Positions 1 to 64,000 of a stretch of DNA of 64,000 nucleotides are shown piece after piece; position 1 is the first letter of the stretch, and each line of letters begins with the position of its first letter. The notes beneath the pieces are model-generated. The model worked only from the letters and a program-made list of their open reading frames with translations, ran no database searches and was not told the DNA's origin. The DNA is from Verpa conica (lineage: Eukaryota > Ascomycota > Pezizomycetes > Pezizales > Morchellaceae), in NCBI GenBank assembly GCA_033030425.1, contig JAUFSD010000012.1:1302001-1366000 (forward strand), written 5' to 3'. A program made the translations under genes and the position numbers.

Positions 1-27
1 TGCTATATGCACGGGATCAGAGAATCG

Positions 28-36
28 AATATAAAG
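28..36 (+). promoter_or_regulatory. TATA-like element upstream of the MFS permease
   Basis: An AATATAAAG string lies about 160 bases before the ATG at 194. It is followed by the C/T-rich tract common upstream of fungal start codons. It is placed plausibly for a core promoter, but nothing else confirms it. Confidence 0.3.
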
Positions 37-193
37 ATTTCGGTGTCGCCGTGGTTGAGGGGGTTCTTACTCTAGTCCAGGATTTAACATTCAGGTTCTT
101 TATCAACCACTAATCTACCTACTATCCATCATCAATTCAATTCAATTACATCTTCAAGTTCGATCCTTCTTCGGGCTTTACAGTTCTTCAATC

Positions 194-1827
194 ATGGTCG
201 AAAAAGAAATCATCAAGCAGGATACCGAGCCTGCAGCTTCAGCTCCCGACCCCGAAAAGCCTGGTCAATCCGGTTCCATCATTACTACGAGTAAAATCCT
301 CCGCCGTGTGGATGTTCGCCTAGTTCCTATTCTATCCACACTGTATCTACTGTGCTTCCTGTGTCGTCAGAATATCGGGAATGCAAAGACCTATCATATG
401 TCACAGGACCTTCCATTGACAACCAAAGAGTATCAAATTGCGTTGACGGTATTCTTCCTGACGTATTCAACGTTTGATATTCCTTGTAATATCCTGCTGA
501 AGAAGCTGAGGCCGTCTGTTTGGCTACCGCTGATCACGTTTCTGAGTGGAGTTGTGACAACCTGTATGGGGGTCGTCAAGAGTGCGGACGGGTTAATTGT
601 TGTTCGTTTGATTCTTGGAATGACTGAGGTAGGTTTACTGGCTTTTGTGATCTTAGAAAGAGAATAGTAGATTCTAATTATTTGGCCCGATAGTGTGGTT
701 TATTTCCCGGTGTTGCCTACGTTATCACTATGTGGTACTGCAAAAAAGAAGCCCAATTCCGCCAGGCACTCTTTTTCTGTGCCGCTAGTATGGCTGGAGC
801 ATTCTCCGGTCTCCTCGCAGTTGGCCTCAGTCAAATGGACGGGCTTGGCGGGTTGGAAGGATGGCGGTGGATCCTTATCATTGAAGGTCTCCTCACCACC
901 GTTGTTGCTTGTGCAGCCTTCTTCCTCGTTCTCGACTATCCCGAAAAAGCCAAGTTCCTCACACCACAAGAGAAACAGTTCCTAGTCCACAGGCTGGAAG
1001 TAGATGAATTTGGCGAGGAAGAGGATGAACTAGACAAGGAGGAGAAGGAGAAGATTCATGCAGAGATTCCAAAGCGCAAGATCTTTGCTGCTGTGTTTAA
1101 GGATTGGCACATCTTTGCACACATCTTTGTGTTCTGGGGGATCACATGCCCGCTTTATTCAATCAGTCTATGTCTTCCGTCGATTGTACAGGAGCTTGGA
1201 TACACGTCTACGCAAGCCAATTTACTCACAATTCCGATCTACATCACGGCTTGTCTGTTCTCTTTAATCACGGCGTTCTTCTCCGACCGCACAGGGAAGC
1301 GGGCTTTGTTCATTTCGATTTCGTACATAGTTATGTTCATAGGCTTCCTCATCGCTGCTGTACGTCCAGCTTCTACACCAGGACTCGCATACGCTGGTGT
1401 CTTTATCGCTGCTTGTGGTATCTACCCAGCCTTCCCGGGCATGATCACATGGGCAACAAACAACCTTGCTTCTTCTGGCAAACGTGCAATCGGAATGGCT
1501 CTACACATCGGTATGGGATCTTTCGGTGGTGCAATGGGCGCGAATTTCTATAGGGTCCAAGATGCACCTATGTACCGTCTTGGGCACTGTCTCAATCTGG
1601 CATTCGTGGCTCTTGGGGGTATCGCAATTGCGGTGATATATTGGAGTTATGGGAGGGAGAATGCGGCAAGAGAGGTGAAGTGTAATGAGGCTTTGGCGGA
1701 GCTGGAGAGAATGATAGGAGAGCAAAGGGGAGAGGAGGAGAGGTTGAGGAAGGAGTTTCTGGTGAAGAAGGAGGAGAGTTTGGCACATGAAGGAGATGCG
1801 AGTATGTGGTTTAGGTATACTCTATAA
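194..1827 (+). CDS. MFS permease, anion:cation symporter (Dal5/Tna1-type)
   Basis: This gene encodes a plasma-membrane permease of the major facilitator superfamily. I read two exons, 194..628 and 694..1827, with a 65-bp GT-AG intron in phase 0. Splicing restores the family signature TE-CGLFPGVAYVITMW followed by KKEAQFRQ, which neither exon carries whole. The product is about 522 residues, normal for this family, with a soluble acidic N-terminus (1-35), two six-helix halves and a charged central loop (KEEKEKIHAE region). The C-terminal motif YRLGHCLNLAF and the closing WFRYTL are typical of allantoate/nicotinate-type permeases. Substrates in the family are organic anions such as allantoate, nicotinate, pantothenate or biotin precursors, and the sequence does not say which. 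The gene looks intact. Confidence 0.88.
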
Positions 1828-2159
1828 CGAGGGGGTTTTTTTTTTCAAAAGAAACATAGACGATATAGTTGATGTGTTATGAGTGTATGAATGGCGTCTT
1901 TGGGGGTTTTCTTAGTTTCTAGCTTTCTTTATTTCGTAGGTGGAGAACACACAAGTGTTATAAGTAGCATTAATCTAAGCTTGTTCAATAATTAAATAAT
2001 TATTATGGTTAATTGTGAATAGTAATCTACACAACAGTTCAGTAATCCCCCACCAGACCCCCACTCTGCACCAACAAACATGGATCACCAGCTATCGATA
2101 AGCAAATCCTAAACCCAACCTCACCCCACCAAACCTCACCACCCCACTCACAACACACA

Positions 2160-3256
2160 ATGCCTCTCGCCGCCTGCGGACAATTCTGCGCCACAAACAT
2201 CCTCACCACAAACCTCACAAACTGCCTCACACTCCTACGGAAGGCCTCCTCCGCCGGAGCCAAAGCGCTCTTCCTCCCCGAAGCCTACATAGCCTCAACC
2301 CCTGCAGAATCACTATCGCTCTGCAAACCAATTTCATCATCCCCATTCGTACTTGGTCTCCAAGCAGAAGCACGCAAACTCCACCTCCCAATCAATGTAG
2401 GAATCCACGAACCCACAACCGATGGGGAAAACGATAGAGTTAGGAATGTGAGCATCTGGATAGATGCAGACGGGAATATCGTTCAAAAGTATCAAAAGAT
2501 ACACATGTTTGATGTGGATGTAGATGGGGGGCCGAGGATCTTTGAAAGCAGGTTTGTGTATTTCTATACTCTTCCCGGGGGGGGAGGGGGAGGGGAGGGG
2601 TTTAGTTGCTTATAATGTGAGTGAGAAGGAGTACAGAGCCTGGATCTAGAATAGAGGAACCATTCGAGACTTCTATCGGGAGAGTAGGGTTATTAGTTTG
2701 TTTCGATGTACTTTTGATACTATCCTTCATCCCTCTCTCTCTCTCTCTCTCTCTCTTTTTATATATAGTGGCGGCGGCGGCTCGGTTCAACTAATGGTTT
2801 TTATATAGTTACGGTTCCCGGAAATTTCATTACAGCTGCGTCGCTGGGGCGCACAGGTATTATCGTATCCATCGGCGTTCACGGTTCCTACAGGACAAGC
2901 GCACTGGGAGATCTTACTCCGGGCTCGCGCCATCGAGACTCAGTCGTATGTTATAGCTGCAGCACAGATTGGGAGACATAATGAGAAAAGGGCGAGTTAT
3001 GGACATTCGATGATTGTGGATCCGTGGGGTAGGGTTCTTGCTGAGTGTGAGAAGGTTGGTGAGGGGGAGGTGAAAGATGCGAAGGATGTGGAGCCCCAGA
3101 TTTCTGTTGCGGAGGTGGATTTGGGTGTTTTGGAAACGGTGAGGAGGGAGGTGCCGTTGAAGAGGAGATTGTGAGTTTTTTTGGTAGTTCCTTTTTTTTT
3201 TATATGGGTTTTAGTGGGTGCTGATCGTGTTTAGTGATGTTTATCCGGAGGTTTGA
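2160..3256 (+). CDS. Nit-type carbon-nitrogen hydrolase (deaminated-glutathione amidase-like)
   Basis: This is a nitrilase-superfamily amidase, closest by eye to yeast Nit2 and animal Nit1, which remove deaminated glutathione. Exons are 2160..2551, 2632..2707, 2809..3170 and 3235..3256, giving 283 residues, the usual family size. The catalytic triad is visible: Glu41 in FLPEAY, Lys113 in YQKIHMFD and Cys154 in LLVCFD. The Cys sits on the tiny 76-bp exon 2, and splicing then gives LRFPEISLQL. The short last exon restores the expected C-terminus RRFDVYPEV. Without these introns the gene would look broken. Intron 2 contains a CT microsatellite (about 2733-2756). The gene is probably cytosolic or mitochondrial and is divergent from no neighbour; it is tandem with the permease. 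Confidence 0.85.
2733..2756. repeat. (CT)n microsatellite in a nitrilase intron
   Basis: A run of about twelve CT dinucleotides forms the pyrimidine-rich part of intron 2 of the nitrilase gene. It is likely length-variable between strains. Confidence 0.9.
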
Positions 3257-5343
3257 ATGTCCTCTTTGGGTTGGGGTTTATTTTGTTATAACGACTTTAG
3301 AGGGATTGAATGTAGTGAATTAGATAAGAGATGGATTTAAGATGCGTTCCGTAGGAATAGAGTAGCTACAGAGGAATATAAGGGGTTTGTCTAATCTATT
3401 GGTAAATACTCATTTGTAATTACACCAACCCAATAGTGAACCACGCCTCTTGTGGTAGAAAAAGACATGATTGATTATAATAGAGAAGTAAGCTATCGAT
3501 ATATCCAAAGAAAAGGCCCCAGCCCATGATTCATCTAGACCCCCAAACATACTCCCTGGGTACAGGACCGAGGGCTCATATAGTTATTGAGGGAACAAAA
3601 ATAATTCTTAGGTACAGGCACGTGACCTCTATCCCGTGATCTTCATTAGCTATCCTTATTAGGGAGAATATACTACATCTCTTTTTGTATTATAGGTGTA
3701 GTGCGAGTACAAGTAGGTTTTGGGTCTACTATGATGTAGGAGCATATAGGAAGCATAGGATAATCACTAGAGCGAATCCTCCTAAGCCTACTGCAGTCTA
3801 GTCTCTCTACAGGCTCGGGTAACGAAATCAGTCAATGTTCTTTTTTACCAGCCAAACTTTGTATGGATAAAGCATGGGTGAAAGGCGCTGGGAAAGTCAC
3901 TGTTGTGAGTAGGCTGTTGTGTGTTCCGTGTTTGGAGGGACGCGGATCTGTTCTCTATCTGATAACAGAAAAGTCTAGATTCATGAAGCATGATTGATTA
4001 AGTCTAAGAACATGAGTCTATCTATAAAGTGTACTGCTGCCAAGTGGCTTTTTCAGCCTTGGCACCCATCACATCCCACACTATGAAAGGCACTGGAAAA
4101 GGCACCTAGAATCCCCCACTGGCCAGAACTTGTATGGCTAAAGGGAGAGAAAGGCATGGTTTTTCCCTAAATATAATATTATAGATGCCTTAAAGTATAT
4201 TCTTATTCCCTTTCTACCTTCTACAGTCCGAAAAAACTACAATTTTATCTACATTATCATATTTGAACTCCCCAGGAGTTGAACCTCAAGCATTCACCAT
4301 ATCTAACCCACCTACCAACTAGACCACTAGTTGTTGTACTTTCCTTCACATCATTCCACTTATGAGCTACTAAAGTAGTAGTTATAGGGATGGTAAAAGA
4401 AGAGATAGAGGATCTAAATAAGATGAAAAATAGATGAAAACTAGATGGATGGCAATAGGATGGCAACTGTATCCAAAATGATGATAAAAGCCCACAGGCA
4501 AAAGGTAGGTAAAATAGATGGTAATAGCAGTACTGATGCTTCGGATCAACCACCCCCCCAAAGCAAATTATTTCCCCCATTTCCCACCCTTGTGCGTATG
4601 GGAAATTCCGATACTGATTCATTAACCATGGTTGTAGAGTCTCGCCATCTATTTTTACTATACCTCTAGGCAACTGTACTCCGAGTGATTTGATATGATC
4701 TAAATAGAAGCCCCTAGCTACACGGAATCTGCTATAAGTACATTTCCGCTGCAAAACGCGGCACAATTATAGCGAGTCCATTTTGCATGAGAAATTTTCG
4801 GTTCTTACTAAGTGATATGAGTCAGCGCTCGCGGTATTTAATTATAGAAGAGTGACGTGAGCTAAGTGCTTAGGAGAACTTAGCATCACAGGCGCTTCTA
4901 ATGCCTGTATCTATATATAACCCTTAAATAAGTCTTTTAAAAAATAAAAAAAAGCTTACTTGTGTAAAAGTTTACTTGTGTCTATGTTATACCTATTCGT
5001 GCCTTATGACTTTCCAATGTTAGTTTATTATGGCATGGCGATGATCTTTGATAAAATTAGAAATTAATTCGTCAAGTACATGCAGCTTCCATAAATATCA
5101 TACTATCCAGTAACTTATCCCTTATATACAAAAATAGCGCCATATCCATAAAAGTCATCCCTAAAGCTTTCCCCGGCCCCTAAAACTCCAAAACCCAAGA
5201 AACCTCATCAATAGACATTTAAAAACACATGTCCGAAATCCAGACTAAGCCATAAAAGAAACAGATTCCGCATTAGGACCCCCGCAAAAAAACCCCGAAA
5301 TTAACTGTACGTAAAGAAATAACCTATAACCCCACACCCCTGC
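3257..5343. other. Intergenic region with repeat remnants
   Basis: No convincing gene is seen. Two stretches near 3848-3900 and 4085-4170 share AAAGGC(A/G)CTGG and a CTTTGTATGG-like word, suggesting decayed copies of one repeat. A tRNA-related block at 4262-4334 is listed separately. An open frame of 169 codons on the minus strand (4257-4766) overlaps that block. It has no recognisable domain, so I do not call it a gene. Confidence 0.5.
4262..4334 (-). repeat. tRNA-derived SINE head or tRNA pseudogene
   Basis: Read on the minus strand, the block begins TAGTGGTCTAGTTGG, close to an RNA polymerase III A box. About 45 bases later it has GGTTCAACTCC, a perfect B box (GGTTCRANTCC). The spacing fits a tRNA-type internal promoter. 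Arms and anticodon do not fold into a clean cloverleaf, so a functional tRNA is unlikely. A tRNA-derived SINE or tRNA pseudogene is the best reading. Confidence 0.45.
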
Positions 5344-8300
5344 TTATCCAATATGTGGCCAGTAGGTGCCATTCGTCGCAGCAGAGGTCAACCACGTTTT
5401 CTCAGGAAGGTCACGGAAACCCATAATAGACTCCATCCCAATGTATAATGTAAAGCACAAATGAACAACGACCATAATCCAGAAGATCTCAAACAGGGCC
5501 CGCCGAGTCCAATAAACGGGCCACCTTGGGGGCGTCATACCCCAAATCTTTTCCCGCTGCCAGGTAGCAATCTGCTGCTCCCACACCATAAAAATGCCAT
5601 TTCTCCCTTTCACAACCCTAGCCATCACATGTCTCCAAACGGGGCTTTCGTAGAAGCGTGCTTCCCACAACGCATTAAGGAATCGTTTGTCGTAATTGGT
5701 GGACGTTAGCACCCAGGCGAAGATCAGGGCGGTAATGCAGGATGTCAAGCAGGATACTCGCCAGAGCCATTGCTCCGTGGTGCTAGGGAAGCTGGCGTTC
5801 CATGCAGCCAGATGTAATACATTATTGAAGGCGAGGAAGATTCCCAATATAATTATTTCCTTAATGACTTTAGACGTATTCGCACCCCCGGCCATGTGAT
5901 TTCTACTGCCCTTCTTGATGGCATATTCTACTACATCATAAAGAGCTATCAAAATCAGGTTAGAAATGCCTGTCCGAGGTTTCTCAGTAACATCGTGCTC
6001 TTCTATGAGTACGCCGTCTTTCTTTTCATCGTCCCAGGGCGTTGGTTGAGAGTATCTAGGATCAATAACATCCAGGTGGTTGACTTCCATTGCTCTGCGA
6101 ACCACTAGCAAGTCAGGCCTAATGCTATCCAGGAATTTGGAAACCGCTGGTGTGCGAGCTAATTCTACAATACGCTCAATGACATCTAGGTTCTTCGCCG
6201 GTGCAGCTACTAAAATAGGTCTAATAGCGTCCAGGTGGTTGGCCTCCGCAGGTGTTCGAATCACTGCCGCAACATGTTTGAAAGCGTTCAGGTAGTTGGC
6301 TCCCACTCGTGCGCCATTAGGTACGGGAATAGGCTCGATGATATCTAGATTTTTTGCGTTTGATTTTTTGTGAGTTACCGCTCCAATAGATTCGATGGCA
6401 TCTGGGTGGTTGGCCTCTGCTGGTTTGCGAATCACGGTTGCAATAGGCTTGACTATATCTGGGTGATTGGCCTCGGCTGGTGTTCGAATGACTACCCCAT
6501 TAGGTCTAATGAATTCCAAGTGATGTTCCTCCACTGGTCTGCGAACCACGGCTCTAGCAGGTTTGAGGACATCTAGGTGGTTAATCTCCGCCGGCGTGCG
6601 AATTACTCCAATAATACGCTCGATTATATCTAGGTGGTTTGCCTCTGCCGGTGTTCGAATGACTAATCCATCAGGTATGATGGCATTGAGAAAATCCACC
6701 CCCGCTGATGTGCGAATTATGGCCCTAGAAGTTTTAATAGCATCCAGATGGTTAACCTCCCCCGGCGTGCGAATTACTGAAATAATAGGCTTGATGATAT
6801 GCAGATGGTTGGCTTCCGCTAGTGTACGGGTCACAAACTTAATAAGTCTAATATTATCTGGGTGGTTGACTTCGGCTGCTGTGCGGGTCACTAGCTTAAT
6901 ATTTCTAAGGTTTTTGACTTTTGTCGGCACACGAGCCATTCTTGGGACTGGTTTGGTGACATCGGGGTGGTTGGCTTCTGTAGGTGTACGGATCACTTCT
7001 GTAATATGTTCGATCGAATCCAGGTGGTTGGCCTCTGCTGGTGTACGGATTACTACCGGAATATTCTCGATGGAATCAAGATGGCTAGCCTCTACCCAAG
7101 TAGGCTCAATGACATCCAAGTGATTGGCTTCCGTTGGTGTACGAGTTACCATAGTAGTAAGCCTAATGACATCCAGGTGGTTAAACTCGGCCGCTGTGCG
7201 AATGACTACCTTGGAGCTCTGGTGGCTGGTCTCCATTATACAAGTCACAACATCCAGATAGTTTTCCTCTGTCGATCTACGGATCACTAGTGCAATAGGT
7301 TTAATGACGTCCAGGTGATTTGCCTCCCATGGTCTGCGAGTTACCCTCACAGGTCCTGCCACGATATGTGAAATGACATCCAGGTGATTTGCCTCCCACG
7401 ACCTGCGAGTTACTTCCACGGCACGCACAATAACATCCGGGTGATGTTTTTCCCATGGTCTGCGAGTTACTACCACAGGTCCTGCCACAGTACATGCAAC
7501 GACATCAAGGTGATTTCCCTCCCATGGTCTACGGGTTACTTCCACAGTACGCGCAATGACATCCAGATGATTTGTCTCCCATGGTCTGCGGGTTACTACC
7601 ACAGATCCTGCCAGAGTACGTGAAATGACATCCAGGTTATTTGCCTCCCATGATTTGCGGATCACTAATCCAGCGGAACCCAAACAGCCAGTTCCCGCAA
7701 AAGCCGCTATTCCAGTAGACCAAATAGCATGCAGGTAGTTGACCGACGTCGTGCGAGTCCCTTCCGTAGTAGGTTTGATTAGATCAGTGCTATTAGCCTC
7801 CACCGCCGGCGTACGATTCTGTTCTGTAGTAGGTTTAATGGGGTCAGCGTTGCTAACCTCCACCACCGGCGTCCGAGTCCCTTCTGCAGTAGGTTTAATG
7901 TAATCAGTGTTGTTAGCTTCCACTGCAGGTGTATGAGCCTCTTCTGCAGCAGGTTTAATGGTATCAGCGTTAACATCCCCCACGGGTGCACGGGTCTCTG
8001 TCGCGGTATTTTCAGTGACATCCAGGCTGTTGATCCCATTCGCTGGTGTACGTGCCCCTCCTACAGTATTTTCAATGGCATCCGGGTAGTTGACCTCCGT
8101 TGGTGTGCGAGTCCCTTCTACAGTAGGTTGAGTGGCATCAGTGCTGCTAACCTCCCCCTCCGGTGTGAGAACTTCTGCCGCAGGTGGTTCAGTGGCATCA
8201 AGGTATCCAGTTTCATCCGCCGTTGTATCAATCTCCTCTATAAACTTTCCAGTTGGATCCGGGTAGTTGGCACCCATTGGTGTGCGAGTCCCTTCGACAG

Positions 8301-10503
8301 TAGGTTGAGTGGCATTAGTGCTGCTAGCCTCCCCCTCCGGTGTAAGAACTTCTGCCGCGGGTGGTTCAATGGGATCAAGGTATCCGGTTTCATCCGCTGG
8401 TGTATGAATTTCCTCTATAAAGTTTCCAGTCGAGTCCGGGTAGTTGACCCCTTCCACAGTAGGTTGAGTAGTATCACTGCTAATAGCCTCTCCCTCTGGT
8501 GTGCGAATTCCTCCCGCAGGTGGCTCAGTGTTGTCAAGGTATTCAACTTCATCTGCCGGCGTACGAATCTCCTCTATGAATTTTTCAGTAGTATCCGGAT
8601 AGTTGGCCTCCGCTGGTGTGAGAGTCCCTGGTGCAGTTGGTTGAATGGTATCTAGGTTATTAAATCCCTCCACTGGTATGTGGGTCTCTGCTATAGTTGG
8701 CTCAATGGCATCCGGATAGTTAGCCCTCTCTACAGATTCACGGGCCTCTGCAGGTGTTGGTTCAATGATATCTAGGTTGGCACTCTCTTCTGGTGTGCGA
8801 GCCCTCTCTACTGGTGTCTGAGCCCTCTCTATTGGTGTGGGAGCCCTTTCGGTATTAGTTGCAATGTTATCTGGGAAGTTGGCCTCCTCCGTCGGCGTGC
8901 TCGTTATTTCTACAGTAGGTCCCTTGTCATCCGAGTAGTACTCCGCCGGTGGGCGAGCAACTGCTCCACTATCAGGTTTCGACTCTATTGCAGGCACAGA
9001 TGGCGGGACCAGATCTATTAGAATAGGTTCATTGACACTCTGAGGTTTTTTCCACCAGCACGATGATATAACCGCCGAGCACGCTACTTGCGTGACCACA
9101 TGGACCTCGAGCAAAGTAACTGGCAATCCATCCTTCAACCGTGAAAGGCACTTGAAAGAAAACCAGCCCGACTGAAGAAGGACTAAACCGGTAATGAGAG
9201 CGCTGGATTTCCCCTTATCGTTGATGAATTTCTTATCGAAAGCCCCGTTTTGTATCCTGCCTGAACGCACATAATCCTCGAACCCCGAAGGTGTCAGAGT
9301 GGAAACATAACCATTGGTCTCCCTCACAAGGAACCCCCCCATCAACACAAAAAAACCTCCCTCTATACCCATAAGATCGACCGGGTTTTCTTCCGTGATT
9401 GGGAAATGCTCGCACCATACATCATGGAGCTTCTTAGCCGCACGCCATTGACCCAAGGCACTTAACATGACAACTCCAGGTGCAGCGGCAGTAGCTGATG
9501 CCCAAACCAGTTTGTAACTCCGCCGGGCTGAACCCGTTGCACCTTGAAGGACGTTTGGATATAATGAGGCCCAGGTACAGAGAGAAAAGGTGAATATGCA
9601 ACTCCAGAGTAGGCTCATTGTACCACGTCCCCCGGGCTCTTTCCTGAACCACCCATCACCCAAGTCGGCCACAGCTGTTGCAGCGCTACATGTGGTTGGA
9701 TCACTCGTGACTGTGATTGCTGAACCAGCCATTGTGACTGTCGTCACAAGCTCGGCTGCGATAGCACTAGCGGCTTCTGTTGTAGATGACTCGCTCGCTG
9801 AGCTGCTCGGTATCGGAGTACTCGTAGTTAAGAGTATAGCTATCGCTTCGGTACCACTTGGGGCTGCTGCTGATGTATCGTTCATAACCGTAACTGTAAT
9901 GTAGCTCGCAACCGTAACAGTTATATAAATCGAAGTCTCTGTGCCGCTTACGACTGAGGTTTCACTTGTTGCAAGGTCTGTACAGTCCGATGTTTCAGTG
10001 CTGCTCATAACTAGGATATCACTCGTTGTATCATCTGTACAGTCCGGAGTCTCCATGCTACTCAAGGTTGGGGTATCACTCGTTGTTGTAGAATCTGTAC
10101 AGTCTGAAGTTTCTGTGTAGTCCGGAGCTTCCATGCTACTCAACACTGGGATATCAATCGTTGTTGTGGCGTCCGTACAGTCTGAAGTTTCCGTACTATC
10201 CCAGACCGGAATATCACTCATTGTCGTAGTATCTATGCGGTCCGACGTTTCCGTAATACTCAAGACTGGGATATCACTCGTTGTTGTGGCATCTGTACAT
10301 TCTGAAGTTTCCGTGCTGCCCCATACTGAGATATCACTTGTCGTTGTAGAATCTGTACAGTCCGACGTTTCCGTACTATTTACGAATGGCATATGTACAT
10401 GACCCGAGGTTTTATACTCTGCGAAGTTCGAGATCGGTATAGGAAGTACCGGTGCTATTGTGAACGCAAGGAGCACAAAGGTGATAACGGCATTCGGCGA
10501 CAT
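5344..10503 (-). CDS. Large repeat-bearing membrane protein (fungal uncharacterised family)
   Basis: This is a single 1719-codon exon. Residues 1-22 form a signal peptide. Residues about 43-180 are Ser/Thr-rich repeats of the type STETSDCTD. Residues about 285-510 contain hydrophobic segments matching a widespread uncharacterised fungal membrane family: SCIFTFSLCTWASLYPNV, then an aromatic GGFFVLMGGF, then LQSGWFSFKC and a WWKKPQ stretch. Residues about 520-900 are degenerate repeats around RTPxExxYPDxIE. Residues about 950-1480 are about 30 copies of a 19-20 residue unit around VIRTPAEANHLDVI. Residues 1490-1719 return to several transmembrane segments. In the wider family the two membrane blocks are normally close together, so the repeats look like an expansion of the loop between them. 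Function is unknown. The long open frames opposite the repeats are shadows. Confidence 0.8.
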   Translation of the reverse strand: MSPNAVITFVLLAFTIAPVLPIPISNFAEYKTSGHVHMPFVNSTETSDCTDSTTTSDISVWGSTETSECTDATTTSDIPVLSITETSDRIDTTTMSDIPVWDSTETSDCTDATTTIDIPVLSSMEAPDYTETSDCTDSTTTSDTPTLSSMETPDCTDDTTSDILVMSSTETSDCTDLATSETSVVSGTETSIYITVTVASYITVTVMNDTSAAAPSGTEAIAILLTTSTPIPSSSASESSTTEAASAIAAELVTTVTMAGSAITVTSDPTTCSAATAVADLGDGWFRKEPGGRGTMSLLWSCIFTFSLCTWASLYPNVLQGATGSARRSYKLVWASATAAAPGVVMLSALGQWRAAKKLHDVWCEHFPITEENPVDLMGIEGGFFVLMGGFLVRETNGYVSTLTPSGFEDYVRSGRIQNGAFDKKFINDKGKSSALITGLVLLQSGWFSFKCLSRLKDGLPVTLLEVHVVTQVACSAVISSCWWKKPQSVNEPILIDLVPPSVPAIESKPDSGAVARPPAEYYSDDKGPTVEITSTPTEEANFPDNIATNTERAPTPIERAQTPVERARTPEESANLDIIEPTPAEARESVERANYPDAIEPTIAETHIPVEGFNNLDTIQPTAPGTLTPAEANYPDTTEKFIEEIRTPADEVEYLDNTEPPAGGIRTPEGEAISSDTTQPTVEGVNYPDSTGNFIEEIHTPADETGYLDPIEPPAAEVLTPEGEASSTNATQPTVEGTRTPMGANYPDPTGKFIEEIDTTADETGYLDATEPPAAEVLTPEGEVSSTDATQPTVEGTRTPTEVNYPDAIENTVGGARTPANGINSLDVTENTATETRAPVGDVNADTIKPAAEEAHTPAVEANNTDYIKPTAEGTRTPVVEVSNADPIKPTTEQNRTPAVEANSTDLIKPTTEGTRTTSVNYLHAIWSTGIAAFAGTGCLGSAGLVIRKSWEANNLDVISRTLAGSVVVTRRPWETNHLDVIARTVEVTRRPWEGNHLDVVACTVAGPVVVTRRPWEKHHPDVIVRAVEVTRRSWEANHLDVISHIVAGPVRVTRRPWEANHLDVIKPIALVIRRSTEENYLDVVTCIMETSHQSSKVVIRTAAEFNHLDVIRLTTMVTRTPTEANHLDVIEPTWVEASHLDSIENIPVVIRTPAEANHLDSIEHITEVIRTPTEANHPDVTKPVPRMARVPTKVKNLRNIKLVTRTAAEVNHPDNIRLIKFVTRTLAEANHLHIIKPIISVIRTPGEVNHLDAIKTSRAIIRTSAGVDFLNAIIPDGLVIRTPAEANHLDIIERIIGVIRTPAEINHLDVLKPARAVVRRPVEEHHLEFIRPNGVVIRTPAEANHPDIVKPIATVIRKPAEANHPDAIESIGAVTHKKSNAKNLDIIEPIPVPNGARVGANYLNAFKHVAAVIRTPAEANHLDAIRPILVAAPAKNLDVIERIVELARTPAVSKFLDSIRPDLLVVRRAMEVNHLDVIDPRYSQPTPWDDEKKDGVLIEEHDVTEKPRTGISNLILIALYDVVEYAIKKGSRNHMAGGANTSKVIKEIIILGIFLAFNNVLHLAAWNASFPSTTEQWLWRVSCLTSCITALIFAWVLTSTNYDKRFLNALWEARFYESPVWRHVMARVVKGRNGIFMVWEQQIATWQREKIWGMTPPRWPVYWTRRALFEIFWIMVVVHLCFTLYIGMESIMGFRDLPEKTWLTSAATNGTYWPHIG
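6060..7670 (-). repeat. Coding tandem repeat array, about 57-60 bp units
   Basis: About 30 imperfect copies encode the unit VIRTPAEANHLDVI plus five or six variable residues. The most constant positions are the R-(T/R)-P pair and the NHLD(V/A/I)I core. Copies near 7270-7640 form a subfamily with TRRPWEANHLDVI. Copy homogeneity suggests recent expansion by unequal exchange. Confidence 0.85.
7740..8930 (-). repeat. Second coding repeat array in the same gene
   Basis: This is a diverged array upstream (N-terminal) of the NHLDVI array. It is built on GTRTPxxxVNYPDAIE and PAAEVLTPEGEAS units. A block of about 190 bp near 8105-8290 is closely repeated at 8285-8450, showing a higher-order duplication. 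Confidence 0.75.
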
Positions 10504-13500
10504 TGCAGCGGTGACTGTAGGGTTCCCCCAGGCCTGCTCCCGAGATTATTGCTCTGAAATGCAATATTTTGTAAGACCTATTCCTAGTTTCAGGCCATGA
10601 GCTTCTTCATGAATCCTCGATAAGCTCACCTATACCACCCTTCGGATAAGAGGCTCCTCTAATCCTTGGGTCGTTCACAAGATCTACTATAACACTTTCA
10701 AATCTTCGGGGGGTCGTAGTATGCACTGCTTCCCGAATGCGCGAGTGATTCTGCGCGCTCTGCAAAACCGGTCTGTGTATTTGAACTCGCGTAAACGGAA
10801 TGGCGTTTTCTTAAATAAATCCTATCGGGGTTTAGAGGCACATTTATTTAGCCAGCTCGGGAAGTGGCTGATTAACTCACCTACTCTGGCTCAGCACCTG
10901 GGGAGGCTGCCACTGTTGAACGAGGTACCAGCAAGAGTATACCCGCTAATCCCAGGGATTCGAGAGATATGTGGTCCCTTATGTTACCCAGGAGTTCAAT
11001 GTAGTCGCTTTGTAAGAAAGATTAGTATGTCCTATCATTACTTCCTTTCCTGAGCATAGTTATCTATGTACGGCGGCTATTATGGGGGGAAAAACTAGAG
11101 TCGTTTTTTGTTATGCCAACGTTCCCTTCAGCCGTGTCCGACATCTTCCTTGCTTTTGCCGATATGTTAGCCTAACAATTGTGTCGCGGATGAAGGCCTG
11201 TCACCGGCTCATTGGAGTAATCGGAGTGAGGGCACTAATTAATTGCAGAGAAAACTTAAATTTCTAATAGTTGGGTGGAGTCCTGGATTGGCCTGTGGTC
11301 AGAGACTTTTAATCCTTCCTTTTCTCGCCTTGGCTGCTATGCATCATGCAAGTGATTGATTCCCCATGCTGAAAGATCTGCGCCCATGAGGTTAAGGTTT
11401 TTTTGGAGTAGACTCATTGGCAGGATCAGAGACCAATGCACCCCAGCCCTATTAGTAGTCCGGTACTTACTGGTCGGGGTTAGGGTTCGGAAGTAGTGCC
11501 GTGCCAATTGTAACATGGCAAAACATCTCTTAGGGCAGAAAGAATCGGGAAATATAGGTTTATTTAAGTCTAAGACTTGCATTATCACAGTTGCGCCCCT
11601 CCATGTGTTGGATCTTTGCTATTCCATGGAGCACGGTAGCTAGATTTACCTTAAGAAGATACGTTTCCTATCTCGTGTTTCTTGGCTTTATTACTGTCCT
11701 GTTATCATGTACGAAATCACTCTGGTTCTTCCCAGTCCTTGGCATCAGCATAATGAGGTGCTTCTATACCCTTCACTTTGTTGAGGTAAAAAGGAAGTTG
11801 CTATGCTCTGCTGGCTGGACGAGCCTACTCTGCGAAGCCACCGATTATTGGGCAGTACAAATATATAGGCGGAGGCCTCCCCCACCCCTCAAATTACTAG
11901 AAGTGATAGGTCACAAGATTTAAGAGCAGAGTGCTCCTCATCGCCGTCTCGCCTCACGCTGTCTTCAAGGTCTTAGACATTCAAATACAGTGGTAGTGCT
12001 GGCCCGCCTCCTTAACTTAAACCTAGCCGAACCAGTGCTAAGCTCTGACTGTCCAGCTCAGTCATGTTGTAGATTAGAATAATGCCAGAATCCAGCTGAG
12101 AAAAAGTAATTTTCATGCAAGGATAGACCCTTCACCAGTGAGACCTGAACAAAGCTTGGACCGCTTGCCTATCTGGGCGACAGAGAGAGCCGCTGGCTGT
12201 GAGTCCAGCAACTACGTGTATCGAATGCCAAACTTCCAAATATAATACTCTACTGATTTTAGGCTCAAAAGGTTCTTATTACTTAGGCACAAGATCCCAA
12301 AACAGCCAACATTTCCTGTATCGGTCTTTTTATTCTATTCCTCAGGTAGGTCTATCAGCTGTTTCCTAGCATATAATTAAGGCTTTTTAAGACCAGCAGT
12401 TCGATTGGTTCTAGATCTCAAGACCGTGTGGTGGATGCCATATCCAGGTAATCTATAATTCGGTACCCACAATGCAGCTGCCGATCTTCGACAGAGACCT
12501 AGGATAGGACTACCCGTCTTTTTTGGCGTCGCAAAATCTTGGCGGTGAGAAATGCATATGCAGGCGTTTCCTTTTTGAATAGTCAACCAGTGGTAGATAG
12601 CCCCCCATAAATGTCAGAGCCCAGTTCAGTCTCAGAAGTACACAGTGCTGACAGTTTCAATACGCGAAATCCTAAGACTAGGAAGGGTCAGGGTTATAAA
12701 CTACCTGCAGCCCAGTGTGTAAAGTGATTGATTCGTACTATTCGGGTTAGACCTGATGTGTACTGACTGGCTCGCTACAACCGAATTTATGAATAGGGCG
12801 CCGTAACTGTGGAAGGCTCTGTTTTTTTCTTTCCTTTTTTGGGGGGGTGAGACTTTTGGCTTGTGCACTCTAAAATCTGATTTCCCGACGTGCACGCCTG
12901 CTCGATGTTTCTTGAGCCCTCTAATACGAGGCTTGAAATACTCCAAACAGAGGTCACTGACACATAGTATCACGAGATAGTATTATTATTTCATACTCTG
13001 ACAGAATACCCCAAGCCATATATGAATGTTAGTTCCGCCTAGAAGTGCCCATATAGCACTGTAATAAAAATAATGGTGAAGGAACTTAGTCTGATATCGC
13101 GGCGCGGGTAGACATACTCTATCTCCCTTGAAACCCTGTCAATACCCTAGCGTCTGGGGAAGACAGAGAGCACCTGAACATGCTGTAGGGAGGGCCTTGG
13201 TTGGATATTCCTACAGATTGGCGAGAATAAGTTCCTATCGGTCTCGGATAGGTCTTGATCCGCCTTCCAGATTCGAATTTAGTCCTACGTACATTCTATA
13301 GATAACCCCCCCCCTGCTAATTCCTACCGTAAGCAACAGCTCAGATTGCCGCGATTATCCTCAAGACAGTATATCATGCGGCGCATTTCGCTTTGGAAAA
13401 AGAATGCGTCAGTGAGTAAAGACACGATATTCTCTATTGCGCTGTGTATACTCTTAACTATGAGTATACAAAGGTTTCTAGAGTGCAAATGCCATCTTAC

Positions 13501-16231
13501 GGCTCTCGTGTAAGCTTTGTTGTCTTTGCATGAAACACCTGCTAAACTCAAAAGAAGCTGCATGAAGGGCCCACAATTTCTCAGGTATTTCCTGCACCTA
13601 ATCACATCCACCGTGCGACCATACATTCGCATTACCACTCCTCGCCCAAGAAGAAGAAGAAAAAAACAGTTTGAGGGTGTATGTAGATCTTATGAAAAGC
13701 CAGCTGAAGTCTTTATCAGAGGCATAAACAAAAACCCTATCAAAAAAACTAGATATGAAAAACGTATCGGAGGGTATGCATCGGCCGGGAAACCTTAAAC
13801 AGATGAAAAGCGAGGTAATAAGAGGCGAGGGCAAAGCTTTAGAGTTCAATTGGTGAAGGGTTATAAAAAAATTGCACTTTCGGGTATATCCTAGCACAAG
13901 GACGAATTTGGAGCTAGTACTACATTCAGGATGCCGGCACTACGCCTGTCTGTGGTGACCAATATTGCGCGCTTATCCCTGCTGCGTCGGATCGGATCTA
14001 GCAGAAATAAAATCGGGGAGTGATATTGAGATCCGGGGGTTTCAGGTTTTGGGGAAGATTCCCGGCTTTCTTATCGCCCGATCTTTCCTGGCAATGTCAG
14101 CGCGAGGTGCACATAATTTCAGTCCCCTAATATACCCAAAGATAGTAAATCTCGTGCTTAAGATTGAACACGGTTTTTAGGCCTTATTACTACTCCTAGC
14201 CTCAAATTGGCAACGTTTTGATTTTATGCCTGGGTCTCAATGCGCCTGACTGGTGAAAATCGCGGGGAATATTGAGGAACTTCGTGGGTTTTGGGGGTGT
14301 AGAGGTGTTTTTAGCGAAAGCCTTTGTATAGCAGTGTATGTGGAGTCCCTAGTTCATTACGATAATATGCTTAGGACTAAGATTCCATATTCATAGGTTA
14401 CTTATCCATATATCGACACATATATCCTACAACAAACAGTATCCTAGGTCAGATGTATGATAATTTTATAGGTATATTGACCATATAACGGGGGTTATAT
14501 CATCTTATGTATAACAAAATGGCCCGAGATTGATATAATTACAATAGCTAGACAAGAGTCTTCAGATTTAAATCAAGGTTTGAATATATTGTGACAACTT
14601 GAGTTTTTCATGAAGGACAACCCAAAATGTCCTATTCTAGGCTATTTTGTTATATCTAAGATTATATAGATTATACCTGCATTACATACTTGGTACTAGG
14701 GAAAGTCTAGAATATCTGGTAAGATAGCCAGAGGATTGTTCTCTAATAGGATACGCTAAGAATCCTAGTAAGAGGTTATCGGGAAACCAAGTATCAATGA
14801 ATTAATCATAATAAATGGATTGAGAAACTAAGCTGGTGCTAGGCAAGGCAAATATAGTAGACCCTTGCGACAATAATAACTCCGGACCGGATCTGGTTGG
14901 AAAAAGAGAGAAACTTTTGTGACAAGTGTTGGTGTTTTAATAACTAGTAATAGCTACGCTATATCAATCTTGTTGGGACTAAGAAAATATATTCTTAAGG
15001 GAGTGTACTGATGTAGATTGAGCCTCGAACCCAATAGTCATCTTGCCGGAAGTTATATTACACTTAAATACTAGCACTAGCATTAAACGACCTTTGTCAT
15101 ATATATTTACGTAGACTACAGTACTAAAATTTTTACTGGCTTTGTTAGCTGAAAAATCACTAAAAATGTAGGTTTTAGTGTTTAAGTATCTTTAAACTAG
15201 ATCAATCTGAGCTTCAAATTACTTTCACCCACAGCTTGGCTACTAAATCCAGAGGCCACTCTGGCCCGCCCAAATGGTAGGGGCCTAGGAAAGCTCATAA
15301 GCCAAGATTAATCATAACAATTAAGAAAAATAATCGGAATTAAGCTCTTGGATATAACCTATCTTTCATGTGGTTTATCCAAATGATCTAATATCTCAAG
15401 GCCAGGCTGTATTTCTGTTCCGGTCCAGATCATATATTAGAGACACAAATCTACACCAGACCGCTCAAACAGCACTGGTCCAGTCTATATATAGATAAAA
15501 TCACCTATTAAATTACTACAGACTTATAGGAAGCTACTTATCGCTAAGAATATCTATAGTCTAGTGGCTAAGGAGTTTGGGTATCGGTAAAGAACGTCTT
15601 TGTATGTCAATTTCTACCGCCACAGTCTCTAAAACTACAGGCCACATTATCACGATGAGTCATTTATCATAGTTTACCTCTATAGGCTGTAGTAGCACGG
15701 AAAGATCCAGGGGCAGGTCAAGCCAAGGGGATGGTAATGAAGGGCCGTATAACAAGCAATCTATTTCTACAGTCTATCTAAACAAAACGCCCGCTCTAGG
15801 ATGATAGTGTTAATCCTTTCATAGTCTTCTATTATTTTCTTACGTTAATACAACTAACTTTTCATAACATAACTCGATGTTGGATTTAGGTATGTGCCAA
15901 GGACCCCTAACCCTAAAGTGACCAAAGCAGTATGTAAAACAAGCTTTTTTTGTGAAGATCACAGTTAATCTATATCTGTATTAGAGCCCGCTGAAACATA
16001 TGATTGACTGTAGACTTCACTAAACTGCATTTAATATCGATACCTCAGGATTACGACCATAATCTATCGCCACGAATAAAGTCATAGGTATCTATTTAGC
16101 TTTTGCCTACCAGACTATCTAATTCCTGGGAGTGTGATACGATAAAACCAAGAGAACGCATACTAATACACCACCAGAGAACCCTACACTTAATTCTCAT
16201 AACCCCCTCTAGGGGAGGTGCTCATCCCTCT
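10504..16231. other. Gene-poor region of about 5.7 kb
   Basis: Only short, unrelated open frames occur, none with a recognisable domain. From about 14340 to 16200 the sequence becomes clearly A+T-rich, with many TA-rich words and no frame above 60 codons. This is the look of old, mutated repeats. 10504-10720 would hold the promoter of the large membrane-protein gene. I see no RNA gene here. Confidence 0.5.
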
Positions 16232-17556
16232 TTAGCGTGACGCAGCCCAATTAACAACAAGCTCCTGATAATTCGACTCATCCGTATAAATCGTATACTA
16301 CACACACAAAATCAGTACAATCCCACTTACACACGTAACCCAACTCACCGTATCATCCGAAGTCCTCCCACCCGACAACGTCAGCCCAAACTGCCAAAAC
16401 ATATCCGCCGTCAACCCGCTAGACTTCATTGTTTCATGCCACTTATTAATGACGCTAGTCCTCGTATCGCCGTCTTCAGGGACGCCGTATTCCTCAAGAA
16501 CACACGCTTTTCCAGCCGCGCTGCATGCGGCGGCGTGGTCGGTGATCCATTGGTTTCCCCAGTCGTAGGTTTGGCCCCAGGGGGTTGTGTAGAGGTGTGC
16601 GGTGCCGTAGTCGAGTGTGGGGATCTGGAGGTTGGCTTCGAAGTCGATGCCTTCGCCGCCTTGGTATGGGTAGCTGGTGCCGGAGGCACGGTTGAAGAAT
16701 CCTTCGTCGCCGAGAGAGACGTAGTGTGTGCTGTCGAGGGATTTGATGTATGCTGACATGGTGGTGGCCCAGGTTGTGATTATGGATGTGGAGCATCCGT
16801 TGCAGCGGGGCTCACTAGAGGGGGATGTTAGAAGGTGGTGGTTGTAGTTATGGGGGAGTGCTTACTTTGCGAGTTGCCATGAGAAGATGGCGGAGGAGCT
16901 CTTGTATCTGTTGACGACGGTTTGGACGTAGTTCTTGTAGGCATTCTGAATGTTTGTGTCCGTGTAGAAACTTGAGTGACCGGACCCACCGAGCTTTGAA
17001 ACGTACACATCCATACCACCATAATCGCCCCAGTTATTGACTATAAAGATGAGTAGTTAGGTATTACTCTAACTTGAGACGGGAAGTGGGGGGGAAACTT
17101 ACCCAATGGGAGCACCAACTTGATTCCGTACTTCTCTGCGGCTTTCACAACAGCGTCTAAACGGCCTAACCCGGTGCTGCCAGTATTGATGACTGGAGTA
17201 CTGCTGCTCCAGCACTGGAAGTAGATGCCTGAGCAGGAGGTAGAGTCCTGGAACGCCCAGGTACGAACAACCTTCAATCCCGCAGCCTTGATTGCCGCAA
17301 AGGTCGTGTCGATATCCGTATCACTAGTCAAGAACGGAAGCCAGTATGCATTCGTTCCGGCGAAGCTCCTGTGGGTGTTTTGTATTAGTAATTATTACTT
17401 GTAGTACTGTCAATTGTAAATAAAAATTAGAAAAAGAATAGGAACTTACGAGAAAGTAGCCCTCTTCTCGACTTCAGCGGCAGGTTCTGGCTCTGCCGTG
17501 GGCGCAGCAAGTGCACCGGCGAGTAACAAGGAGGTTAGAAAAGTAATGAGCTTCAT
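16232..17556 (-). CDS. Secreted endo-1,4-beta-mannanase, GH5 (subfamily 7 type)
   Basis: The enzyme hydrolyses beta-1,4-mannan outside the cell. Exons in transcript order are 17450-17556, 17103-17368, 16866-17040, 16349-16814 and 16232-16297, giving 359 residues. Residues 1-18 (MKLITFLTSLLLAGALA) are a signal peptide, followed by a short pro-segment ending EKR, a likely Kex2 site. The GH5_7 landmarks are TNAYWLPFL, KVVRTWAF, LVNNWGDYGGMDVYV, the acid/base Glu184 in WQLANEP and the nucleophile Glu290/291 in VLEEYGV. The last exon restores YTIYTDESNYQELVVNWAASR. No carbohydrate-binding module or linker is present. All five exons join in frame, so the gene looks functional. Confidence 0.92.
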
Positions 17557-19071
17557 AGCTTAAGCAAACAAAAAAGAGAGTCCAAGATCAATGGTAAGAT
17601 CAACTACAAAAGAAGGATACTGATGCCGAGTTAGATTCTATGAGGGAAGGATCTCAATTTTATACACCCCCAAGACCAAACCTCACCAATAAAAAAAAAC
17701 AAAGATAACCCACTACTCTCCCCATTCGGAGAATTAAAAAGAAAAACATCAACAAGGATTCCGTAGATCTTCTACTTATTCTATATAGTAGAAACCTCGG
17801 TCTCTAGAAAATTACTTTAAATCTCAGAGTTCTTCAAGGAACCCTTTACTGTCCTCGGAACCTCGACACGCATTCCGAGAAGAAAAGGCATCCGTGTACA
17901 TACTAAAACCCTTGCGCATCTCCCCTAGTGAGCCTGCCAAAGTATAAAGCTTCTAGGGGTTCTCGAAGATCTGTACTAGAAGGGAAGACGTATTCAGGGG
18001 TACTTTATCCCCGGATCGAAGAATACACGTCTCCACGTTTCATTACAGATCTTGACAAGCATCTTCTGGGGTACATGCCATACATACACATCTCTAGCTG
18101 TACCTATCAGAGATATGTTGGGGGATTGCGCTGGGACGTCATGGTACGTAGTCCTGGGGTAATTAAGTTGTTCTCCGCTGCGCCGGCGGAAGACCTTCCC
18201 GTCGTACAGTACTAAGTGTTTCGGCTCACTTACCGGGGGAGAGAAGAACACCAAATGCGGTACAGTCCTGATTCAGCCGATACACAGTCAGGCTGTCTGT
18301 GTAACCTGCACCTGCATTATATACGGGCTGGCTTTAGAACTACTTTGTTACAGTAAGTAATTAAAATATTGTAGATGGGAGTAGCTATATACTAAGTGAA
18401 TACTCCCAGAGCAGAAATATTAATAGTGACCTGGGAGCTATCTATCTTGGTAAAAGGTTTCCCTGCCAACAGTGTGCTATTGATCTCCAGACGGGTTGGA
18501 GAATGATTACAAACTAATTCTCCAGTCAACCCCTGCAGAATCGGGGAGAGAGGTGAGTACTTTCCATAATGCTTGAGCGAAAGAAAACCCATGCGGGGGA
18601 TCACCGTTAATAAAACCAGTATAGCAGCGACGATCAAAGCGGGAGGGAATATACTTACGAAACTCAATCCCGCTAGTGATCGGGGTTAATATGAATTTTC
18701 AACACAAAAAAAATAAAAACAGTTTTACTCTGTATCAGTGCAGGTATGTATCTTTCTTGTCCTGGTGCTAGGAATTCCATGGATCTTAGCTGTTCCAGCG
18801 CCAACCCTGGTCACAGCGGGTCGAGTCTCGTAAGGATACGGTATATACACCTGTCTTCCCCCACTCGGGCGACAGGAAATGTATGTGTTTCATGCAATAG
18901 ACGTGTAGAGACCACTGATATATTTAATTCTAGCATAAGCAATGCCAACCAGTACAAACGTGAGCGAGCATACACAAGAAAAACAAAAGATCTTTGGTAC
19001 GTATTCGATCAGACCCACTATATCTCTAACCCGTCTACCAGATACAGGGGGGGCATCTAACGAGAGGGGGG

Positions 19072-19418
19072 GCAAGGCCAGAGGGGCCACGAGGCCGAGG
19101 TGGCTCGAGGTAAACAATAATAAATTAAAAAAACATCACAGGCTCTATTAGAAGTATAAGTTAGTAGCTATTCCCACTATAATTTGTCACACTATTTGTG
19201 AAAGTACAGTTGCAAGCAATAGAATGATAGTTTGATACTATATACGCCTGGAGGAGGGAGGTAAGCCCAACTCATATGGATTGACTGCTATTGGCCATTA
19301 TTTGATAGCTTTTAATTATTACTAAAAATAGTTCTATGTGTCAAGGCTCCTCGAGGCCAGACTCCTAATTCCCAAGGCGAGCCAAAGCCAGAGGCCCACA
19401 AAGCCGAGGCACCTCGAG
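19072..19418. repeat. Pair of G+C-rich direct repeats
   Basis: GCCAGAGGGGCCACGAGGCC at 19077 onward is echoed about 310 bases later by GCCAGAGGCCCACAAAGCC, each followed by GAGG and a CTCGAG. A related AGGCTCCTCGAGGCCAGA lies between them near 19344. The three look like scattered copies of one G+C-rich element in otherwise A+T-rich DNA. Confidence 0.5.
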
Positions 19419-20313
19419 ACCACCCCCCCCTACCTCGCCTCGAACGGCCTCGTGGACCACACTACCTCAAAGTCTAAATGCTATCCTGCAACCACATGAT
19501 TCACGTCACAAATAGTCACTCGAGCAACTAGCGGGTAAGACTCTCCATACGGCTTACTTGATTCTGTACTCACGCGTTGATTAATAACTCTGAATTTTCA
19601 TAACCACAACACCAAAACACACCCCTAGTAAATTGTCTCTAAATGTAGTTAATATTTACTTGAATTACCAATTGTAATGCTATGGGGTTCTAACTGCATG
19701 AAGCTTCCCCTTGTTGCTATTACACCACTGTGCTCATTTCTGGTGGTTGTAACCATATTTCGAGTTGTTAAATTAACGCGCGAGGCCCTAATGACAACTT
19801 CCGAGTTATCTACTGTATATCACCCCCAGTCGGAGCTCTACTACGGATTTAAAGAGACGATGTATCTCTCTATTGTACTTAGATTAGCATGAGCCTTCAA
19901 ACGTATTAAGAAAAGTTGAACTACTTTAAAAAAAAAGATTCTTTGGCGCCGATAGAAAACAAACTTACCTCCAAAAAAACACCTAATACTCAAGGGGAGA
20001 TGTTCGAATTACGTTACGTTATTAAAGAGGATGCGTGAAGGGAACGGTCTGGGAATAGAATGTAATTCTACTTCCAAACCATTTTGTTAATAAAAAAGAG
20101 AGACAAAACAAAAAGAAAGAGAAGAAAAAGGAGAAAAAAGAGTAAAAGTCCCATATTGCTGTTCGATCACCCTCCCCAATCTTAAAATCCATCCCGTCAA
20201 AAAAAACAAAAAAAACAAGTATCCATAGAGAAAACCCAAGTCCGTCATACGATACGTTACAAAAGGAAAAACACCCCTACAAGGCATACCAAAAAAAAAA
20301 GCAACGCCGTTCC

Positions 20314-20338
20314 AAAAAAAAAAAAAAAAAAAAAAAAA
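20314..20338. repeat. Poly-A homopolymer, 25 bases
   Basis: This is an uninterrupted run of A just downstream of the RNase III-like gene; further shorter A runs lie at 20198-20216 and 20291-20300. It could be the tail scar of a retroelement, but no element body is evident. Confidence 0.8.
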
Positions 20339-20377
20339 CAGCACCCTAACATTTACTCTTCTTCTTTTTCCCCCTCA

Positions 20378-21458
20378 CTATCTCAAAACCATTCTCCTTG
20401 ATTGTAGTTTCTTTGTACGTCTCGGCAAGGGACCCATAGGAGCTCTAAGGACCACAAGCGCATCTCTCGATGCTAGATGTTTCGCCTCCAACTTTGTCGA
20501 AGCTACTGCGGTAGCGATGTTTCTCCCGTCCATGCCGACGGTCGCAGTCCACTGTATCAACGCGCCCTGGTAGCCGTTGTCCTTGAACATGAAGCTCGGC
20601 TGGGATAGTCGATTCTTGGCAGCATACTCCATCAGCCGCGAGGTGTACATGCTCACGGTCTGTCTGCGGATCTTTGACTCGACGGATGCAGGCTTTATCG
20701 CCGTATCGATGGAAGGCAGGCCCGGGGTGTTTACAGTGAAACTAGGGGTGGCAGGGGCAGTAGCGGAGGGGGTGAATGGGATGTCTGATAGGTTGGAGGA
20801 GGAGGAGGGTTTGCTTGGGGTGGCTGTGGTGCTGTATTCTTCGTAGTAGAGTCGGTATTGTTGGGCGTAGGGCCCGACTACTTGCGAGAACCAGTTGTAG
20901 AGGTTCTGGTACCCGGTGACGCCCATGTCGCGGTGGATGGCGCCGATGTAGGCGGCGAAGAGGTTCCCGAGGATCCCGTCCGAGTCTGAGGTTGCGTAGT
21001 TGAGGGTCGTGAGACGGCTGTGGAGGCAAAGGACTCGCGACAAGTGTGCGTAGAAGGACTTTGCTTCGAGGGCTTCGCAGAGGTGCTTGTGTGTGTTAGC
21101 GATCCAGTAAGAGGGAATAAGGAGAGATATCTCAAGATATCTCAAGACATCTCTATAAAGAATGGATCCTCACATCTAATGCATTCGCTCCAAGCTCTGC
21201 GAACATCGTCGTCAACAACACCCCCGTCAGGCCCTCCAGTACACTCTCGCCTAGCCATCGCAGCACATCGCCTTCTCGCCGCGGCGACCCAACGTCCCCG
21301 TTCCCGTTCACGCTGCCGCCCTCGACACCGAGCCACTGCACCTGCGAGGACGAGTAAACCAATTGTTCCAGCGACTTGTCCTGGAATACATAGAGCGACA
21401 GATTAGGGTTAGGCTGGACTGCCGGAATCGCGTAGCTCGAGTACCACGGAGCTGCCAT
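20378..21458 (-). CDS. RNase III-like domain plus dsRNA-binding domain protein
   Basis: Exon 1 is 21174-21458 and exon 2 is 20378-21085. The intron has a GCTAAC branch point, and the product is about 330 residues. Residues about 20-175 resemble an RNase III fold (FQDKSLEQLVY, then LRWLGESVLEGL, then GNLFAAYIGAIHRDMG). Canonical catalytic positions ExxEFLGD and DxxEAxxGA are changed (no Glu/Asp pair, DxxEA becomes NLFAA), so nuclease activity is doubtful. Residues about 235-305 form a dsRBD ending EAKHLASRDALVVL. A Ser/Thr/Pro linker separates them. The fold combination occurs in mitochondrial ribosomal protein mL44 and in RNase III itself; which applies is unclear. After APMG the other frame reads LAETYKETTIKENGFEIV to a lysine-rich end, hinting at a one-base slip near 20432. 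Confidence 0.7.
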
Positions 21459-22355
21459 GATTGCGAATAGTTTGAGAGTGAGGGTCTGAGCGGTGGGGGA
21501 GTGTGAAAGAGAATGGGGGGGCGGTAGGACTCGCTTGAGGGAGGGATGGGCAGGATAGGCAAGGCAAGTCTGTTCAGGCAGGCAGCAGCGGGACTGAGAT
21601 GTTCCCTGTTATGTGGGGCGCTTTGGCCAGTGCCAGATCCGTGCTCATATCACAATGGTTTATTCACGAGCTTGGCGGAAAAGTTTTCAGGCTTCTCCAC
21701 ATTGGAAGCACAAGGCCGGAAGCGGTGGGTGGGTATGCAGGGGGAGGGGGAGGGGGAGGGTAGAAGAGAGAGATTCAAAGTGGAAGGTGGAGCTGTAGAG
21801 TATTTAGTAGAGATAAAGAATAAGAATAATAAAAACAATTGTAAAAACATTAACAATTACAAAAGCAATTATAAAAACAATTATTAAATATTACCCTTTG
21901 TCCTCTCCCCAGCATGCAGTAACCCGCCCCCAGAAATCTTTAAGACCCAAAGATCTGAAACTGCTGCCAAAGCTGGAGAGCGATCATTAATCTTGAGAGA
22001 ATGTATATGTCTAGCAGTCCCTGTGTTTTATCCCCGTATTAATAACCCCTTCGCACTGAACCCCTCGGCTGGCCAGATCCGACGGCCCCCAGGCTGTCAG
22101 ATGGGTGTTGTGAATGAGCCTCATCGTATCTCACCTTATTCTCACCGTCAAAAGGCGACTGCGCCCACACCCATAGAGTACAGTCTTCTCACCCTTTATT
22201 TACATACTCCCCCGAGTGACTCCTGGTGGTCCGGCTACACGCATCTCTGCGCCAAGACGAAATCTACATATAGCCGTGGCTTTTCCGACCATAGCTCTGC
22301 CCTTCCCCCTACCCGTTCTCTACAAACCAACCCTTTGGAGTGAATCCCCCCCTAG
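21459..22355. other. Intergenic region between divergent genes
   Basis: This separates the RNase III-like gene (minus) from the Zn2Cys6 gene (plus) and should contain both promoters. It includes a G-rich tract at 21739-21762 and an AAAAACAATTA-type simple repeat at 21825-21885. No gene is supported. Confidence 0.5.
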
Positions 22356-25061
22356 ATGTCTGCTCCCCCATTGAGTCCCGGCACAAGTATGTCGCGGCAG
22401 CCACGGATAACGAGGACTGGCCCGAAGGAAAGACAGCGAGTCAGCCGCGCCTGCGACGCTTGCAAGAAGTAACTCCCTGACCCTGATATTCGTGACTCGG
22501 CCCCGTGACCCTGACCTCTCTCTAGGAAGAAGATACGCTGCAGCGGGACACGCCCGTGCATCCGTTGCGTTGAGTGGTCGATCGAGTGCCAGTTCAATGC
22601 CGAGTACAATCGGGGGAAGCCCAAGTCACGGCTGTGGAATGGCGCAAAGGAGCCACTAAAGAGCACCACCACCACCACTGCTGCTGCTGCTACTTCTATG
22701 CAAATACCAGAGATCTTGGCTCCACCGAATTCCTCAAAACCAATTGCGCATTCACTTTCGCAAATGGAGGAATCCTCGGCCGGTACAAGTGATCCTAACC
22801 ATTCCCGCGGTGGGTCTGGACCCCCGTATTCTAGCCAAGATGAACAATCACGCTTGAACCTAAAGGCTTCTTCTTCTTCTTCTGCTGCTTCTTCTGCCCT
22901 TTTGCAGCCTACAGATGGCTCCCAGCCTCGGTCGTCAATGGAAGGGTATGGGGTCTATTCATCGCGGAATTCTCCTGAGCCGTTTCACACTGACCGCCAA
23001 GGCCAGTATGTGGGATCTTCCTCTGGTGTCTCTTTCCTACTCAGGGTTCAGAAACGCCTCCATCTGATCGATTCACCAACCTCGAATTCTTCAATCTTTC
23101 CTAGTGGGGATCCCCACCTGCCTAGCTTTGATGCCGCCTCGTTCATCCTCCCCCCAAAGACAGATGCGCGGGAGCTCTTGGATCTGTATTTCTCGTATGC
23201 GATGCCTACGTATAGGTTTCTGCACCGGCCCACGGTCGAGCAGTGGTTGGATGAGTTTTATGAGAACTTTGAGAGCAATGGGTTGAAAGAGGGCGAGAGG
23301 GAGAAGACTGCGATTCTGCTAGTAATGTTTGCACAGTCTAAAAAATACTCTGGTTTAAAGAGTACTCACCACTCTGGTGACGGCGGGTAAAAATTCACCG
23401 TGACTACTTCTTTTTTCCCTTTAGCTTTTTTACTAACTATAGTTAGAGTAAGGTATTTCCATGCAGCGGAGCGCCAACTAGGTACTGAAACAGGTCCGGT
23501 GCGTCTAACGAGCGTTCAAGCACGCCTCTGTCAGTGTTTCTATCTACTTGCTTGTTCAAAGATAAACCACTGCAGGAGTCTCTTTGGCACCGTGGCGCAT
23601 TTAGTCCATGCGCTGGGTCTCCACCGGAAGCGGAAACCACTCGGTGCGACTGCTGTTGTTGACTATGTCGACCAGGAGTGTCGCAAGCGGGTGTTTTGGT
23701 GTGCATATAATATGGATAAATACCTAAGTGCGGTGTTAGGACGACCTAGCATCTTTCACGACGACGACTTGGACCAAGATTATCCATCCCTTGTCAACGA
23801 TGAGGATTTGAGTCCGAGTGGTGTCTCTGCTCCGCCTTCGCGGACGCATTGTATTATGATTGCGCCGATATTACATGCAAAGTAAGGCAAACATCCTCTA
23901 GTAAAGACGCTTTACTTATTTTTCTTTTTTTTTGAATAGGCTTGGTCGCATGTTGTCTGGGCTTTTGAAGGAGTTGTATAGCATCAAACGCGTTAGTGAA
24001 GATGGCAGGATCGAAATTGCGGCACGATACTCTGCAGAGGTAAAAGCTTGGCGGGAAACTCATCCTGCATTCCTTGATCCGCAAAAGGTCGACCCGTCTC
24101 TATTGATGCCCATCTTGCAAAGACAGAGCAGGATGCTCAGTCTTGCATACGCCCACACTGTGATCCTCATCAACCGGCCGTTCCTACTCAGTAATTTCGC
24201 CAGTCTCAAATGGCGCAAAACAGGGACACTCCAGAACTCTGGCCGGTCCTTTGAAGCAAACATCAAAGAATGTCTCGACGCCGCAATGCTTGTGGTTGGT
24301 ATCGTTGATGACTACAACGCCGGACAACAAGTTTTTCCGGCATTTTGGGTAAGTTCACAAAAAATAACCCTTCCACGATAGGGTCTTACTCATTCTGATA
24401 GTGTGTTTTTTTTTGATTTGTTTTTTTTGAAATTATAGTTTACTCAATATGTTGCATTCTGCGCCGTTGTTATACTCTACGTCTACACTATCCAACGTAA
24501 ATCAGACGGACCCGGCGTGTGGTCTAGGTATCTGGAAGCGGCAGAGAAATGCCAAGCGCAGCTTGCATCCGCCGCGAAAGATAATTCACTAGCCCAGCGA
24601 TACAAAATAGTACTTGAGGAACTCAAACTAGAAGCTACGCAACAAACCCGCCAGACAAACCGTACTCAGCAGCAGCAGCAGCAACAGCAACAACAACAAC
24701 AATTGAATAATCACTCACTCTCGGAGACGCAGGCTTTTCAACAATCGAATCTGATGACTGTCTCCTTGGGTGCGGCGGGTGCGGCGGGTACTACCCCGGT
24801 TCATGGACAGTACTCGGATGACACAACAGCGTGGCCTGAGGATATCTCTGAGCAGAGCCCGAACAGTCTAATGGCCGATCTAACTTCATGGGAAGAGTTT
24901 GATTATCTTGTAAGTCTATTATGGTTCTAGAGTTGATATTTTTTTTTTTTTGCTGACAGCGCACATAGGTGATGGATTGTATGGGTACTACAGGTGCTTT
25001 TGGGGAGGCGAATATTAATTATCAGAATGGTGACTCTGGTTTGGGCGTTACAATGTTGTAG
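22356..25061 (+). CDS. Zn2Cys6 transcription factor with fungal-specific regulatory domain
   Basis: Six exons (22356..22468, 22526..23386, 23447..23881, 23940..24348, 24439..24909, 24969..25061) join in frame to 793 residues. The binuclear zinc cluster spans exons 1-2: C-x2-C-x6-C-x5-C-x2-C-x6-C within RACDACKKKKIRC and TRPCIRCVEWSIEC, residues about 33-60. Residues about 240-560 form the Fungal_trans middle homology region, with AMPTYRFLHRPTVEQWL, SVQARLCQCFYLL, SLFGTVAHLVHALGLHRKRK and ECRKRVFWCAYNMDKYLS. The C-terminus has a poly-Gln run and an acidic WEEFDYL activation-like end. Nuclear DNA-binding regulator; its targets are unknown. Proximity to the mannanase (5 kb) is suggestive only. 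Exon 3 entry at 23447 is the least certain junction. Confidence 0.88.
24668..24702 (+). repeat. Poly-glutamine CAG/CAA repeat
   Basis: About eleven consecutive Gln codons, mixed CAG and CAA, lie in exon 5 of the Zn2Cys6 gene. They are likely length-polymorphic. Confidence 0.9.
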
Positions 25062-26466
25062 GGGGGGGGGTTAAAAAAGTAATGTGGAATTGGTTATTTT
25101 ATTTGTTTTTGTTGTGGGTTCTATAGGCGTATAGCGATCGGCGGGGATCTTTGTAGATATATATTGTACTTTTAAACACTTGTTGGGGGAAATGGTGTTT
25201 TTGGATCCTGTTTAAGCGGTTGTATACGGAAGTAATAATATATGCTAATTTCTTGATGTACCGAGGGGTGCTGGAAAGTGATGCACATCCTGCTCTAGCA
25301 ACACCCAAACACAACACTCAAAGTAGGTATAGTTTTTGATGTTAATGATTTATAGCACTGTAAGATGTTATATCTTTATACCATAGAAAACATACCTGTG
25401 GGGGGAGGTGTAGCACTGGGCTTGACCTCAGATAGTTAAAACAGTGACAGTTTACTATCCCATGGTCTGTAACCGGTTCGCACCCCCAGTGGTGCGAATT
25501 TTTAGCCTACCTTAAACTTACTTTAAAAAATACAGAAAAACTCTTAAAAACTCAGAAAGACCTAATAAAACATATAGGCTCTATCTATTATATAGTAGTT
25601 ATTCATGGATAGTTGGTGGATTATAGTTAAAGTCTAAAGGGCACTTCCATTCCTAGATATTTACAGTGTGTATATCTAGTCATGGCTGACAAAAAAAAAA
25701 CCGTTTTTTTATAGTAATTTCCATACAGTAACACCAGGAGTTATCAAAGGAGCCTAATTCTCTAGGAGTATTATTTTTTAAGTATTAAGTATCTATAAAA
25801 ATCCCTGTTCCTCTAAACTAGATTATCATAGATTTATATAAACCTTTGTTAGATAGTTGGTTTAAAGACAAAGAAAATCAAATACTTAATAGAGATCTTT
25901 TTGAGGGTGCTCAGATTTAAAAAAGGTAGAATATTATCTGGGGATTAAAACAAGTCTTTATACAAGGTAATTGAATAACATTTGGAGTAGTGACTGTCTT
26001 TCTTGTAGATGAGCTTAAAATAATAACTACTATCTCTACCACATCTTTATAGGTATTTATCATGGTTGAAAAAAGTCGGAAAAAATCAGGAAAAGATCCC
26101 AGAGGTATCCACATGAATAGAGATCATACTAATATTAAGACAATAGGGCTATAGAAGGGTCTGTGTTGGCTGGTAATTGCGCTGGGGGGTCGGAAATTCA
26201 CACCACATATCGTGCGAAATCGCATTATTACAGACCATGGGATAGGATGTTTTCAACTTTTCTTGACCAGAGGTGAAATCTACATATGCTAATTGAGCCT
26301 GACATTGTGTACTAGCTAAGCTCTCTAAGTGTTGCTGCAAATTGTCATTTTGTTTTGACTTGTGCATCACTTTCCGGCACCCGGGTACTTAAGTTGTGGT
26401 CTTGGCGGGGTTATCTACTGAGAAACAGGATATAATTATGGCTAATCAGTATTTCACAACACTATA
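25062..26466. other. Intergenic region, 1.4 kb, A+T-rich
   Basis: This lies between convergent genes. The only frames are short and overlap on both strands. Matching phrases occur at both ends: CCCATGGTCTGTAA near 25459 and its reverse complement-like TTACAGACCATGGG near 26229, with GGTGCGAATTT near 25492 and AAATTCACACCA near 26203. These suggest the arms of a decayed inverted-repeat element of about 800 bp. Confidence 0.4.
25442..26246. mobile_element. Possible decayed inverted-repeat element
   Basis: The left arm contains ACAGTTTACTATCCCATGGT and the right arm contains ACAGACCATGGGATAGGATG, which are reverse complements around CTATCCCATGGTCTGTAA. The shared inverted core is about 18 bases, and GGTGCGAATTT lies inside the left arm with AAATTCACACC inside the right arm. 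No transposase is visible, so a non-autonomous element or chance pair remains possible. Confidence 0.45.
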
Positions 26467-27716
26467 CTACCACTCACGAATCGACCCATCAGCACCCACA
26501 AACCCCCCAGACCTCCACGGTTTCGCCGACTTGCTCAACCTCCTGACCGCCTCTTCATCCACCTCAATACCCAACCCGGGCCCCTCCAAAACCTTCACAT
26601 ACCCATCCACCACATCAAACGCCTCCACATTCTTTATATACGTCGTAATATCCTCCTCCCCCGCCTCAGTATTATAATGAATCCCCAACGACATCTCCTG
26701 AATCACATGATTCTGCGTAGCAGCCGCAAACTGAAAGCAAGCAGCCAGGGCAATAGACCCCAGAGGACAATGCGGAGCCACCGCGACATCGAAAGCCTCA
26801 CACATGGCCGCAATCCTCCTAATCTCCGAAATACCACCAACATGGCATATATCCGGCTGCAGTATATCCACACACCCCAAAAACGGCTTCACATCCCACC
26901 GACTATACAACCTCTCTCCGAGCGCTATAGGGGTTGTTGTCAACTGGGCCAACTCCTTGATACCCTCTGGGTGCTCTGATAGGAGGGGTTCTTCAATGAA
27001 GAGTGGGCGGTGGGGTTCTAATAGCTTGGCGAGCTGCTTCGCCATTGGTTTGTGTATGCGGCCGTGGAAGTCTATTCCTGCGTCGATGCCGAGTGATTTG
27101 ACGGCTGCGAGACGCTCCACGGCGGAGTCGAGGGCGGAGGGTGAGTCGAGCCAGCAGATGTCGCTTGTGGCGTTCATTTTGATGGCTCGGAAACCTTGCG
27201 CGATTCGTGCGCTGGCTTGCTCTTTAACGGAGGTGGGCTTGTCTCCGCCGATCCAGGCGTAGACTTTGATTTTGGTGCGCACTTTCCCGCCGAGGAGTTC
27301 GTAGATGGGGACATTGAGACTTCGAGCTAAAGTGTGTTAGTTAGGTTGCCTGTGTGGAGGGGAAGAGAGGGTGCCTTTTAGGTCCCAGAGAGCTATGTCG
27401 ATTCCTGATAGTGCGGACTGAAACACTGGGCCGCCGCGGTAGAATCCGAGACGCCATACGCTCTGCCAGATGTATTCAATCTCACTATTATAAATGTATT
27501 TAGGATCGGGTTCGTGTTAAAAGGGGGGGGGATAACTCACTTTGCTTCATGCCCAACGAACCTCTCAGCTAGCTCTTCTAATGCTCCTTCTACAGCTTCT
27601 GTATGCCCTTCTAATGATGCTTCTCCCCATCCGTACCCGCCGCCTTCGCTGGTGATCTTGACGTATAACCATCGTGGCGGGACTCGAAAGTATTGAATTG
27701 ATGTAATCTTACCCAT
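26467..27716 (-). CDS. D-galactonate dehydratase-type enolase-superfamily enzyme
   Basis: The gene encodes a mandelate racemase/muconate lactonizing-type sugar-acid dehydratase, most like bacterial DgoD, which converts D-galactonate to 2-keto-3-deoxygalactonate. Exons are 27541-27716, 27375-27484 and 26467-27326, giving 381 residues, the same length as DgoD. Landmarks are the N-terminal RVPPRWLYVKI, YRGGPVFQSALSGIDIALWD, GIDFHGR with metal-ligand Asp and catalytic His, FIEEP and GERLYSRW with metal-ligand Glu residues, LQPDICHVGGI, and VAPHCPLGSIALAA with the second catalytic His. Intron 2 begins GC rather than GT (AAAAG/GCACCC), and only this junction restores WDLKARSLNVPIYELLGG. Likely cytosolic sugar-acid catabolism. 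It is the last clearly core-like gene before the accessory region. Confidence 0.88.
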
Positions 27717-28868
27717 TTTTACTCTATTTTATAGTTTTTCTGTTTCTTTTGGCTATTGGTTCTTTTTTATTTTTTCAGCGTACTGTGGGTTCGTTTGGGC
27801 GTTGTTATATCGCATTGGACGTTTCGGGACATCCGGGTACTAGGGTGGGTTTTCCGATGTGCTTCATTGCCGGCGCCAAGGGGTTGTGTGATTCGTTGGT
27901 GGGGACGACGTGGGCTCGGATCGAGCGCGGGTATTTCACGGGTACGTTTTCTTGTCAGTACTTCCCCCCCCCATTCTCGCTTATTACGGGGGCTTTTTGA
28001 TTCGGGTATGCGTGTTTGTGGCCGAGGGAAGTAGGTCAACCCCACATTTCATAAGGTCTAAGTGTGGGGTAGGTGGGGGTTACCGTGCGCGGGGTTGGAC
28101 TCAAGTGTAAGGATATAGGTTGGGGTTATTATGTTTACTAAGTCTTGTTTATCTGGTTTTATAAAGATAGTAGTAGTTTAATTGTGCTCGAGATAGTGGA
28201 ATAGAGCAGAACTGTCTAGCTTGCTTCAATTCATTTTTTAGTAGAGTTGAAAGACGGGTTAGTGTTAACTATTAATCTAACCTAATAGCTACCTGGTGAT
28301 ATACTAGTAAAGAGGGGACTCACTACGCAGACACTACTAATAGTACTCTAGCCGACCTCTTATACTTGAACCATCTACAGCACGGTACTGACGTGTTCGG
28401 TCATAGAACGATGAAAATGGAGCATCCCGTCCGCTCTGCTGTACCCAATCATCGTATCGCCTAGTTAGTACTGCAGTATTGTATGTCGAGCTTTCGGGCG
28501 GATAGGGGGGTGGTAGACCCTTTTCGGGTCATTTATGGAGCCTGTTCATGTTCCCACTCATCCTTCGGTTTAATATTTCTAGACCAATATTAATGCCAAG
28601 CATTAGTAGTGAACCAACAAGTCCTTACCCCGGAACCGACAAGTCCTACTACGTGAACCAACAAACCTTCCCCCCTGAACCGGTAGGTCCCTAGATAATC
28701 TTTTTAATAGTAAATTCACGAAAAATGTATCATTCTATAAAAAAATCCCAACATCGAAGCTGGAATTTTTGAGTACTAAAGGACGTACTTCACCCCTCTC
28801 GATTCTACACAACTCAACCATCCAGCTACTTCAATAAATCCTAACAACCTAACTCGCCTTTAGTCAAC
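27717..28868. other. Gap that should contain the left border of the accessory element
   Basis: This lies between the divergent dehydratase promoter and the DUF3435 gene. Several frames overlap on both strands at 27749-28110 with no recognisable product. The stretch 28400-28700 carries short direct repeats. If the right part is a Starship, its 5' terminus and target-site copy lie somewhere here, but I cannot fix the base. Confidence 0.5.
28607..28692 (+). repeat. Short direct repeats upstream of the recombinase gene
   Basis: Four copies of a (T)GAACC(A/G)(A/G)(C/T)AAGTCC-like word occur with 20-25 base spacing: GTGAACCAACAAGTCC, GGAACCGACAAGTCC, GTGAACCAACAAACC and CTGAACCGGTAGGTCC. They end about 180 bases before the ATG. 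Such regularly spaced subterminal words would suit recombinase binding sites, which is inference. Confidence 0.65.
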
Positions 28869-31218
28869 ATGCCCAAAGCTTCCGTTACACGCAATACTAT
28901 ATCTTCCGGTTCGCCGTACATAGCTAGTAGTAAGCTGAACAAAAACAGCACCCCAGCAGAATGGAAAGCTTTCAGGAATCAACGGAAAGCCGCTGCACCG
29001 TCTCAAAAAGTCTATGCTCCTAGTACCATTAAGCAACTAGATCTTCTAAGACAGAGCTGGGATAAGTACGTCTATAATATTGCTGGGCCAGGTCTTTGCC
29101 GTATATTTATGCTAATACACCTAGATTTCACCTCGAAATGTACGAATGCGACCCCCAACAGGCAATGAAAGATATAAAAGACTCAGGGGACATAACCCCT
29201 TGGCTCCATTTTGTATCATCAAACGCAAAGTGTCAAACAACGGTTTCCACGAATTTTAAGAAATTTCAGATGCTTTATAGAGACGCCACGGGGAGTAAGC
29301 TTAAACCATCGATTAACGATCAGGTCAATGCGGTTCGTTTATAATAATCCTTTTCCTTTTCTCTCTCTGGTACTAATAGTTGAGATAGTATATCAAGAGG
29401 GATATGACCATTGAGTGTGACTTGTTTGTCGGTGAAAAGGAAAAGCCGGTTGTCTCGGCGGTGTGTTTCATTCGACTTATCGAAGGTCTTTGGAAGTACC
29501 ATAACTACCAACCTAGTCGCCTAATGCCACAGATTCTATTCAATATGAAGATTATGGCATACACCGCTTCAAGACCTGGCGCTTTAGTAGAGACATCGGC
29601 CTATAAAGGCGAAGGGCTGCTATATAAGGTATGGGGAATCTTGATAGTCATTGTTAAAGAAATACTAACACCCTCCAGGATGTGAAATTAACCCTTATCC
29701 AGCACGAGCCCGGAAAATTCGCACTCGTACTTGAAGTGAGGTTAGAAAGAACCAAAGGCAAAAGGGCTGTTGATTTGCCGTAAGTATTACTACATTCGGG
29801 CATTAGTTATATTGGCTAATAGATTTTAGCCTTACGTTTCTACTTCATGAGATTCGTGATAGGCCGATTATCTGCCCTCTATTCGATTTCCTCTTGTTGG
29901 CTTTCCTCGACCAAGCTTTCGAAGACATAAAATCTCCAGAACAGTTGTATTGCCTTCAGGTGCCACAGGGACTCGATAGCTTACACATCCCTTTTAAGAG
30001 CGATGTGATGGATCTGCCAATAAGTCGTGGAGAAGGCGAAAAGCCCTTGTCATATTCCTCGTTGGATTATATGGTAAAGCACGCAGGCATGGCCGCTGGT
30101 TTTCAACAGGCACCTGGGTGTTATTGGCTACGGAGAGGAGCAGCAAATGCTATAGACAGTAATGTGCCTATCCCTTCAAAACCATGTTTATTTTCTAATT
30201 TTAGAGTCTAGAGGTTTCAACATCTGCCGAGCGGAGGTTGATCTTGGGACATGAAACAAATGCCATATTCAACAGGCACTATCTTAATAGAAAGATTCAA
30301 TGTGATACACAGTCTGCTTTCTTCGGAACGGCCCCGGAAGCCAAAACATTCGAGGTTCTCAGGCGCATAGCAAGAAACCCTGCAGCTCCACAAAAATTGG
30401 ACCCTACAGTGAGACTCACACTATGGGATGATCCTGCTCTAGAGGACTTGATTCGCGAGAGGCAGAGGATTAAGGAAGATCTCAAAAGCCAGGGCAAGAG
30501 GTGGAACGATCACCCAACATTTATGACCGCATATAAAGCAGTAGAGTCCTGGAAGTCCAACCTTCGTAGGGCTGCTATCGCGGAACAAAGGGCTACATTC
30601 TTTCAGGGCGCTAGCAGCAATGAAATTCGTCACCAGCTCGACTCGGAAAGTGGAGAACCATCACAGCATGAGGAAAATCCACGCAACTACAATTCAGATC
30701 AGCAAAGAGAGCTTGTGGAGGCGATCCTCGGCTCTTCACTCCCGGCGCGCCCATGCCCCGAGTTAATTAAGGATTTCATTGACTTCTGTCTGAGCGACCC
30801 GGATGCCATAAAATGTAATCCTACATTCAACCTAGCAGTCGCAAACCAGAGTCTGGGGCCGGAAACAAGCCACTCACAACTGGGAACGGTCGACTCGGAA
30901 CTAGAGATGGTTGATCCAGAGCTGAGATTTATCAACATTAGGCCGAAAATACCTGGATCCATTACACCAGAAATACCTGAGGAGGTTACAATCAGCCCCA
31001 AGTGCATCAAGGTCTTGAAATGCCCTTTTTGCCCCTCTTGGAGAAAGGAGTTCTCGGCTCCAACTAATTTAAAACGTCATGTAAGAAAACAGCACATGAA
31101 GGCATCTAGTAATGCCTCAGGCCTGCTCTCGTGCCCTTCTTCTACATGTAAAGACACATATGAGAAGCCCTATCTTCTCCAAAATCATATTCTTTCTTTT
31201 CATGGAGTTACTCTATAA
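28869..31218 (+). CDS. DUF3435 tyrosine recombinase (Starship captain-like) with C2H2 fingers
   Basis: Six exons (28869..29065, 29125..29332, 29389..29628, 29679..29779, 29830..30163, 30205..31218) join in frame to 697 residues. Splicing yields the DUF3435 order: YIKRDMTIE, then YTASRPGALVETSAYKG, then FLLHEIRDRPIICPLFDFLL, then GCYWLRRGAANAID, then ERRLILGHETNAIFNRHYLNR. Candidate tyrosine-recombinase residues are Arg197, Arg350/351, His376 and Tyr386. The C-terminal part has a helical, charged AEQRATFFQGASSNEIRHQL block, then two C2H2-type fingers (CPFC...H...H and CPSSTC...H...H, residues about 600-697). DUF3435 proteins drive Crypton and Starship mobility. Here it faces DUF3723, patatin and ferric-reductase genes, so a Starship captain is favoured over a small Crypton. 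All motifs look intact. Confidence 0.88.
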
Positions 31219-31971
31219 TAAGGGGTATTTGTATGTGCTAGTTGCTTTAGTTTCCTTAGTTCATTCATTACGCATATTCTATTTTCCTTGTTATTTGTAG
31301 CCTGGATGTACCTCTTTATATACCGTCCTTATATTTCTTTTATTTCTTTTGTTGTAATTTTAAATTTTGCTACGTACCGGGACAGTTATATATCATGGTC
31401 CACGAAATCAATCTATTTTCTTCAGGACTAGCTGCCGAGAATTCTCCCTTACAACCGTTCTTAGATAAGATTATTAAGTAATTGGTGATTAGCCGCTGGT
31501 CAGGGAGTTCATATGGAGTTCCTAGATATCCTATAACCCGTTAAAGAATGCTGCCTCCAGAATGTGGTAGTGGTTTTACGTGGAGAAACCTCGGTGACTA
31601 GTCAGAAATTTTGGAGTTTTGGAGGGGCATCATTGACGGGCTACGGATAACGAGCTTGAGAGCATGTATTATAATACTAGGTTTCGGTGCGATAATTAGA
31701 CAGGATCGCCGATATAGCAGGAAGAATTGACATAATCCCTCCTACAGCTCTGGGAAACAAGTCCTGCCTTCTCATACCCTAAATAACTTTCCCGGACTAA
31801 AGTTAGTAAGAAACATATCATAACACTCGGAAGCAGCGCCTAGAAGGATAAGAGAAAGTTGACTAAAACTCAAGCGATGCGCTAGTAATCCGCCGGGATT
31901 TTTTCCCTTGAATCTAGGTCGTTCCCCCAAATAATGACGGTAGCCAAGATATAGCGGGGGTGGGGAACGTA

Positions 31972-32165
31972 CGGGGTGGGGGGCTGTAGGGGATTGGGAG
32001 TCGTAGGGGATGGGAGGCCGTAGGGGATGGGAGGCCGTAGGGGGTGGGAGGCCGTAGGGTGTGTGAAAACGCCATAATAATCATGTCTAAGATATCGAGC
32101 ACGGGGTGGGAGACCGTAGGGGATGGGAAGCCATAGGGGATGGGAAGCCGTAAGGGGATGGGCTT
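31972..32165. repeat. G-rich minisatellite, unit about 18 bp
   Basis: About nine imperfect copies of GGGATGGGAGGCCGTAG occur in two blocks, 31972-32062 and 32101-32165. The spacer carries an AAGATATCGAGCACGGGGTGGG phrase that echoes the left edge. A solitary related unit (GCCGTAGGGGATGGGCACC) occurs at about 39070. Confidence 0.85.
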
Positions 32166-32280
32166 GTGGTAGCGAGGGTGGGTCTAATAATATGTGGCGG
32201 CGAGCTTCTAGCCACTTACACATGCTATCTTCCTATTCTTAGCAGCGGGCTTATGCCTACTTCAGAGGACTCTATTGGGC

Positions 32281-32330
32281 GATCCTCCAACATCCTCCAA
32301 CATCCTCCAACATCCTCCAACACCCTCAAC
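32281..32330. repeat. CATCCTCCAA tandem array
   Basis: Five 10-bp units lie in tandem, the last diverged to CACCCTCAAC. The reverse complement array AGGATGTTGG lies at 61581-61630, and both are flanked by an AACGTA(G)T(A/G)ATAAG phrase. They are inverted copies of the same repeat 29 kb apart. Confidence 0.9.
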
Positions 32331-32504
32331 GTAGTATAAGCGTATATAACTGGCGGCATGAAGCGGGAACAATGCTAAACGTTACATGTGAATCTTGATT
32401 TGCAATATGTGCTTCAGCTGATAGGTGCGGCATGCAATACGCGTATTTTGCACCTACCGCTTCTACTGGGTGCCAGGGAGCTGTCGTGCCACTACGTTTG
32501 CCAC

Positions 32505-32535
32505 ACCCGAAATGCTACATGTGATACGCGAAACT
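32505..32535 (+). repeat. Copy of dispersed GCTACATGTG repeat family
   Basis: GAAATGCTACATGTGATACG followed by CGAAAC. Related copies are at 58063, 58142, 59148 and, inverted and more diverged, near 60880 and 61382. A further diverged copy may lie at 32370-32395. Confidence 0.6.
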
Positions 32536-32716
32536 TGATTTACAATACAGAATTAACCAATGATATATGCGCCAGGAGTTGCTATACAATACTAGATACA
32601 TTGGCTTGGTACCTCATTTCCGGATATAGTAATCTCTGAAGGCGGATTATATTTTGCATTGCTAAAGTGGAACCATAGAGAACGTAGTCGTCCTGAGGGG
32701 GGAGCTGGACAAAAGG

Positions 32717-32724
32717 TATTTAAG
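32717..32724 (+). promoter_or_regulatory. TATA-like element of the bZIP-like gene
   Basis: TATTTAAG lies 113 bases before the ATG at 32837, followed by the palindromic CGTACCAGTACG and a C/A-rich leader. The placement suits a core promoter. Confidence 0.45.
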
Positions 32725-32836
32725 AGCGTACCAGTACGCTGTAAAGTTTCTGTATCTCAAGCTTCTCATTCACCAAACAACCATAGATTCGATCAACCAA
32801 ACGCTAGAAAATTCTTCTTTACTACCCCTTGACAAT

Positions 32837-33802
32837 ATGAGTGGGCCGAGTAATGGCAATACTTATTACCTACCACCACCCTCCGAAATACGTATACCTT
32901 ATTACCCCCACATACCAGTATATCCTCCAGTTGAACCTCCTCCCTCGCAGAATCGTCACAGGGTTCATCTTCCATCCATCCAAAGCCCTACAGAGAACGG
33001 TATCGACCTAGGAACAAAACCCAAGTGCTTGAACATACCACCCCCCCAAAACTACATACAGGCTCCTGTGTCAATTACGACTCGTTCTCCGCAGAATGGT
33101 CACAGGGTTGATCTTCCATCCATCCAAAGTCTTACAGAGAAGGGCCCCGACGCAGGAACAGAACCCAACTGCTTGAAGCTATCACCCCTCAAAGACTACA
33201 TAGAGGCTCCTGTTCCAATTACGCCTCGTCATCAGTCGGATAGTGACAATATCTCTCTACCAATAGCCCACGGAAGACTTTCGGAGGGCGTTACCAGCCC
33301 AGGACCAGGGTCTACCAACCTCCTACCACCCCTTAACCTCCTACAAGAACCTGTTTCAATTAGACCTCATTACCAGTTGAATATTAGCAACGTTGGTACC
33401 CCAGAAGTATCTTTCAAAACGTTTCTGGAGAGTGATCTCAGCCCAAGGTCGATCTCCTGCTTGGTACCACCTTCCGATCCCCATCTCCAAACGCCTGCTT
33501 TAACCACGCCCCATCAAAGGAGCGCCCTCCAGCCCATAAGACTACCACCGTGCTCACCCGGTCAGCCTTCAGATATACATCCGACCCATAGTATACGCAT
33601 TACACCGCCGCCGGTAGGCAAAGGGACCGTGGCTAAGCCTAACCGGGTGACAAAAGCCCAAAGCGCACTTAGATACCGTGGTCGGCAGAAGCTTACGGCG
33701 CAGACCCAACAAATTTACATAGGTATGCTAGAGAGTCTTGTGGATGAGTTGTATACACAGTTAGATGTTCTGAGAAATGAGAAGGAGGCGGCTAAACTAT
33801 AG
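32837..33802 (+). CDS. bZIP-like protein with Pro-rich repeats
   Basis: A single exon encodes 321 residues. Residues 1-230 are rich in Pro, Ser and His and contain about four degenerate repeats of roughly 50 residues; the best pair shares HRVxLPSIQS-TE and PNCLK/PKCLN-PP. Residues about 265-321 resemble a weak bZIP: a basic part SALRYRGRQK followed by a Leu-rich helix MLESLVDELYTQLDVL. The canonical basic-region Asn is not obvious, so DNA binding is uncertain. A TATA-like box is in place and the frame is intact. It is the first gene after the recombinase. Function unknown; a regulator of element genes is one possibility. Confidence 0.6.
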   Translation: MSGPSNGNTYYLPPPSEIRIPYYPHIPVYPPVEPPPSQNRHRVHLPSIQSPTENGIDLGTKPKCLNIPPPQNYIQAPVSITTRSPQNGHRVDLPSIQSLTEKGPDAGTEPNCLKLSPLKDYIEAPVPITPRHQSDSDNISLPIAHGRLSEGVTSPGPGSTNLLPPLNLLQEPVSIRPHYQLNISNVGTPEVSFKTFLESDLSPRSISCLVPPSDPHLQTPALTTPHQRSALQPIRLPPCSPGQPSDIHPTHSIRITPPPVGKGTVAKPNRVTKAQSALRYRGRQKLTAQTQQIYIGMLESLVDELYTQLDVLRNEKEAAKL

Positions 33803-34052
33803 TTTAGGGTAGATATTGGTGGATATAAATGTACTCTCTTTCGTTTATTTTGTTTCTTTCTTTTGTTATGTGGAATTAAAGGAGGACTGTTGGCTTTTTC
33901 TAGTATTTTGTTCTGTTCTGTTCTCAAAGAAGTGCCTGGAATAAAGGAAGTATATTTATTGATTAGGAAGACGATTGTATTTCAGATATTTGAATTTATC
34001 GAGTATTTTTTATGCCTAACTTCCAATACGCAAATTAATTTCTGATATTAAG

Positions 34053-34585
34053 AAAAAAACGCATCAAATAAACAAAGACACAACAGTGCCAACAGCCCAC
34101 TTGTCGTCATAAAGCTAGATGGCATTAAACAAATATTATACGTTATCAAATCTAGCTACCCAAACATTTAGATTGCACCTAAGCAAATCTCCCACAACAA
34201 CCCCCACCCCAAAAGCTTGACACAAATAGTCACACTAAGCTTATAGCCACTATAGCCCCTGGGGATTCCATAAATAAAATTATTTTTCTTATAGCTATGG
34301 TGGTTGTTTTTGCATACAATGTGGTTGCAACGCAAATGTTTGGGTAGTTTTGCTAACGTATAATACTAAAAAAAAAATGCAACAGTAAACAAGAGACAAA
34401 CCAAAAATGTATAAAAACAACAATACCAACTGACTGCTTATCATATATAAAACTAGATGACATTAAACAAATACCAAACTAAAAACAGAAAAACGCAACA
34501 GTAAACAAAAGGAAACTAAAACATACAAAAAAACACAACAACACTAACTGACTACGTATATATCATAAAACTAGATAACGGTACG
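34053..34585. repeat. Three tandem copies of a 110-bp A-rich repeat
   Basis: Copies at about 34053-34140, 34361-34472 and 34473-34585 share ACGCAACAGTAAACAAA, a CACTAACTGACT-like word and ATAAAACTAGATGACATTAA. The first copy is interrupted at its right end by the inverted-repeat element at 34141-34360. Confidence 0.8.
34141..34360. mobile_element. MITE with about 40-bp terminal inverted repeats and TA target copy
   Basis: The left end reads TACGTTATCAAATCTAGCTA then CCCAAACATTTAGATTGCA. The right end is its reverse complement with few changes (TACGTTAGCAAAACTACCC then AAACATTTGCGTTGCAACC). The element is 220 bp and non-coding, flanked by TA on both sides, as in Tc1/mariner-derived MITEs. It interrupts the A-rich tandem repeat, whose intact neighbour (CATTAAACAAATACCAAACT) supplies the empty site. 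Confidence 0.85.
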
Positions 34586-34643
34586 TAAAAAGAAACAAGA
34601 CCAAAAAAAGTTCCTGTCCCTCATTATCCAAATACATTTTATT

Positions 34644-35237
34644 TTATTCCCATGAACCGGTTATACCCATGATATATCTCAATGTCGACCCGTTTCGCCA
34701 CAAATGGTTCATCCGAAGAACAGTACATCTTTCCTGGAAAGCCTGAATGACTTTATTCTGTCCTTCTATCATCGCACGTGTCATCCTCGGGGCAGTAGCC
34801 GTGGAAATAGCTGCCGCATAGGCCTCATAGATTTTGATGATAGGTTTCATTTCGTTAAGATCGGACTCGGCGGCGTCCAAAATCGTCCAGCATAGGAAAA
34901 TACCCGCAGCCATCCTTGCAAGGATGCTGATAGGTGTCGAGTCCTTGTTGAATTTTGAGTTCATAATTACGCAGGAACCCCAGAGTTCTTCGAAATTGTA
35001 ATGTGCCTTCAAAATATCGCCGGGTTTATCGCCGTCCTCTAAAAAGTTACAGCAGGCTTGGGCCAATAAACTTTTAAAGATAAGCTCCTTCGGTAAGGTG
35101 AGCCTGAGAGATTGACATGAGATGTATGCAAGAAATCGTATATCACTTTCGCTGCATTGGGAAGTCTAGGTATATTGATTAGTTACGAAGTAAGAAAAGA
35201 GGGCAAAATAACATACCGATGCATTATTGAAAGTCAT
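34644..35237 (-). CDS. Hypothetical helical protein
   Basis: Exon 1 is 35217-35237 (MTFNNAS only) and exon 2 is 34644-35165, giving 180 residues. The long second exon is open well beyond its first Met, which supports the tiny first exon found through a GTATGT donor and a CTAG acceptor. The protein is predicted mostly helical, with Cys-rich N-terminal part (SQCSESDIRFLAYISCQSL), a hydrophobic AGIFLCWTILDAAES segment and a basic C-terminus. No family is recognised. It lies 60 bases from the A-rich tandem repeats. Confidence 0.55.
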
Positions 35238-37066
35238 TGTAGCTTTGTTTAATTTGGTGGGATGATTGGAGAAGAATAGAAATTTAGAGCGAGGGAAAAT
35301 GATGCTGAAATGATAGAGTGAGAAAGGTAGTGGTTTGGAGCAAGATTTATGAGAGATATAGTAGGTTGGAAGAGTTGTTCGAATATTGAAGTGAGCTGTA
35401 GATTTGAGGTGGGAATTCGCTCCTATTTATCTTAACTCATATAGATAGACGTAGGTAGAGTTTCTCTCAAGGCAGACCACCCTACCACTCTACGTGGCAG
35501 ATTCTAAAGAAAGCTTTGTGACTCTAGGCATGGAGAATAATGCGCTATCTTGAATTGTAAGTGTCAATTATAAAAATAAATTTGAAATTGGTAGCTACCC
35601 TGATATGCCTCATCCTCATACGCTGCGCCGCACTCACTGTATCAGTACTCCAGTAGAAGCTGCTTATTCCTTTTTGTACTTTAAGCTAAAAGTTTGTTGT
35701 AAATCCAGGCCAGTTCTCCGAAAATTATTCAAAAGGAAACAATAATCCCTGTGAATCTATCAAAAATAAATCCGATAGGCCTAATTTTGCCTTGCCGTCA
35801 GCCAATATACCTTCCGCATGGACTTAGTTCATAGACCTGGTCTACGTACGCTAAGGGTGTTACATTGCGTTTGAGGCTGTCAAGAGTCATACGGGGGTAA
35901 TGCGGAGCTACTTGGGGTACACAATTGGTGCAAATACTTCTCTGTTCAAGTATCAGGAGAACTTGTTGGTCATAGACAAGAGTATACCTTGCATGCTTGA
36001 GACTACTAAGGGCCGCATGGAAGATAATATGGGACTGTTGCCTAGCTTAATATCGTGGGCGCGTTGTAATACGTTGAGGTATTGCAGTATTCTGAGGCTT
36101 TTTTTTTGTCTTTTCTGTTTCATTTATTCCAGTTATGGCGCGTACACTGGGACTTTGCAGTGTGTTGGAATTCCTGGAGAACTTGATATAAAAATTAGCC
36201 TTAGTATTCTAATTTGGGTTACTGGATGAGGGGCACAGGATTCTTTAGCTACGCGGGAGATACTGCCATCAATCTATCATACGCCCCTTTCCGCATATGG
36301 GTTCATATCTCAGTGGTGCTCCTCGCGTCTGGTATAATACAAGTATTTACTGCCCTACTGATTAGGGGCTATGTAAGGCGCATCGTCATTATACATGTGT
36401 TATGTATGATTAGTATTTTCCCCTATCAACTCGAAGATATAGCCATACGTACCTTATATATCGCTCGAAACAAACAACTACCTATAATAGGAATTGATCT
36501 GCCAATAGTGGTGCTAGTATTAATATAGGAGGAAAATATGAGGTTTAGCTATATAAGTTTGTGATTTTTAGTAGTGACGTTGACAGGGTATATAGAAGGG
36601 CAGGGGTGCAACTGACCGTTTCGAGCTGCTATTAGACGTAGCAACTTACATTGAACAAAGTATGAATTGACCTCTGCGCATTATGCGCTAATCCTGCTTT
36701 TGCCATCCTTGTCAATTGTCCCAGTTATAGGCTTGATAAGGGGGGTCTGTAGCGTCTGAAATTGATATAGTAGGTATACAACCAAATTTTCATTCTTTAG
36801 CAAAACATAACATACTAGCTTCTCAGAAACAAAACTGTGTACCTGCAACAGACTTTACTCATTGTGACCCTTTCGAAACAATCTCGCCCAATCTACATAG
36901 TTCTCCGGCCATCCCGACCGTCCATGGTATCAACTGTGCTATGTAGTTGTCAAAAACCCTTGTTAGTGGTTATGTTAGCTACTTGCTCTTGAGACTTCCC
37001 ATCTAATCTAGGTCTTGCTCACCTTACTCGCCCTTCCAAATATTGGATCCTACGCAGAATTGTTAG
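35238..37066. other. Intergenic region of 1.8 kb
   Basis: Two overlapping plus-strand frames (35900-36229 and 36214-36528) contain hydrophobic stretches but no recognisable domain, splice logic or start context, and are not called. The rest is A+T-rich without repeats that I can see. Confidence 0.45.
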
Positions 37067-37486
37067 CTATACGACGTATACACGGCAACATATATCTAAC
37101 GAATCGGAGACACACTTTTCCTTCAACTCATCAACCTCGGTTTTTAAGTCCTTTTTGGAGTCAGGTACATTGATTGATAGCTGTGATACAAGTTCTTTGG
37201 TTTTCTTGCAGGCTTCTGAGAGCTTGTCCGAACCTATAGCTTGGCTGGGGTTGAAAGTACAAAGCTCTGAGTCTTCGGGGATGGTATCCATCAGGATTGG
37301 GGACATCAGAGTTGGAGATATCAGGGTTGACGGAGATATCAGGGTTGACGGGGATATCAGTGTTGGAGATATCAGGGTTGATGGAGATAGAAGATGCTCT
37401 AGGTCAGATGGTACGCACCAGTCGTCCATAAGTTTCCGAAAGTATTCATCATCGCTCAAGAGCATTGGATCAGAAGAGTTATCCAT
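37067..37486 (-). CDS. Small acidic protein with LISPST repeats and coiled-coil end
   Basis: A single exon encodes 139 residues. Residues 1-30 are acidic (DDEYFRKLMDDWCVPSDLEHLL). Residues 32-65 are tandem LISPST/LISPTL repeats. Residues 85-125 are charged and helical (SEACKKTKELVSQL, KKDLKTEVDELKEKC), compatible with a coiled coil. A good TATA box stands 82-88 bases upstream of the ATG, supporting a real gene. The 18-bp repeat GATATCAGGGTTGACGG in the DNA underlies the protein repeat. No family is recognised. Confidence 0.55.
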   Translation of the reverse strand: MDNSSDPMLLSDDEYFRKLMDDWCVPSDLEHLLSPSTLISPTLISPSTLISPSTLISPTLMSPILMDTIPEDSELCTFNPSQAIGSDKLSEACKKTKELVSQLSINVPDSKKDLKTEVDELKEKCVSDSLDICCRVYVV

Positions 37487-37567
37487 TGTGTTGTTAGGGT
37501 CTGTGTTGTTTGGGGTTGTGCTGTCGGGAGCACTTGCGTGGCTGCTAGTGCAATGTTCTTAGTCTTC

Positions 37568-37574
37568 TTTTATA
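37568..37574 (-). promoter_or_regulatory. TATA box of the LISPST-repeat gene
   Basis: On the minus strand this reads GGTATAAAAGAAG, a strong TATA consensus, 82 bases upstream of the start codon at 37486. Confidence 0.55.
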
Positions 37575-37857
37575 CCATTTTTAAGCAACTATTAGCGCAT
37601 TTACCAATATACTATACGAGATTTAGATAAATAGCCGCGCGCAGAAATGTAAACAACCTATCGTGAAATAAAAATAGGCTGTTCGACAGTGAAAGCCCTC
37701 TGTGGCCCATTGGTGGGAGTAAGGTTTTCGGGAAGCATGTTTCACGATGTACATGAACCGTAGGGTCAAATCAAGATTCAAGAATACATGAGTAGATAAC
37801 CGCGTGAACCCGGGGCTATGAAGTATGACGCTGTGTATGCCTCAGTTCCGACGGTAG

Positions 37858-38140
37858 TGAGTACTTGTAATCTCATAGTGTTTTCGGGGCCAGGCTACGG
37901 GGCAGCCACCGACTAGGGGGGCGAGCTCAACAAAGTATTGGCCATATCTCAACCGTACTACCTATATTTGCCCTTGATTTCCTTTAGAGAGTCTATGAAA
38001 ACAGTAGTTGAGTAACATCTAGCACCGTGATAGGAAAGAAAATCACTGTTCACTTGAGCTGTGGTAGTGAGTACATCCTCACATAGGTGGCGGTCCCGGG
38101 CGCCTGGCTCCGAAAACACTATGAGATTACGAGTAGTCGC
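37858..38140. repeat. Internal inverted repeat with about 50-bp arms
   Basis: The left arm is GTAATCTCATAGTGTTTTCG followed by GGGCCAGGC. The right arm is GCCTGGCTCC followed by GAAAACACTATGAGATTAC. The arms are separated by about 175 bases and could form a long stem. They may be ends of a smaller nested element. Confidence 0.7.
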
Positions 38141-38275
38141 TGGTGATGTAGATCCTTCACTCCTCGTGATTCGTGAAACTAGCCCCCAGTGACAACTCAA
38201 ACCTATATATATGCTCCATTTATGCCCGAGTGAATGAGGTAAAATAAAGACTCTACCACCACCGGCAATCTCAAA

Positions 38276-38626
38276 ATGTCTACCACTGAAACCTCTGATC
38301 ATAAGCAAGGTTTGTTACCTCTAGAATTTCAATGTGAATAGTAACTGAACAAAGGGATAGGTCACACGACCTTATGTTGCCACCGACGTATCGAAGCTCT
38401 CGAAGCCCAGCTTATCCAAGCCGAAAAAAGCTATCAAAGACTATACGTTGTCTTCGAGTCCGCTCGTAATGCCGAAACGAAGTGCCATACCATGCAGACC
38501 GAGCTTGAAAAGGCATTGAAAGAGATTGCTCATCTCAATGGTATTATAGCGGTGCTACGGGGGAGGAACATCTGGGGTCTGGGGGAGGAACATCTGGGGT
38601 CTGGGGGAGGAACATCTGGGGTCTAG
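38276..38626 (+). CDS. Small coiled-coil protein
   Basis: Exons 38276..38309 and 38361..38626, joined in frame across a 51-bp GT-AG intron, encode 99 residues. After a polar start (MSTTETSDHKQ) residues about 20-70 form a heptad-rich helix: RRIEALEAQLIQAEKSYQRL, then METELEKALKEIAHLN-like sequence. The C-terminal 25 residues are translated from the 22-bp minisatellite and end at a stop inside it. It was too short and too spliced to appear as one open frame. It resembles in layout the coiled-coil segment at 47824-48072. Function unknown; an oligomerising partner is possible. Confidence 0.55.
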
Positions 38627-38652
38627 GGGAGGAACATCTGGGGTCTAGGGGA
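38559..38652. repeat. 22-bp minisatellite, four copies
   Basis: The unit starts GGGGGAGGAACATCT and ends GGGGTCT. It overlaps the 3' end of the small coiled-coil gene and supplies its stop codon. Confidence 0.9.
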
Positions 38653-38960
38653 GGCTACAAAGGAGATTGATCAATCTATGTAACTGGACAGCTAGTGCGA
38701 AATAGAATGAAGTTTAATTACTTCACGAGAAATAAAAATAGCTAGTTCTAAATTCTTAGCACTGCTTCCCGAAAACCTTACTCCCACCAATGGGCCACAG
38801 TGGTCTTTCACTGCCCACTAGAAACCACAGTGGCCCATACTAACCTTTGAAAAAGGCTTATATGCGTTTGATGGACCAATGCTTTTTGGGATGTGAAGAG
38901 CCTTCCCCCCCTCAAAAATTGAAAACAGATCGTAACACAACACCCCTATCTACGTACTAT

Positions 38961-38998
38961 TCCCGAAAACCTTACTCCCACCAATGGGCCACAGAGGG
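38961..38998 (+). repeat. Solitary third copy of the 38.8-kb element end
   Basis: TTCCCGAAAACCTTACTCCC then ACCAATGGGCCACAGAGG matches the right end of the TIR element at 38769-38806 in the same orientation, about 190 bases downstream. Confidence 0.85.
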
Positions 38999-39254
38999 GC
39001 GGCCCTGAATGAAGTATTATATCTAGAACCGTGAGCCACTAGTTAGCCCCAATGGTTGCTTTTGCTGCGCCGTAGGGGATGGGCACCAGATCTGATGGGC
39101 ACGAGACTACATGCATACCATGTCCATAATATCTTTCTCCTCCTGGGATATACCTCTCTCCACATTTAAGTCAAGGCGTTTATCGTCAGATATACTCTCA
39201 TAATGAATGAGGAGGTGTGTGTTTAGTTGGGTTTTGACTTTTTCGCCGTCAGGT

Positions 39255-39542
39255 TTACCACCTTCGATTCGTAGGTATTAGCTGGAGGGCAGCCACTGGG
39301 GCTGGGGCTGGGGCTGGGCTGGGGCTGGGGCTGGGGTAAAAACCTTCATTATCGAGCACATACATATTACGGAGTTGCTTTAATTTTGACCGTACGCCAT
39401 CATATGCTCTAGGTTTTAGGCCAGGTTCTCTTGGGGTTTTGTGGGCTAGTAGCTTTGCAATACCTTCATGGGTGATTCCATGGTATAGGTAAAGGTAAAG
39501 ATAGGCTATCTCTTCCTGTGACCAGTAGCTTGAGTGGGGCAT
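39255..39542 (-). CDS. Small Myb/SANT-like protein
   Basis: I take the ATG at 39542, giving 95 residues (MPHSSYWSQEEI...). The frame is open further upstream to 39674, but that part translates a 16-bp minisatellite and has a TATA box inside it, so it is more likely leader. Residues about 5-60 look like a Myb/SANT or homeodomain-like helix-turn-helix: SYWSQEEIAYLYLYLYHGI, HEGIAKLLAHKTP, AYDGVRSKLKQL. The tail is a Pro-Ala-Ser repeat. A similar domain is in the neighbouring gene at 40007 on the other strand. Probable DNA-binding protein, moderate confidence. Confidence 0.5.
   Translation of the reverse strand: MPHSSYWSQEEIAYLYLYLYHGITHEGIAKLLAHKTPREPGLKPRAYDGVRSKLKQLRNMYVLDNEGFYPSPSPSPAPAPAPVAALQLIPTNRRW
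39295..39336. repeat. GGGGCT hexamer repeat
   Basis: Seven copies of a 6-base GGGGCT unit with one slipped copy encode the Pro-Ala/Pro-Ser tail of the minus-strand Myb-like gene. Confidence 0.85.
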
Positions 39543-39552
39543 AGTATTAAAT

Positions 39553-39630
39553 AGAGTATGTGGGACGTAGAGTATGTGGGACGTAGAGTATGTGGGACGT
39601 AGAGTATGTGGGACGTAGAGTATGTGGGTA
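39553..39630. repeat. 16-bp minisatellite, nearly five copies
   Basis: Perfect AGAGTATGTGGGACGT units in tandem lie in the probable 5' leader of the minus-strand Myb-like gene. Confidence 0.9.
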
Positions 39631-39653
39631 GATCTAGGACCTGGGGCACTTGT

Positions 39654-39661
39654 CTTTATAT
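39654..39661 (-). promoter_or_regulatory. TATA-like element of the minus-strand Myb-like gene
   Basis: It reads AATATAAAG on the minus strand, about 115 bases before the chosen start at 39542 and inside the extended open frame. This favours the internal start. Confidence 0.4.
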
Positions 39662-39732
39662 TCCCGTTGGGCAAGCTAGCAAAGGCTTTAGGTTAAAAGA
39701 CGAGATACGGGGTAGACCCTGAAGACCCCATC

Positions 39733-39788
39733 GGTTCCGCATCTTCGGTTCCGCATCTTCTGTTCCGCATCTTCGGTTCCGCATCTTC
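39733..39788. repeat. 14-bp minisatellite, four copies
   Basis: GGTTCCGCATCTTC is repeated four times with one base change. It lies between the two divergent Myb-like genes. Confidence 0.9.
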
Positions 39789-40006
39789 CAAAATACGCGC
39801 TTAGTGCTAAGCCAAGAATTAAGGCACCCCTCGCTTGTGACTATCGCCACATACGCCGAAAATACGCACTGTGGTGTCATCAGGCGTCAGTGTAGATCCC
39901 TGGCCCTAATTGAAAGGAGTTGCATGTGCGGTTGCCAGTAGTATGTGAATAGCTTAAGTACTAGGGTTCAGGCGTCCATATCTTAAACAACTAGACTCAA
40001 TTAATT

Positions 40007-40499
40007 ATGAAGACAAAGGCCTATACCACCGAGGATATCCATACCATCCTACGTTTGCACGAAAAATACGGCGACAAGCAGTGGGCGAAAATCCAGAAAG
40101 AATTTAATACACAGGCAGTGATACAAAGATCACAGGAGGGTTTGCGGAATAAGTATTACACTACACGGAAAAAAGTAATCGATCCGCTAGTACTATCACT
40201 ATCGTGCCGTTATTCAGCTAACGACCTAGAAACCAACTCCTACACCCGAACCAGATAAGGAGCTTCCCACCTCCCCCGATAACCACCCTCAAGGCTACCC
40301 AAGCGTCAAGGAGCTTCCCATCTCCCCCGACAATCAACCTCAAGGCTACCCAAGCGTCAAAGAGTCTTCCCCAAGTTCACCCTCGACCGGAAATAGCAGC
40401 TTAGTGGGATTAGTTGCAATGGGTGAAGGGAGGTATGGTCAGTGTTTAATTGGATATGGTCAAATGGGGCGCAAGTGGCCATCAGAGTACTTTATTTAG
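40007..40499 (+). CDS. Myb/SANT-like protein with Pro-rich repeated tail
   Basis: Exons 40007..40189 and 40230..40499 join over a 40-bp intron with a GCTAACG branch site, giving 150 residues. Residues 4-58 form a Myb/SANT-like domain: YTTEDIHTILRLHEKYGDKQ, WAKIQKEFN and GLRNKYYTTRKK, with the Trp and helix pattern of the third Myb helix. Residues 62-120 are two copies of KELPxSPDNxPQGYPSV. The intron is short, but without it the second repeat array would be out of frame; the frame stays open through both copies only after splicing. Probable DNA-binding protein divergent to the Myb-like gene at 39255. Confidence 0.6.
40255..40360 (+). repeat. 51-bp coding direct repeat
   Basis: Two nearly identical copies of AAGGAGCTTCCCA(C/T)CTCCC through CTACCCAAGCGTC encode KELPxSPDNxPQGYPSV in the second exon of the Myb/SANT-like gene. 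Confidence 0.85.
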
Positions 40500-40723
40500 T
40501 CCTAGTGCTTCAAGAAGGCTTTTGTTTCGGCCTAAATATAAAATATCGTGGTAAAAATACTATTAATATCTGCCATAAGTGCTAAGTCTAAAAGGATGCA
40601 TGCTGTTATCTCAGTGAATTTCGTCAGTAATATATGGCCATTTAAGTTTCCTCTTAATTACAAATACCAGAAAAACGACGTATTTACGATTAATTCATTC
40701 ATTCATTCACTAGAACAACAAGT

Positions 40724-43461
40724 ATGAACCAAGCACAAGCCGAAGACGAAGAGAGACGTATCTACTCCGCTAAAGAGTCTTCATTCAAAGGGTCGGCAAG
40801 AGTTCGGCTTGATTCTATTCAACCAACTGATGGTCACTCACTTGTACGCGATATTGACCAGAAAAACCTTGAGAGGGTCAAGAGAATTTTCCACACCGAG
40901 GGGTGTTTCCGCCTGGACAAAGAAAACCATATACCAGTACTTGTCGATAGAGATGAGCTTCAGCACGCTAAGAGACATGAAAGTCACGGTGATGGGCCTT
41001 ATCCTCATCTGATATTTCGTGTAGGAGCACTCAAGTGTTTAAATGGGGGACATCGCCTCGCCGCCGCATACGACTATTTACCCCCGGTAGATCAGTGGTG
41101 GATTGTTGACCTTTACGTAGATGGTATTTGCTGCTGAACCCATATATGGTGAAATCGTATATTATTCTGACACTGGTATTAAAATAGCGGATGAATATTT
41201 ACGAAACTATATTGGTCAAGATTATTCGAACTCTTCAAACATTAGTGATGGGGAGATCTGGCGATATATCCGTATATGCAATAAAAATGGTGATGATGCA
41301 GGTGAGAGGAAGTGGTGGTCGCGCCTATCCAAAGGAAAGGACCAAGACCTGCACCAGCTTTTGCGGCACCCCGGGTTTTGCCAGGCATTCGACCAGCTCA
41401 TCGATATCCCCGGGCTATGGGTTGGACTTAAGCTGGGTACTTTACATAGGTTTTTAACTCTAAAATGTGATGAGGTATTTCTACTATAGCCTCAGCTACT
41501 AACTATTCGGGGGTGAGTCTTGCTAACTAATGTATAAGGAACTCCTCCGATATCTCCACTACATTCACGAAGTATGGTCGGGGATATTCGCAGGTTATCT
41601 AGACTTGATGAAGATAGCGGACTATACCTCTATACAGGCCTTACAATCACGTGCTCCAATGTCATCAAGAAAAGACTTTGCTGAAATAAAAGATCAAATG
41701 GATAATGGGGTAATATTTCCTCTAATTAAAGATCAGCGCACGAGGGGTCAAATTCTTCACAACATACATGCAACAAAGCAGATTATACCTAGTATTTTTA
41801 CTTTCTTTGAGGATCTCAAATATCTTGAGCCTCTTGCCAATGCGGTGAAGAAACTAATTGGGCCCATAAAAAGGTCAGCTAAGACCTCTGTATTTAGGGA
41901 ATTTCAACATGCCTTTGCCGTAACACATATAGGCGACAGTCCATTTGAGGTACAAATAAATGAAGGGGTATTTAGATCCATTCATGGAAGTTTGCACAAG
42001 AGGATGGAAGTGGGATACCGACAGCTCTGGATGTATGCAATGCGCCATTTCCCGGAGTTGGTCTCCCTCCCACCACTTAAAGAGAACGGGCAATCTAAAC
42101 CACCTATCAAAGAAACTGATCCTAGCATCTTAATCGAGTTTGCAAATCTGGCACATCGATTTGGTTTCGACTCGAAGGAGATACAAGAGATCAGGTCAAA
42201 GAGCCCGGACAACGAAATTGCTCTGGCATTTTTAAGGAAAGCTAGACCTACGGAGTTCTACAAGTACAACGAGGCATTTATTGTAGCACATGCCAGAAGA
42301 ATATCTACAATTCTCGGGACCTTCAAAAAGCAACAAAACTCTACTATAGTGTCGAGTATAGCATCTGAGGAATATCCTAGTAAGGATCGCCTCCGACGGA
42401 GGTGCGGCCGCCCGTTCCAATTTGATTATGAGCGAGACAAGAACTCTCTTTTCCTTGACAACTTCCATCAGATTCACAACGAAAGCCAAGAAAAAGAAGA
42501 TGTCTGCTCATTCTTCGTAAGAGCGGCTTGTTACTACGCTTTCTTTGGGCCTGATGACCTTGGTTCCAGTGATGCAATGGTAAGAAACATTCCCATATAT
42601 ATTATTATTATCATAGGTTGAATTTTTTACTAGGATATGATCACTATGCAAGCCGAAGAAGCCCAAAACCAACGGTCTAGAGAAGAAGAAGGCGTGCGGG
42701 AGCAACAAAGAGAGCTTGAACGTCTACGAGAACAGGAAATAGAAAGAGAATCTGAAAATCTGCGACTCAGGGGAGTAGCCGAAATAGAAAAAAAGCGGCA
42801 GGAAGAATCTGAAAGAAACGGCCACCAACTACGCGAAGAACAAAGGCGGAGACAGGAACTTGAAAGAAACGAACTTCAGGAAGCTAGGCGTGAGCAGCAA
42901 CAGCCCAGGGGGGCCGAAGTGAATGATGTGGTAGAGCTTGAGAGCGTGATGTCTGTTGTAATACGCACGTCACCAGACAACATAAAAATTGACGCATTTA
43001 ATAAAGCAGGCGAATTGAAGGCCAGTACCAAAGGGGCAAGGGAACTTCCGGCAATTATAACAGAGTACTTGCATGCTGGGTTTATACTTCATGACGAAAA
43101 AGGCTTATCCATACAGGATCCAGAAACGTATTTTGGGAGAAACCCGGGGACAATTCGTCTTATGGCCAAGGCTCAGTTCCAGAAGGGGAGCCGGTGGGAG
43201 CAAAAGGGGAACCAGTGGCAGAAAAAAGGCGATCAAGGGGATCAAGGGGATCAATGGGGTCAAAGAGATGAGGAAATGGGTAATAGTACAGGTAGTGATG
43301 GAGAGTTTGAGAGCAGTAATGAGATGCAGGTTGATGCCGATCATGGGAATATTGGGAATGCGAGTAGCAGCTATGTGCCTCCGAGCCAGTCTAAGTCTAA
43401 ATTGTATCATAAACCCAGGCATGACCCCATCTCGAGAAGGGCACGGCCTAGAGATATATAA
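40724..43461 (+). CDS. DUF3723 protein (Starship accessory family)
   Basis: Four exons (40724..41123, 41188..41474, 41539..42579, 42634..43461) join in frame to 851 residues. The DUF3723 order is clear: ERVKRIFHTEGCFRLDKENH, LKCLNGGHRLAAAYDYLPP, DQWWIVDLYVD, EYLRNYIGQDYSNSSNISDG, RKWWSRLSKGKDQDLHQLL, DIPGLWVGLKLGTLHRFLTL and KCDEELLRYL. The LNGGHRLAAA part resembles a ParB/Srx-like nucleotide-binding motif, which is my inference. Residues about 575-700 are a long Glu/Arg-rich coiled coil, and the C-terminus is Gln/Ser/Asp-rich. DUF3723 is one of the families recurrent in Starships; its biochemical role is unknown. The gene is intact and lies 9.5 kb downstream of the recombinase. Confidence 0.88.
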
Positions 43462-44211
43462 CTCATAGCTATGTAGGTTTATTATCTCAAAGTAGAGCAC
43501 AGAAGCGAGAATTACGCAGTACCCGCGCTTGACGTCACCCCTAAACTGTGATAGCTTAGAAAAATAAGGCTCTGGGCAACGGTCTAGATTTATCGAGTGC
43601 CTATGGTATGGTACTGTGTTAATTTCCATTACATCACTTAGAATTTTGTAGAGTGATTGGGGTAACCTAATTTCGACTAGATACGCTATTGCCGCCGATA
43701 ATTGTTTTACACATATAATATGAGACATCGTACTTCGCTTCCATGAGCTTATTTAGGTTTGCGCCATAAACGCCAGACATCCATCACCAGTAGCGCCCAA
43801 GGTTATCACATCTCGTGCCTAGTATAGTTGACCTGCAGCTTGCCACATATAGCGCTACGTATTAGCCAATGGAGGGGTGAGTCTCTCCTATCGCGAGCGC
43901 CATTATCACTCGCTCTAACCACTAGGAGTTTTTTATCGTCTATTACATGGGCATTCCGGCTATCCGGTAGGAGTACGTAGCACACTACTCTAGAGGCACA
44001 AATACATCGTAGAACATAATAAAGATCTCAGGCTTTCACGGCTATAGCTTATAGTAAACAGTAATTTAATTTCTTAATAGTACTGAGTTAATACTAAGTA
44101 GCTGTAAATAAATAGAATAAAAAAGTGCATTTAATTCCTCAAAATCTTTACCCAAACTCATTACAAATTGTCTAGCCCCACCCAGTACAAAAATTAATAT
44201 TCCTTAGATCT
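43462..44211. other. Intergenic region, 750 bp
   Basis: This lies between the convergent DUF3723 and patatin genes. It is A+T-rich toward the patatin side. A phrase TGCCACATATAGCGCTACG near 43835 is weakly like the dispersed GCTACATGTG family. No gene is supported. Confidence 0.45.
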
Positions 44212-47200
44212 TTAAACTTTAACACATCGCCGCTTGGCTCCATGCACAAAATCATACTCGGTGGGAGGGCTTTCTTTTAGGTACTTTCTTTTTGAATGAT
44301 TCGAAACCCCAAAGAAGGAATCCAGACCTTGAGCATGAATCAGCGACGTCATCGAAGTTGGGAGCCCGCTGATGCTTCGCGGTTTTGTAGATGGGCTCCC
44401 TAGGAAAATAGACACCTCCTCATTCAGGTCCTTTACGCTGAATGCAATGGTTTCTTGAAATACTGTGCTGTATGGTCTTTCACCTAAAAGGAAATGGGCC
44501 GAGTTCTGAGATAGGCGGTTGAGAAATACTGATCGCCGGGCTCCAGAAAAGCGGCAGACTATACGACCTGTACATTGGTACCGCCCTTTGTAATATATTG
44601 GTAATGCATTTAATTCAAAATAGAACTGTTTTGCAATGAGCGACTCTGCCGCGTCAACTTTGTTTTCCAGACTAGTCTGGGCTCTTCCCCTTTGCTCCAG
44701 CCCCTGCATCTTATCAATATCATCTATAGCAGGCTCACTGCCGTCATATTTGATATTAAATCTGAAATACCTGTCTTTTGACTCCTTTGGCAATTGGTTG
44801 CAGAGATGTTTCCATGCATCCTCACCATCCATGGAGCCTAAAAATGAACGTACAAGGCGGGGGATAAAGCCATCTCTCCAAATTCCCCTAGGACCGAGAG
44901 ACTCACGAATGGGGTCGGGTAAAACTGACGAGCCAGTACCCATTGAAAGGACAATATCTAGCTTACTCTCATTTGGTGACCATATTACCTTTGATTCCCA
45001 AAGAGCGATGTTGACTGGATTATTATGTCGAAGACCTCCGTCTTGGAAAGTCCCTAGGCCTGGTAGGCACTTTGGTTTAAAGAACCATGGAGCAGCTGAA
45101 GTGCACCGGGCCCTAATCTCCATATCAGCGCATGAAAATGAACGGAATTTTATAAAGCCTTACGCTTCCCAGATAGAGACTTTCTTTGAGCTATCCTTCA
45201 CTATTCTATAACCTGTAAAAAGGTCAGTATCTATAGAAATTGAACGGGCTAAGAAGCTCCTAAATACCACACTCCGGTGACCTAGTCCCAATACCATTAT
45301 AGTTGGTGAATATACACGGAGAAGAGTCTTCGATTGTGGTGGCTGTCACGGCAACCTTGGTCCCAAAATCACGCTTCCCAGACCAATCGAGCATAGCACC
45401 GCTTCCGAATGCTTCTTTTAGAGCGTCCTCTATTCCGGTTGCGCTATATTGGCTATCTGCAAAATACGAGATCAAGATGTCTTGTATTGGTCGTATAAAA
45501 GGAATATGTGCGAATTGCCTAGGGCTGAAGGCTCTCTTGGCGAGTTTGACAAATTTCTCTAAACACTCTTCTACTGACCATCCGTTGAGGAACAACCCAG
45601 CAACAATGAGGCCACCTGTGACTGTTAGAAAATTCACCAACAGCATAGACCCGAGCTTACCTGAGCTTGTACCATACGCCAGATCGAAATTTTCCTGGAT
45701 TGGATAAGAAAACCCAACTAGATTACTTATTGTCTCCTCCAGCTCACATAGGATAGACAAAGGGACCACCCCGCGTATCCCACCTCCATCCACACTTAAT
45801 ACCCGAACACCTGTAGTTGGAGGCTTTATCTGGGCCTTGAAACCCGAAAATCCAGCACCACAAAGGTAACAGCTATCGATTATGAATGTATACGGTTCCG
45901 CTAGTACTGAATGGCCAAATACCTGAATACAAACCTCACACACAGCATGACCACAAGGAAGGCCCTTTTCAGGTCCACGGCCGAGGCAGGAGAAACATGT
46001 TGTCTCGCTTCTTAACCCTTTTAGAACCTGCCTATGATTTTCGAGAGTTTTATGGTGTAATTGTGCGGAGGTTTTATCACCTTTTTCAACGCAAAGAACA
46101 AGGCGCTTGAATTGTGACACAAGCAGGGATGTCAGTTCTGTAATAGGAGCCTGGTGTTCATACAGTGAATGATTTTGGATAGCAGTTATGCAGTGGTCTT
46201 TATAAAATAGCTTGAATGTATCAACTGGATCGAAAACTAGAAGCCATGTTAGAAATATTTCTAATTTTGAATGTATTTATTACGCGAGTAAGGAGGAGTG
46301 AGTGATATTGGCCCTTACTATGCATATCTGCGGGGGCTGCTATCCAGAAGCAGACTTGAAGCAATCATGGGAAGGCCCAACCTAATAAGCTCCGCCTCAG
46401 TAGTCAGATGCTCCAGGAACTCGGCGATATGCCGGAAAACCCCTGTGGTACTGGGTTTGAACCCTTGAAGACTTAACAAAATCAAATGGCTGTGTGATGG
46501 TTTTAGTAAAATGATCGCATCCAAGCATAAAGAGCGCCGTAAAATGTTGAAGTGAGAAGAGACTTTTGGTCATTTTGCGTTTTTTCTGCATATCATCTAC
46601 CTCAGGGAGTAAATAGTCCAACAGTGACTGAGGAGGGGCGCAGAGTACGGTCAAGCCAGAAAAATAACTGGATATTTTCCCACTAGCCTCCGCCTGTAGA
46701 ATGTCCAATAGGAATTGGGTTGCCACCAAGTCTGTATGAGGAAGAGAGGCACAGCTATCCACAATAACAAATACTGTTGGGCAAATGGCTTGTGGTAGGG
46801 TTGATCCACGCCCTCTGCTCACCACGGTAATCAACATCTCCGCAACGCCTACAAGGCCCCCAAAGTCTGAAGAAAAAATGCACACTATATCACTAAATGG
46901 TACTAGTAAGCGGGCTAGTAGTATTTCTGCTACAGTTTCCGGTTTAATTTCTTGTACCGACTGGTTAGTCCACAGCAAAGGTCTCCCAGTTATTTCGTGA
47001 CAGTCGGTATGAGAATAAACGTTTTGGCCCGGGTTTTGTACATAAGGTGTATAATCTGCCAGCAGGATTGGCCTTTTATGCTTAATTGTAGGAAAGTATT
47101 CATGTATATGAACACCAGTATTATACTCTAAGAGACTAGGCTCTCCCGATGATGACATTAGCTTTTTTATGGCCTGTGTCTTAGACCTGCCGCCGACAAA

Positions 47201-47332
47201 AGTGATTAGAGATGGTGTTTGTGTCGAAGGGTTTGGGAACGAATGTAAGAGGGTTTGGAGTCTGCTAGATTCAAGAAGTGTAGTTCCATGCGAACCGGTC
47301 GCAAGGCTGAGCCATTCTGTGTGCCTGCACAT
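44212..47332 (-). pseudogene. Patatin-like phospholipase, Starship type, with two apparent frameshifts
   Basis: The N-terminal part (HTEWLSLATGSHGTTLL, then FVGGRSKTQA) matches Starship patatin-like proteins, with no intact P-loop. Next come a Cys-rich zinc-binding-like block (CFSCLGRGPEKGLPCGHAVCEVC) and the patatin domain. The latter has the oxyanion loop DGGGIRG, the nucleophile elbow YGTSSGG restored across the intron 45616-45660, and the catalytic Asp in FQDGG. Later exons are 45295-45615, 45164-45212 and 44212-45112. Two junctions do not keep frame. At 46437-46444 a GGGG/TTTT run needs one base fewer to continue as VFRHIAEFLEHL. At the exon starting at 46236, a TTTT run needs one base fewer to give YFDPVDTF. 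Everything else is well conserved, so this may be an intact gene with homopolymer errors in the assembly, or a very young pseudogene. Confidence 0.8.
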
Positions 47333-48853
47333 TGTCAGATATTATCGATGTTCAAGAATATATTTTGGAATTGCATTCTAAACGTGCAGATATCTCCTAT
47401 CTTTATTCAAAAGTTGAAATTTTTTTGAGGGGGCTAAAAACAAGTACGGTGACGGGTAGGGTGTTTTATGAAACTTTGTGGCCTTAGATTATAGGGATAT
47501 AACATCTTCTAGGCGTTTGATACCCATAGTTAAACAGGGGTAAATCTAAATGTAGAAGTCTAATTATGGAAGTTGAATTAATCATAAGGGAGTCAAAACT
47601 AGGTTTACGAAAATAGGAAGTGGTTCCAAGGAACAAGAAGTGGCCCTAGGAGCCTTAGAAGGGCTAAAAGTGACTATAACTCGTAAGAGATGTGAGCTTT
47701 GCCTACATTCAGGGATTCTATACTATCTGATATATATATGAGTATCTAGCTATGGCTAATAAAGCACATCAACTACATGCACTCTACAGCCACTATGATT
47801 ATAAAACCCGATAACTGTTCTAGCATGCTGATACCAATTTCATCCTATCACAAGCACGACAGGAGCTGAAGGAACGTCAACAACAAATAGACACACTCCA
47901 GGATGAAATAAAAAAACTTCGGAACACGTTATCTTGGCGTAGAATTCGCATGCTTCATGACCAAATCGAAGCTGATCACCAACGCTTCAGAGGCCACATT
48001 GGCTGCTATCTCTGCAGTTTCGGAGGTCCTATCAGATTTCAGCACCCCCAGGGGGCAAAAAGGTGTCTTTGAAAAGAGTTTTTGCAATTGCGATTGATGA
48101 TGAAGAATTTGAGTATCAAAATTCGAAGAAGTAGGTATGTAGTATCTCCTAACCTCTTAAGTTGACCAGTCCCCTCATTACTTCAAACAAGACTTTCTCC
48201 GGAGATAGGTGTTGATATATTTGGACAAGATGCCGATTAATGGTTGTACTGGAAAGGAAAGTGGGATTATTGCAAGGATCAGGTTCTCGTGCTGTTTTCT
48301 TTACTTAGAAGGTTCCTGTTTTTAAGTAGTCGTTATCGTAGGGTGAAATATTTAAATTTATAGAAACTTTTAGCTATACCTACATACATGTAATCCCCAA
48401 TTAAGTTGGGTCCTTTTAGTCCCTTTTCAACTGCTTTATAGTTCCGTACGTATCTTCAAGTTATATAAATAGACATAATAAGACATGAGAAATACGACCT
48501 TATAAAGCACAGAGGATGGAAGGACAAGAATCCCCCATGGATGCATACACGAGATGCTCTTAGGGTTAGGGTTAGTATATTTATTTATTAATGCTTCAGT
48601 TTGTGATGTCACACGTACTTAGGGCGCACCGTCTAAATCAAATCCAATCGCGAACAGCCCAAGTAATTATAGAAATTAATTTCGAGAGACAGATAGCCGC
48701 CTCATTTTTGTCTTGCTTATGAAATACATGTGCTTTAAGCATCTATACATCTCCATTCCCTCCGTACTGTCGCCATAGCCATCTTAATATGGGGTACTAG
48801 ACTACTACAACTGGCGACCCTCTTTAAAAAGTGATGCTATGGCTTTTACTTAA
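47333..48853. other. Intergenic region with a coiled-coil fragment
   Basis: Mostly A+T-rich. One coding-like segment at 47824-48072 is listed separately. A TTAGGGTTAGGGTTAG phrase near 48560 resembles telomere repeats, with only two and a half units. Nothing else is supported. Confidence 0.45.
47824..48072 (+). CDS. Coiled-coil gene fragment or 3' exon
   Basis: An open segment of 82 codons begins right after a CTAACTG-like branch site and a TTCTAG acceptor. It encodes FILSQARQELKERQQQIDTL, then QDEIKKLRNTL and a His/Arg-rich region, ending CSFGGPIRFQHPQGAKRCL. The heptad pattern indicates a coiled coil. I could not place a start exon that fits in phase. It recalls the small coiled-coil gene at 38276 in its arrangement, without clear sequence identity. 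It may be the last exon of a small gene or a remnant. Confidence 0.35.
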   Translation, partial: HADTNFILSQARQELKERQQQIDTLQDEIKKLRNTLSWRRIRMLHDQIEADHQRFRGHIGCYLCSFGGPIRFQHPQGAKRCL

Positions 48854-49928
48854 TTAATCTGCACGGCTGTTCGGTGGTAGATGACTTACATCGGCTAAAT
48901 CATTATTCATTGAGGGCCAAGAGGTTACAGTGATAAAGTTCTTGGCTTGCGCACTCCAGCGCTCTGGGTTTTGTAACGTGGGAGAAGTCCCACTCAGACC
49001 TGCAACCACAAAAGCGTTCCTATCCATCATCTGCATAGCCAAACGACTCAAGGGTTTGATATCGCGCGTATCCAGATCACTCTGGCTAGACCCTAGTTTT
49101 TTGCAGTGTGAAAAATTTCCGATCTTGATTGCACCACTGATCGAAAGCAACACGTTTTGGGGATTAAGTTCTCCATGGGTCAGACCTAAGGAATTCAGAA
49201 ACTTGATCCCGTTTAACACCTCCTAAATGTGAGCCCCAATCCGAGAAAAATAAGATGTTAGCCAGCAAACTTACTTCTAAGCACACTGTGGCTATCTGGT
49301 CCTCTTCAAGATCCCAAGTACATGCAATTACTTCCAACAAAGAAACATCCATGCATTCCTCAATCAGAAAGATTTTGTCGTGCATGTGATACCCCTCATA
49401 GCAGTGAACAATGTTTTTGTGTTGATTCGCTAACAGCACCTTAGCCTCTTCAATCGTACCTTGAAACCCTTTTACAGCAACTACTTGGCGCTCTGGTTTT
49501 CTTCGGTATGCAAGTATTGCTGGCCCTCCGAGCTCAATGTGCAAGAAGCTTTTGTAATATTTCCAAGGCTTTCCCATATTGAGGACAACATGGCTCCCCT
49601 CAGGTATGTCTCTGGGAGCTACTGGCATATGTGAGGGCTTTAAAATTGGTTCGGATAGATTGGCTCCTGATTCCGATATATTGGTTGCTGGATCGGATAC
49701 ATTGGTTCCTGGGTCGTATAGGTTGGTTCCCGGGTCGTATAGGTTGGTTCCTGGACGGGATACATTGATTTCTGGATCAGATACATTGGTTCCTGGGCCG
49801 TATAGGCTGGTTCCTGGACGAGATACATTGATTCCTGGTTCGGATAAACTGATGACTGATTCTCGTGTGCGGAAGCCCTCATTATACTGGCCAGGCCAGC
49901 GGGTAAGTCGATTCTCGCTAGTTTCCAT
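48854..49928 (-). CDS. Pseudokinase-like protein with N-terminal octapeptide repeats
   Basis: Exon 1 is 49275-49928 and exon 2 is 48854-49222, giving 340 residues. Residues 35-100 are tandem eight-residue repeats of the PGTNLYDP / PGTNVSDP type, 24 bp in the DNA. Residues about 115-330 follow a protein-kinase fold: VVAVKGF with the ATP-anchoring Lys, EEAKVLLANQHKNIVHCYEG (helix C), IFLIEECMDVSLLEVI (hinge), then THGELNPQNVLL in place of HRDLKPxN and IGNFSH in place of DFG. The catalytic Asp is replaced by Glu and the magnesium Asp by Asn, so catalysis is unlikely. It is divergent from the ferric reductase with 320 bases between starts. Role unknown; a scaffold or signalling decoy is possible. 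Confidence 0.72.
49640..49860 (-). repeat. 24-bp coding repeat in the pseudokinase gene
   Basis: About nine copies of the octapeptide-coding unit around CCNGGAACCAACCTATACGA occur. The closest pair (49720-49760) is identical over most of its length, showing recent duplication. Confidence 0.85.
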
Positions 49929-50249
49929 GGCTGGTTTCGTGGTTTGTTCTTGCCAGGGAATTGGTGATAAGAACTGACCTAAGTGAAGTTTTATAAGAGG
50001 CTATAGAGTACTCCTAAGACTAGGCCCATGTAATTACCCGAATCCCGATCCAGTATAGGAGTATCCTTGACTAGCATATTTAAGCTCTCTCGAACTCACG
50101 CCGGCTTCATGTAACCCACACCGGCTCTCCGTAGCTAGTTCCAGCCGTTTAGAGCCTAGTATAACCAAAAATAGATCCTCTATAGGTAATATACTTAGTG
50201 TATAAGAACTACCTTTCGTAACACTTCTATTGAGCCAGTCAGTCAAACC

Positions 50250-52030
50250 ATGGAAATCACTCAATGGTACGCTATTTCGCTCGGGGCTCTGGTAGCCCTC
50301 TCCCTAGCCTATCATCTACTTCTTGCTACACTCTCGGTCGCACATACTTATGGAAGATATTTTATCCTGAAGCACCTAATTTATCCTCAAATCCCCAAAC
50401 TTCTGAGAGGTAAAGGTACGATAACTCGGTTACATTCTCTTATTATATTATTATACACTGCTGGAAACGTCCTGTGTGTGTCATTCAGGACAACAAGTAT
50501 TGCCCAGCTAAGGGACCGAACAGGGTTGATGTCCTTGGTCAACGTGATACCTCTCTGTGTGGGTGGTCGCGTAACTATGGTGGTAGATATTTGCGGTCTA
50601 TCATACGAGAACTACAGTCGTATGCACCGATGGATCGGCAGGGTAGCGGTTATTCAAGGCCTCACACACGCCATTATTGCTATTATAGAAAAAAAATCGG
50701 AACTAGGGCTTGTCAAACCCCCTGGGTTACTGGTACGTCTATCAATTTCTAGTTCATCAAAATCATCCACGTATTTGACTTATATTTATGCATGTGTATC
50801 TTTAGGCAGCTGGAGGGATTTCGTTGCTTTTTCTCTTATCACTTTCTTTTATCCGTCACCTATTTTACGAGATTTTCCTCAAACTCCACCTATTTTTTGC
50901 AGTAGCAACGGTGATCGCGCTCTGGTACCATGTTCTATCCAAGACCTCCAAGATCTACCTCATCGTAATAGTATCAGTTTTAGGTGCCGCTTTTGTCTTA
51001 CGGGTTTCCCTATTGCTGTATCGAAACTTCGGCCAAGGCCGGTACGCGGGGAAAGCAGTGATTCAACGAATCCACAGCGGTGATGAGAACGAAGCCCAAG
51101 TCGACGATACGGTTAAAGTGATCCTGAAAGTTCAAAGGCCTTGGAAGTTTCAAGCAGGTCAATACATGTATCTTTGCATGCCTAGAGTCAGCCTCTTCGC
51201 CTGGTTTCAGTCTCACCCATTTGTCCTTGCGTGGTGGTACCAAGATGTAAACGGTAATACGACAGCAGTTTTCCTAATTCAACCCCACAAAGGATTTACA
51301 CGGAATATCCTAAAACATGTGGGCTCCACACTTACTACTATTATTGAAGGCCCCTACGGGGTTGAGAAAGATTTTGGAGCATATGGAACTGTTGTTATGC
51401 TTGCAACTGGAATTGGCATTGCAGGGCAGCTTCTCTATATAAGGAGACTTCTCGAAGGATACAATAACTGCGAAGTCATAACCCACCATATCTTCCTCCA
51501 TTGGCAGTTTGATAAGGAATGTAAGAGTTGTACTCACCTTATTGTCTTTAGCATTGGGCTGACCGCATAATTTGAAGGTCATGAAGATTGGGTAAAGCAA
51601 TGGATGAATGAGCTTTTGGAGCTGGATAAACATAAAGTAGGCATTCAAAAAGGTCTATAAACCACTAGGTTACTAACAAAACTCATCTAGATTCTCAAAA
51701 TATCCCTTTTTGTTCTCGGACAGTTCAAAAACCCAAAAAGCCAACCAGGTCATCAAGTAAAATATGGGAGTAGCAATCGCATCACTAAGTTTTATCAGAG
51801 CACGCCACCGGATATTGAGGCATTCGTAAGGGACAAGATAAAAGAGCAGAATGGGCGTATCGTTTTCGCAGGTTAGACCCCCGAAATAGTATATATTAAT
51901 TACTGAGACTATACTGACCTTTTTTCCCGAAGTCTGCACAGACTCTAGTACTAAGGACAGGGTGCGCAAAACCGTAGGGAGAATGCCTAGAAAGAACGTT
52001 AGATTTGAAGCGCTAGATTTTTGCCCGTAA
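50250..52030 (+). CDS. Ferric/cupric reductase transmembrane protein (FRE family)
   Basis: Five exons (50250..50732, 50806..51520, 51578..51636, 51691..51871, 51933..52030) join in frame to 511 residues. The N-terminal half is a ferric-reductase-like transmembrane domain with haem-ligand-type His residues in MHRWIGRVAVIQGLTHAII and in LKLHLFFAVATVIALWYHVL. The FAD-binding motif is FQSHPFVLAWW. The NAD(P)H domain has EGPYG, VVMLATGIGIAGQLLYI, a DWVKQWMNELLE segment and a conserved FAVCTDSS before the C-terminal DFCP. The last three exons are short and missed unless spliced. The family reduces extracellular Fe(III) or Cu(II) at the plasma membrane. FREs are a recurrent Starship cargo class; the gene appears intact, with no extra truncation. 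Confidence 0.88.
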
Positions 52031-52464
52031 AAGGGGATATATCGCTATTATTTTTATCAATTCCATAGTGTTACCATATAGACCTACTTAGACTCCCACT
52101 TATCTCAAGGAGGCTGAAACTAGCGTTGCTTGTTGGTACGACTCACTGTAGATCGTCCTCGTATTAGGCGGTATATAGCCGCCGCCTGATAGAATTGATG
52201 TCACGGTTCCAAGAGGTGTCGATGCAACTAGTTTATGGTCCTTGCCCCTCCTCTAGAATAGAATCTAAGCCAATAAGCGATATTATTTTATCGTTTGGTG
52301 ACGGTTCCCACGGCTTCCCAGACAGTTTCAGACCTAGATTAAACTTCACCCCAAGTAAGAATCCGGGAGACCCCCGGGATCGCTAGAAGCTACAGGCTCT
52401 ATAAAGACTGGCACCTCACAAGAAATTCCATCCCCACCGACACGCAATTCATACCACAGGAACC

Positions 52465-52954
52465 ATGACATCAAAAGAGTCTGTAGAGAAACGGAACGCG
52501 AGAAACAAGTTCAGAAGACGGAGAGGCGCCATCATGAACAAGGCTTATGAGCTCAGCAAGCTCTGCGACGCAAAAATTTCCTTAATCATAGAAAAGGACG
52601 GCCGCTACTATACCTTCAGATCTACCGAGAATGAATCGTGGCCACCAACGATGAAGGAAATTGTTAGCTAATACCTCTCCAATACCTACGTCTGTTGCTA
52701 ATAAATCCCAGCAAAAAAGTTACCCTTCACCTGAGCACAGGCTCCCAGCTCACTTTGAGAAACAGCGTGTCGCTGAGACAACTCCCCCAAGAAAACCAAA
52801 CCCCGTCCTCGTACCTCCCTCCTTAGACCCAGACCAGATACTATCGGACTTAGTTCCTGGCCCCCGAAGGATTCAGATCAATAAATATCTAACCCTTCCT
52901 CAACCACAGAGAAGATCATATTTGGTGGATTATTTGCAATTTGTATTTCTTTAA
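52465..52954 (+). CDS. MADS-box (SRF-type) protein, small
   Basis: Exons 52465..52662 and 52712..52954 give 146 residues. Residues about 8-58 match a MADS domain: EKRNARNKFRRRRGAIMNKA, then YELSKLCDAKISLII, then KDGRYYTF. The pattern KA(Y/F)ELSxLCDA is the signature of SRF/MEF2-type DNA-binding helices. The rest is Pro-rich (PRKPNPVLVPPSLDP) and ends with a hydrophobic YLVDYLQFVFL. The intron donor is GTTAGC, weaker than usual, but it keeps frame and removes a stop. Full-length fungal MADS regulators (Mcm1, Rlm1 types) are much longer. Probable DNA-binding protein carried as cargo. Confidence 0.68.
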
Positions 52955-53488
52955 GAATAGTTTAAACTAGATCGTCTATACGTTTATTATCGCCTGTATG
53001 TTTATTATCGTCGGAGTTACTACTATAATTGTACGTACCTATATACATGCATCCTACCAGTCATAGCAAACCAGAATAGATATATATGCGCGTAGTACAC
53101 ATGCCTCCAGACCTACTATAGTGTAGCCGTAAATTGTGGAATAGCAGATTTCTCACATGCTACCTATCGGAAAATTTAAATACATGACCTAGCTACCTAT
53201 AGTTGATCCTAGGAAATTACATGGCTAAATTCGATCTTTAGCTAGCTGAATGGAATGAGTTCAATTTACATTTCCTTTTACTTCCCTTAAATTCTTCGAT
53301 CAAGGTAAACCATTTTTTCAAAAAATATATATTTTTATTTAGTAACTTTAAAGAATGCCTATATAATAGTACTGAAATTCGAACCATATACGCGCAAATT
53401 CAAACTAATTCCAACAAATCCCACAAACTATCTAGACCATATACGCGCAAATTCCAACTAATTCCTCAAACTAGCTAGCACAGATGGA
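52955..53488. other. Intergenic, A+T-rich with a direct repeat
   Basis: This contains the duplicated ACCATATACGCG word at 53382-53476. It lies between convergent genes. No gene is supported. Confidence 0.5.
53382..53476. repeat. Direct repeat of about 45 bp, two copies
   Basis: ACCATATACGCGCAAATTC followed by AACTAATTCC and CAAACTA-CTAG occurs twice, adjacent, with one insertion. Confidence 0.85.
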
Positions 53489-54145
53489 TCAAAGCCACAC
53501 TAGATTCATAACAAGCACAACTAAAGCAAGATGAGGACCGGATGACCCAACTCCATTCGGGGTGGCTGAGTGGGCTGGTGTACTATTATAGCCGGTAGCT
53601 ATGGGTTGAAAGGTTGTTGTAAGGTTGCCCCCATTTCCGAAAGAATCAGGCGTACCAGTCCAGATACACCCAGAACATATACTTGTTTGTTCGGCTTGTC
53701 CTGTGGAGTTTCCCCGAGAAGTGTTAAAAGAATCTCCTGCTCCCACGATACTCCCATTGCCTGCCCAGATGTAGTCAGATCCGTTACCAGCCCATCCAGT
53801 TGGCCTCGGATACAATTGTGTGTTTATTTGCTCAGTTTGATGTGTGGAATTTCCCCACAAAGTGCTGAAAGTCCCAGTTTCCACGATGCCCCCAGTGCTT
53901 GCCCAGGCACACCTGGACCCGGTACCGATAAATTCGGTTGGCCCCGGACACATGTAAGTGCTTGTTGGCTTAGTTTGAACTATAGAGTCCTCCCAGATAT
54001 GAGAGGTCTGGGAACTAAATTTAGGTCAGTGGCATACATCAAAATTTCATATAGAGCATAGTAGGTACCGGACTTTGGACTCCAGCTCAGCTGAACCCAC
54101 AGAGATCAAAACACCAAGCACAAGAATATAAGGTGGGAGATACAT
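53489..54145 (-). CDS. Secreted GPI-anchored-type wall protein with repeats
   Basis: Exon 1 is 54069-54145 and exon 2 is 53489-54014, giving 200 residues. Residues 1-20 (MYLPPYILVLGVLISVGSA) are a signal peptide, found only through the first exon. The mature part is rich in Gly, Ser, Thr, Trp and Asn. It carries about three diverged repeats around PGPTEFIGTGSRCAWAS, PRPTGWAGNGSDYIWAG and CSGCIWTGTPDSFGNGG, with several N-x-S/T sites. The C-terminus has a small-residue stretch (GVGSSG) followed by a hydrophobic tail (LALVVLVMNLVWL), typical of a GPI signal. The protein probably sits on the cell surface. No family is recognised. Confidence 0.62.
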
Positions 54146-54298
54146 TATTAGAAGTCTGACTCAATTTTTCGGTTGCTTTTGTTTTCCGAAGTGGAAGTAG
54201 AGGCGGTCGCAGGTGATTAAATATACTGTGGACATGGTAGCTTGGTTTTTTCCTGTGTTTCATCCTCCAGACTTAGCCATAACTGACTACATGGTCAT

Positions 54299-54449
54299 GG
54301 CTGGCGTTGCGGAACCACAATCAGCTCTACGGGGTGACAAATGGCTTTGTGGAACCACAATTGGCTCTGTGGGGTGGCAACTGGCTATATAGAACCACAA
54401 CCGGCTCCATACAACCACAGCCAACTTCATGGAACCACAACTAGCCCTT
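54299..54449. repeat. Degenerate GGAACCACAA tandem repeat
   Basis: About six copies of GGAACCACAA(C/T)(T/C)GGCTC alternate with GTGGGGTGGCAA-like units, with a period near 20-22 bases. It is strongly diverged and lies upstream of the acidic repeat gene. Confidence 0.7.
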
Positions 54450-54859
54450 TGAGCTTACATATAGCTAAACACTTTGTATAATTTAGGTGATATACATAAA
54501 AAAGGAGTACACTATCTTGTTCTGGTCAGTTACACTACTATATTTAGATATATTAATTGTTTGCGCTGAGGTGAAGTCGTTCACCTAATGGGAACTAAAA
54601 ACAGTCGCCTACTACTTGCAACTCAAAGTTGCTCCTCGCAAAGATATAAAGTCTCATTACAGACCTCGACTTTCTCACAAGAAATAATAACACCTAAAAA
54701 CACCATCTTAAAGAACCTAAAACGTCCTATACATATCCCGCCCTATCTATCACAACTCCCGACAGACATACAGACAGACCTTTCTTTTCACCCTTAGCTA
54801 CTACACTCGCATCTTTCCCATATTCCCTTTTCTTAGAGTCTTTACCATACCACTCAAAT

Positions 54860-56290
54860 ATGGCGAAAGACTCAAATACGGGGAAAGTTCAAAAGAAAAC
54901 CATGGCTGAAGTCGCAGCCCGAAAGACCAAGAGAGAACTTCTGAGCAGTTGGAGGAAGATTTTCGAAAATTCAACGAGCAGAAAATTTCAATTAGAGAAG
55001 CCTGTTATGGACGGCAGTGCCACTGAGGTTGAAAGGCTCGAGTACGAGAAATTACAGAGCGAAATTGATGATTTGCAACAGAGTATAGACACAGCAGCTG
55101 CGGAAGTAATGGATTGGGAGAAGGATGAAGCGGAAGAAGGGGGTGAAGAGAAGGGAGAAGGGAGTGAAGAGAAGGGAGAAGGGAGTGAAGAGAAGGGAGA
55201 AGGGGGTGAAGTGAAGGAAGTAGAGGAGCTTATGGATGATGTGGTGGAGGAAGTAGAGGAGCCTAAGGAGAAGGAGAAACACAAGAAACGCCAGAAACGT
55301 GGGAAATACACCAAAGAAGAGCTTGATGAAGATCCAGTATTTGAACTTGATAATAATATGTGGAGCTTTAATGGCCGTGTCGAAGGCTGTATGAAGTCTG
55401 GGTTTGGACATCGATTGCTCATAGCACGTGGACCACGGAGATTCTGTATCTACCGCCTAATCGCATCTAGCACGTACCCTGGAACATGGACTAGTGCTGG
55501 GAGTAACAAAATTGCGGGCCGGAAACTTGAAAATGATAGTTCTAAGACTGATCGACCTACCTTTAAGATCCTCGGGGTTGCATACGACGATAAGGGCCGC
55601 GGGCCAGATATCATAGATCCATCGAATTATGCTCCAGGCAAAAAAGGAAAGTTCCCGCCTACGTATATAAAGGTACGCTGGAGTGATAACGATTCAACTA
55701 CTTGGGAAACTAGAACAGTGTTGCGTTCATTTTATGGGAAAATGGGTGCGGACAAGTGCATTTTCCAGGCCGCAGAAAAGTTTGAGGGGGATGCGGCGCG
55801 TTTTCTCAAGAAGAACCCGAACTGGCACAAGAAGGAGGATCCTGATTGGAAGAAAAAGCATATCAAAATTGAAGATAGCGATACCGACGACAGCTCCGAC
55901 TCCGACTCCGACTCCGACTCCGACTCCGACTCCGACTCTGACTCCGACTCCGACTCTGACTCCGACTCCGACTCCGACTCTGATGATGAAGAGGAGAAGG
56001 GGAAGGAGGAGGCGAGAAAGGAGAAGATAAGGAAGGAGAAGGAGGAGAAGGAGAGGAAGGAGAAGGAGGAGAAGGAGAGGAAGGAGAAGGAGGAGAAGGA
56101 GAGGAAGGAGAAGGAGGAGAGGGAGAGGAAGGAGAGGAAGGAAAAGAAGGAGAAGGGGGAGGGGAAGGAGAAGAAAGAGAAGAAAGAGAAGAAGGAGAGG
56201 AAGAAGGAAAAGAAGGAGAAGGGGGAGGGGAAGGAGAAGAAGGAGAAGAGTAAGGGGAAAAACAAAGTGAAAACCGAAGGTTTGACTTAA
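54860..56290 (+). CDS. Acidic, low-complexity protein with chromo-like segment
   Basis: A single exon encodes 476 residues. Residues 60-80 have a short coiled coil (LEYEKLQSEIDDLQQSI). Residues 95-125 are Glu/Gly repeats (EEKGEGS). Residues about 150-315 are the only globular part: FELDNNMWSFNGRVEGCMKS, RRFCIYRLI, then FKILGVAYDDKGR and YIKVRWSDNDSTTWETRTVL. The last stretch looks like a chromodomain beta-sheet plus Trp. Then come about 17 Ser-Asp pairs and a Lys/Glu-rich tail of about 90 residues (KEEKERKE units). Likely nuclear from its charge and KKRQKRGK stretches. Function unknown. Frames on the opposite strand are shadows of the low-complexity DNA. Confidence 0.6.
   Translation: MAKDSNTGKVQKKTMAEVAARKTKRELLSSWRKIFENSTSRKFQLEKPVMDGSATEVERLEYEKLQSEIDDLQQSIDTAAAEVMDWEKDEAEEGGEEKGEGSEEKGEGSEEKGEGGEVKEVEELMDDVVEEVEEPKEKEKHKKRQKRGKYTKEELDEDPVFELDNNMWSFNGRVEGCMKSGFGHRLLIARGPRRFCIYRLIASSTYPGTWTSAGSNKIAGRKLENDSSKTDRPTFKILGVAYDDKGRGPDIIDPSNYAPGKKGKFPPTYIKVRWSDNDSTTWETRTVLRSFYGKMGADKCIFQAAEKFEGDAARFLKKNPNWHKKEDPDWKKKHIKIEDSDTDDSSDSDSDSDSDSDSDSDSDSDSDSDSDSDSDDEEEKGKEEARKEKIRKEKEEKERKEKEEKERKEKEEKERKEKEERERKERKEKKEKGEGKEKKEKKEKKERKKEKKEKGEGKEKKEKSKGKNKVKTEGLT
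55885..55983 (+). repeat. (GACTCC)n hexanucleotide repeat
   Basis: About sixteen GACTCC/GACTCT units in tandem encode the Ser-Asp run. Confidence 0.9.
56002..56262 (+). repeat. Purine-only GGAGAAGGA repeat
   Basis: Almost uninterrupted A/G on the plus strand for about 260 bases, coding the Lys/Glu tail. The mirror-symmetric purine tract could form triplex DNA in vitro. Confidence 0.85.
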
Positions 56291-56382
56291 TAGACCGACA
56301 TGAAATATATATTGCAGCTGGCTGTAATATAACACTACTTTACTATATGGAGGTGCTGCGCTAGGTTAACTTTATTTTTTAT

Positions 56383-56466
56383 TTTTTTTACACATTCCTT
56401 TTTAGCTCTATTCTGTTTTTGTTTTTGTTTTTTACACATTCCTTTTTAGCTCTATTCTGTTTTTGT
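56383..56466. repeat. 40-bp direct duplication
   Basis: TTTTTTACACATTCCTTTTT then AGCTCTATTCTGTTTTTGT occurs twice in tandem just downstream of the acidic-protein gene. Confidence 0.9.
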
Positions 56467-56928
56467 TTCTTTGTTTCTTTCCTAAGATATGTTTCCCGCG
56501 CTAGCGCGATGTTTTCTCAAAAATACATTCTTTCTATTCTAAAATCCCATCAATTAACGCCTTGCTATATAATAAACTATGAAGCACAACAGTAGCCTAG
56601 TGAGAAACTAAAAGAAGACTACCGAGGTGAGTGATAACTAAACAAAAAACTAAACACCGATAACATATAACAGTGGAAAAATCCGCCTGATAAATCACGG
56701 AAGAATACAACTTTTCGATCTCTATTGAGGGCCAAATTACCCCGCTATATATAGATGATAGCTTACATCGATTTCTCCGTAAAACAGGTAGTACACCCAT
56801 AGATATCCCACAAAGTAAAACGTAGTACAAAATAAATATTCAACGAAATAAAAACTAGTATCCAGCGAAATATCAACGCTTTGAAACACGATCGAGGGTT
56901 GCCTATATAGCGCCACCCATCAAACTCT

Positions 56929-57846
56929 TCACATTAATAGGGCTAATAGGGTGAGGGGGCGGGATTCGATCGGTTTGAGTAGTTTCCCCCCTTCGAATAT
57001 ACCGCTGACGTAGTTCTTATTTTGATATAAGAACCAACAAGCTTCCATAGTCCCAGAAGTATATGCGTTTTCGAATGGCGAAAGGGTTTCCCCCTCTTGA
57101 TGGACTAGGGCACCTTTCTCAAGCAGCAAGGACATGTACTCGACTATACCATCATGTCCACGCGGACCATTACCGGCTAACATGCAGAGGGGACTGCGAC
57201 CTTTACAGCCGCGGTTGACATCAGCGCCGCGCTCGATAAGAAATTTTATCATAACTTTATTAAACTCGTAGCATGAAAGATAAAATGCTGTTGCACCATG
57301 GGGGTCGAGAGTATTAATAGATATGATACCCTCGCTAAGAAGTTGATCAAGGAACTTTAGTATAGCCGGGCTGCGAGACTGGAGGGCTGCAGTGCAGAGA
57401 AGGGGGTTAGGGGTATCCACCCAATCGCCAAGAATGCGGTTCCGACAAAGAAGCTCCACCATTTCTATGTTATCCAGTAGGATTGCGGCATGAAGTACTG
57501 TATATCGATACCCAGTCCCCCCCACCTTGATATTGGCTCCGCCATCTATCAATATTGAAAGACTCTCAAGATCCCGAGCTAAGAGTATTGGGGGGTTGCC
57601 ACAGGTTCCTATCTTGTCGATGATACCAGCCGGTTGATACTTCTTGTGGAATCTCATGAGATCATGATTATTACACAGTACGGCGTTGTAAAGTGACAGC
57701 TCGATAGGTATACGGTCATATAACACTTTACCAAGCGAGGAATTAAGCATATGGCAAGTTCGGCGAAGGCGGGACAAATCCTTGTAGTCAAGGCACTTGG
57801 CTATGGCAAGGATTACTTCCATGGGTAAAATAGGTAATGTGGACAT
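56929..57846 (-). CDS. F-box protein with ankyrin repeats
   Basis: A single exon encodes 305 residues. Residues 4-45 are an F-box (LPILPMEVILAIAKCLDYKD, then LSRLRRTCHMLNSSL), the docking module for Skp1 in SCF ubiquitin ligases. From about residue 60 come ankyrin repeats, with clear examples at 85-115 (ESLSILIDGGANIKVGG), 118-150 (VLHAAILLDNIEMVELL), 190-225 (ATAFYLSCYEFNKVMIKF then LIERGADVNRG) and 230-265 (SPLCMLAGNG then LLEKGA). F-box/ankyrin proteins are abundant and expanding in many ascomycetes. This one looks intact; its target is unknown. Confidence 0.82.
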   Translation of the reverse strand: MSTLPILPMEVILAIAKCLDYKDLSRLRRTCHMLNSSLGKVLYDRIPIELSLYNAVLCNNHDLMRFHKKYQPAGIIDKIGTCGNPPILLARDLESLSILIDGGANIKVGGTGYRYTVLHAAILLDNIEMVELLCRNRILGDWVDTPNPLLCTAALQSRSPAILKFLDQLLSEGIISINTLDPHGATAFYLSCYEFNKVMIKFLIERGADVNRGCKGRSPLCMLAGNGPRGHDGIVEYMSLLLEKGALVHQEGETLSPFENAYTSGTMEACWFLYQNKNYVSGIFEGGKLLKPIESRPLTLLALLM

Positions 57847-58062
57847 TCTATATCCTTGAGGGAGATGGTGGATAGGAAGATGAAGAGGCGGAGCTGATGG
57901 GGAAGAGTTGATGGAGGGAACTAATGGAGGGAAGAAATAATGGAGAGAAAAGCTGATCGAGGGAAGGACTGAGTGGCATTTATACCAGTTGAATCAGTAA
58001 AGCTGTATGAAAACCCCCGGCATAGGCAAGGCGTACGTCGTAGTATAGTATCCTATCGCATT

Positions 58063-58112
58063 GTGAACTGCTACATGTGAGACACTACACGCGAAACGCG
58101 CTGCAGTGCAGG
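58063..58112 (+). repeat. Dispersed GCTACATGTG family copy
   Basis: TGTGAACTGCTACATGTGAG then ACACTACACGCGAAACGCG, followed by CTGCAG. Confidence 0.6.
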
Positions 58113-58141
58113 ATCATTCATACGGTATAATATTATATCAT

Positions 58142-58186
58142 ATTGAGAAATGCTATATTTGAAACGCGCCACAGGGCAGGCATTAC
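58142..58186 (+). repeat. Dispersed GCTACATGTG family copy
   Basis: TTGAGAAATGCTATATTTGA then AACGCGCCACAGGGCAGGCAT. It is most like the 59148 copy. Confidence 0.6.
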
Positions 58187-58364
58187 TAGCTTCAACCTAA
58201 GTAACAAGACTATCCACTACTCGCAAAGAATAGGCCCCTCTCTACCGAGACTCAAATTACCTAACTGGTAAATAGCATATATCCTCTATGGGGTATTTGC
58301 TCTACTAGAATTATTACTATAATTTAACTTAGCTTACTAAAGAAAAAATCATAAGGGAGATAAC

Positions 58365-59009
58365 TTACACCAATTTTAAGGCAGCAAGCCTCATTAAGTC
58401 TAGGGCCGTATTCTGAAACCGTATCTTGCCGATACATGCATACATCACTACCTCGACTGCATCTGCTTCCGGAAAAGCGGGTATGAGTGCTTCGGTAGAA
58501 AAGCCGCTATATGCCATGAACTCGATGGTATTGTTGCGATCAGTGCTATTCTCTTGTGTCCAGTCGATATTCTCTACTTTTTCAATAAAGTAGGTACTCT
58601 CAAACTCCTCATCTGACATTTCTTCTAAATTGATTCGTTGAGTTACCGTAGGGGCGTTTCCCTCCTCCGCGGGTGTAGAGGTGGCCGAGAAGGTAATACT
58701 GTCTTCCGCAACGATACTGTGATGATGTCCTTCTATGGTGTTCTCACTATGACCCAAATCAACTTAGTTAGAGGGAAAGAATACAGTGCTAAGGGTAACT
58801 TACATCAAGTACTCTGGATCGTCGGTGCATTCTTCGAGAGCCCTGGCCGTCCCTGGCAAGCACAGTGAGGGCCGTACGTTCGTGTCTGCTGTCAATTCGC
58901 TTCGAGTTTCGGAGGGCTGATCCACTACCAACGTGCATAATAGACTTTCTTCCTGATCTTCTGGGGCTCTAAGCACCTCTTTAACGTCTAGTATCTGACA
59001 GAGATCCAT
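58365..59009 (-). CDS. Hypothetical acidic protein
   Basis: Exons 58804-59009 and 58365-58746 join across a GTAAGT/CATAG intron to 195 residues. The protein is acidic throughout: MDLCQILDVKEVLRAPEDQE, the EECTDDPEYLIENTIEGHHH junction, EEMSDEEFESTYFIEKVENI and a Pro-Glu-Ala-rich FPEADAVEVV. No domain is recognised. The reading stops at KLV-TAA, but the bases there (GGTGTAAGT) also look like a donor, so a further small exon is possible. It lies between the F-box gene and the plus-strand gene at 59624. Confidence 0.5.
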
Positions 59010-59147
59010 GTTTACTACCTTAGTCCAAATACTTGGGCTTCAAGCCGTTTATAACAAGATTGACCAGAAAGAAAGCTCGATGATTTAACTACCCTAACCC
59101 CGGAGTTTTGACCTCTGCGCTTTGATATCGCATCACGCCGGTCGTTT

Positions 59148-59192
59148 TGTGAAATGCTACATGCAAAACACGCCACAGCGCTAAGCATACAG
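59148..59192 (+). repeat. Dispersed GCTACATGTG family copy
   Basis: GTGAAATGCTACATGCAAAA then CACGCCACAGCGCTAAGCAT. Confidence 0.6.
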
Positions 59193-59623
59193 TTACCGCA
59201 CTTAGCGTATATATACACAGTCTAGATCTCGTACTTGAACCCCTTACTTCGTAGATCCTAATATACAGTAAGGATATTTCCAGGGGTACAGGAACGGTAA
59301 AAAAAGATCCAGAAACCCGAGACACGAGAATCAGCGTTTCTATTCGTTCTTTAGGTTTTGGAAAAGACTCTAGTAGTAGGGTTGGCCGCAAGACCCTGTT
59401 AGCAGACCCTTATTTCTCGATCTTTTTTGCCATACGCTATATCTACCGCACATACAACAAATTTCCAAGGTCACCCCCAAGCTTTCATATATTCTTTTAA
59501 AGTGTGTGCTCAACCGCGTGTCTTGAGCGCTAAAGTACCCACCTGCCAAGATCTCGAACGCTGCCAAGCCGAGTAAACTTTATTGTTTCACCCCGCCTAC
59601 CCCACTTCCTCCCTCACGCCACA

Positions 59624-60193
59624 ATGGATACAGATACAGTTGCTTCGGCGTCGGCGTCGGCGTCGGCCTCAGCTCCCAAAATCCCAGCGCCAGCAGCAAA
59701 ACCTCATCAGCTAACAGCAAAGACAGTCTATTCACTTATTACGGTTACTCACACTCGCAGAGTTGAGATAAATAAAGGTAGGCTTGGGAAGATGGTAGAA
59801 TGATTACGGAATACCGGGAGTCCTGAGAAATTCGACTAATTCGGTCACCCTGTAGTGGTCCGGGACGTTTATAAAGCCCACCTAAAAAGTGTTGATGTTG
59901 CATTCGAAGACATTCCTGAACAGACTATGATGAAAGCGGTAGAGGAGTTAAGGAGAAAGCTGCCTGATGTATTCGAGCAATGCGAGGGGGATTGGTACGG
60001 AATATGGCTGCTACATAACCGACATAGGGGGAGATTCCGGGAGGTAAGAAGATCAGTGATCTTGAAGGAACACCTGGGTCAGGTGGCGATGAAGAACAAA
60101 GTATGTTTTGACCAAAAAAGTAATTTATTGTTATAAACTAAAGTTGTGATTTCTTTTTAGGGGATGAGGAGAAATGACCAGGCTCGTTTATAG
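59624..60193 (+). CDS. Small basic protein, paralogue of the gene at 63479
   Basis: Exons 59624..59777, 59856..60100 and 60161..60193 give 143 residues. Residues 1-30 are Ala/Ser/Pro-rich, with a GCGTCG repeat coding (AS)n. Residues about 52-105 hold VVRDVYKAHLKSVDVAFEDI, PEQTMMKAVEELRRKLPDVF and a Trp-rich GDWYGIWLLHNR. The RD(V/Y)(Y/W)K...(F/W)xxI...VEELRRK pattern recurs in the gene at 63479 (REYWKIDVRRWTELDDEII, KKVENEIRRRV). The rest is basic. The layout recalls the small helical domains next to plant transposase-type DNA-binding proteins, but this is weak. Function unknown. Confidence 0.55.
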
Positions 60194-60319
60194 TTTTAGA
60201 TTTGATAACATATTTTATAAATTTACGATCTCTAGTAAACGACTCTTTCTTACTAGTGCTACAGAAATTATGCAAGGACACTACATGCGCGTCAAAAACT
60301 CATACCAAGATATCCATCG

Positions 60320-60601
60320 CTAGCCAATAATTAATCGGTCCTCAAAAAGACTCGATTGCTTGTATCGACGCCACAAGAACTACATATACCCACAAATTAG
60401 TTCCCATAGTAACGAACATAAGCTCGAGATGCTTTGAGATAAACCTTCAACACATACCTTTAAAAATTGAAAATATAACAAAATACTGAGTACTACCATG
60501 ATTGAAATCCAAACATCAGCCATGTAGAACTCCCTCTCCTCAAACAAAGACACCGTAGGACCAGCCGCCCCAGATTCATCAATTGATTCAGTCGGTGGCA
60601 T
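60320..60601 (-). CDS. Small single-pass membrane protein
   Basis: Exons 60458-60601 and 60320-60379 join in phase 0 over a 78-bp intron (GTATGT...GTAG) to 67 residues. After a polar N-terminus (PPTESIDESGAAGP) residues 29-46 form one hydrophobic helix (VWISIMVVLSILLYFQFL), followed by a basic tail (WRRYKQSS). The positive-inside rule would put the C-terminus in the cytosol. No family is recognised, and the short length limits confidence. Confidence 0.45.
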
Positions 60602-61381
60602 CTAACTCAGTGTCAGCAACCGTTATAACAGCTAGGAGACATATACAAACCGAAAAATGAAGAAAAAATTATATTGATCGGAAGGATTTCACTGGACTCG
60701 TAGAAAAACCAAGTTGCACTATGTTATTGGCGTATGGATAGAAAAAGAATTGACGGGGTTATTGAGCCATTTATCTACTTCAAAAGCTGTATGTCTGGCT
60801 AGATCAATCTCTGTACGGTTTTAGGGAGTTTGATTATCTTTGCTTTTAGTAATAATCATGTTGTATATTATCTACGTGGCACGTTTATCATTTCACATAT
60901 CGCATTTATCATTTAGCGCCGTGCGCACGGGAAGCCTTGCATGCTGCGAACGCTCCAGCCACCATATTCCTTGGCGAAGCTACGACGCCGCCGAAACCCC
61001 TCACAGATTCCCCCAATTAGGCGCCCCATGTATTTATGATTAATTCATTCGTTCATACCCCCAATCAGGCCCAATAAACTCAAGCAGGTGATTGAGGGAC
61101 ATTCGCAGCACTGTAGCTTAGGCTTAGAGACAGAACATAAACCATGAGAAAATAGTGTCAAGTCTAGGAATATTTCTTAATAAATTTATTTACTATATAA
61201 TATAATCAATATTAATTTCTAACTACGGTGAAACTACTCAAATAGTTTCAACTGGATAAGTCCGTAATATGATGGCCTCCTACGTAAACCATGTTGGAAG
61301 CTGTCCTATAGCTGTCTAAGTGAGTTATGGGCCTATCTAGACGCAATCACCGGTCTTTTCTTTTTTGCGGGAGTTCATTCC

Positions 61382-61425
61382 GTTGCATATGTAGCAAATC
61401 GTATTTAGCATTTTGCGCCAGTGTG
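61382..61425 (-). repeat. Inverted, diverged copy of the dispersed repeat family
   Basis: On the minus strand this reads GGCGCAAAATGCTAAATACG then ATTTGCTACATATGC. The GCTACATATG core and the nearby AATGCTAAA match the copy near 32370-32395, which also sits beside the CATCCTCCAA array. Confidence 0.5.
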
Positions 61426-61580
61426 TACTACCACACATACCATGAGGGTATTATTTCATCACATGTTGAGGTAATTGACATAGCTCCAATGGGGTGCAGT
61501 CTATGCAAGATACTGGGGCCATCCACTGCCTTGGCGCCTTATCATACGTTGGGGGTGTTAAGGTATATTGAGGGTGTCTG

Positions 61581-61630
61581 AGGATGTTGGAGGATGTTGG
61601 AGGACGTTGGAGGATGTTGGAGGATGTCCT
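61581..61630. repeat. AGGATGTTGG tandem array
   Basis: Five 10-bp units form the reverse complement of the array at 32281-32330. The left flank (ATCATACGTTGGGGGTGTTA) is the reverse complement of the right flank of the other array with few changes. Confidence 0.9.
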
Positions 61631-62055
61631 AGTAAACTATGGATGTCGGGTTACGTACACCTGGAACTACCTTGATACAGGTCAGCTCCAGCCGCTTCTT
61701 TGGTCGTCTATCTTAGCCAGTGATATTCAAGGTGTTCGTGGTCTCATAAAGTTCTGAGATGGACGGGCCTATATACTACCTAAGTTTACGGGGGTTTAAC
61801 ATGAATAGTGGGTCTTTCACATAGTTGAGACGAATGTGCCTCTGTTCGAGTGCTCGGTTTTGTAGAGGAGTGGCAAGAAATTTGACAAAACCAGACAAGG
61901 TAGTTGACCCTTGTTAAAAGCCTGGCTAGAGGTAAGGAAGTTTAGATAACATTTTAAGGTATTTATACTACGTGCACATCCAGCCTACTACGTGCACATC
62001 CAGCCTTGTGCACTCTGTTACACTGCAAGAATATCCTCCCTATAGTAGAAAAAAA

Positions 62056-62901
62056 ATGACAACGCAATTTCCTCACCCGGGACACATTGTGCATTCTTTT
62101 CTGCCTCGGTCCCCCCCCACAACATCCCCTCCACCATCCTCTCTAGGCCTATCAGACAGAGAAAATTTCATAGATAGTATGTTTAACCGACCTTTCCCTC
62201 TTTCCCTATCATCAGACTAACCTATCCGTAGGGTCTTTGGACTTTGACGGCATTCTTGCAAGCCTGGTGACGAAGCCAGCTGCAGAAGCGGCCCAGATTC
62301 TCACGGAGATACACCTAAAGGCTTACCGTGAAATTACCGCAGAGCAGTTTTTCCAGGCCAGTGATTACAAAATCACACAAGAGAACCGTTATCTCGATAT
62401 GTGTTGCCATATTAAGATGCTGTGCAATTTTGTGAAGAGGCTACAGGATCGCAACGAGATTGAACACTTTGTTCTTATTGTACATGTAAGTCTAGATCCT
62501 TATACCTATTAAGGTATGATTTATTCATAATGTAATAGGAGTTATGGGAGCAAGGGAACTATAACCTAGCCTTACCTTTGGCTATAGATCTATCCTACCG
62601 CCTTGGGATCCTCTCCGATTCTGGAAAACAAATTCTCGACTCCTTGAGCAAGAATCAGGGTGGTCCAAACCATTCCAACTACCGCAAAATCCTTAGACAG
62701 AGAATCATTAAAGGAAAGGAACGGATCCCAGTCCTTTTTCTACACCTCGTAGACCTTCGTGTCTTGACCCACCAGAATCTTACAACCGACGAGTGCATGT
62801 CGGTCCTACTCTGCCCCAAACAGATAGGGTTTTGTAAGATGTTGTTGCAATTCCTGAGCATTTCATGCGTTTGGGGGCGGTCTAAGACTAGAATGAACTA
62901 G
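62056..62901 (+). CDS. Hypothetical helical protein
   Basis: Exons 62056..62176, 62232..62485 and 62539..62901 join in frame to 245 residues. I chose the ATG in AAAAAATGAC; an upstream in-frame ATG at 61972 lies in a duplicated 17-bp word. The first 40 residues are Pro-rich (FLPRSPPTTSPPPSS). From residue 41 the protein is helical: DFDGILASLVTKPAAEAAQI, LTEIHLKAYREITAEQFFQA, MLCNFVKRLQDRNEIEHFVL and LAIDLSYRLGILSDSGKQIL. No family is recognised. The C-terminal 60 residues are less regular, so a missed intron there is possible. Confidence 0.5.
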
Positions 62902-63478
62902 AGCGTTGGTACATGTGTTTTATCGTGAAGGACAAATTAAACTGGTTACATACTTCCTTTTACTCGAGTTGTGCTTTTAGGATTAAATCTGATCACAAGT
63001 TCAATTACTATACTTTCCATGAGCCCTTAGGATGAGCCTGGGCATCCTAGGATATATAAACCAATCGGGCGCAGCCTTGTGGCTTCTTGATGGTGCGCAG
63101 TACATATAAGATTTACACGTTGTGAACATACTAGTACAGTCGCTCGTGACCAGGGATCTAAAGAGTAACGGGCTGGAAACTCCTACCGCGGTTAGCCAAG
63201 TGACTATACGTAACGCCAGTAACTTTCATACCCGGGGAATCGGTGGAGATAAATCATTGGTGTTCTTCCTTGTAACTAACTAAATAAGACACATCTCGTT
63301 TCAAGCTATAATGTTATGTTTATTTTTAGGGTGTAAAAGATGGGAGCGGGTGCCAAGAACAACACCTTTAAACCCACAAGCGCGGACACACGAAAGGGGC
63401 TGAAAATCTCGACACGAGTATTTAACCTCAGAGAGTCTGCCCCGCATCCCATCAACACCACAGCAAAGAGTATTCGGT

Positions 63479-64000
63479 ATGTCAAGACAAGTAGCACCAG
63501 AGTTTAGAGCGCTGATGGAGCAAATGGGAAACACCCTTAAACCAGAACCACTCCGGGTATATTAATTCGTATAATAGTGTGACATTACTATGCTAACAAA
63601 GAGTAGGAGATATTTCGAGAGTACTGGAAGATCGACGTACGCCGCTGGACAGAGTTGGATGATGAAATCATAAAGAAGGTTGAGAATGAGATTAGAAGGA
63701 GGGTTTTACCTACACGGATTCCTCAGGATGAGAATGAGAGGGAAGAGTTTTACGCATGTTTAACACGCTTAACGAATGATGCATGGGGTAAGAGTTGGCA
63801 GAATAGGAAACATGAAAACACTAGGAAATCAAAGCAACTAAAAAGGCTAAAGGGTAAGTCATTAGATAAGCCCCCCTCCCTCTTTGTCAATTAACAGATA
63901 CTAGGTACTAACAAGTCAATAACAAGGATCGAGTGAGGGGGCTACTCCAAACCCGACCTCAAGCGAAGCGACCCCAAATAAACCGATACTAGACCAGGAG
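63479..64000 (+). CDS. Small basic protein, paralogue of the gene at 59624 (3' end beyond window)
   Basis: Exons 63479..63556, 63607..63853 and 63927 onward are read. The second intron has a perfect GTAAGT donor, a TACTAAC branch site and an AACAAG acceptor, and exon 3 stays open to the last base of the window (SSEGATPNPTSSEATPNK...). The core REYWKIDVRRWTELDDEII then KKVENEIRRRV matches the 59624 protein. A Lys/Arg-rich stretch follows (KHENTRKSKQLKRLKGK). The true start may lie further up: an open segment from 63340 encodes PHPINTTAKSI, close to PHQLTAKTVYS in the paralogue, but I could not find splice sites that join it. Confidence 0.5.

Follow-up and report, generated by a model that had tools for sequence, protein, structure and literature searches.

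The genes at the locus

The window is a stretch of 64,000 nucleotides from Verpa conica (contig C12, positions 1302001-1366000), and the assembly searched with it comprises 45.8 Mb in 25 contigs. An enolase-like gene (26467-27336, MR_MLE_C 221.1 bits) lies just left of a large element. The genes on that side had been described as ordinary metabolism, and this gene, the only left-hand one scanned, fits that description.

The first gene of the element encodes a DUF3435 tyrosine recombinase, the captain. It lies on the forward strand, with the ATG at 28869 and the stop at 31218, 392 bp from the element edge and facing inward; both its place and its orientation are as first proposed. The predicted model has 697 amino acids and six exons (28869-29065, 29125-29332, 29389-29628, 29679-29779, 29830-30163 and 30205-31218). 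All the splice sites come from this predicted model, and the fifth intron is short, 41 bp. The spliced model obtains 201.2 bits with PF11917, and the match spans profile positions 23-395 of 418. At the C-terminus a zf-C2H2 match scores 19.7 bits, below the cut-off of 25.2, and a second C2H2-like finger was read by eye.

A profile search of the contigs gave eight DUF3435 matches, distributed over this locus and three loci on contig C10. The captain is 23.6-37.2% identical, in five tblastn pieces, to the two other distinct DUF3435 genes of the genome. By eye, the three genes have in common the R of SRPGA/GRPGA, an RRG motif, and a GH with a Y after it; all of them also show C2H2-like motifs close to the C-terminus. 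We take the shared R, RR, GH and Y to be candidate catalytic residues of the tyrosine recombinase. In a search of viral contigs for relatives of captain exon 6, three stretches fit a pattern, none of them confirmed. A search of solved structures returned one match, a ribosomal protein with an E-value of 0.1, which was taken as chance.

Cargo genes

Downstream of the captain, on the forward strand, are an open frame of 378 amino acids with a 144-bp tandem repeat (32666-33802, no Pfam match), a Myb/SANT-like DNA-binding open frame (39995-40255, PF00249 32.5 bits) and a DUF3723 gene of at least three exons (40694-42621). PF12520 scores 62.8 bits on the N-terminal exon of the latter, then 100.5 and 302.3 bits. 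A ferric reductase-like gene with several exons follows at 50250-52030 on the same strand, its ends and 3' exons placed by eye (PF01794 32.3 bits, FAD-binding PF08022 46.3 bits). The DUF3723, ferric reductase and FAD-binding scores all exceed the Pfam cut-offs, and both genes had been named in the original prediction.

The patatin-like phospholipase named there lies at 44212-47341 on the reverse strand. The gene has a cysteine-rich segment ahead of the domain, and the motifs DGGGIRG, GTSSG and DGG can be read directly. The PF01734 hits are present, but they fall on separate exons (27.2 and 23.5 bits), each below the cut-off of 27.7. Our guess is that 46397-47341, which has no Pfam match on its own, belongs to this gene.

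The other cargo genes are a protein-kinase-like gene with a 21-bp coding repeat (48857-50000, reverse strand; PF00069 23.6 and 25.4 bits, where the cut-off is 31.7), a MADS-box (SRF-type) open frame (52405-52668, forward; PF00319 42.3 bits), a low-complexity open frame of 530 amino acids (54698-56290, forward; no Pfam match), and an F-box and ankyrin-repeat protein (56929-57993, reverse; PF12796 50.9 bits, PF00646 21.0 bits). No NLR gene was found among the 30 open frames scanned with Pfam, 29 of them inside the element, a scan that left many shorter frames outside.

A split 5S rRNA gene defines the borders

When window positions 27700-32700 were used to search the genome, 45 matches were obtained: the query itself, two on C10, one to another repeat, and 41 short ones. 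The near-identical captain region of C10 starts at window position 28473-28474, and the 41 short matches cover about 90 bases just before this point. Five of the short-match loci were fetched and scanned, and all five are intact 5S rRNA genes (RF00001, 77.3-78.6 bits); the element therefore starts inside a 5S gene, and the remainder of that gene is expected at the far end.

It is found there. Positions 1-84 of the 5S gene lie at 28393-28476 (forward strand), identical to an intact 5S copy, and positions 81-119 lie at 68477-68515. In the window and the 200 kb to its right, the 3' part of the gene has a single exact occurrence, 68486-68515, and its 5S context opens with CTGCAGT at 68475-68481. 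The four bases GCAG are present on both sides, at 28473-28476 and, beyond the window, at 68477-68480. If 28393-28477 is joined to 68482-68515, a 5S gene of 119 positions is obtained with no mismatch to the intact copy.

At least 41 RF00001 matches are present in the genome. Forty, all elsewhere, are above the cut-off (38 of 120 nt and two of 108 nt), and the split copy, with 33.4 bits, is the only one below it among the 41 matches returned. At the Rfam gathering score, no match was obtained in the window and 6 of 20 loci to its right, a negative for which the split of the 5S gene is the probable reason. A further partial 5S-like match (C2:1648083, 83%) appeared only in the DNA search with 27700-32700. 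The right end of the element was also used as a query, and a 5S gene on contig C20 has 91% similarity over 200 bp, from within the 5S gene into the downstream flank. By this similarity, the C20 gene is a paralogous empty site for the right junction.

DNA searches with nearly the whole element (32701-33199 left out) identified two long copies in the genome, the one on C12 and one on C10. The remaining matches are short repeats, a patatin-like stretch (C10:297114-298098, 71%) and a stretch on C25. The second copy fixes both ends to the base: each edge is at the same time the end of the C12/C10 homology and the break in the 5S gene. From the comparison of the two sites and the four-base overlap of the flanks, the element proper is 28477-68476, or 40,000 bp, of which 35.5 kb (28477-64000, forward orientation) are in the window. 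The original prediction had started the element at 28000, about 480 bp too far left. Its minimum length of 35 kb was right, and so was its placement of the 3' end outside the window, which is at 68476 (C12:1370476), 4.48 kb beyond it. The matching terminus and target-site copy that it had suggested looking for beyond 64 kb were both found.

A false join at a repeat such as 5S, with no real split, is very improbable. The 5S gene is a multicopy repeat of 119 bp, at which misjoins can occur. However, the two parts here are complementary and have the repeat in common, and both lie on a single contig, with the same orientation and 40 kb between them. Further, the same two end bases bound the C10 copy, whose flanks are non-5S DNA; this confirms both termini and speaks against a misassembly. 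The borders of Starships usually have to be defined with the help of other strains, but here one genome gives both of them twice. The Starship is unusually well delimited because this genome carries two copies at different kinds of target.

Terminal inverted repeats were searched between the two 40-bp ends. The best ungapped 12-mer has 8 of 12 matching positions, a value reached in 885 of 3000 shuffles and hence not above chance; asymmetric or gapped repeats would escape this comparison. According to excerpts of two papers, such repeats are frequent in Starships, asymmetric, and not universal (PMC12257634, PMC10128009).

The second copy is decaying

The second copy is found at C10:160860-197262, where the element proper measures 36,395 bp. 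Its right end, C10:160860, is at the same end base as in the C12 copy. Over four aligned blocks there are 83 mismatches in 33,266 aligned bases, a count that excludes 39 gaps and three inserts, and 71 of the mismatches are transitions. By block, the mismatches are 18/1448 on the left and 9/3254, 20/7678 and 36/20,886 in the others; the left block of about 1.45 kb is the most diverged.

With both strands counted, a C in the C12 copy corresponds to a T in the C10 copy in 57 cases, and the reverse is seen in 14. CpG accounts for 24 of the 57 (background 2445/14,627) and CpA for 12 (background 3957/14,627). Neurospora-type RIP was rejected as the source of the C-to-T excess, since CpA is not preferred.

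In the C10 copy, exon 5 of the captain has a 1.26-kb insertion with a 5-bp duplication, and an insertion of 1.46 kb at 47456-47460 (window numbering of the C12 copy) likewise has a 5-bp duplication. The first DUF3723 exon contains a TAG that the C12 copy does not have. A 6.6-kb segment of the C12 copy (33171-39779), with several short genome-wide repeats inside, is missing from C10, where its place is taken by a repeat of roughly 370 bp that is related to both ends of the 1.46-kb insertion. The diverged C25 sequence, 86% similar over 39001-39986, crosses the right edge of this gap, and the C10 state is therefore probably a deletion. Judged by these features the C10 copy is decaying, its captain broken by the 1.26-kb insertion, while the C12 copy appears able to move. 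The pair shows how a Starship copy may decay, through a transposon inserted in the captain, the loss of cargo next to a small repeat, and a C-to-T drift.

Direct repeats and target choice

The C12 site reads AGTACT-GCAG-TATTG ... GCATCT-GCAG-TGGGTG, and the C10 site CACTGCC-GCAG-TATTG ... GCATCT-GCAG-CAGGCC. GCAG flanks both ends of both copies, and when the joined C10 flanks were searched back to the genome they overlapped by exactly GCAG (query 189-192). At the 5S site the apparent repeat is 7 bp, CTGCAGT. It is longer there because the last bases of the element are CT and its first base is T, and the 5S gene has the same bases around GCAG. GCAG corresponds to 5S positions 81-84, and CTGCAGT to positions 79-85. 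Positions 81-84 are within the internal promoter region of the 5S gene.

As in published Starship work, the captain would excise the element via recombination of its two ends, probably as a circle, and the circle joint would then recombine with the target. From the end bases, an excised circle would read ...GCATCTGCAGTATTGTATG..., with the joint CTGCAGT, the same as 5S positions 79-85. This predicted identity makes 5S the probable preferred target. The C10 site, CCGCAGC, has only GCAG and the outer C in common with the joint, and is therefore probably a secondary target. A genome DNA search returned no paralogous empty site for the C10 insertion, whose flanks match only short repeats elsewhere. 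A 5S-like fragment beyond the 3' end of the C10 element (query 395-454) sits in another short repeat and was discarded.

A more specific scheme is tentative, and we hold it for rather unlikely. The bases at the element ends might imitate those at 5S positions 79-80 and 85, on either side of a 4-bp core; 5S would then offer a 7-bp match to the joint, and other sites would need little beyond GCAG. In that case a comparison of the two copies would tell the requirement of the recombinase (GCAG) apart from its preference (the 5S context), and the captain might belong to a lineage other than the Enterprise family, whose 5S targeting is published. Of the two targets, one lies within an essential multicopy gene and the other does not, which makes the captain's target choice, core GCAG versus 5S context, directly testable.

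Identity of the element

According to excerpts of the Starship literature, which also give the definition of the captain and describe solo DUF3435 genes and the 5S gene as a known target (PMC12134995), the captain is the first gene of a Starship and the elements are 15-700 kb long (PMC12289983). They are flanked by direct repeats (PMC12257634, PMC10128009). The 5S rDNA is a reported target, and FRE, PLP and NLR genes are the usual companions (PMC10128009). Here, the DUF3435 gene is first and faces inward, short direct repeats flank the element, cargo is present, and the two lengths (40,000 and 36,395 bp) fall within this range. The same element is present at two sites in one genome, and its removal on paper restores the 5S gene at 119 of 119 positions. 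We conclude, with a probability of about 95%, that the element is a Starship, a giant DNA transposon of the cut-and-paste type that its own DUF3435 tyrosine recombinase moves, where the movement is inferred. The original reading of the locus is thus supported by the captain's position and direction, the direct repeats, the cargo, the two sites and the exactly restored target. Of the contrary outcomes that it had named, a recombinase grouping with Cryptons is answered in part, by the DUF3435 match, and presence or absence was judged from a second site in this genome.

Two near-identical copies of 36-40 kb could also come from segmental duplication of a lineage-specific region that by chance holds a solo DUF3435 gene, with no transposition. 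This is very improbable, as the homology ends exactly at GCAG on both sides, the captain is at one edge, and the interrupted target gene has not lost a single base. There is a negligible chance that the element is a Crypton or some other element with a tyrosine recombinase. Cryptons use tyrosine recombinases too and no inverted repeats were detected here, but the recombinase matches DUF3435, the domain that marks captains (PMC12134995, in excerpt), over profile positions 23-395 of 418. Judged by this match and by its cargo, 40 kb that include DUF3723, ferric reductase and patatin-like genes instead of a recombinase without large cargo, the element is un-Crypton-like.

Comparison with known systems

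The Starship described here is compared with published systems as they appear in excerpts of the papers cited. No description of this element was found in the open-licence Starship literature, a negative of little weight. Cryptons have a tyrosine recombinase in common with it, but theirs is very distantly related to captains and comes without large variable cargo (PMC12134995). Hephaestus, Phoenix, Galactica and Tardis resemble it in having the captain first, short direct repeats and cargo. Their targets or repeats are unlike those found here, for example TTAC(N7)A in Hephaestus, TTTAC in Phoenix and A(N)TAGT in Galactica (PMC12153272, PMC12257634). Voyager, like this element, combines DUF3435 with DUF3723, but its reported target, AGAATACAGGGC, differs from CTGCAGT at 5S positions 79-85 (PMC10128009).

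The Osiris Starships of Aspergillus fumigatus, of the Enterprise family, also insert in 5S, and the mean length of Osiris h1, 37.6 kb, is close to the 40.0 kb found here (PMC12153272). Functions named for Osiris in the excerpted text, such as putative biosynthetic clusters, are not seen in this element (PMC12153272). 5S-targeting Starships are thus already published, and the element joins that known kind. Like the Osiris/Enterprise kind, the first copy is inserted in 5S, here with the split at GCAG, positions 81-84; the second copy is outside 5S. Direct repeats longer than 6 bp are generally associated with 5S targeting in the Osiris paper, as excerpted, whereas here 4 bp are common to both sites and 7 bp are apparent at 5S (PMC12153272). 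The direct repeat at a single 5S insertion can exceed the bases common to independent sites, which calls for caution when Starships are classified by repeat length.

Other Starship-type genes on contig C10

The first 400 kb of contig C10, which carries the second, decaying copy of the element, looks rich in Starship-type genes, with a DUF3435 gene, DUF3723 and a patatin-like stretch at 125, 27 and 297 kb, respectively. The DUF3435 gene (C10:124929-126324, loci L001 and L002) is another diverged one and lies ~35 kb from the decaying copy. About 1.3 kb downstream of it there is a sequence (C10:127629-127740, L002) related at 82-84% to the 17-bp tandem repeat located directly downstream of the captain, the element's own DUF3435 recombinase, at window 31968-32059. 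Dense tandem repeats, with periods mostly of 57-177 bp, are also present to the left of the element, at window 6966-10378.

Further along C10, a diverged DUF3435 gene (C10:373180-373644) and a DUF3723 piece (C10:395926-397085; loci L003 and L004) share a strand, the DUF3723 piece lying downstream at a distance of ~23 kb. The pair represents a second candidate Starship.

Inserted and repeated sequences

The decaying copy of the element (L034-L037) contains a 1.46-kb insertion and a ~370-bp repeat, near window positions 47456 and 33170, respectively. Both ends are common to the two sequences, at 93% and 88%; the insertion is a transposon, and the repeat is apparently its internally deleted form.

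On contig C25, locus L038 (C25:1061501-1071000) contains a diverged copy of window 37679-39986, and an intact 5S gene is located ~3.6 kb away from this copy, at C25:1070156. Either a paralogous host gene or a remnant of cargo acquired near a 5S site may account for the copy.

Short repeats of ~150-280 bp, numerous genome-wide, are dispersed inside the element, at window ~34135-34366, 37862-38136 and 59287-59442, and, to the right of the window, at L009:3447-3592; they are SINE- or MITE-like.
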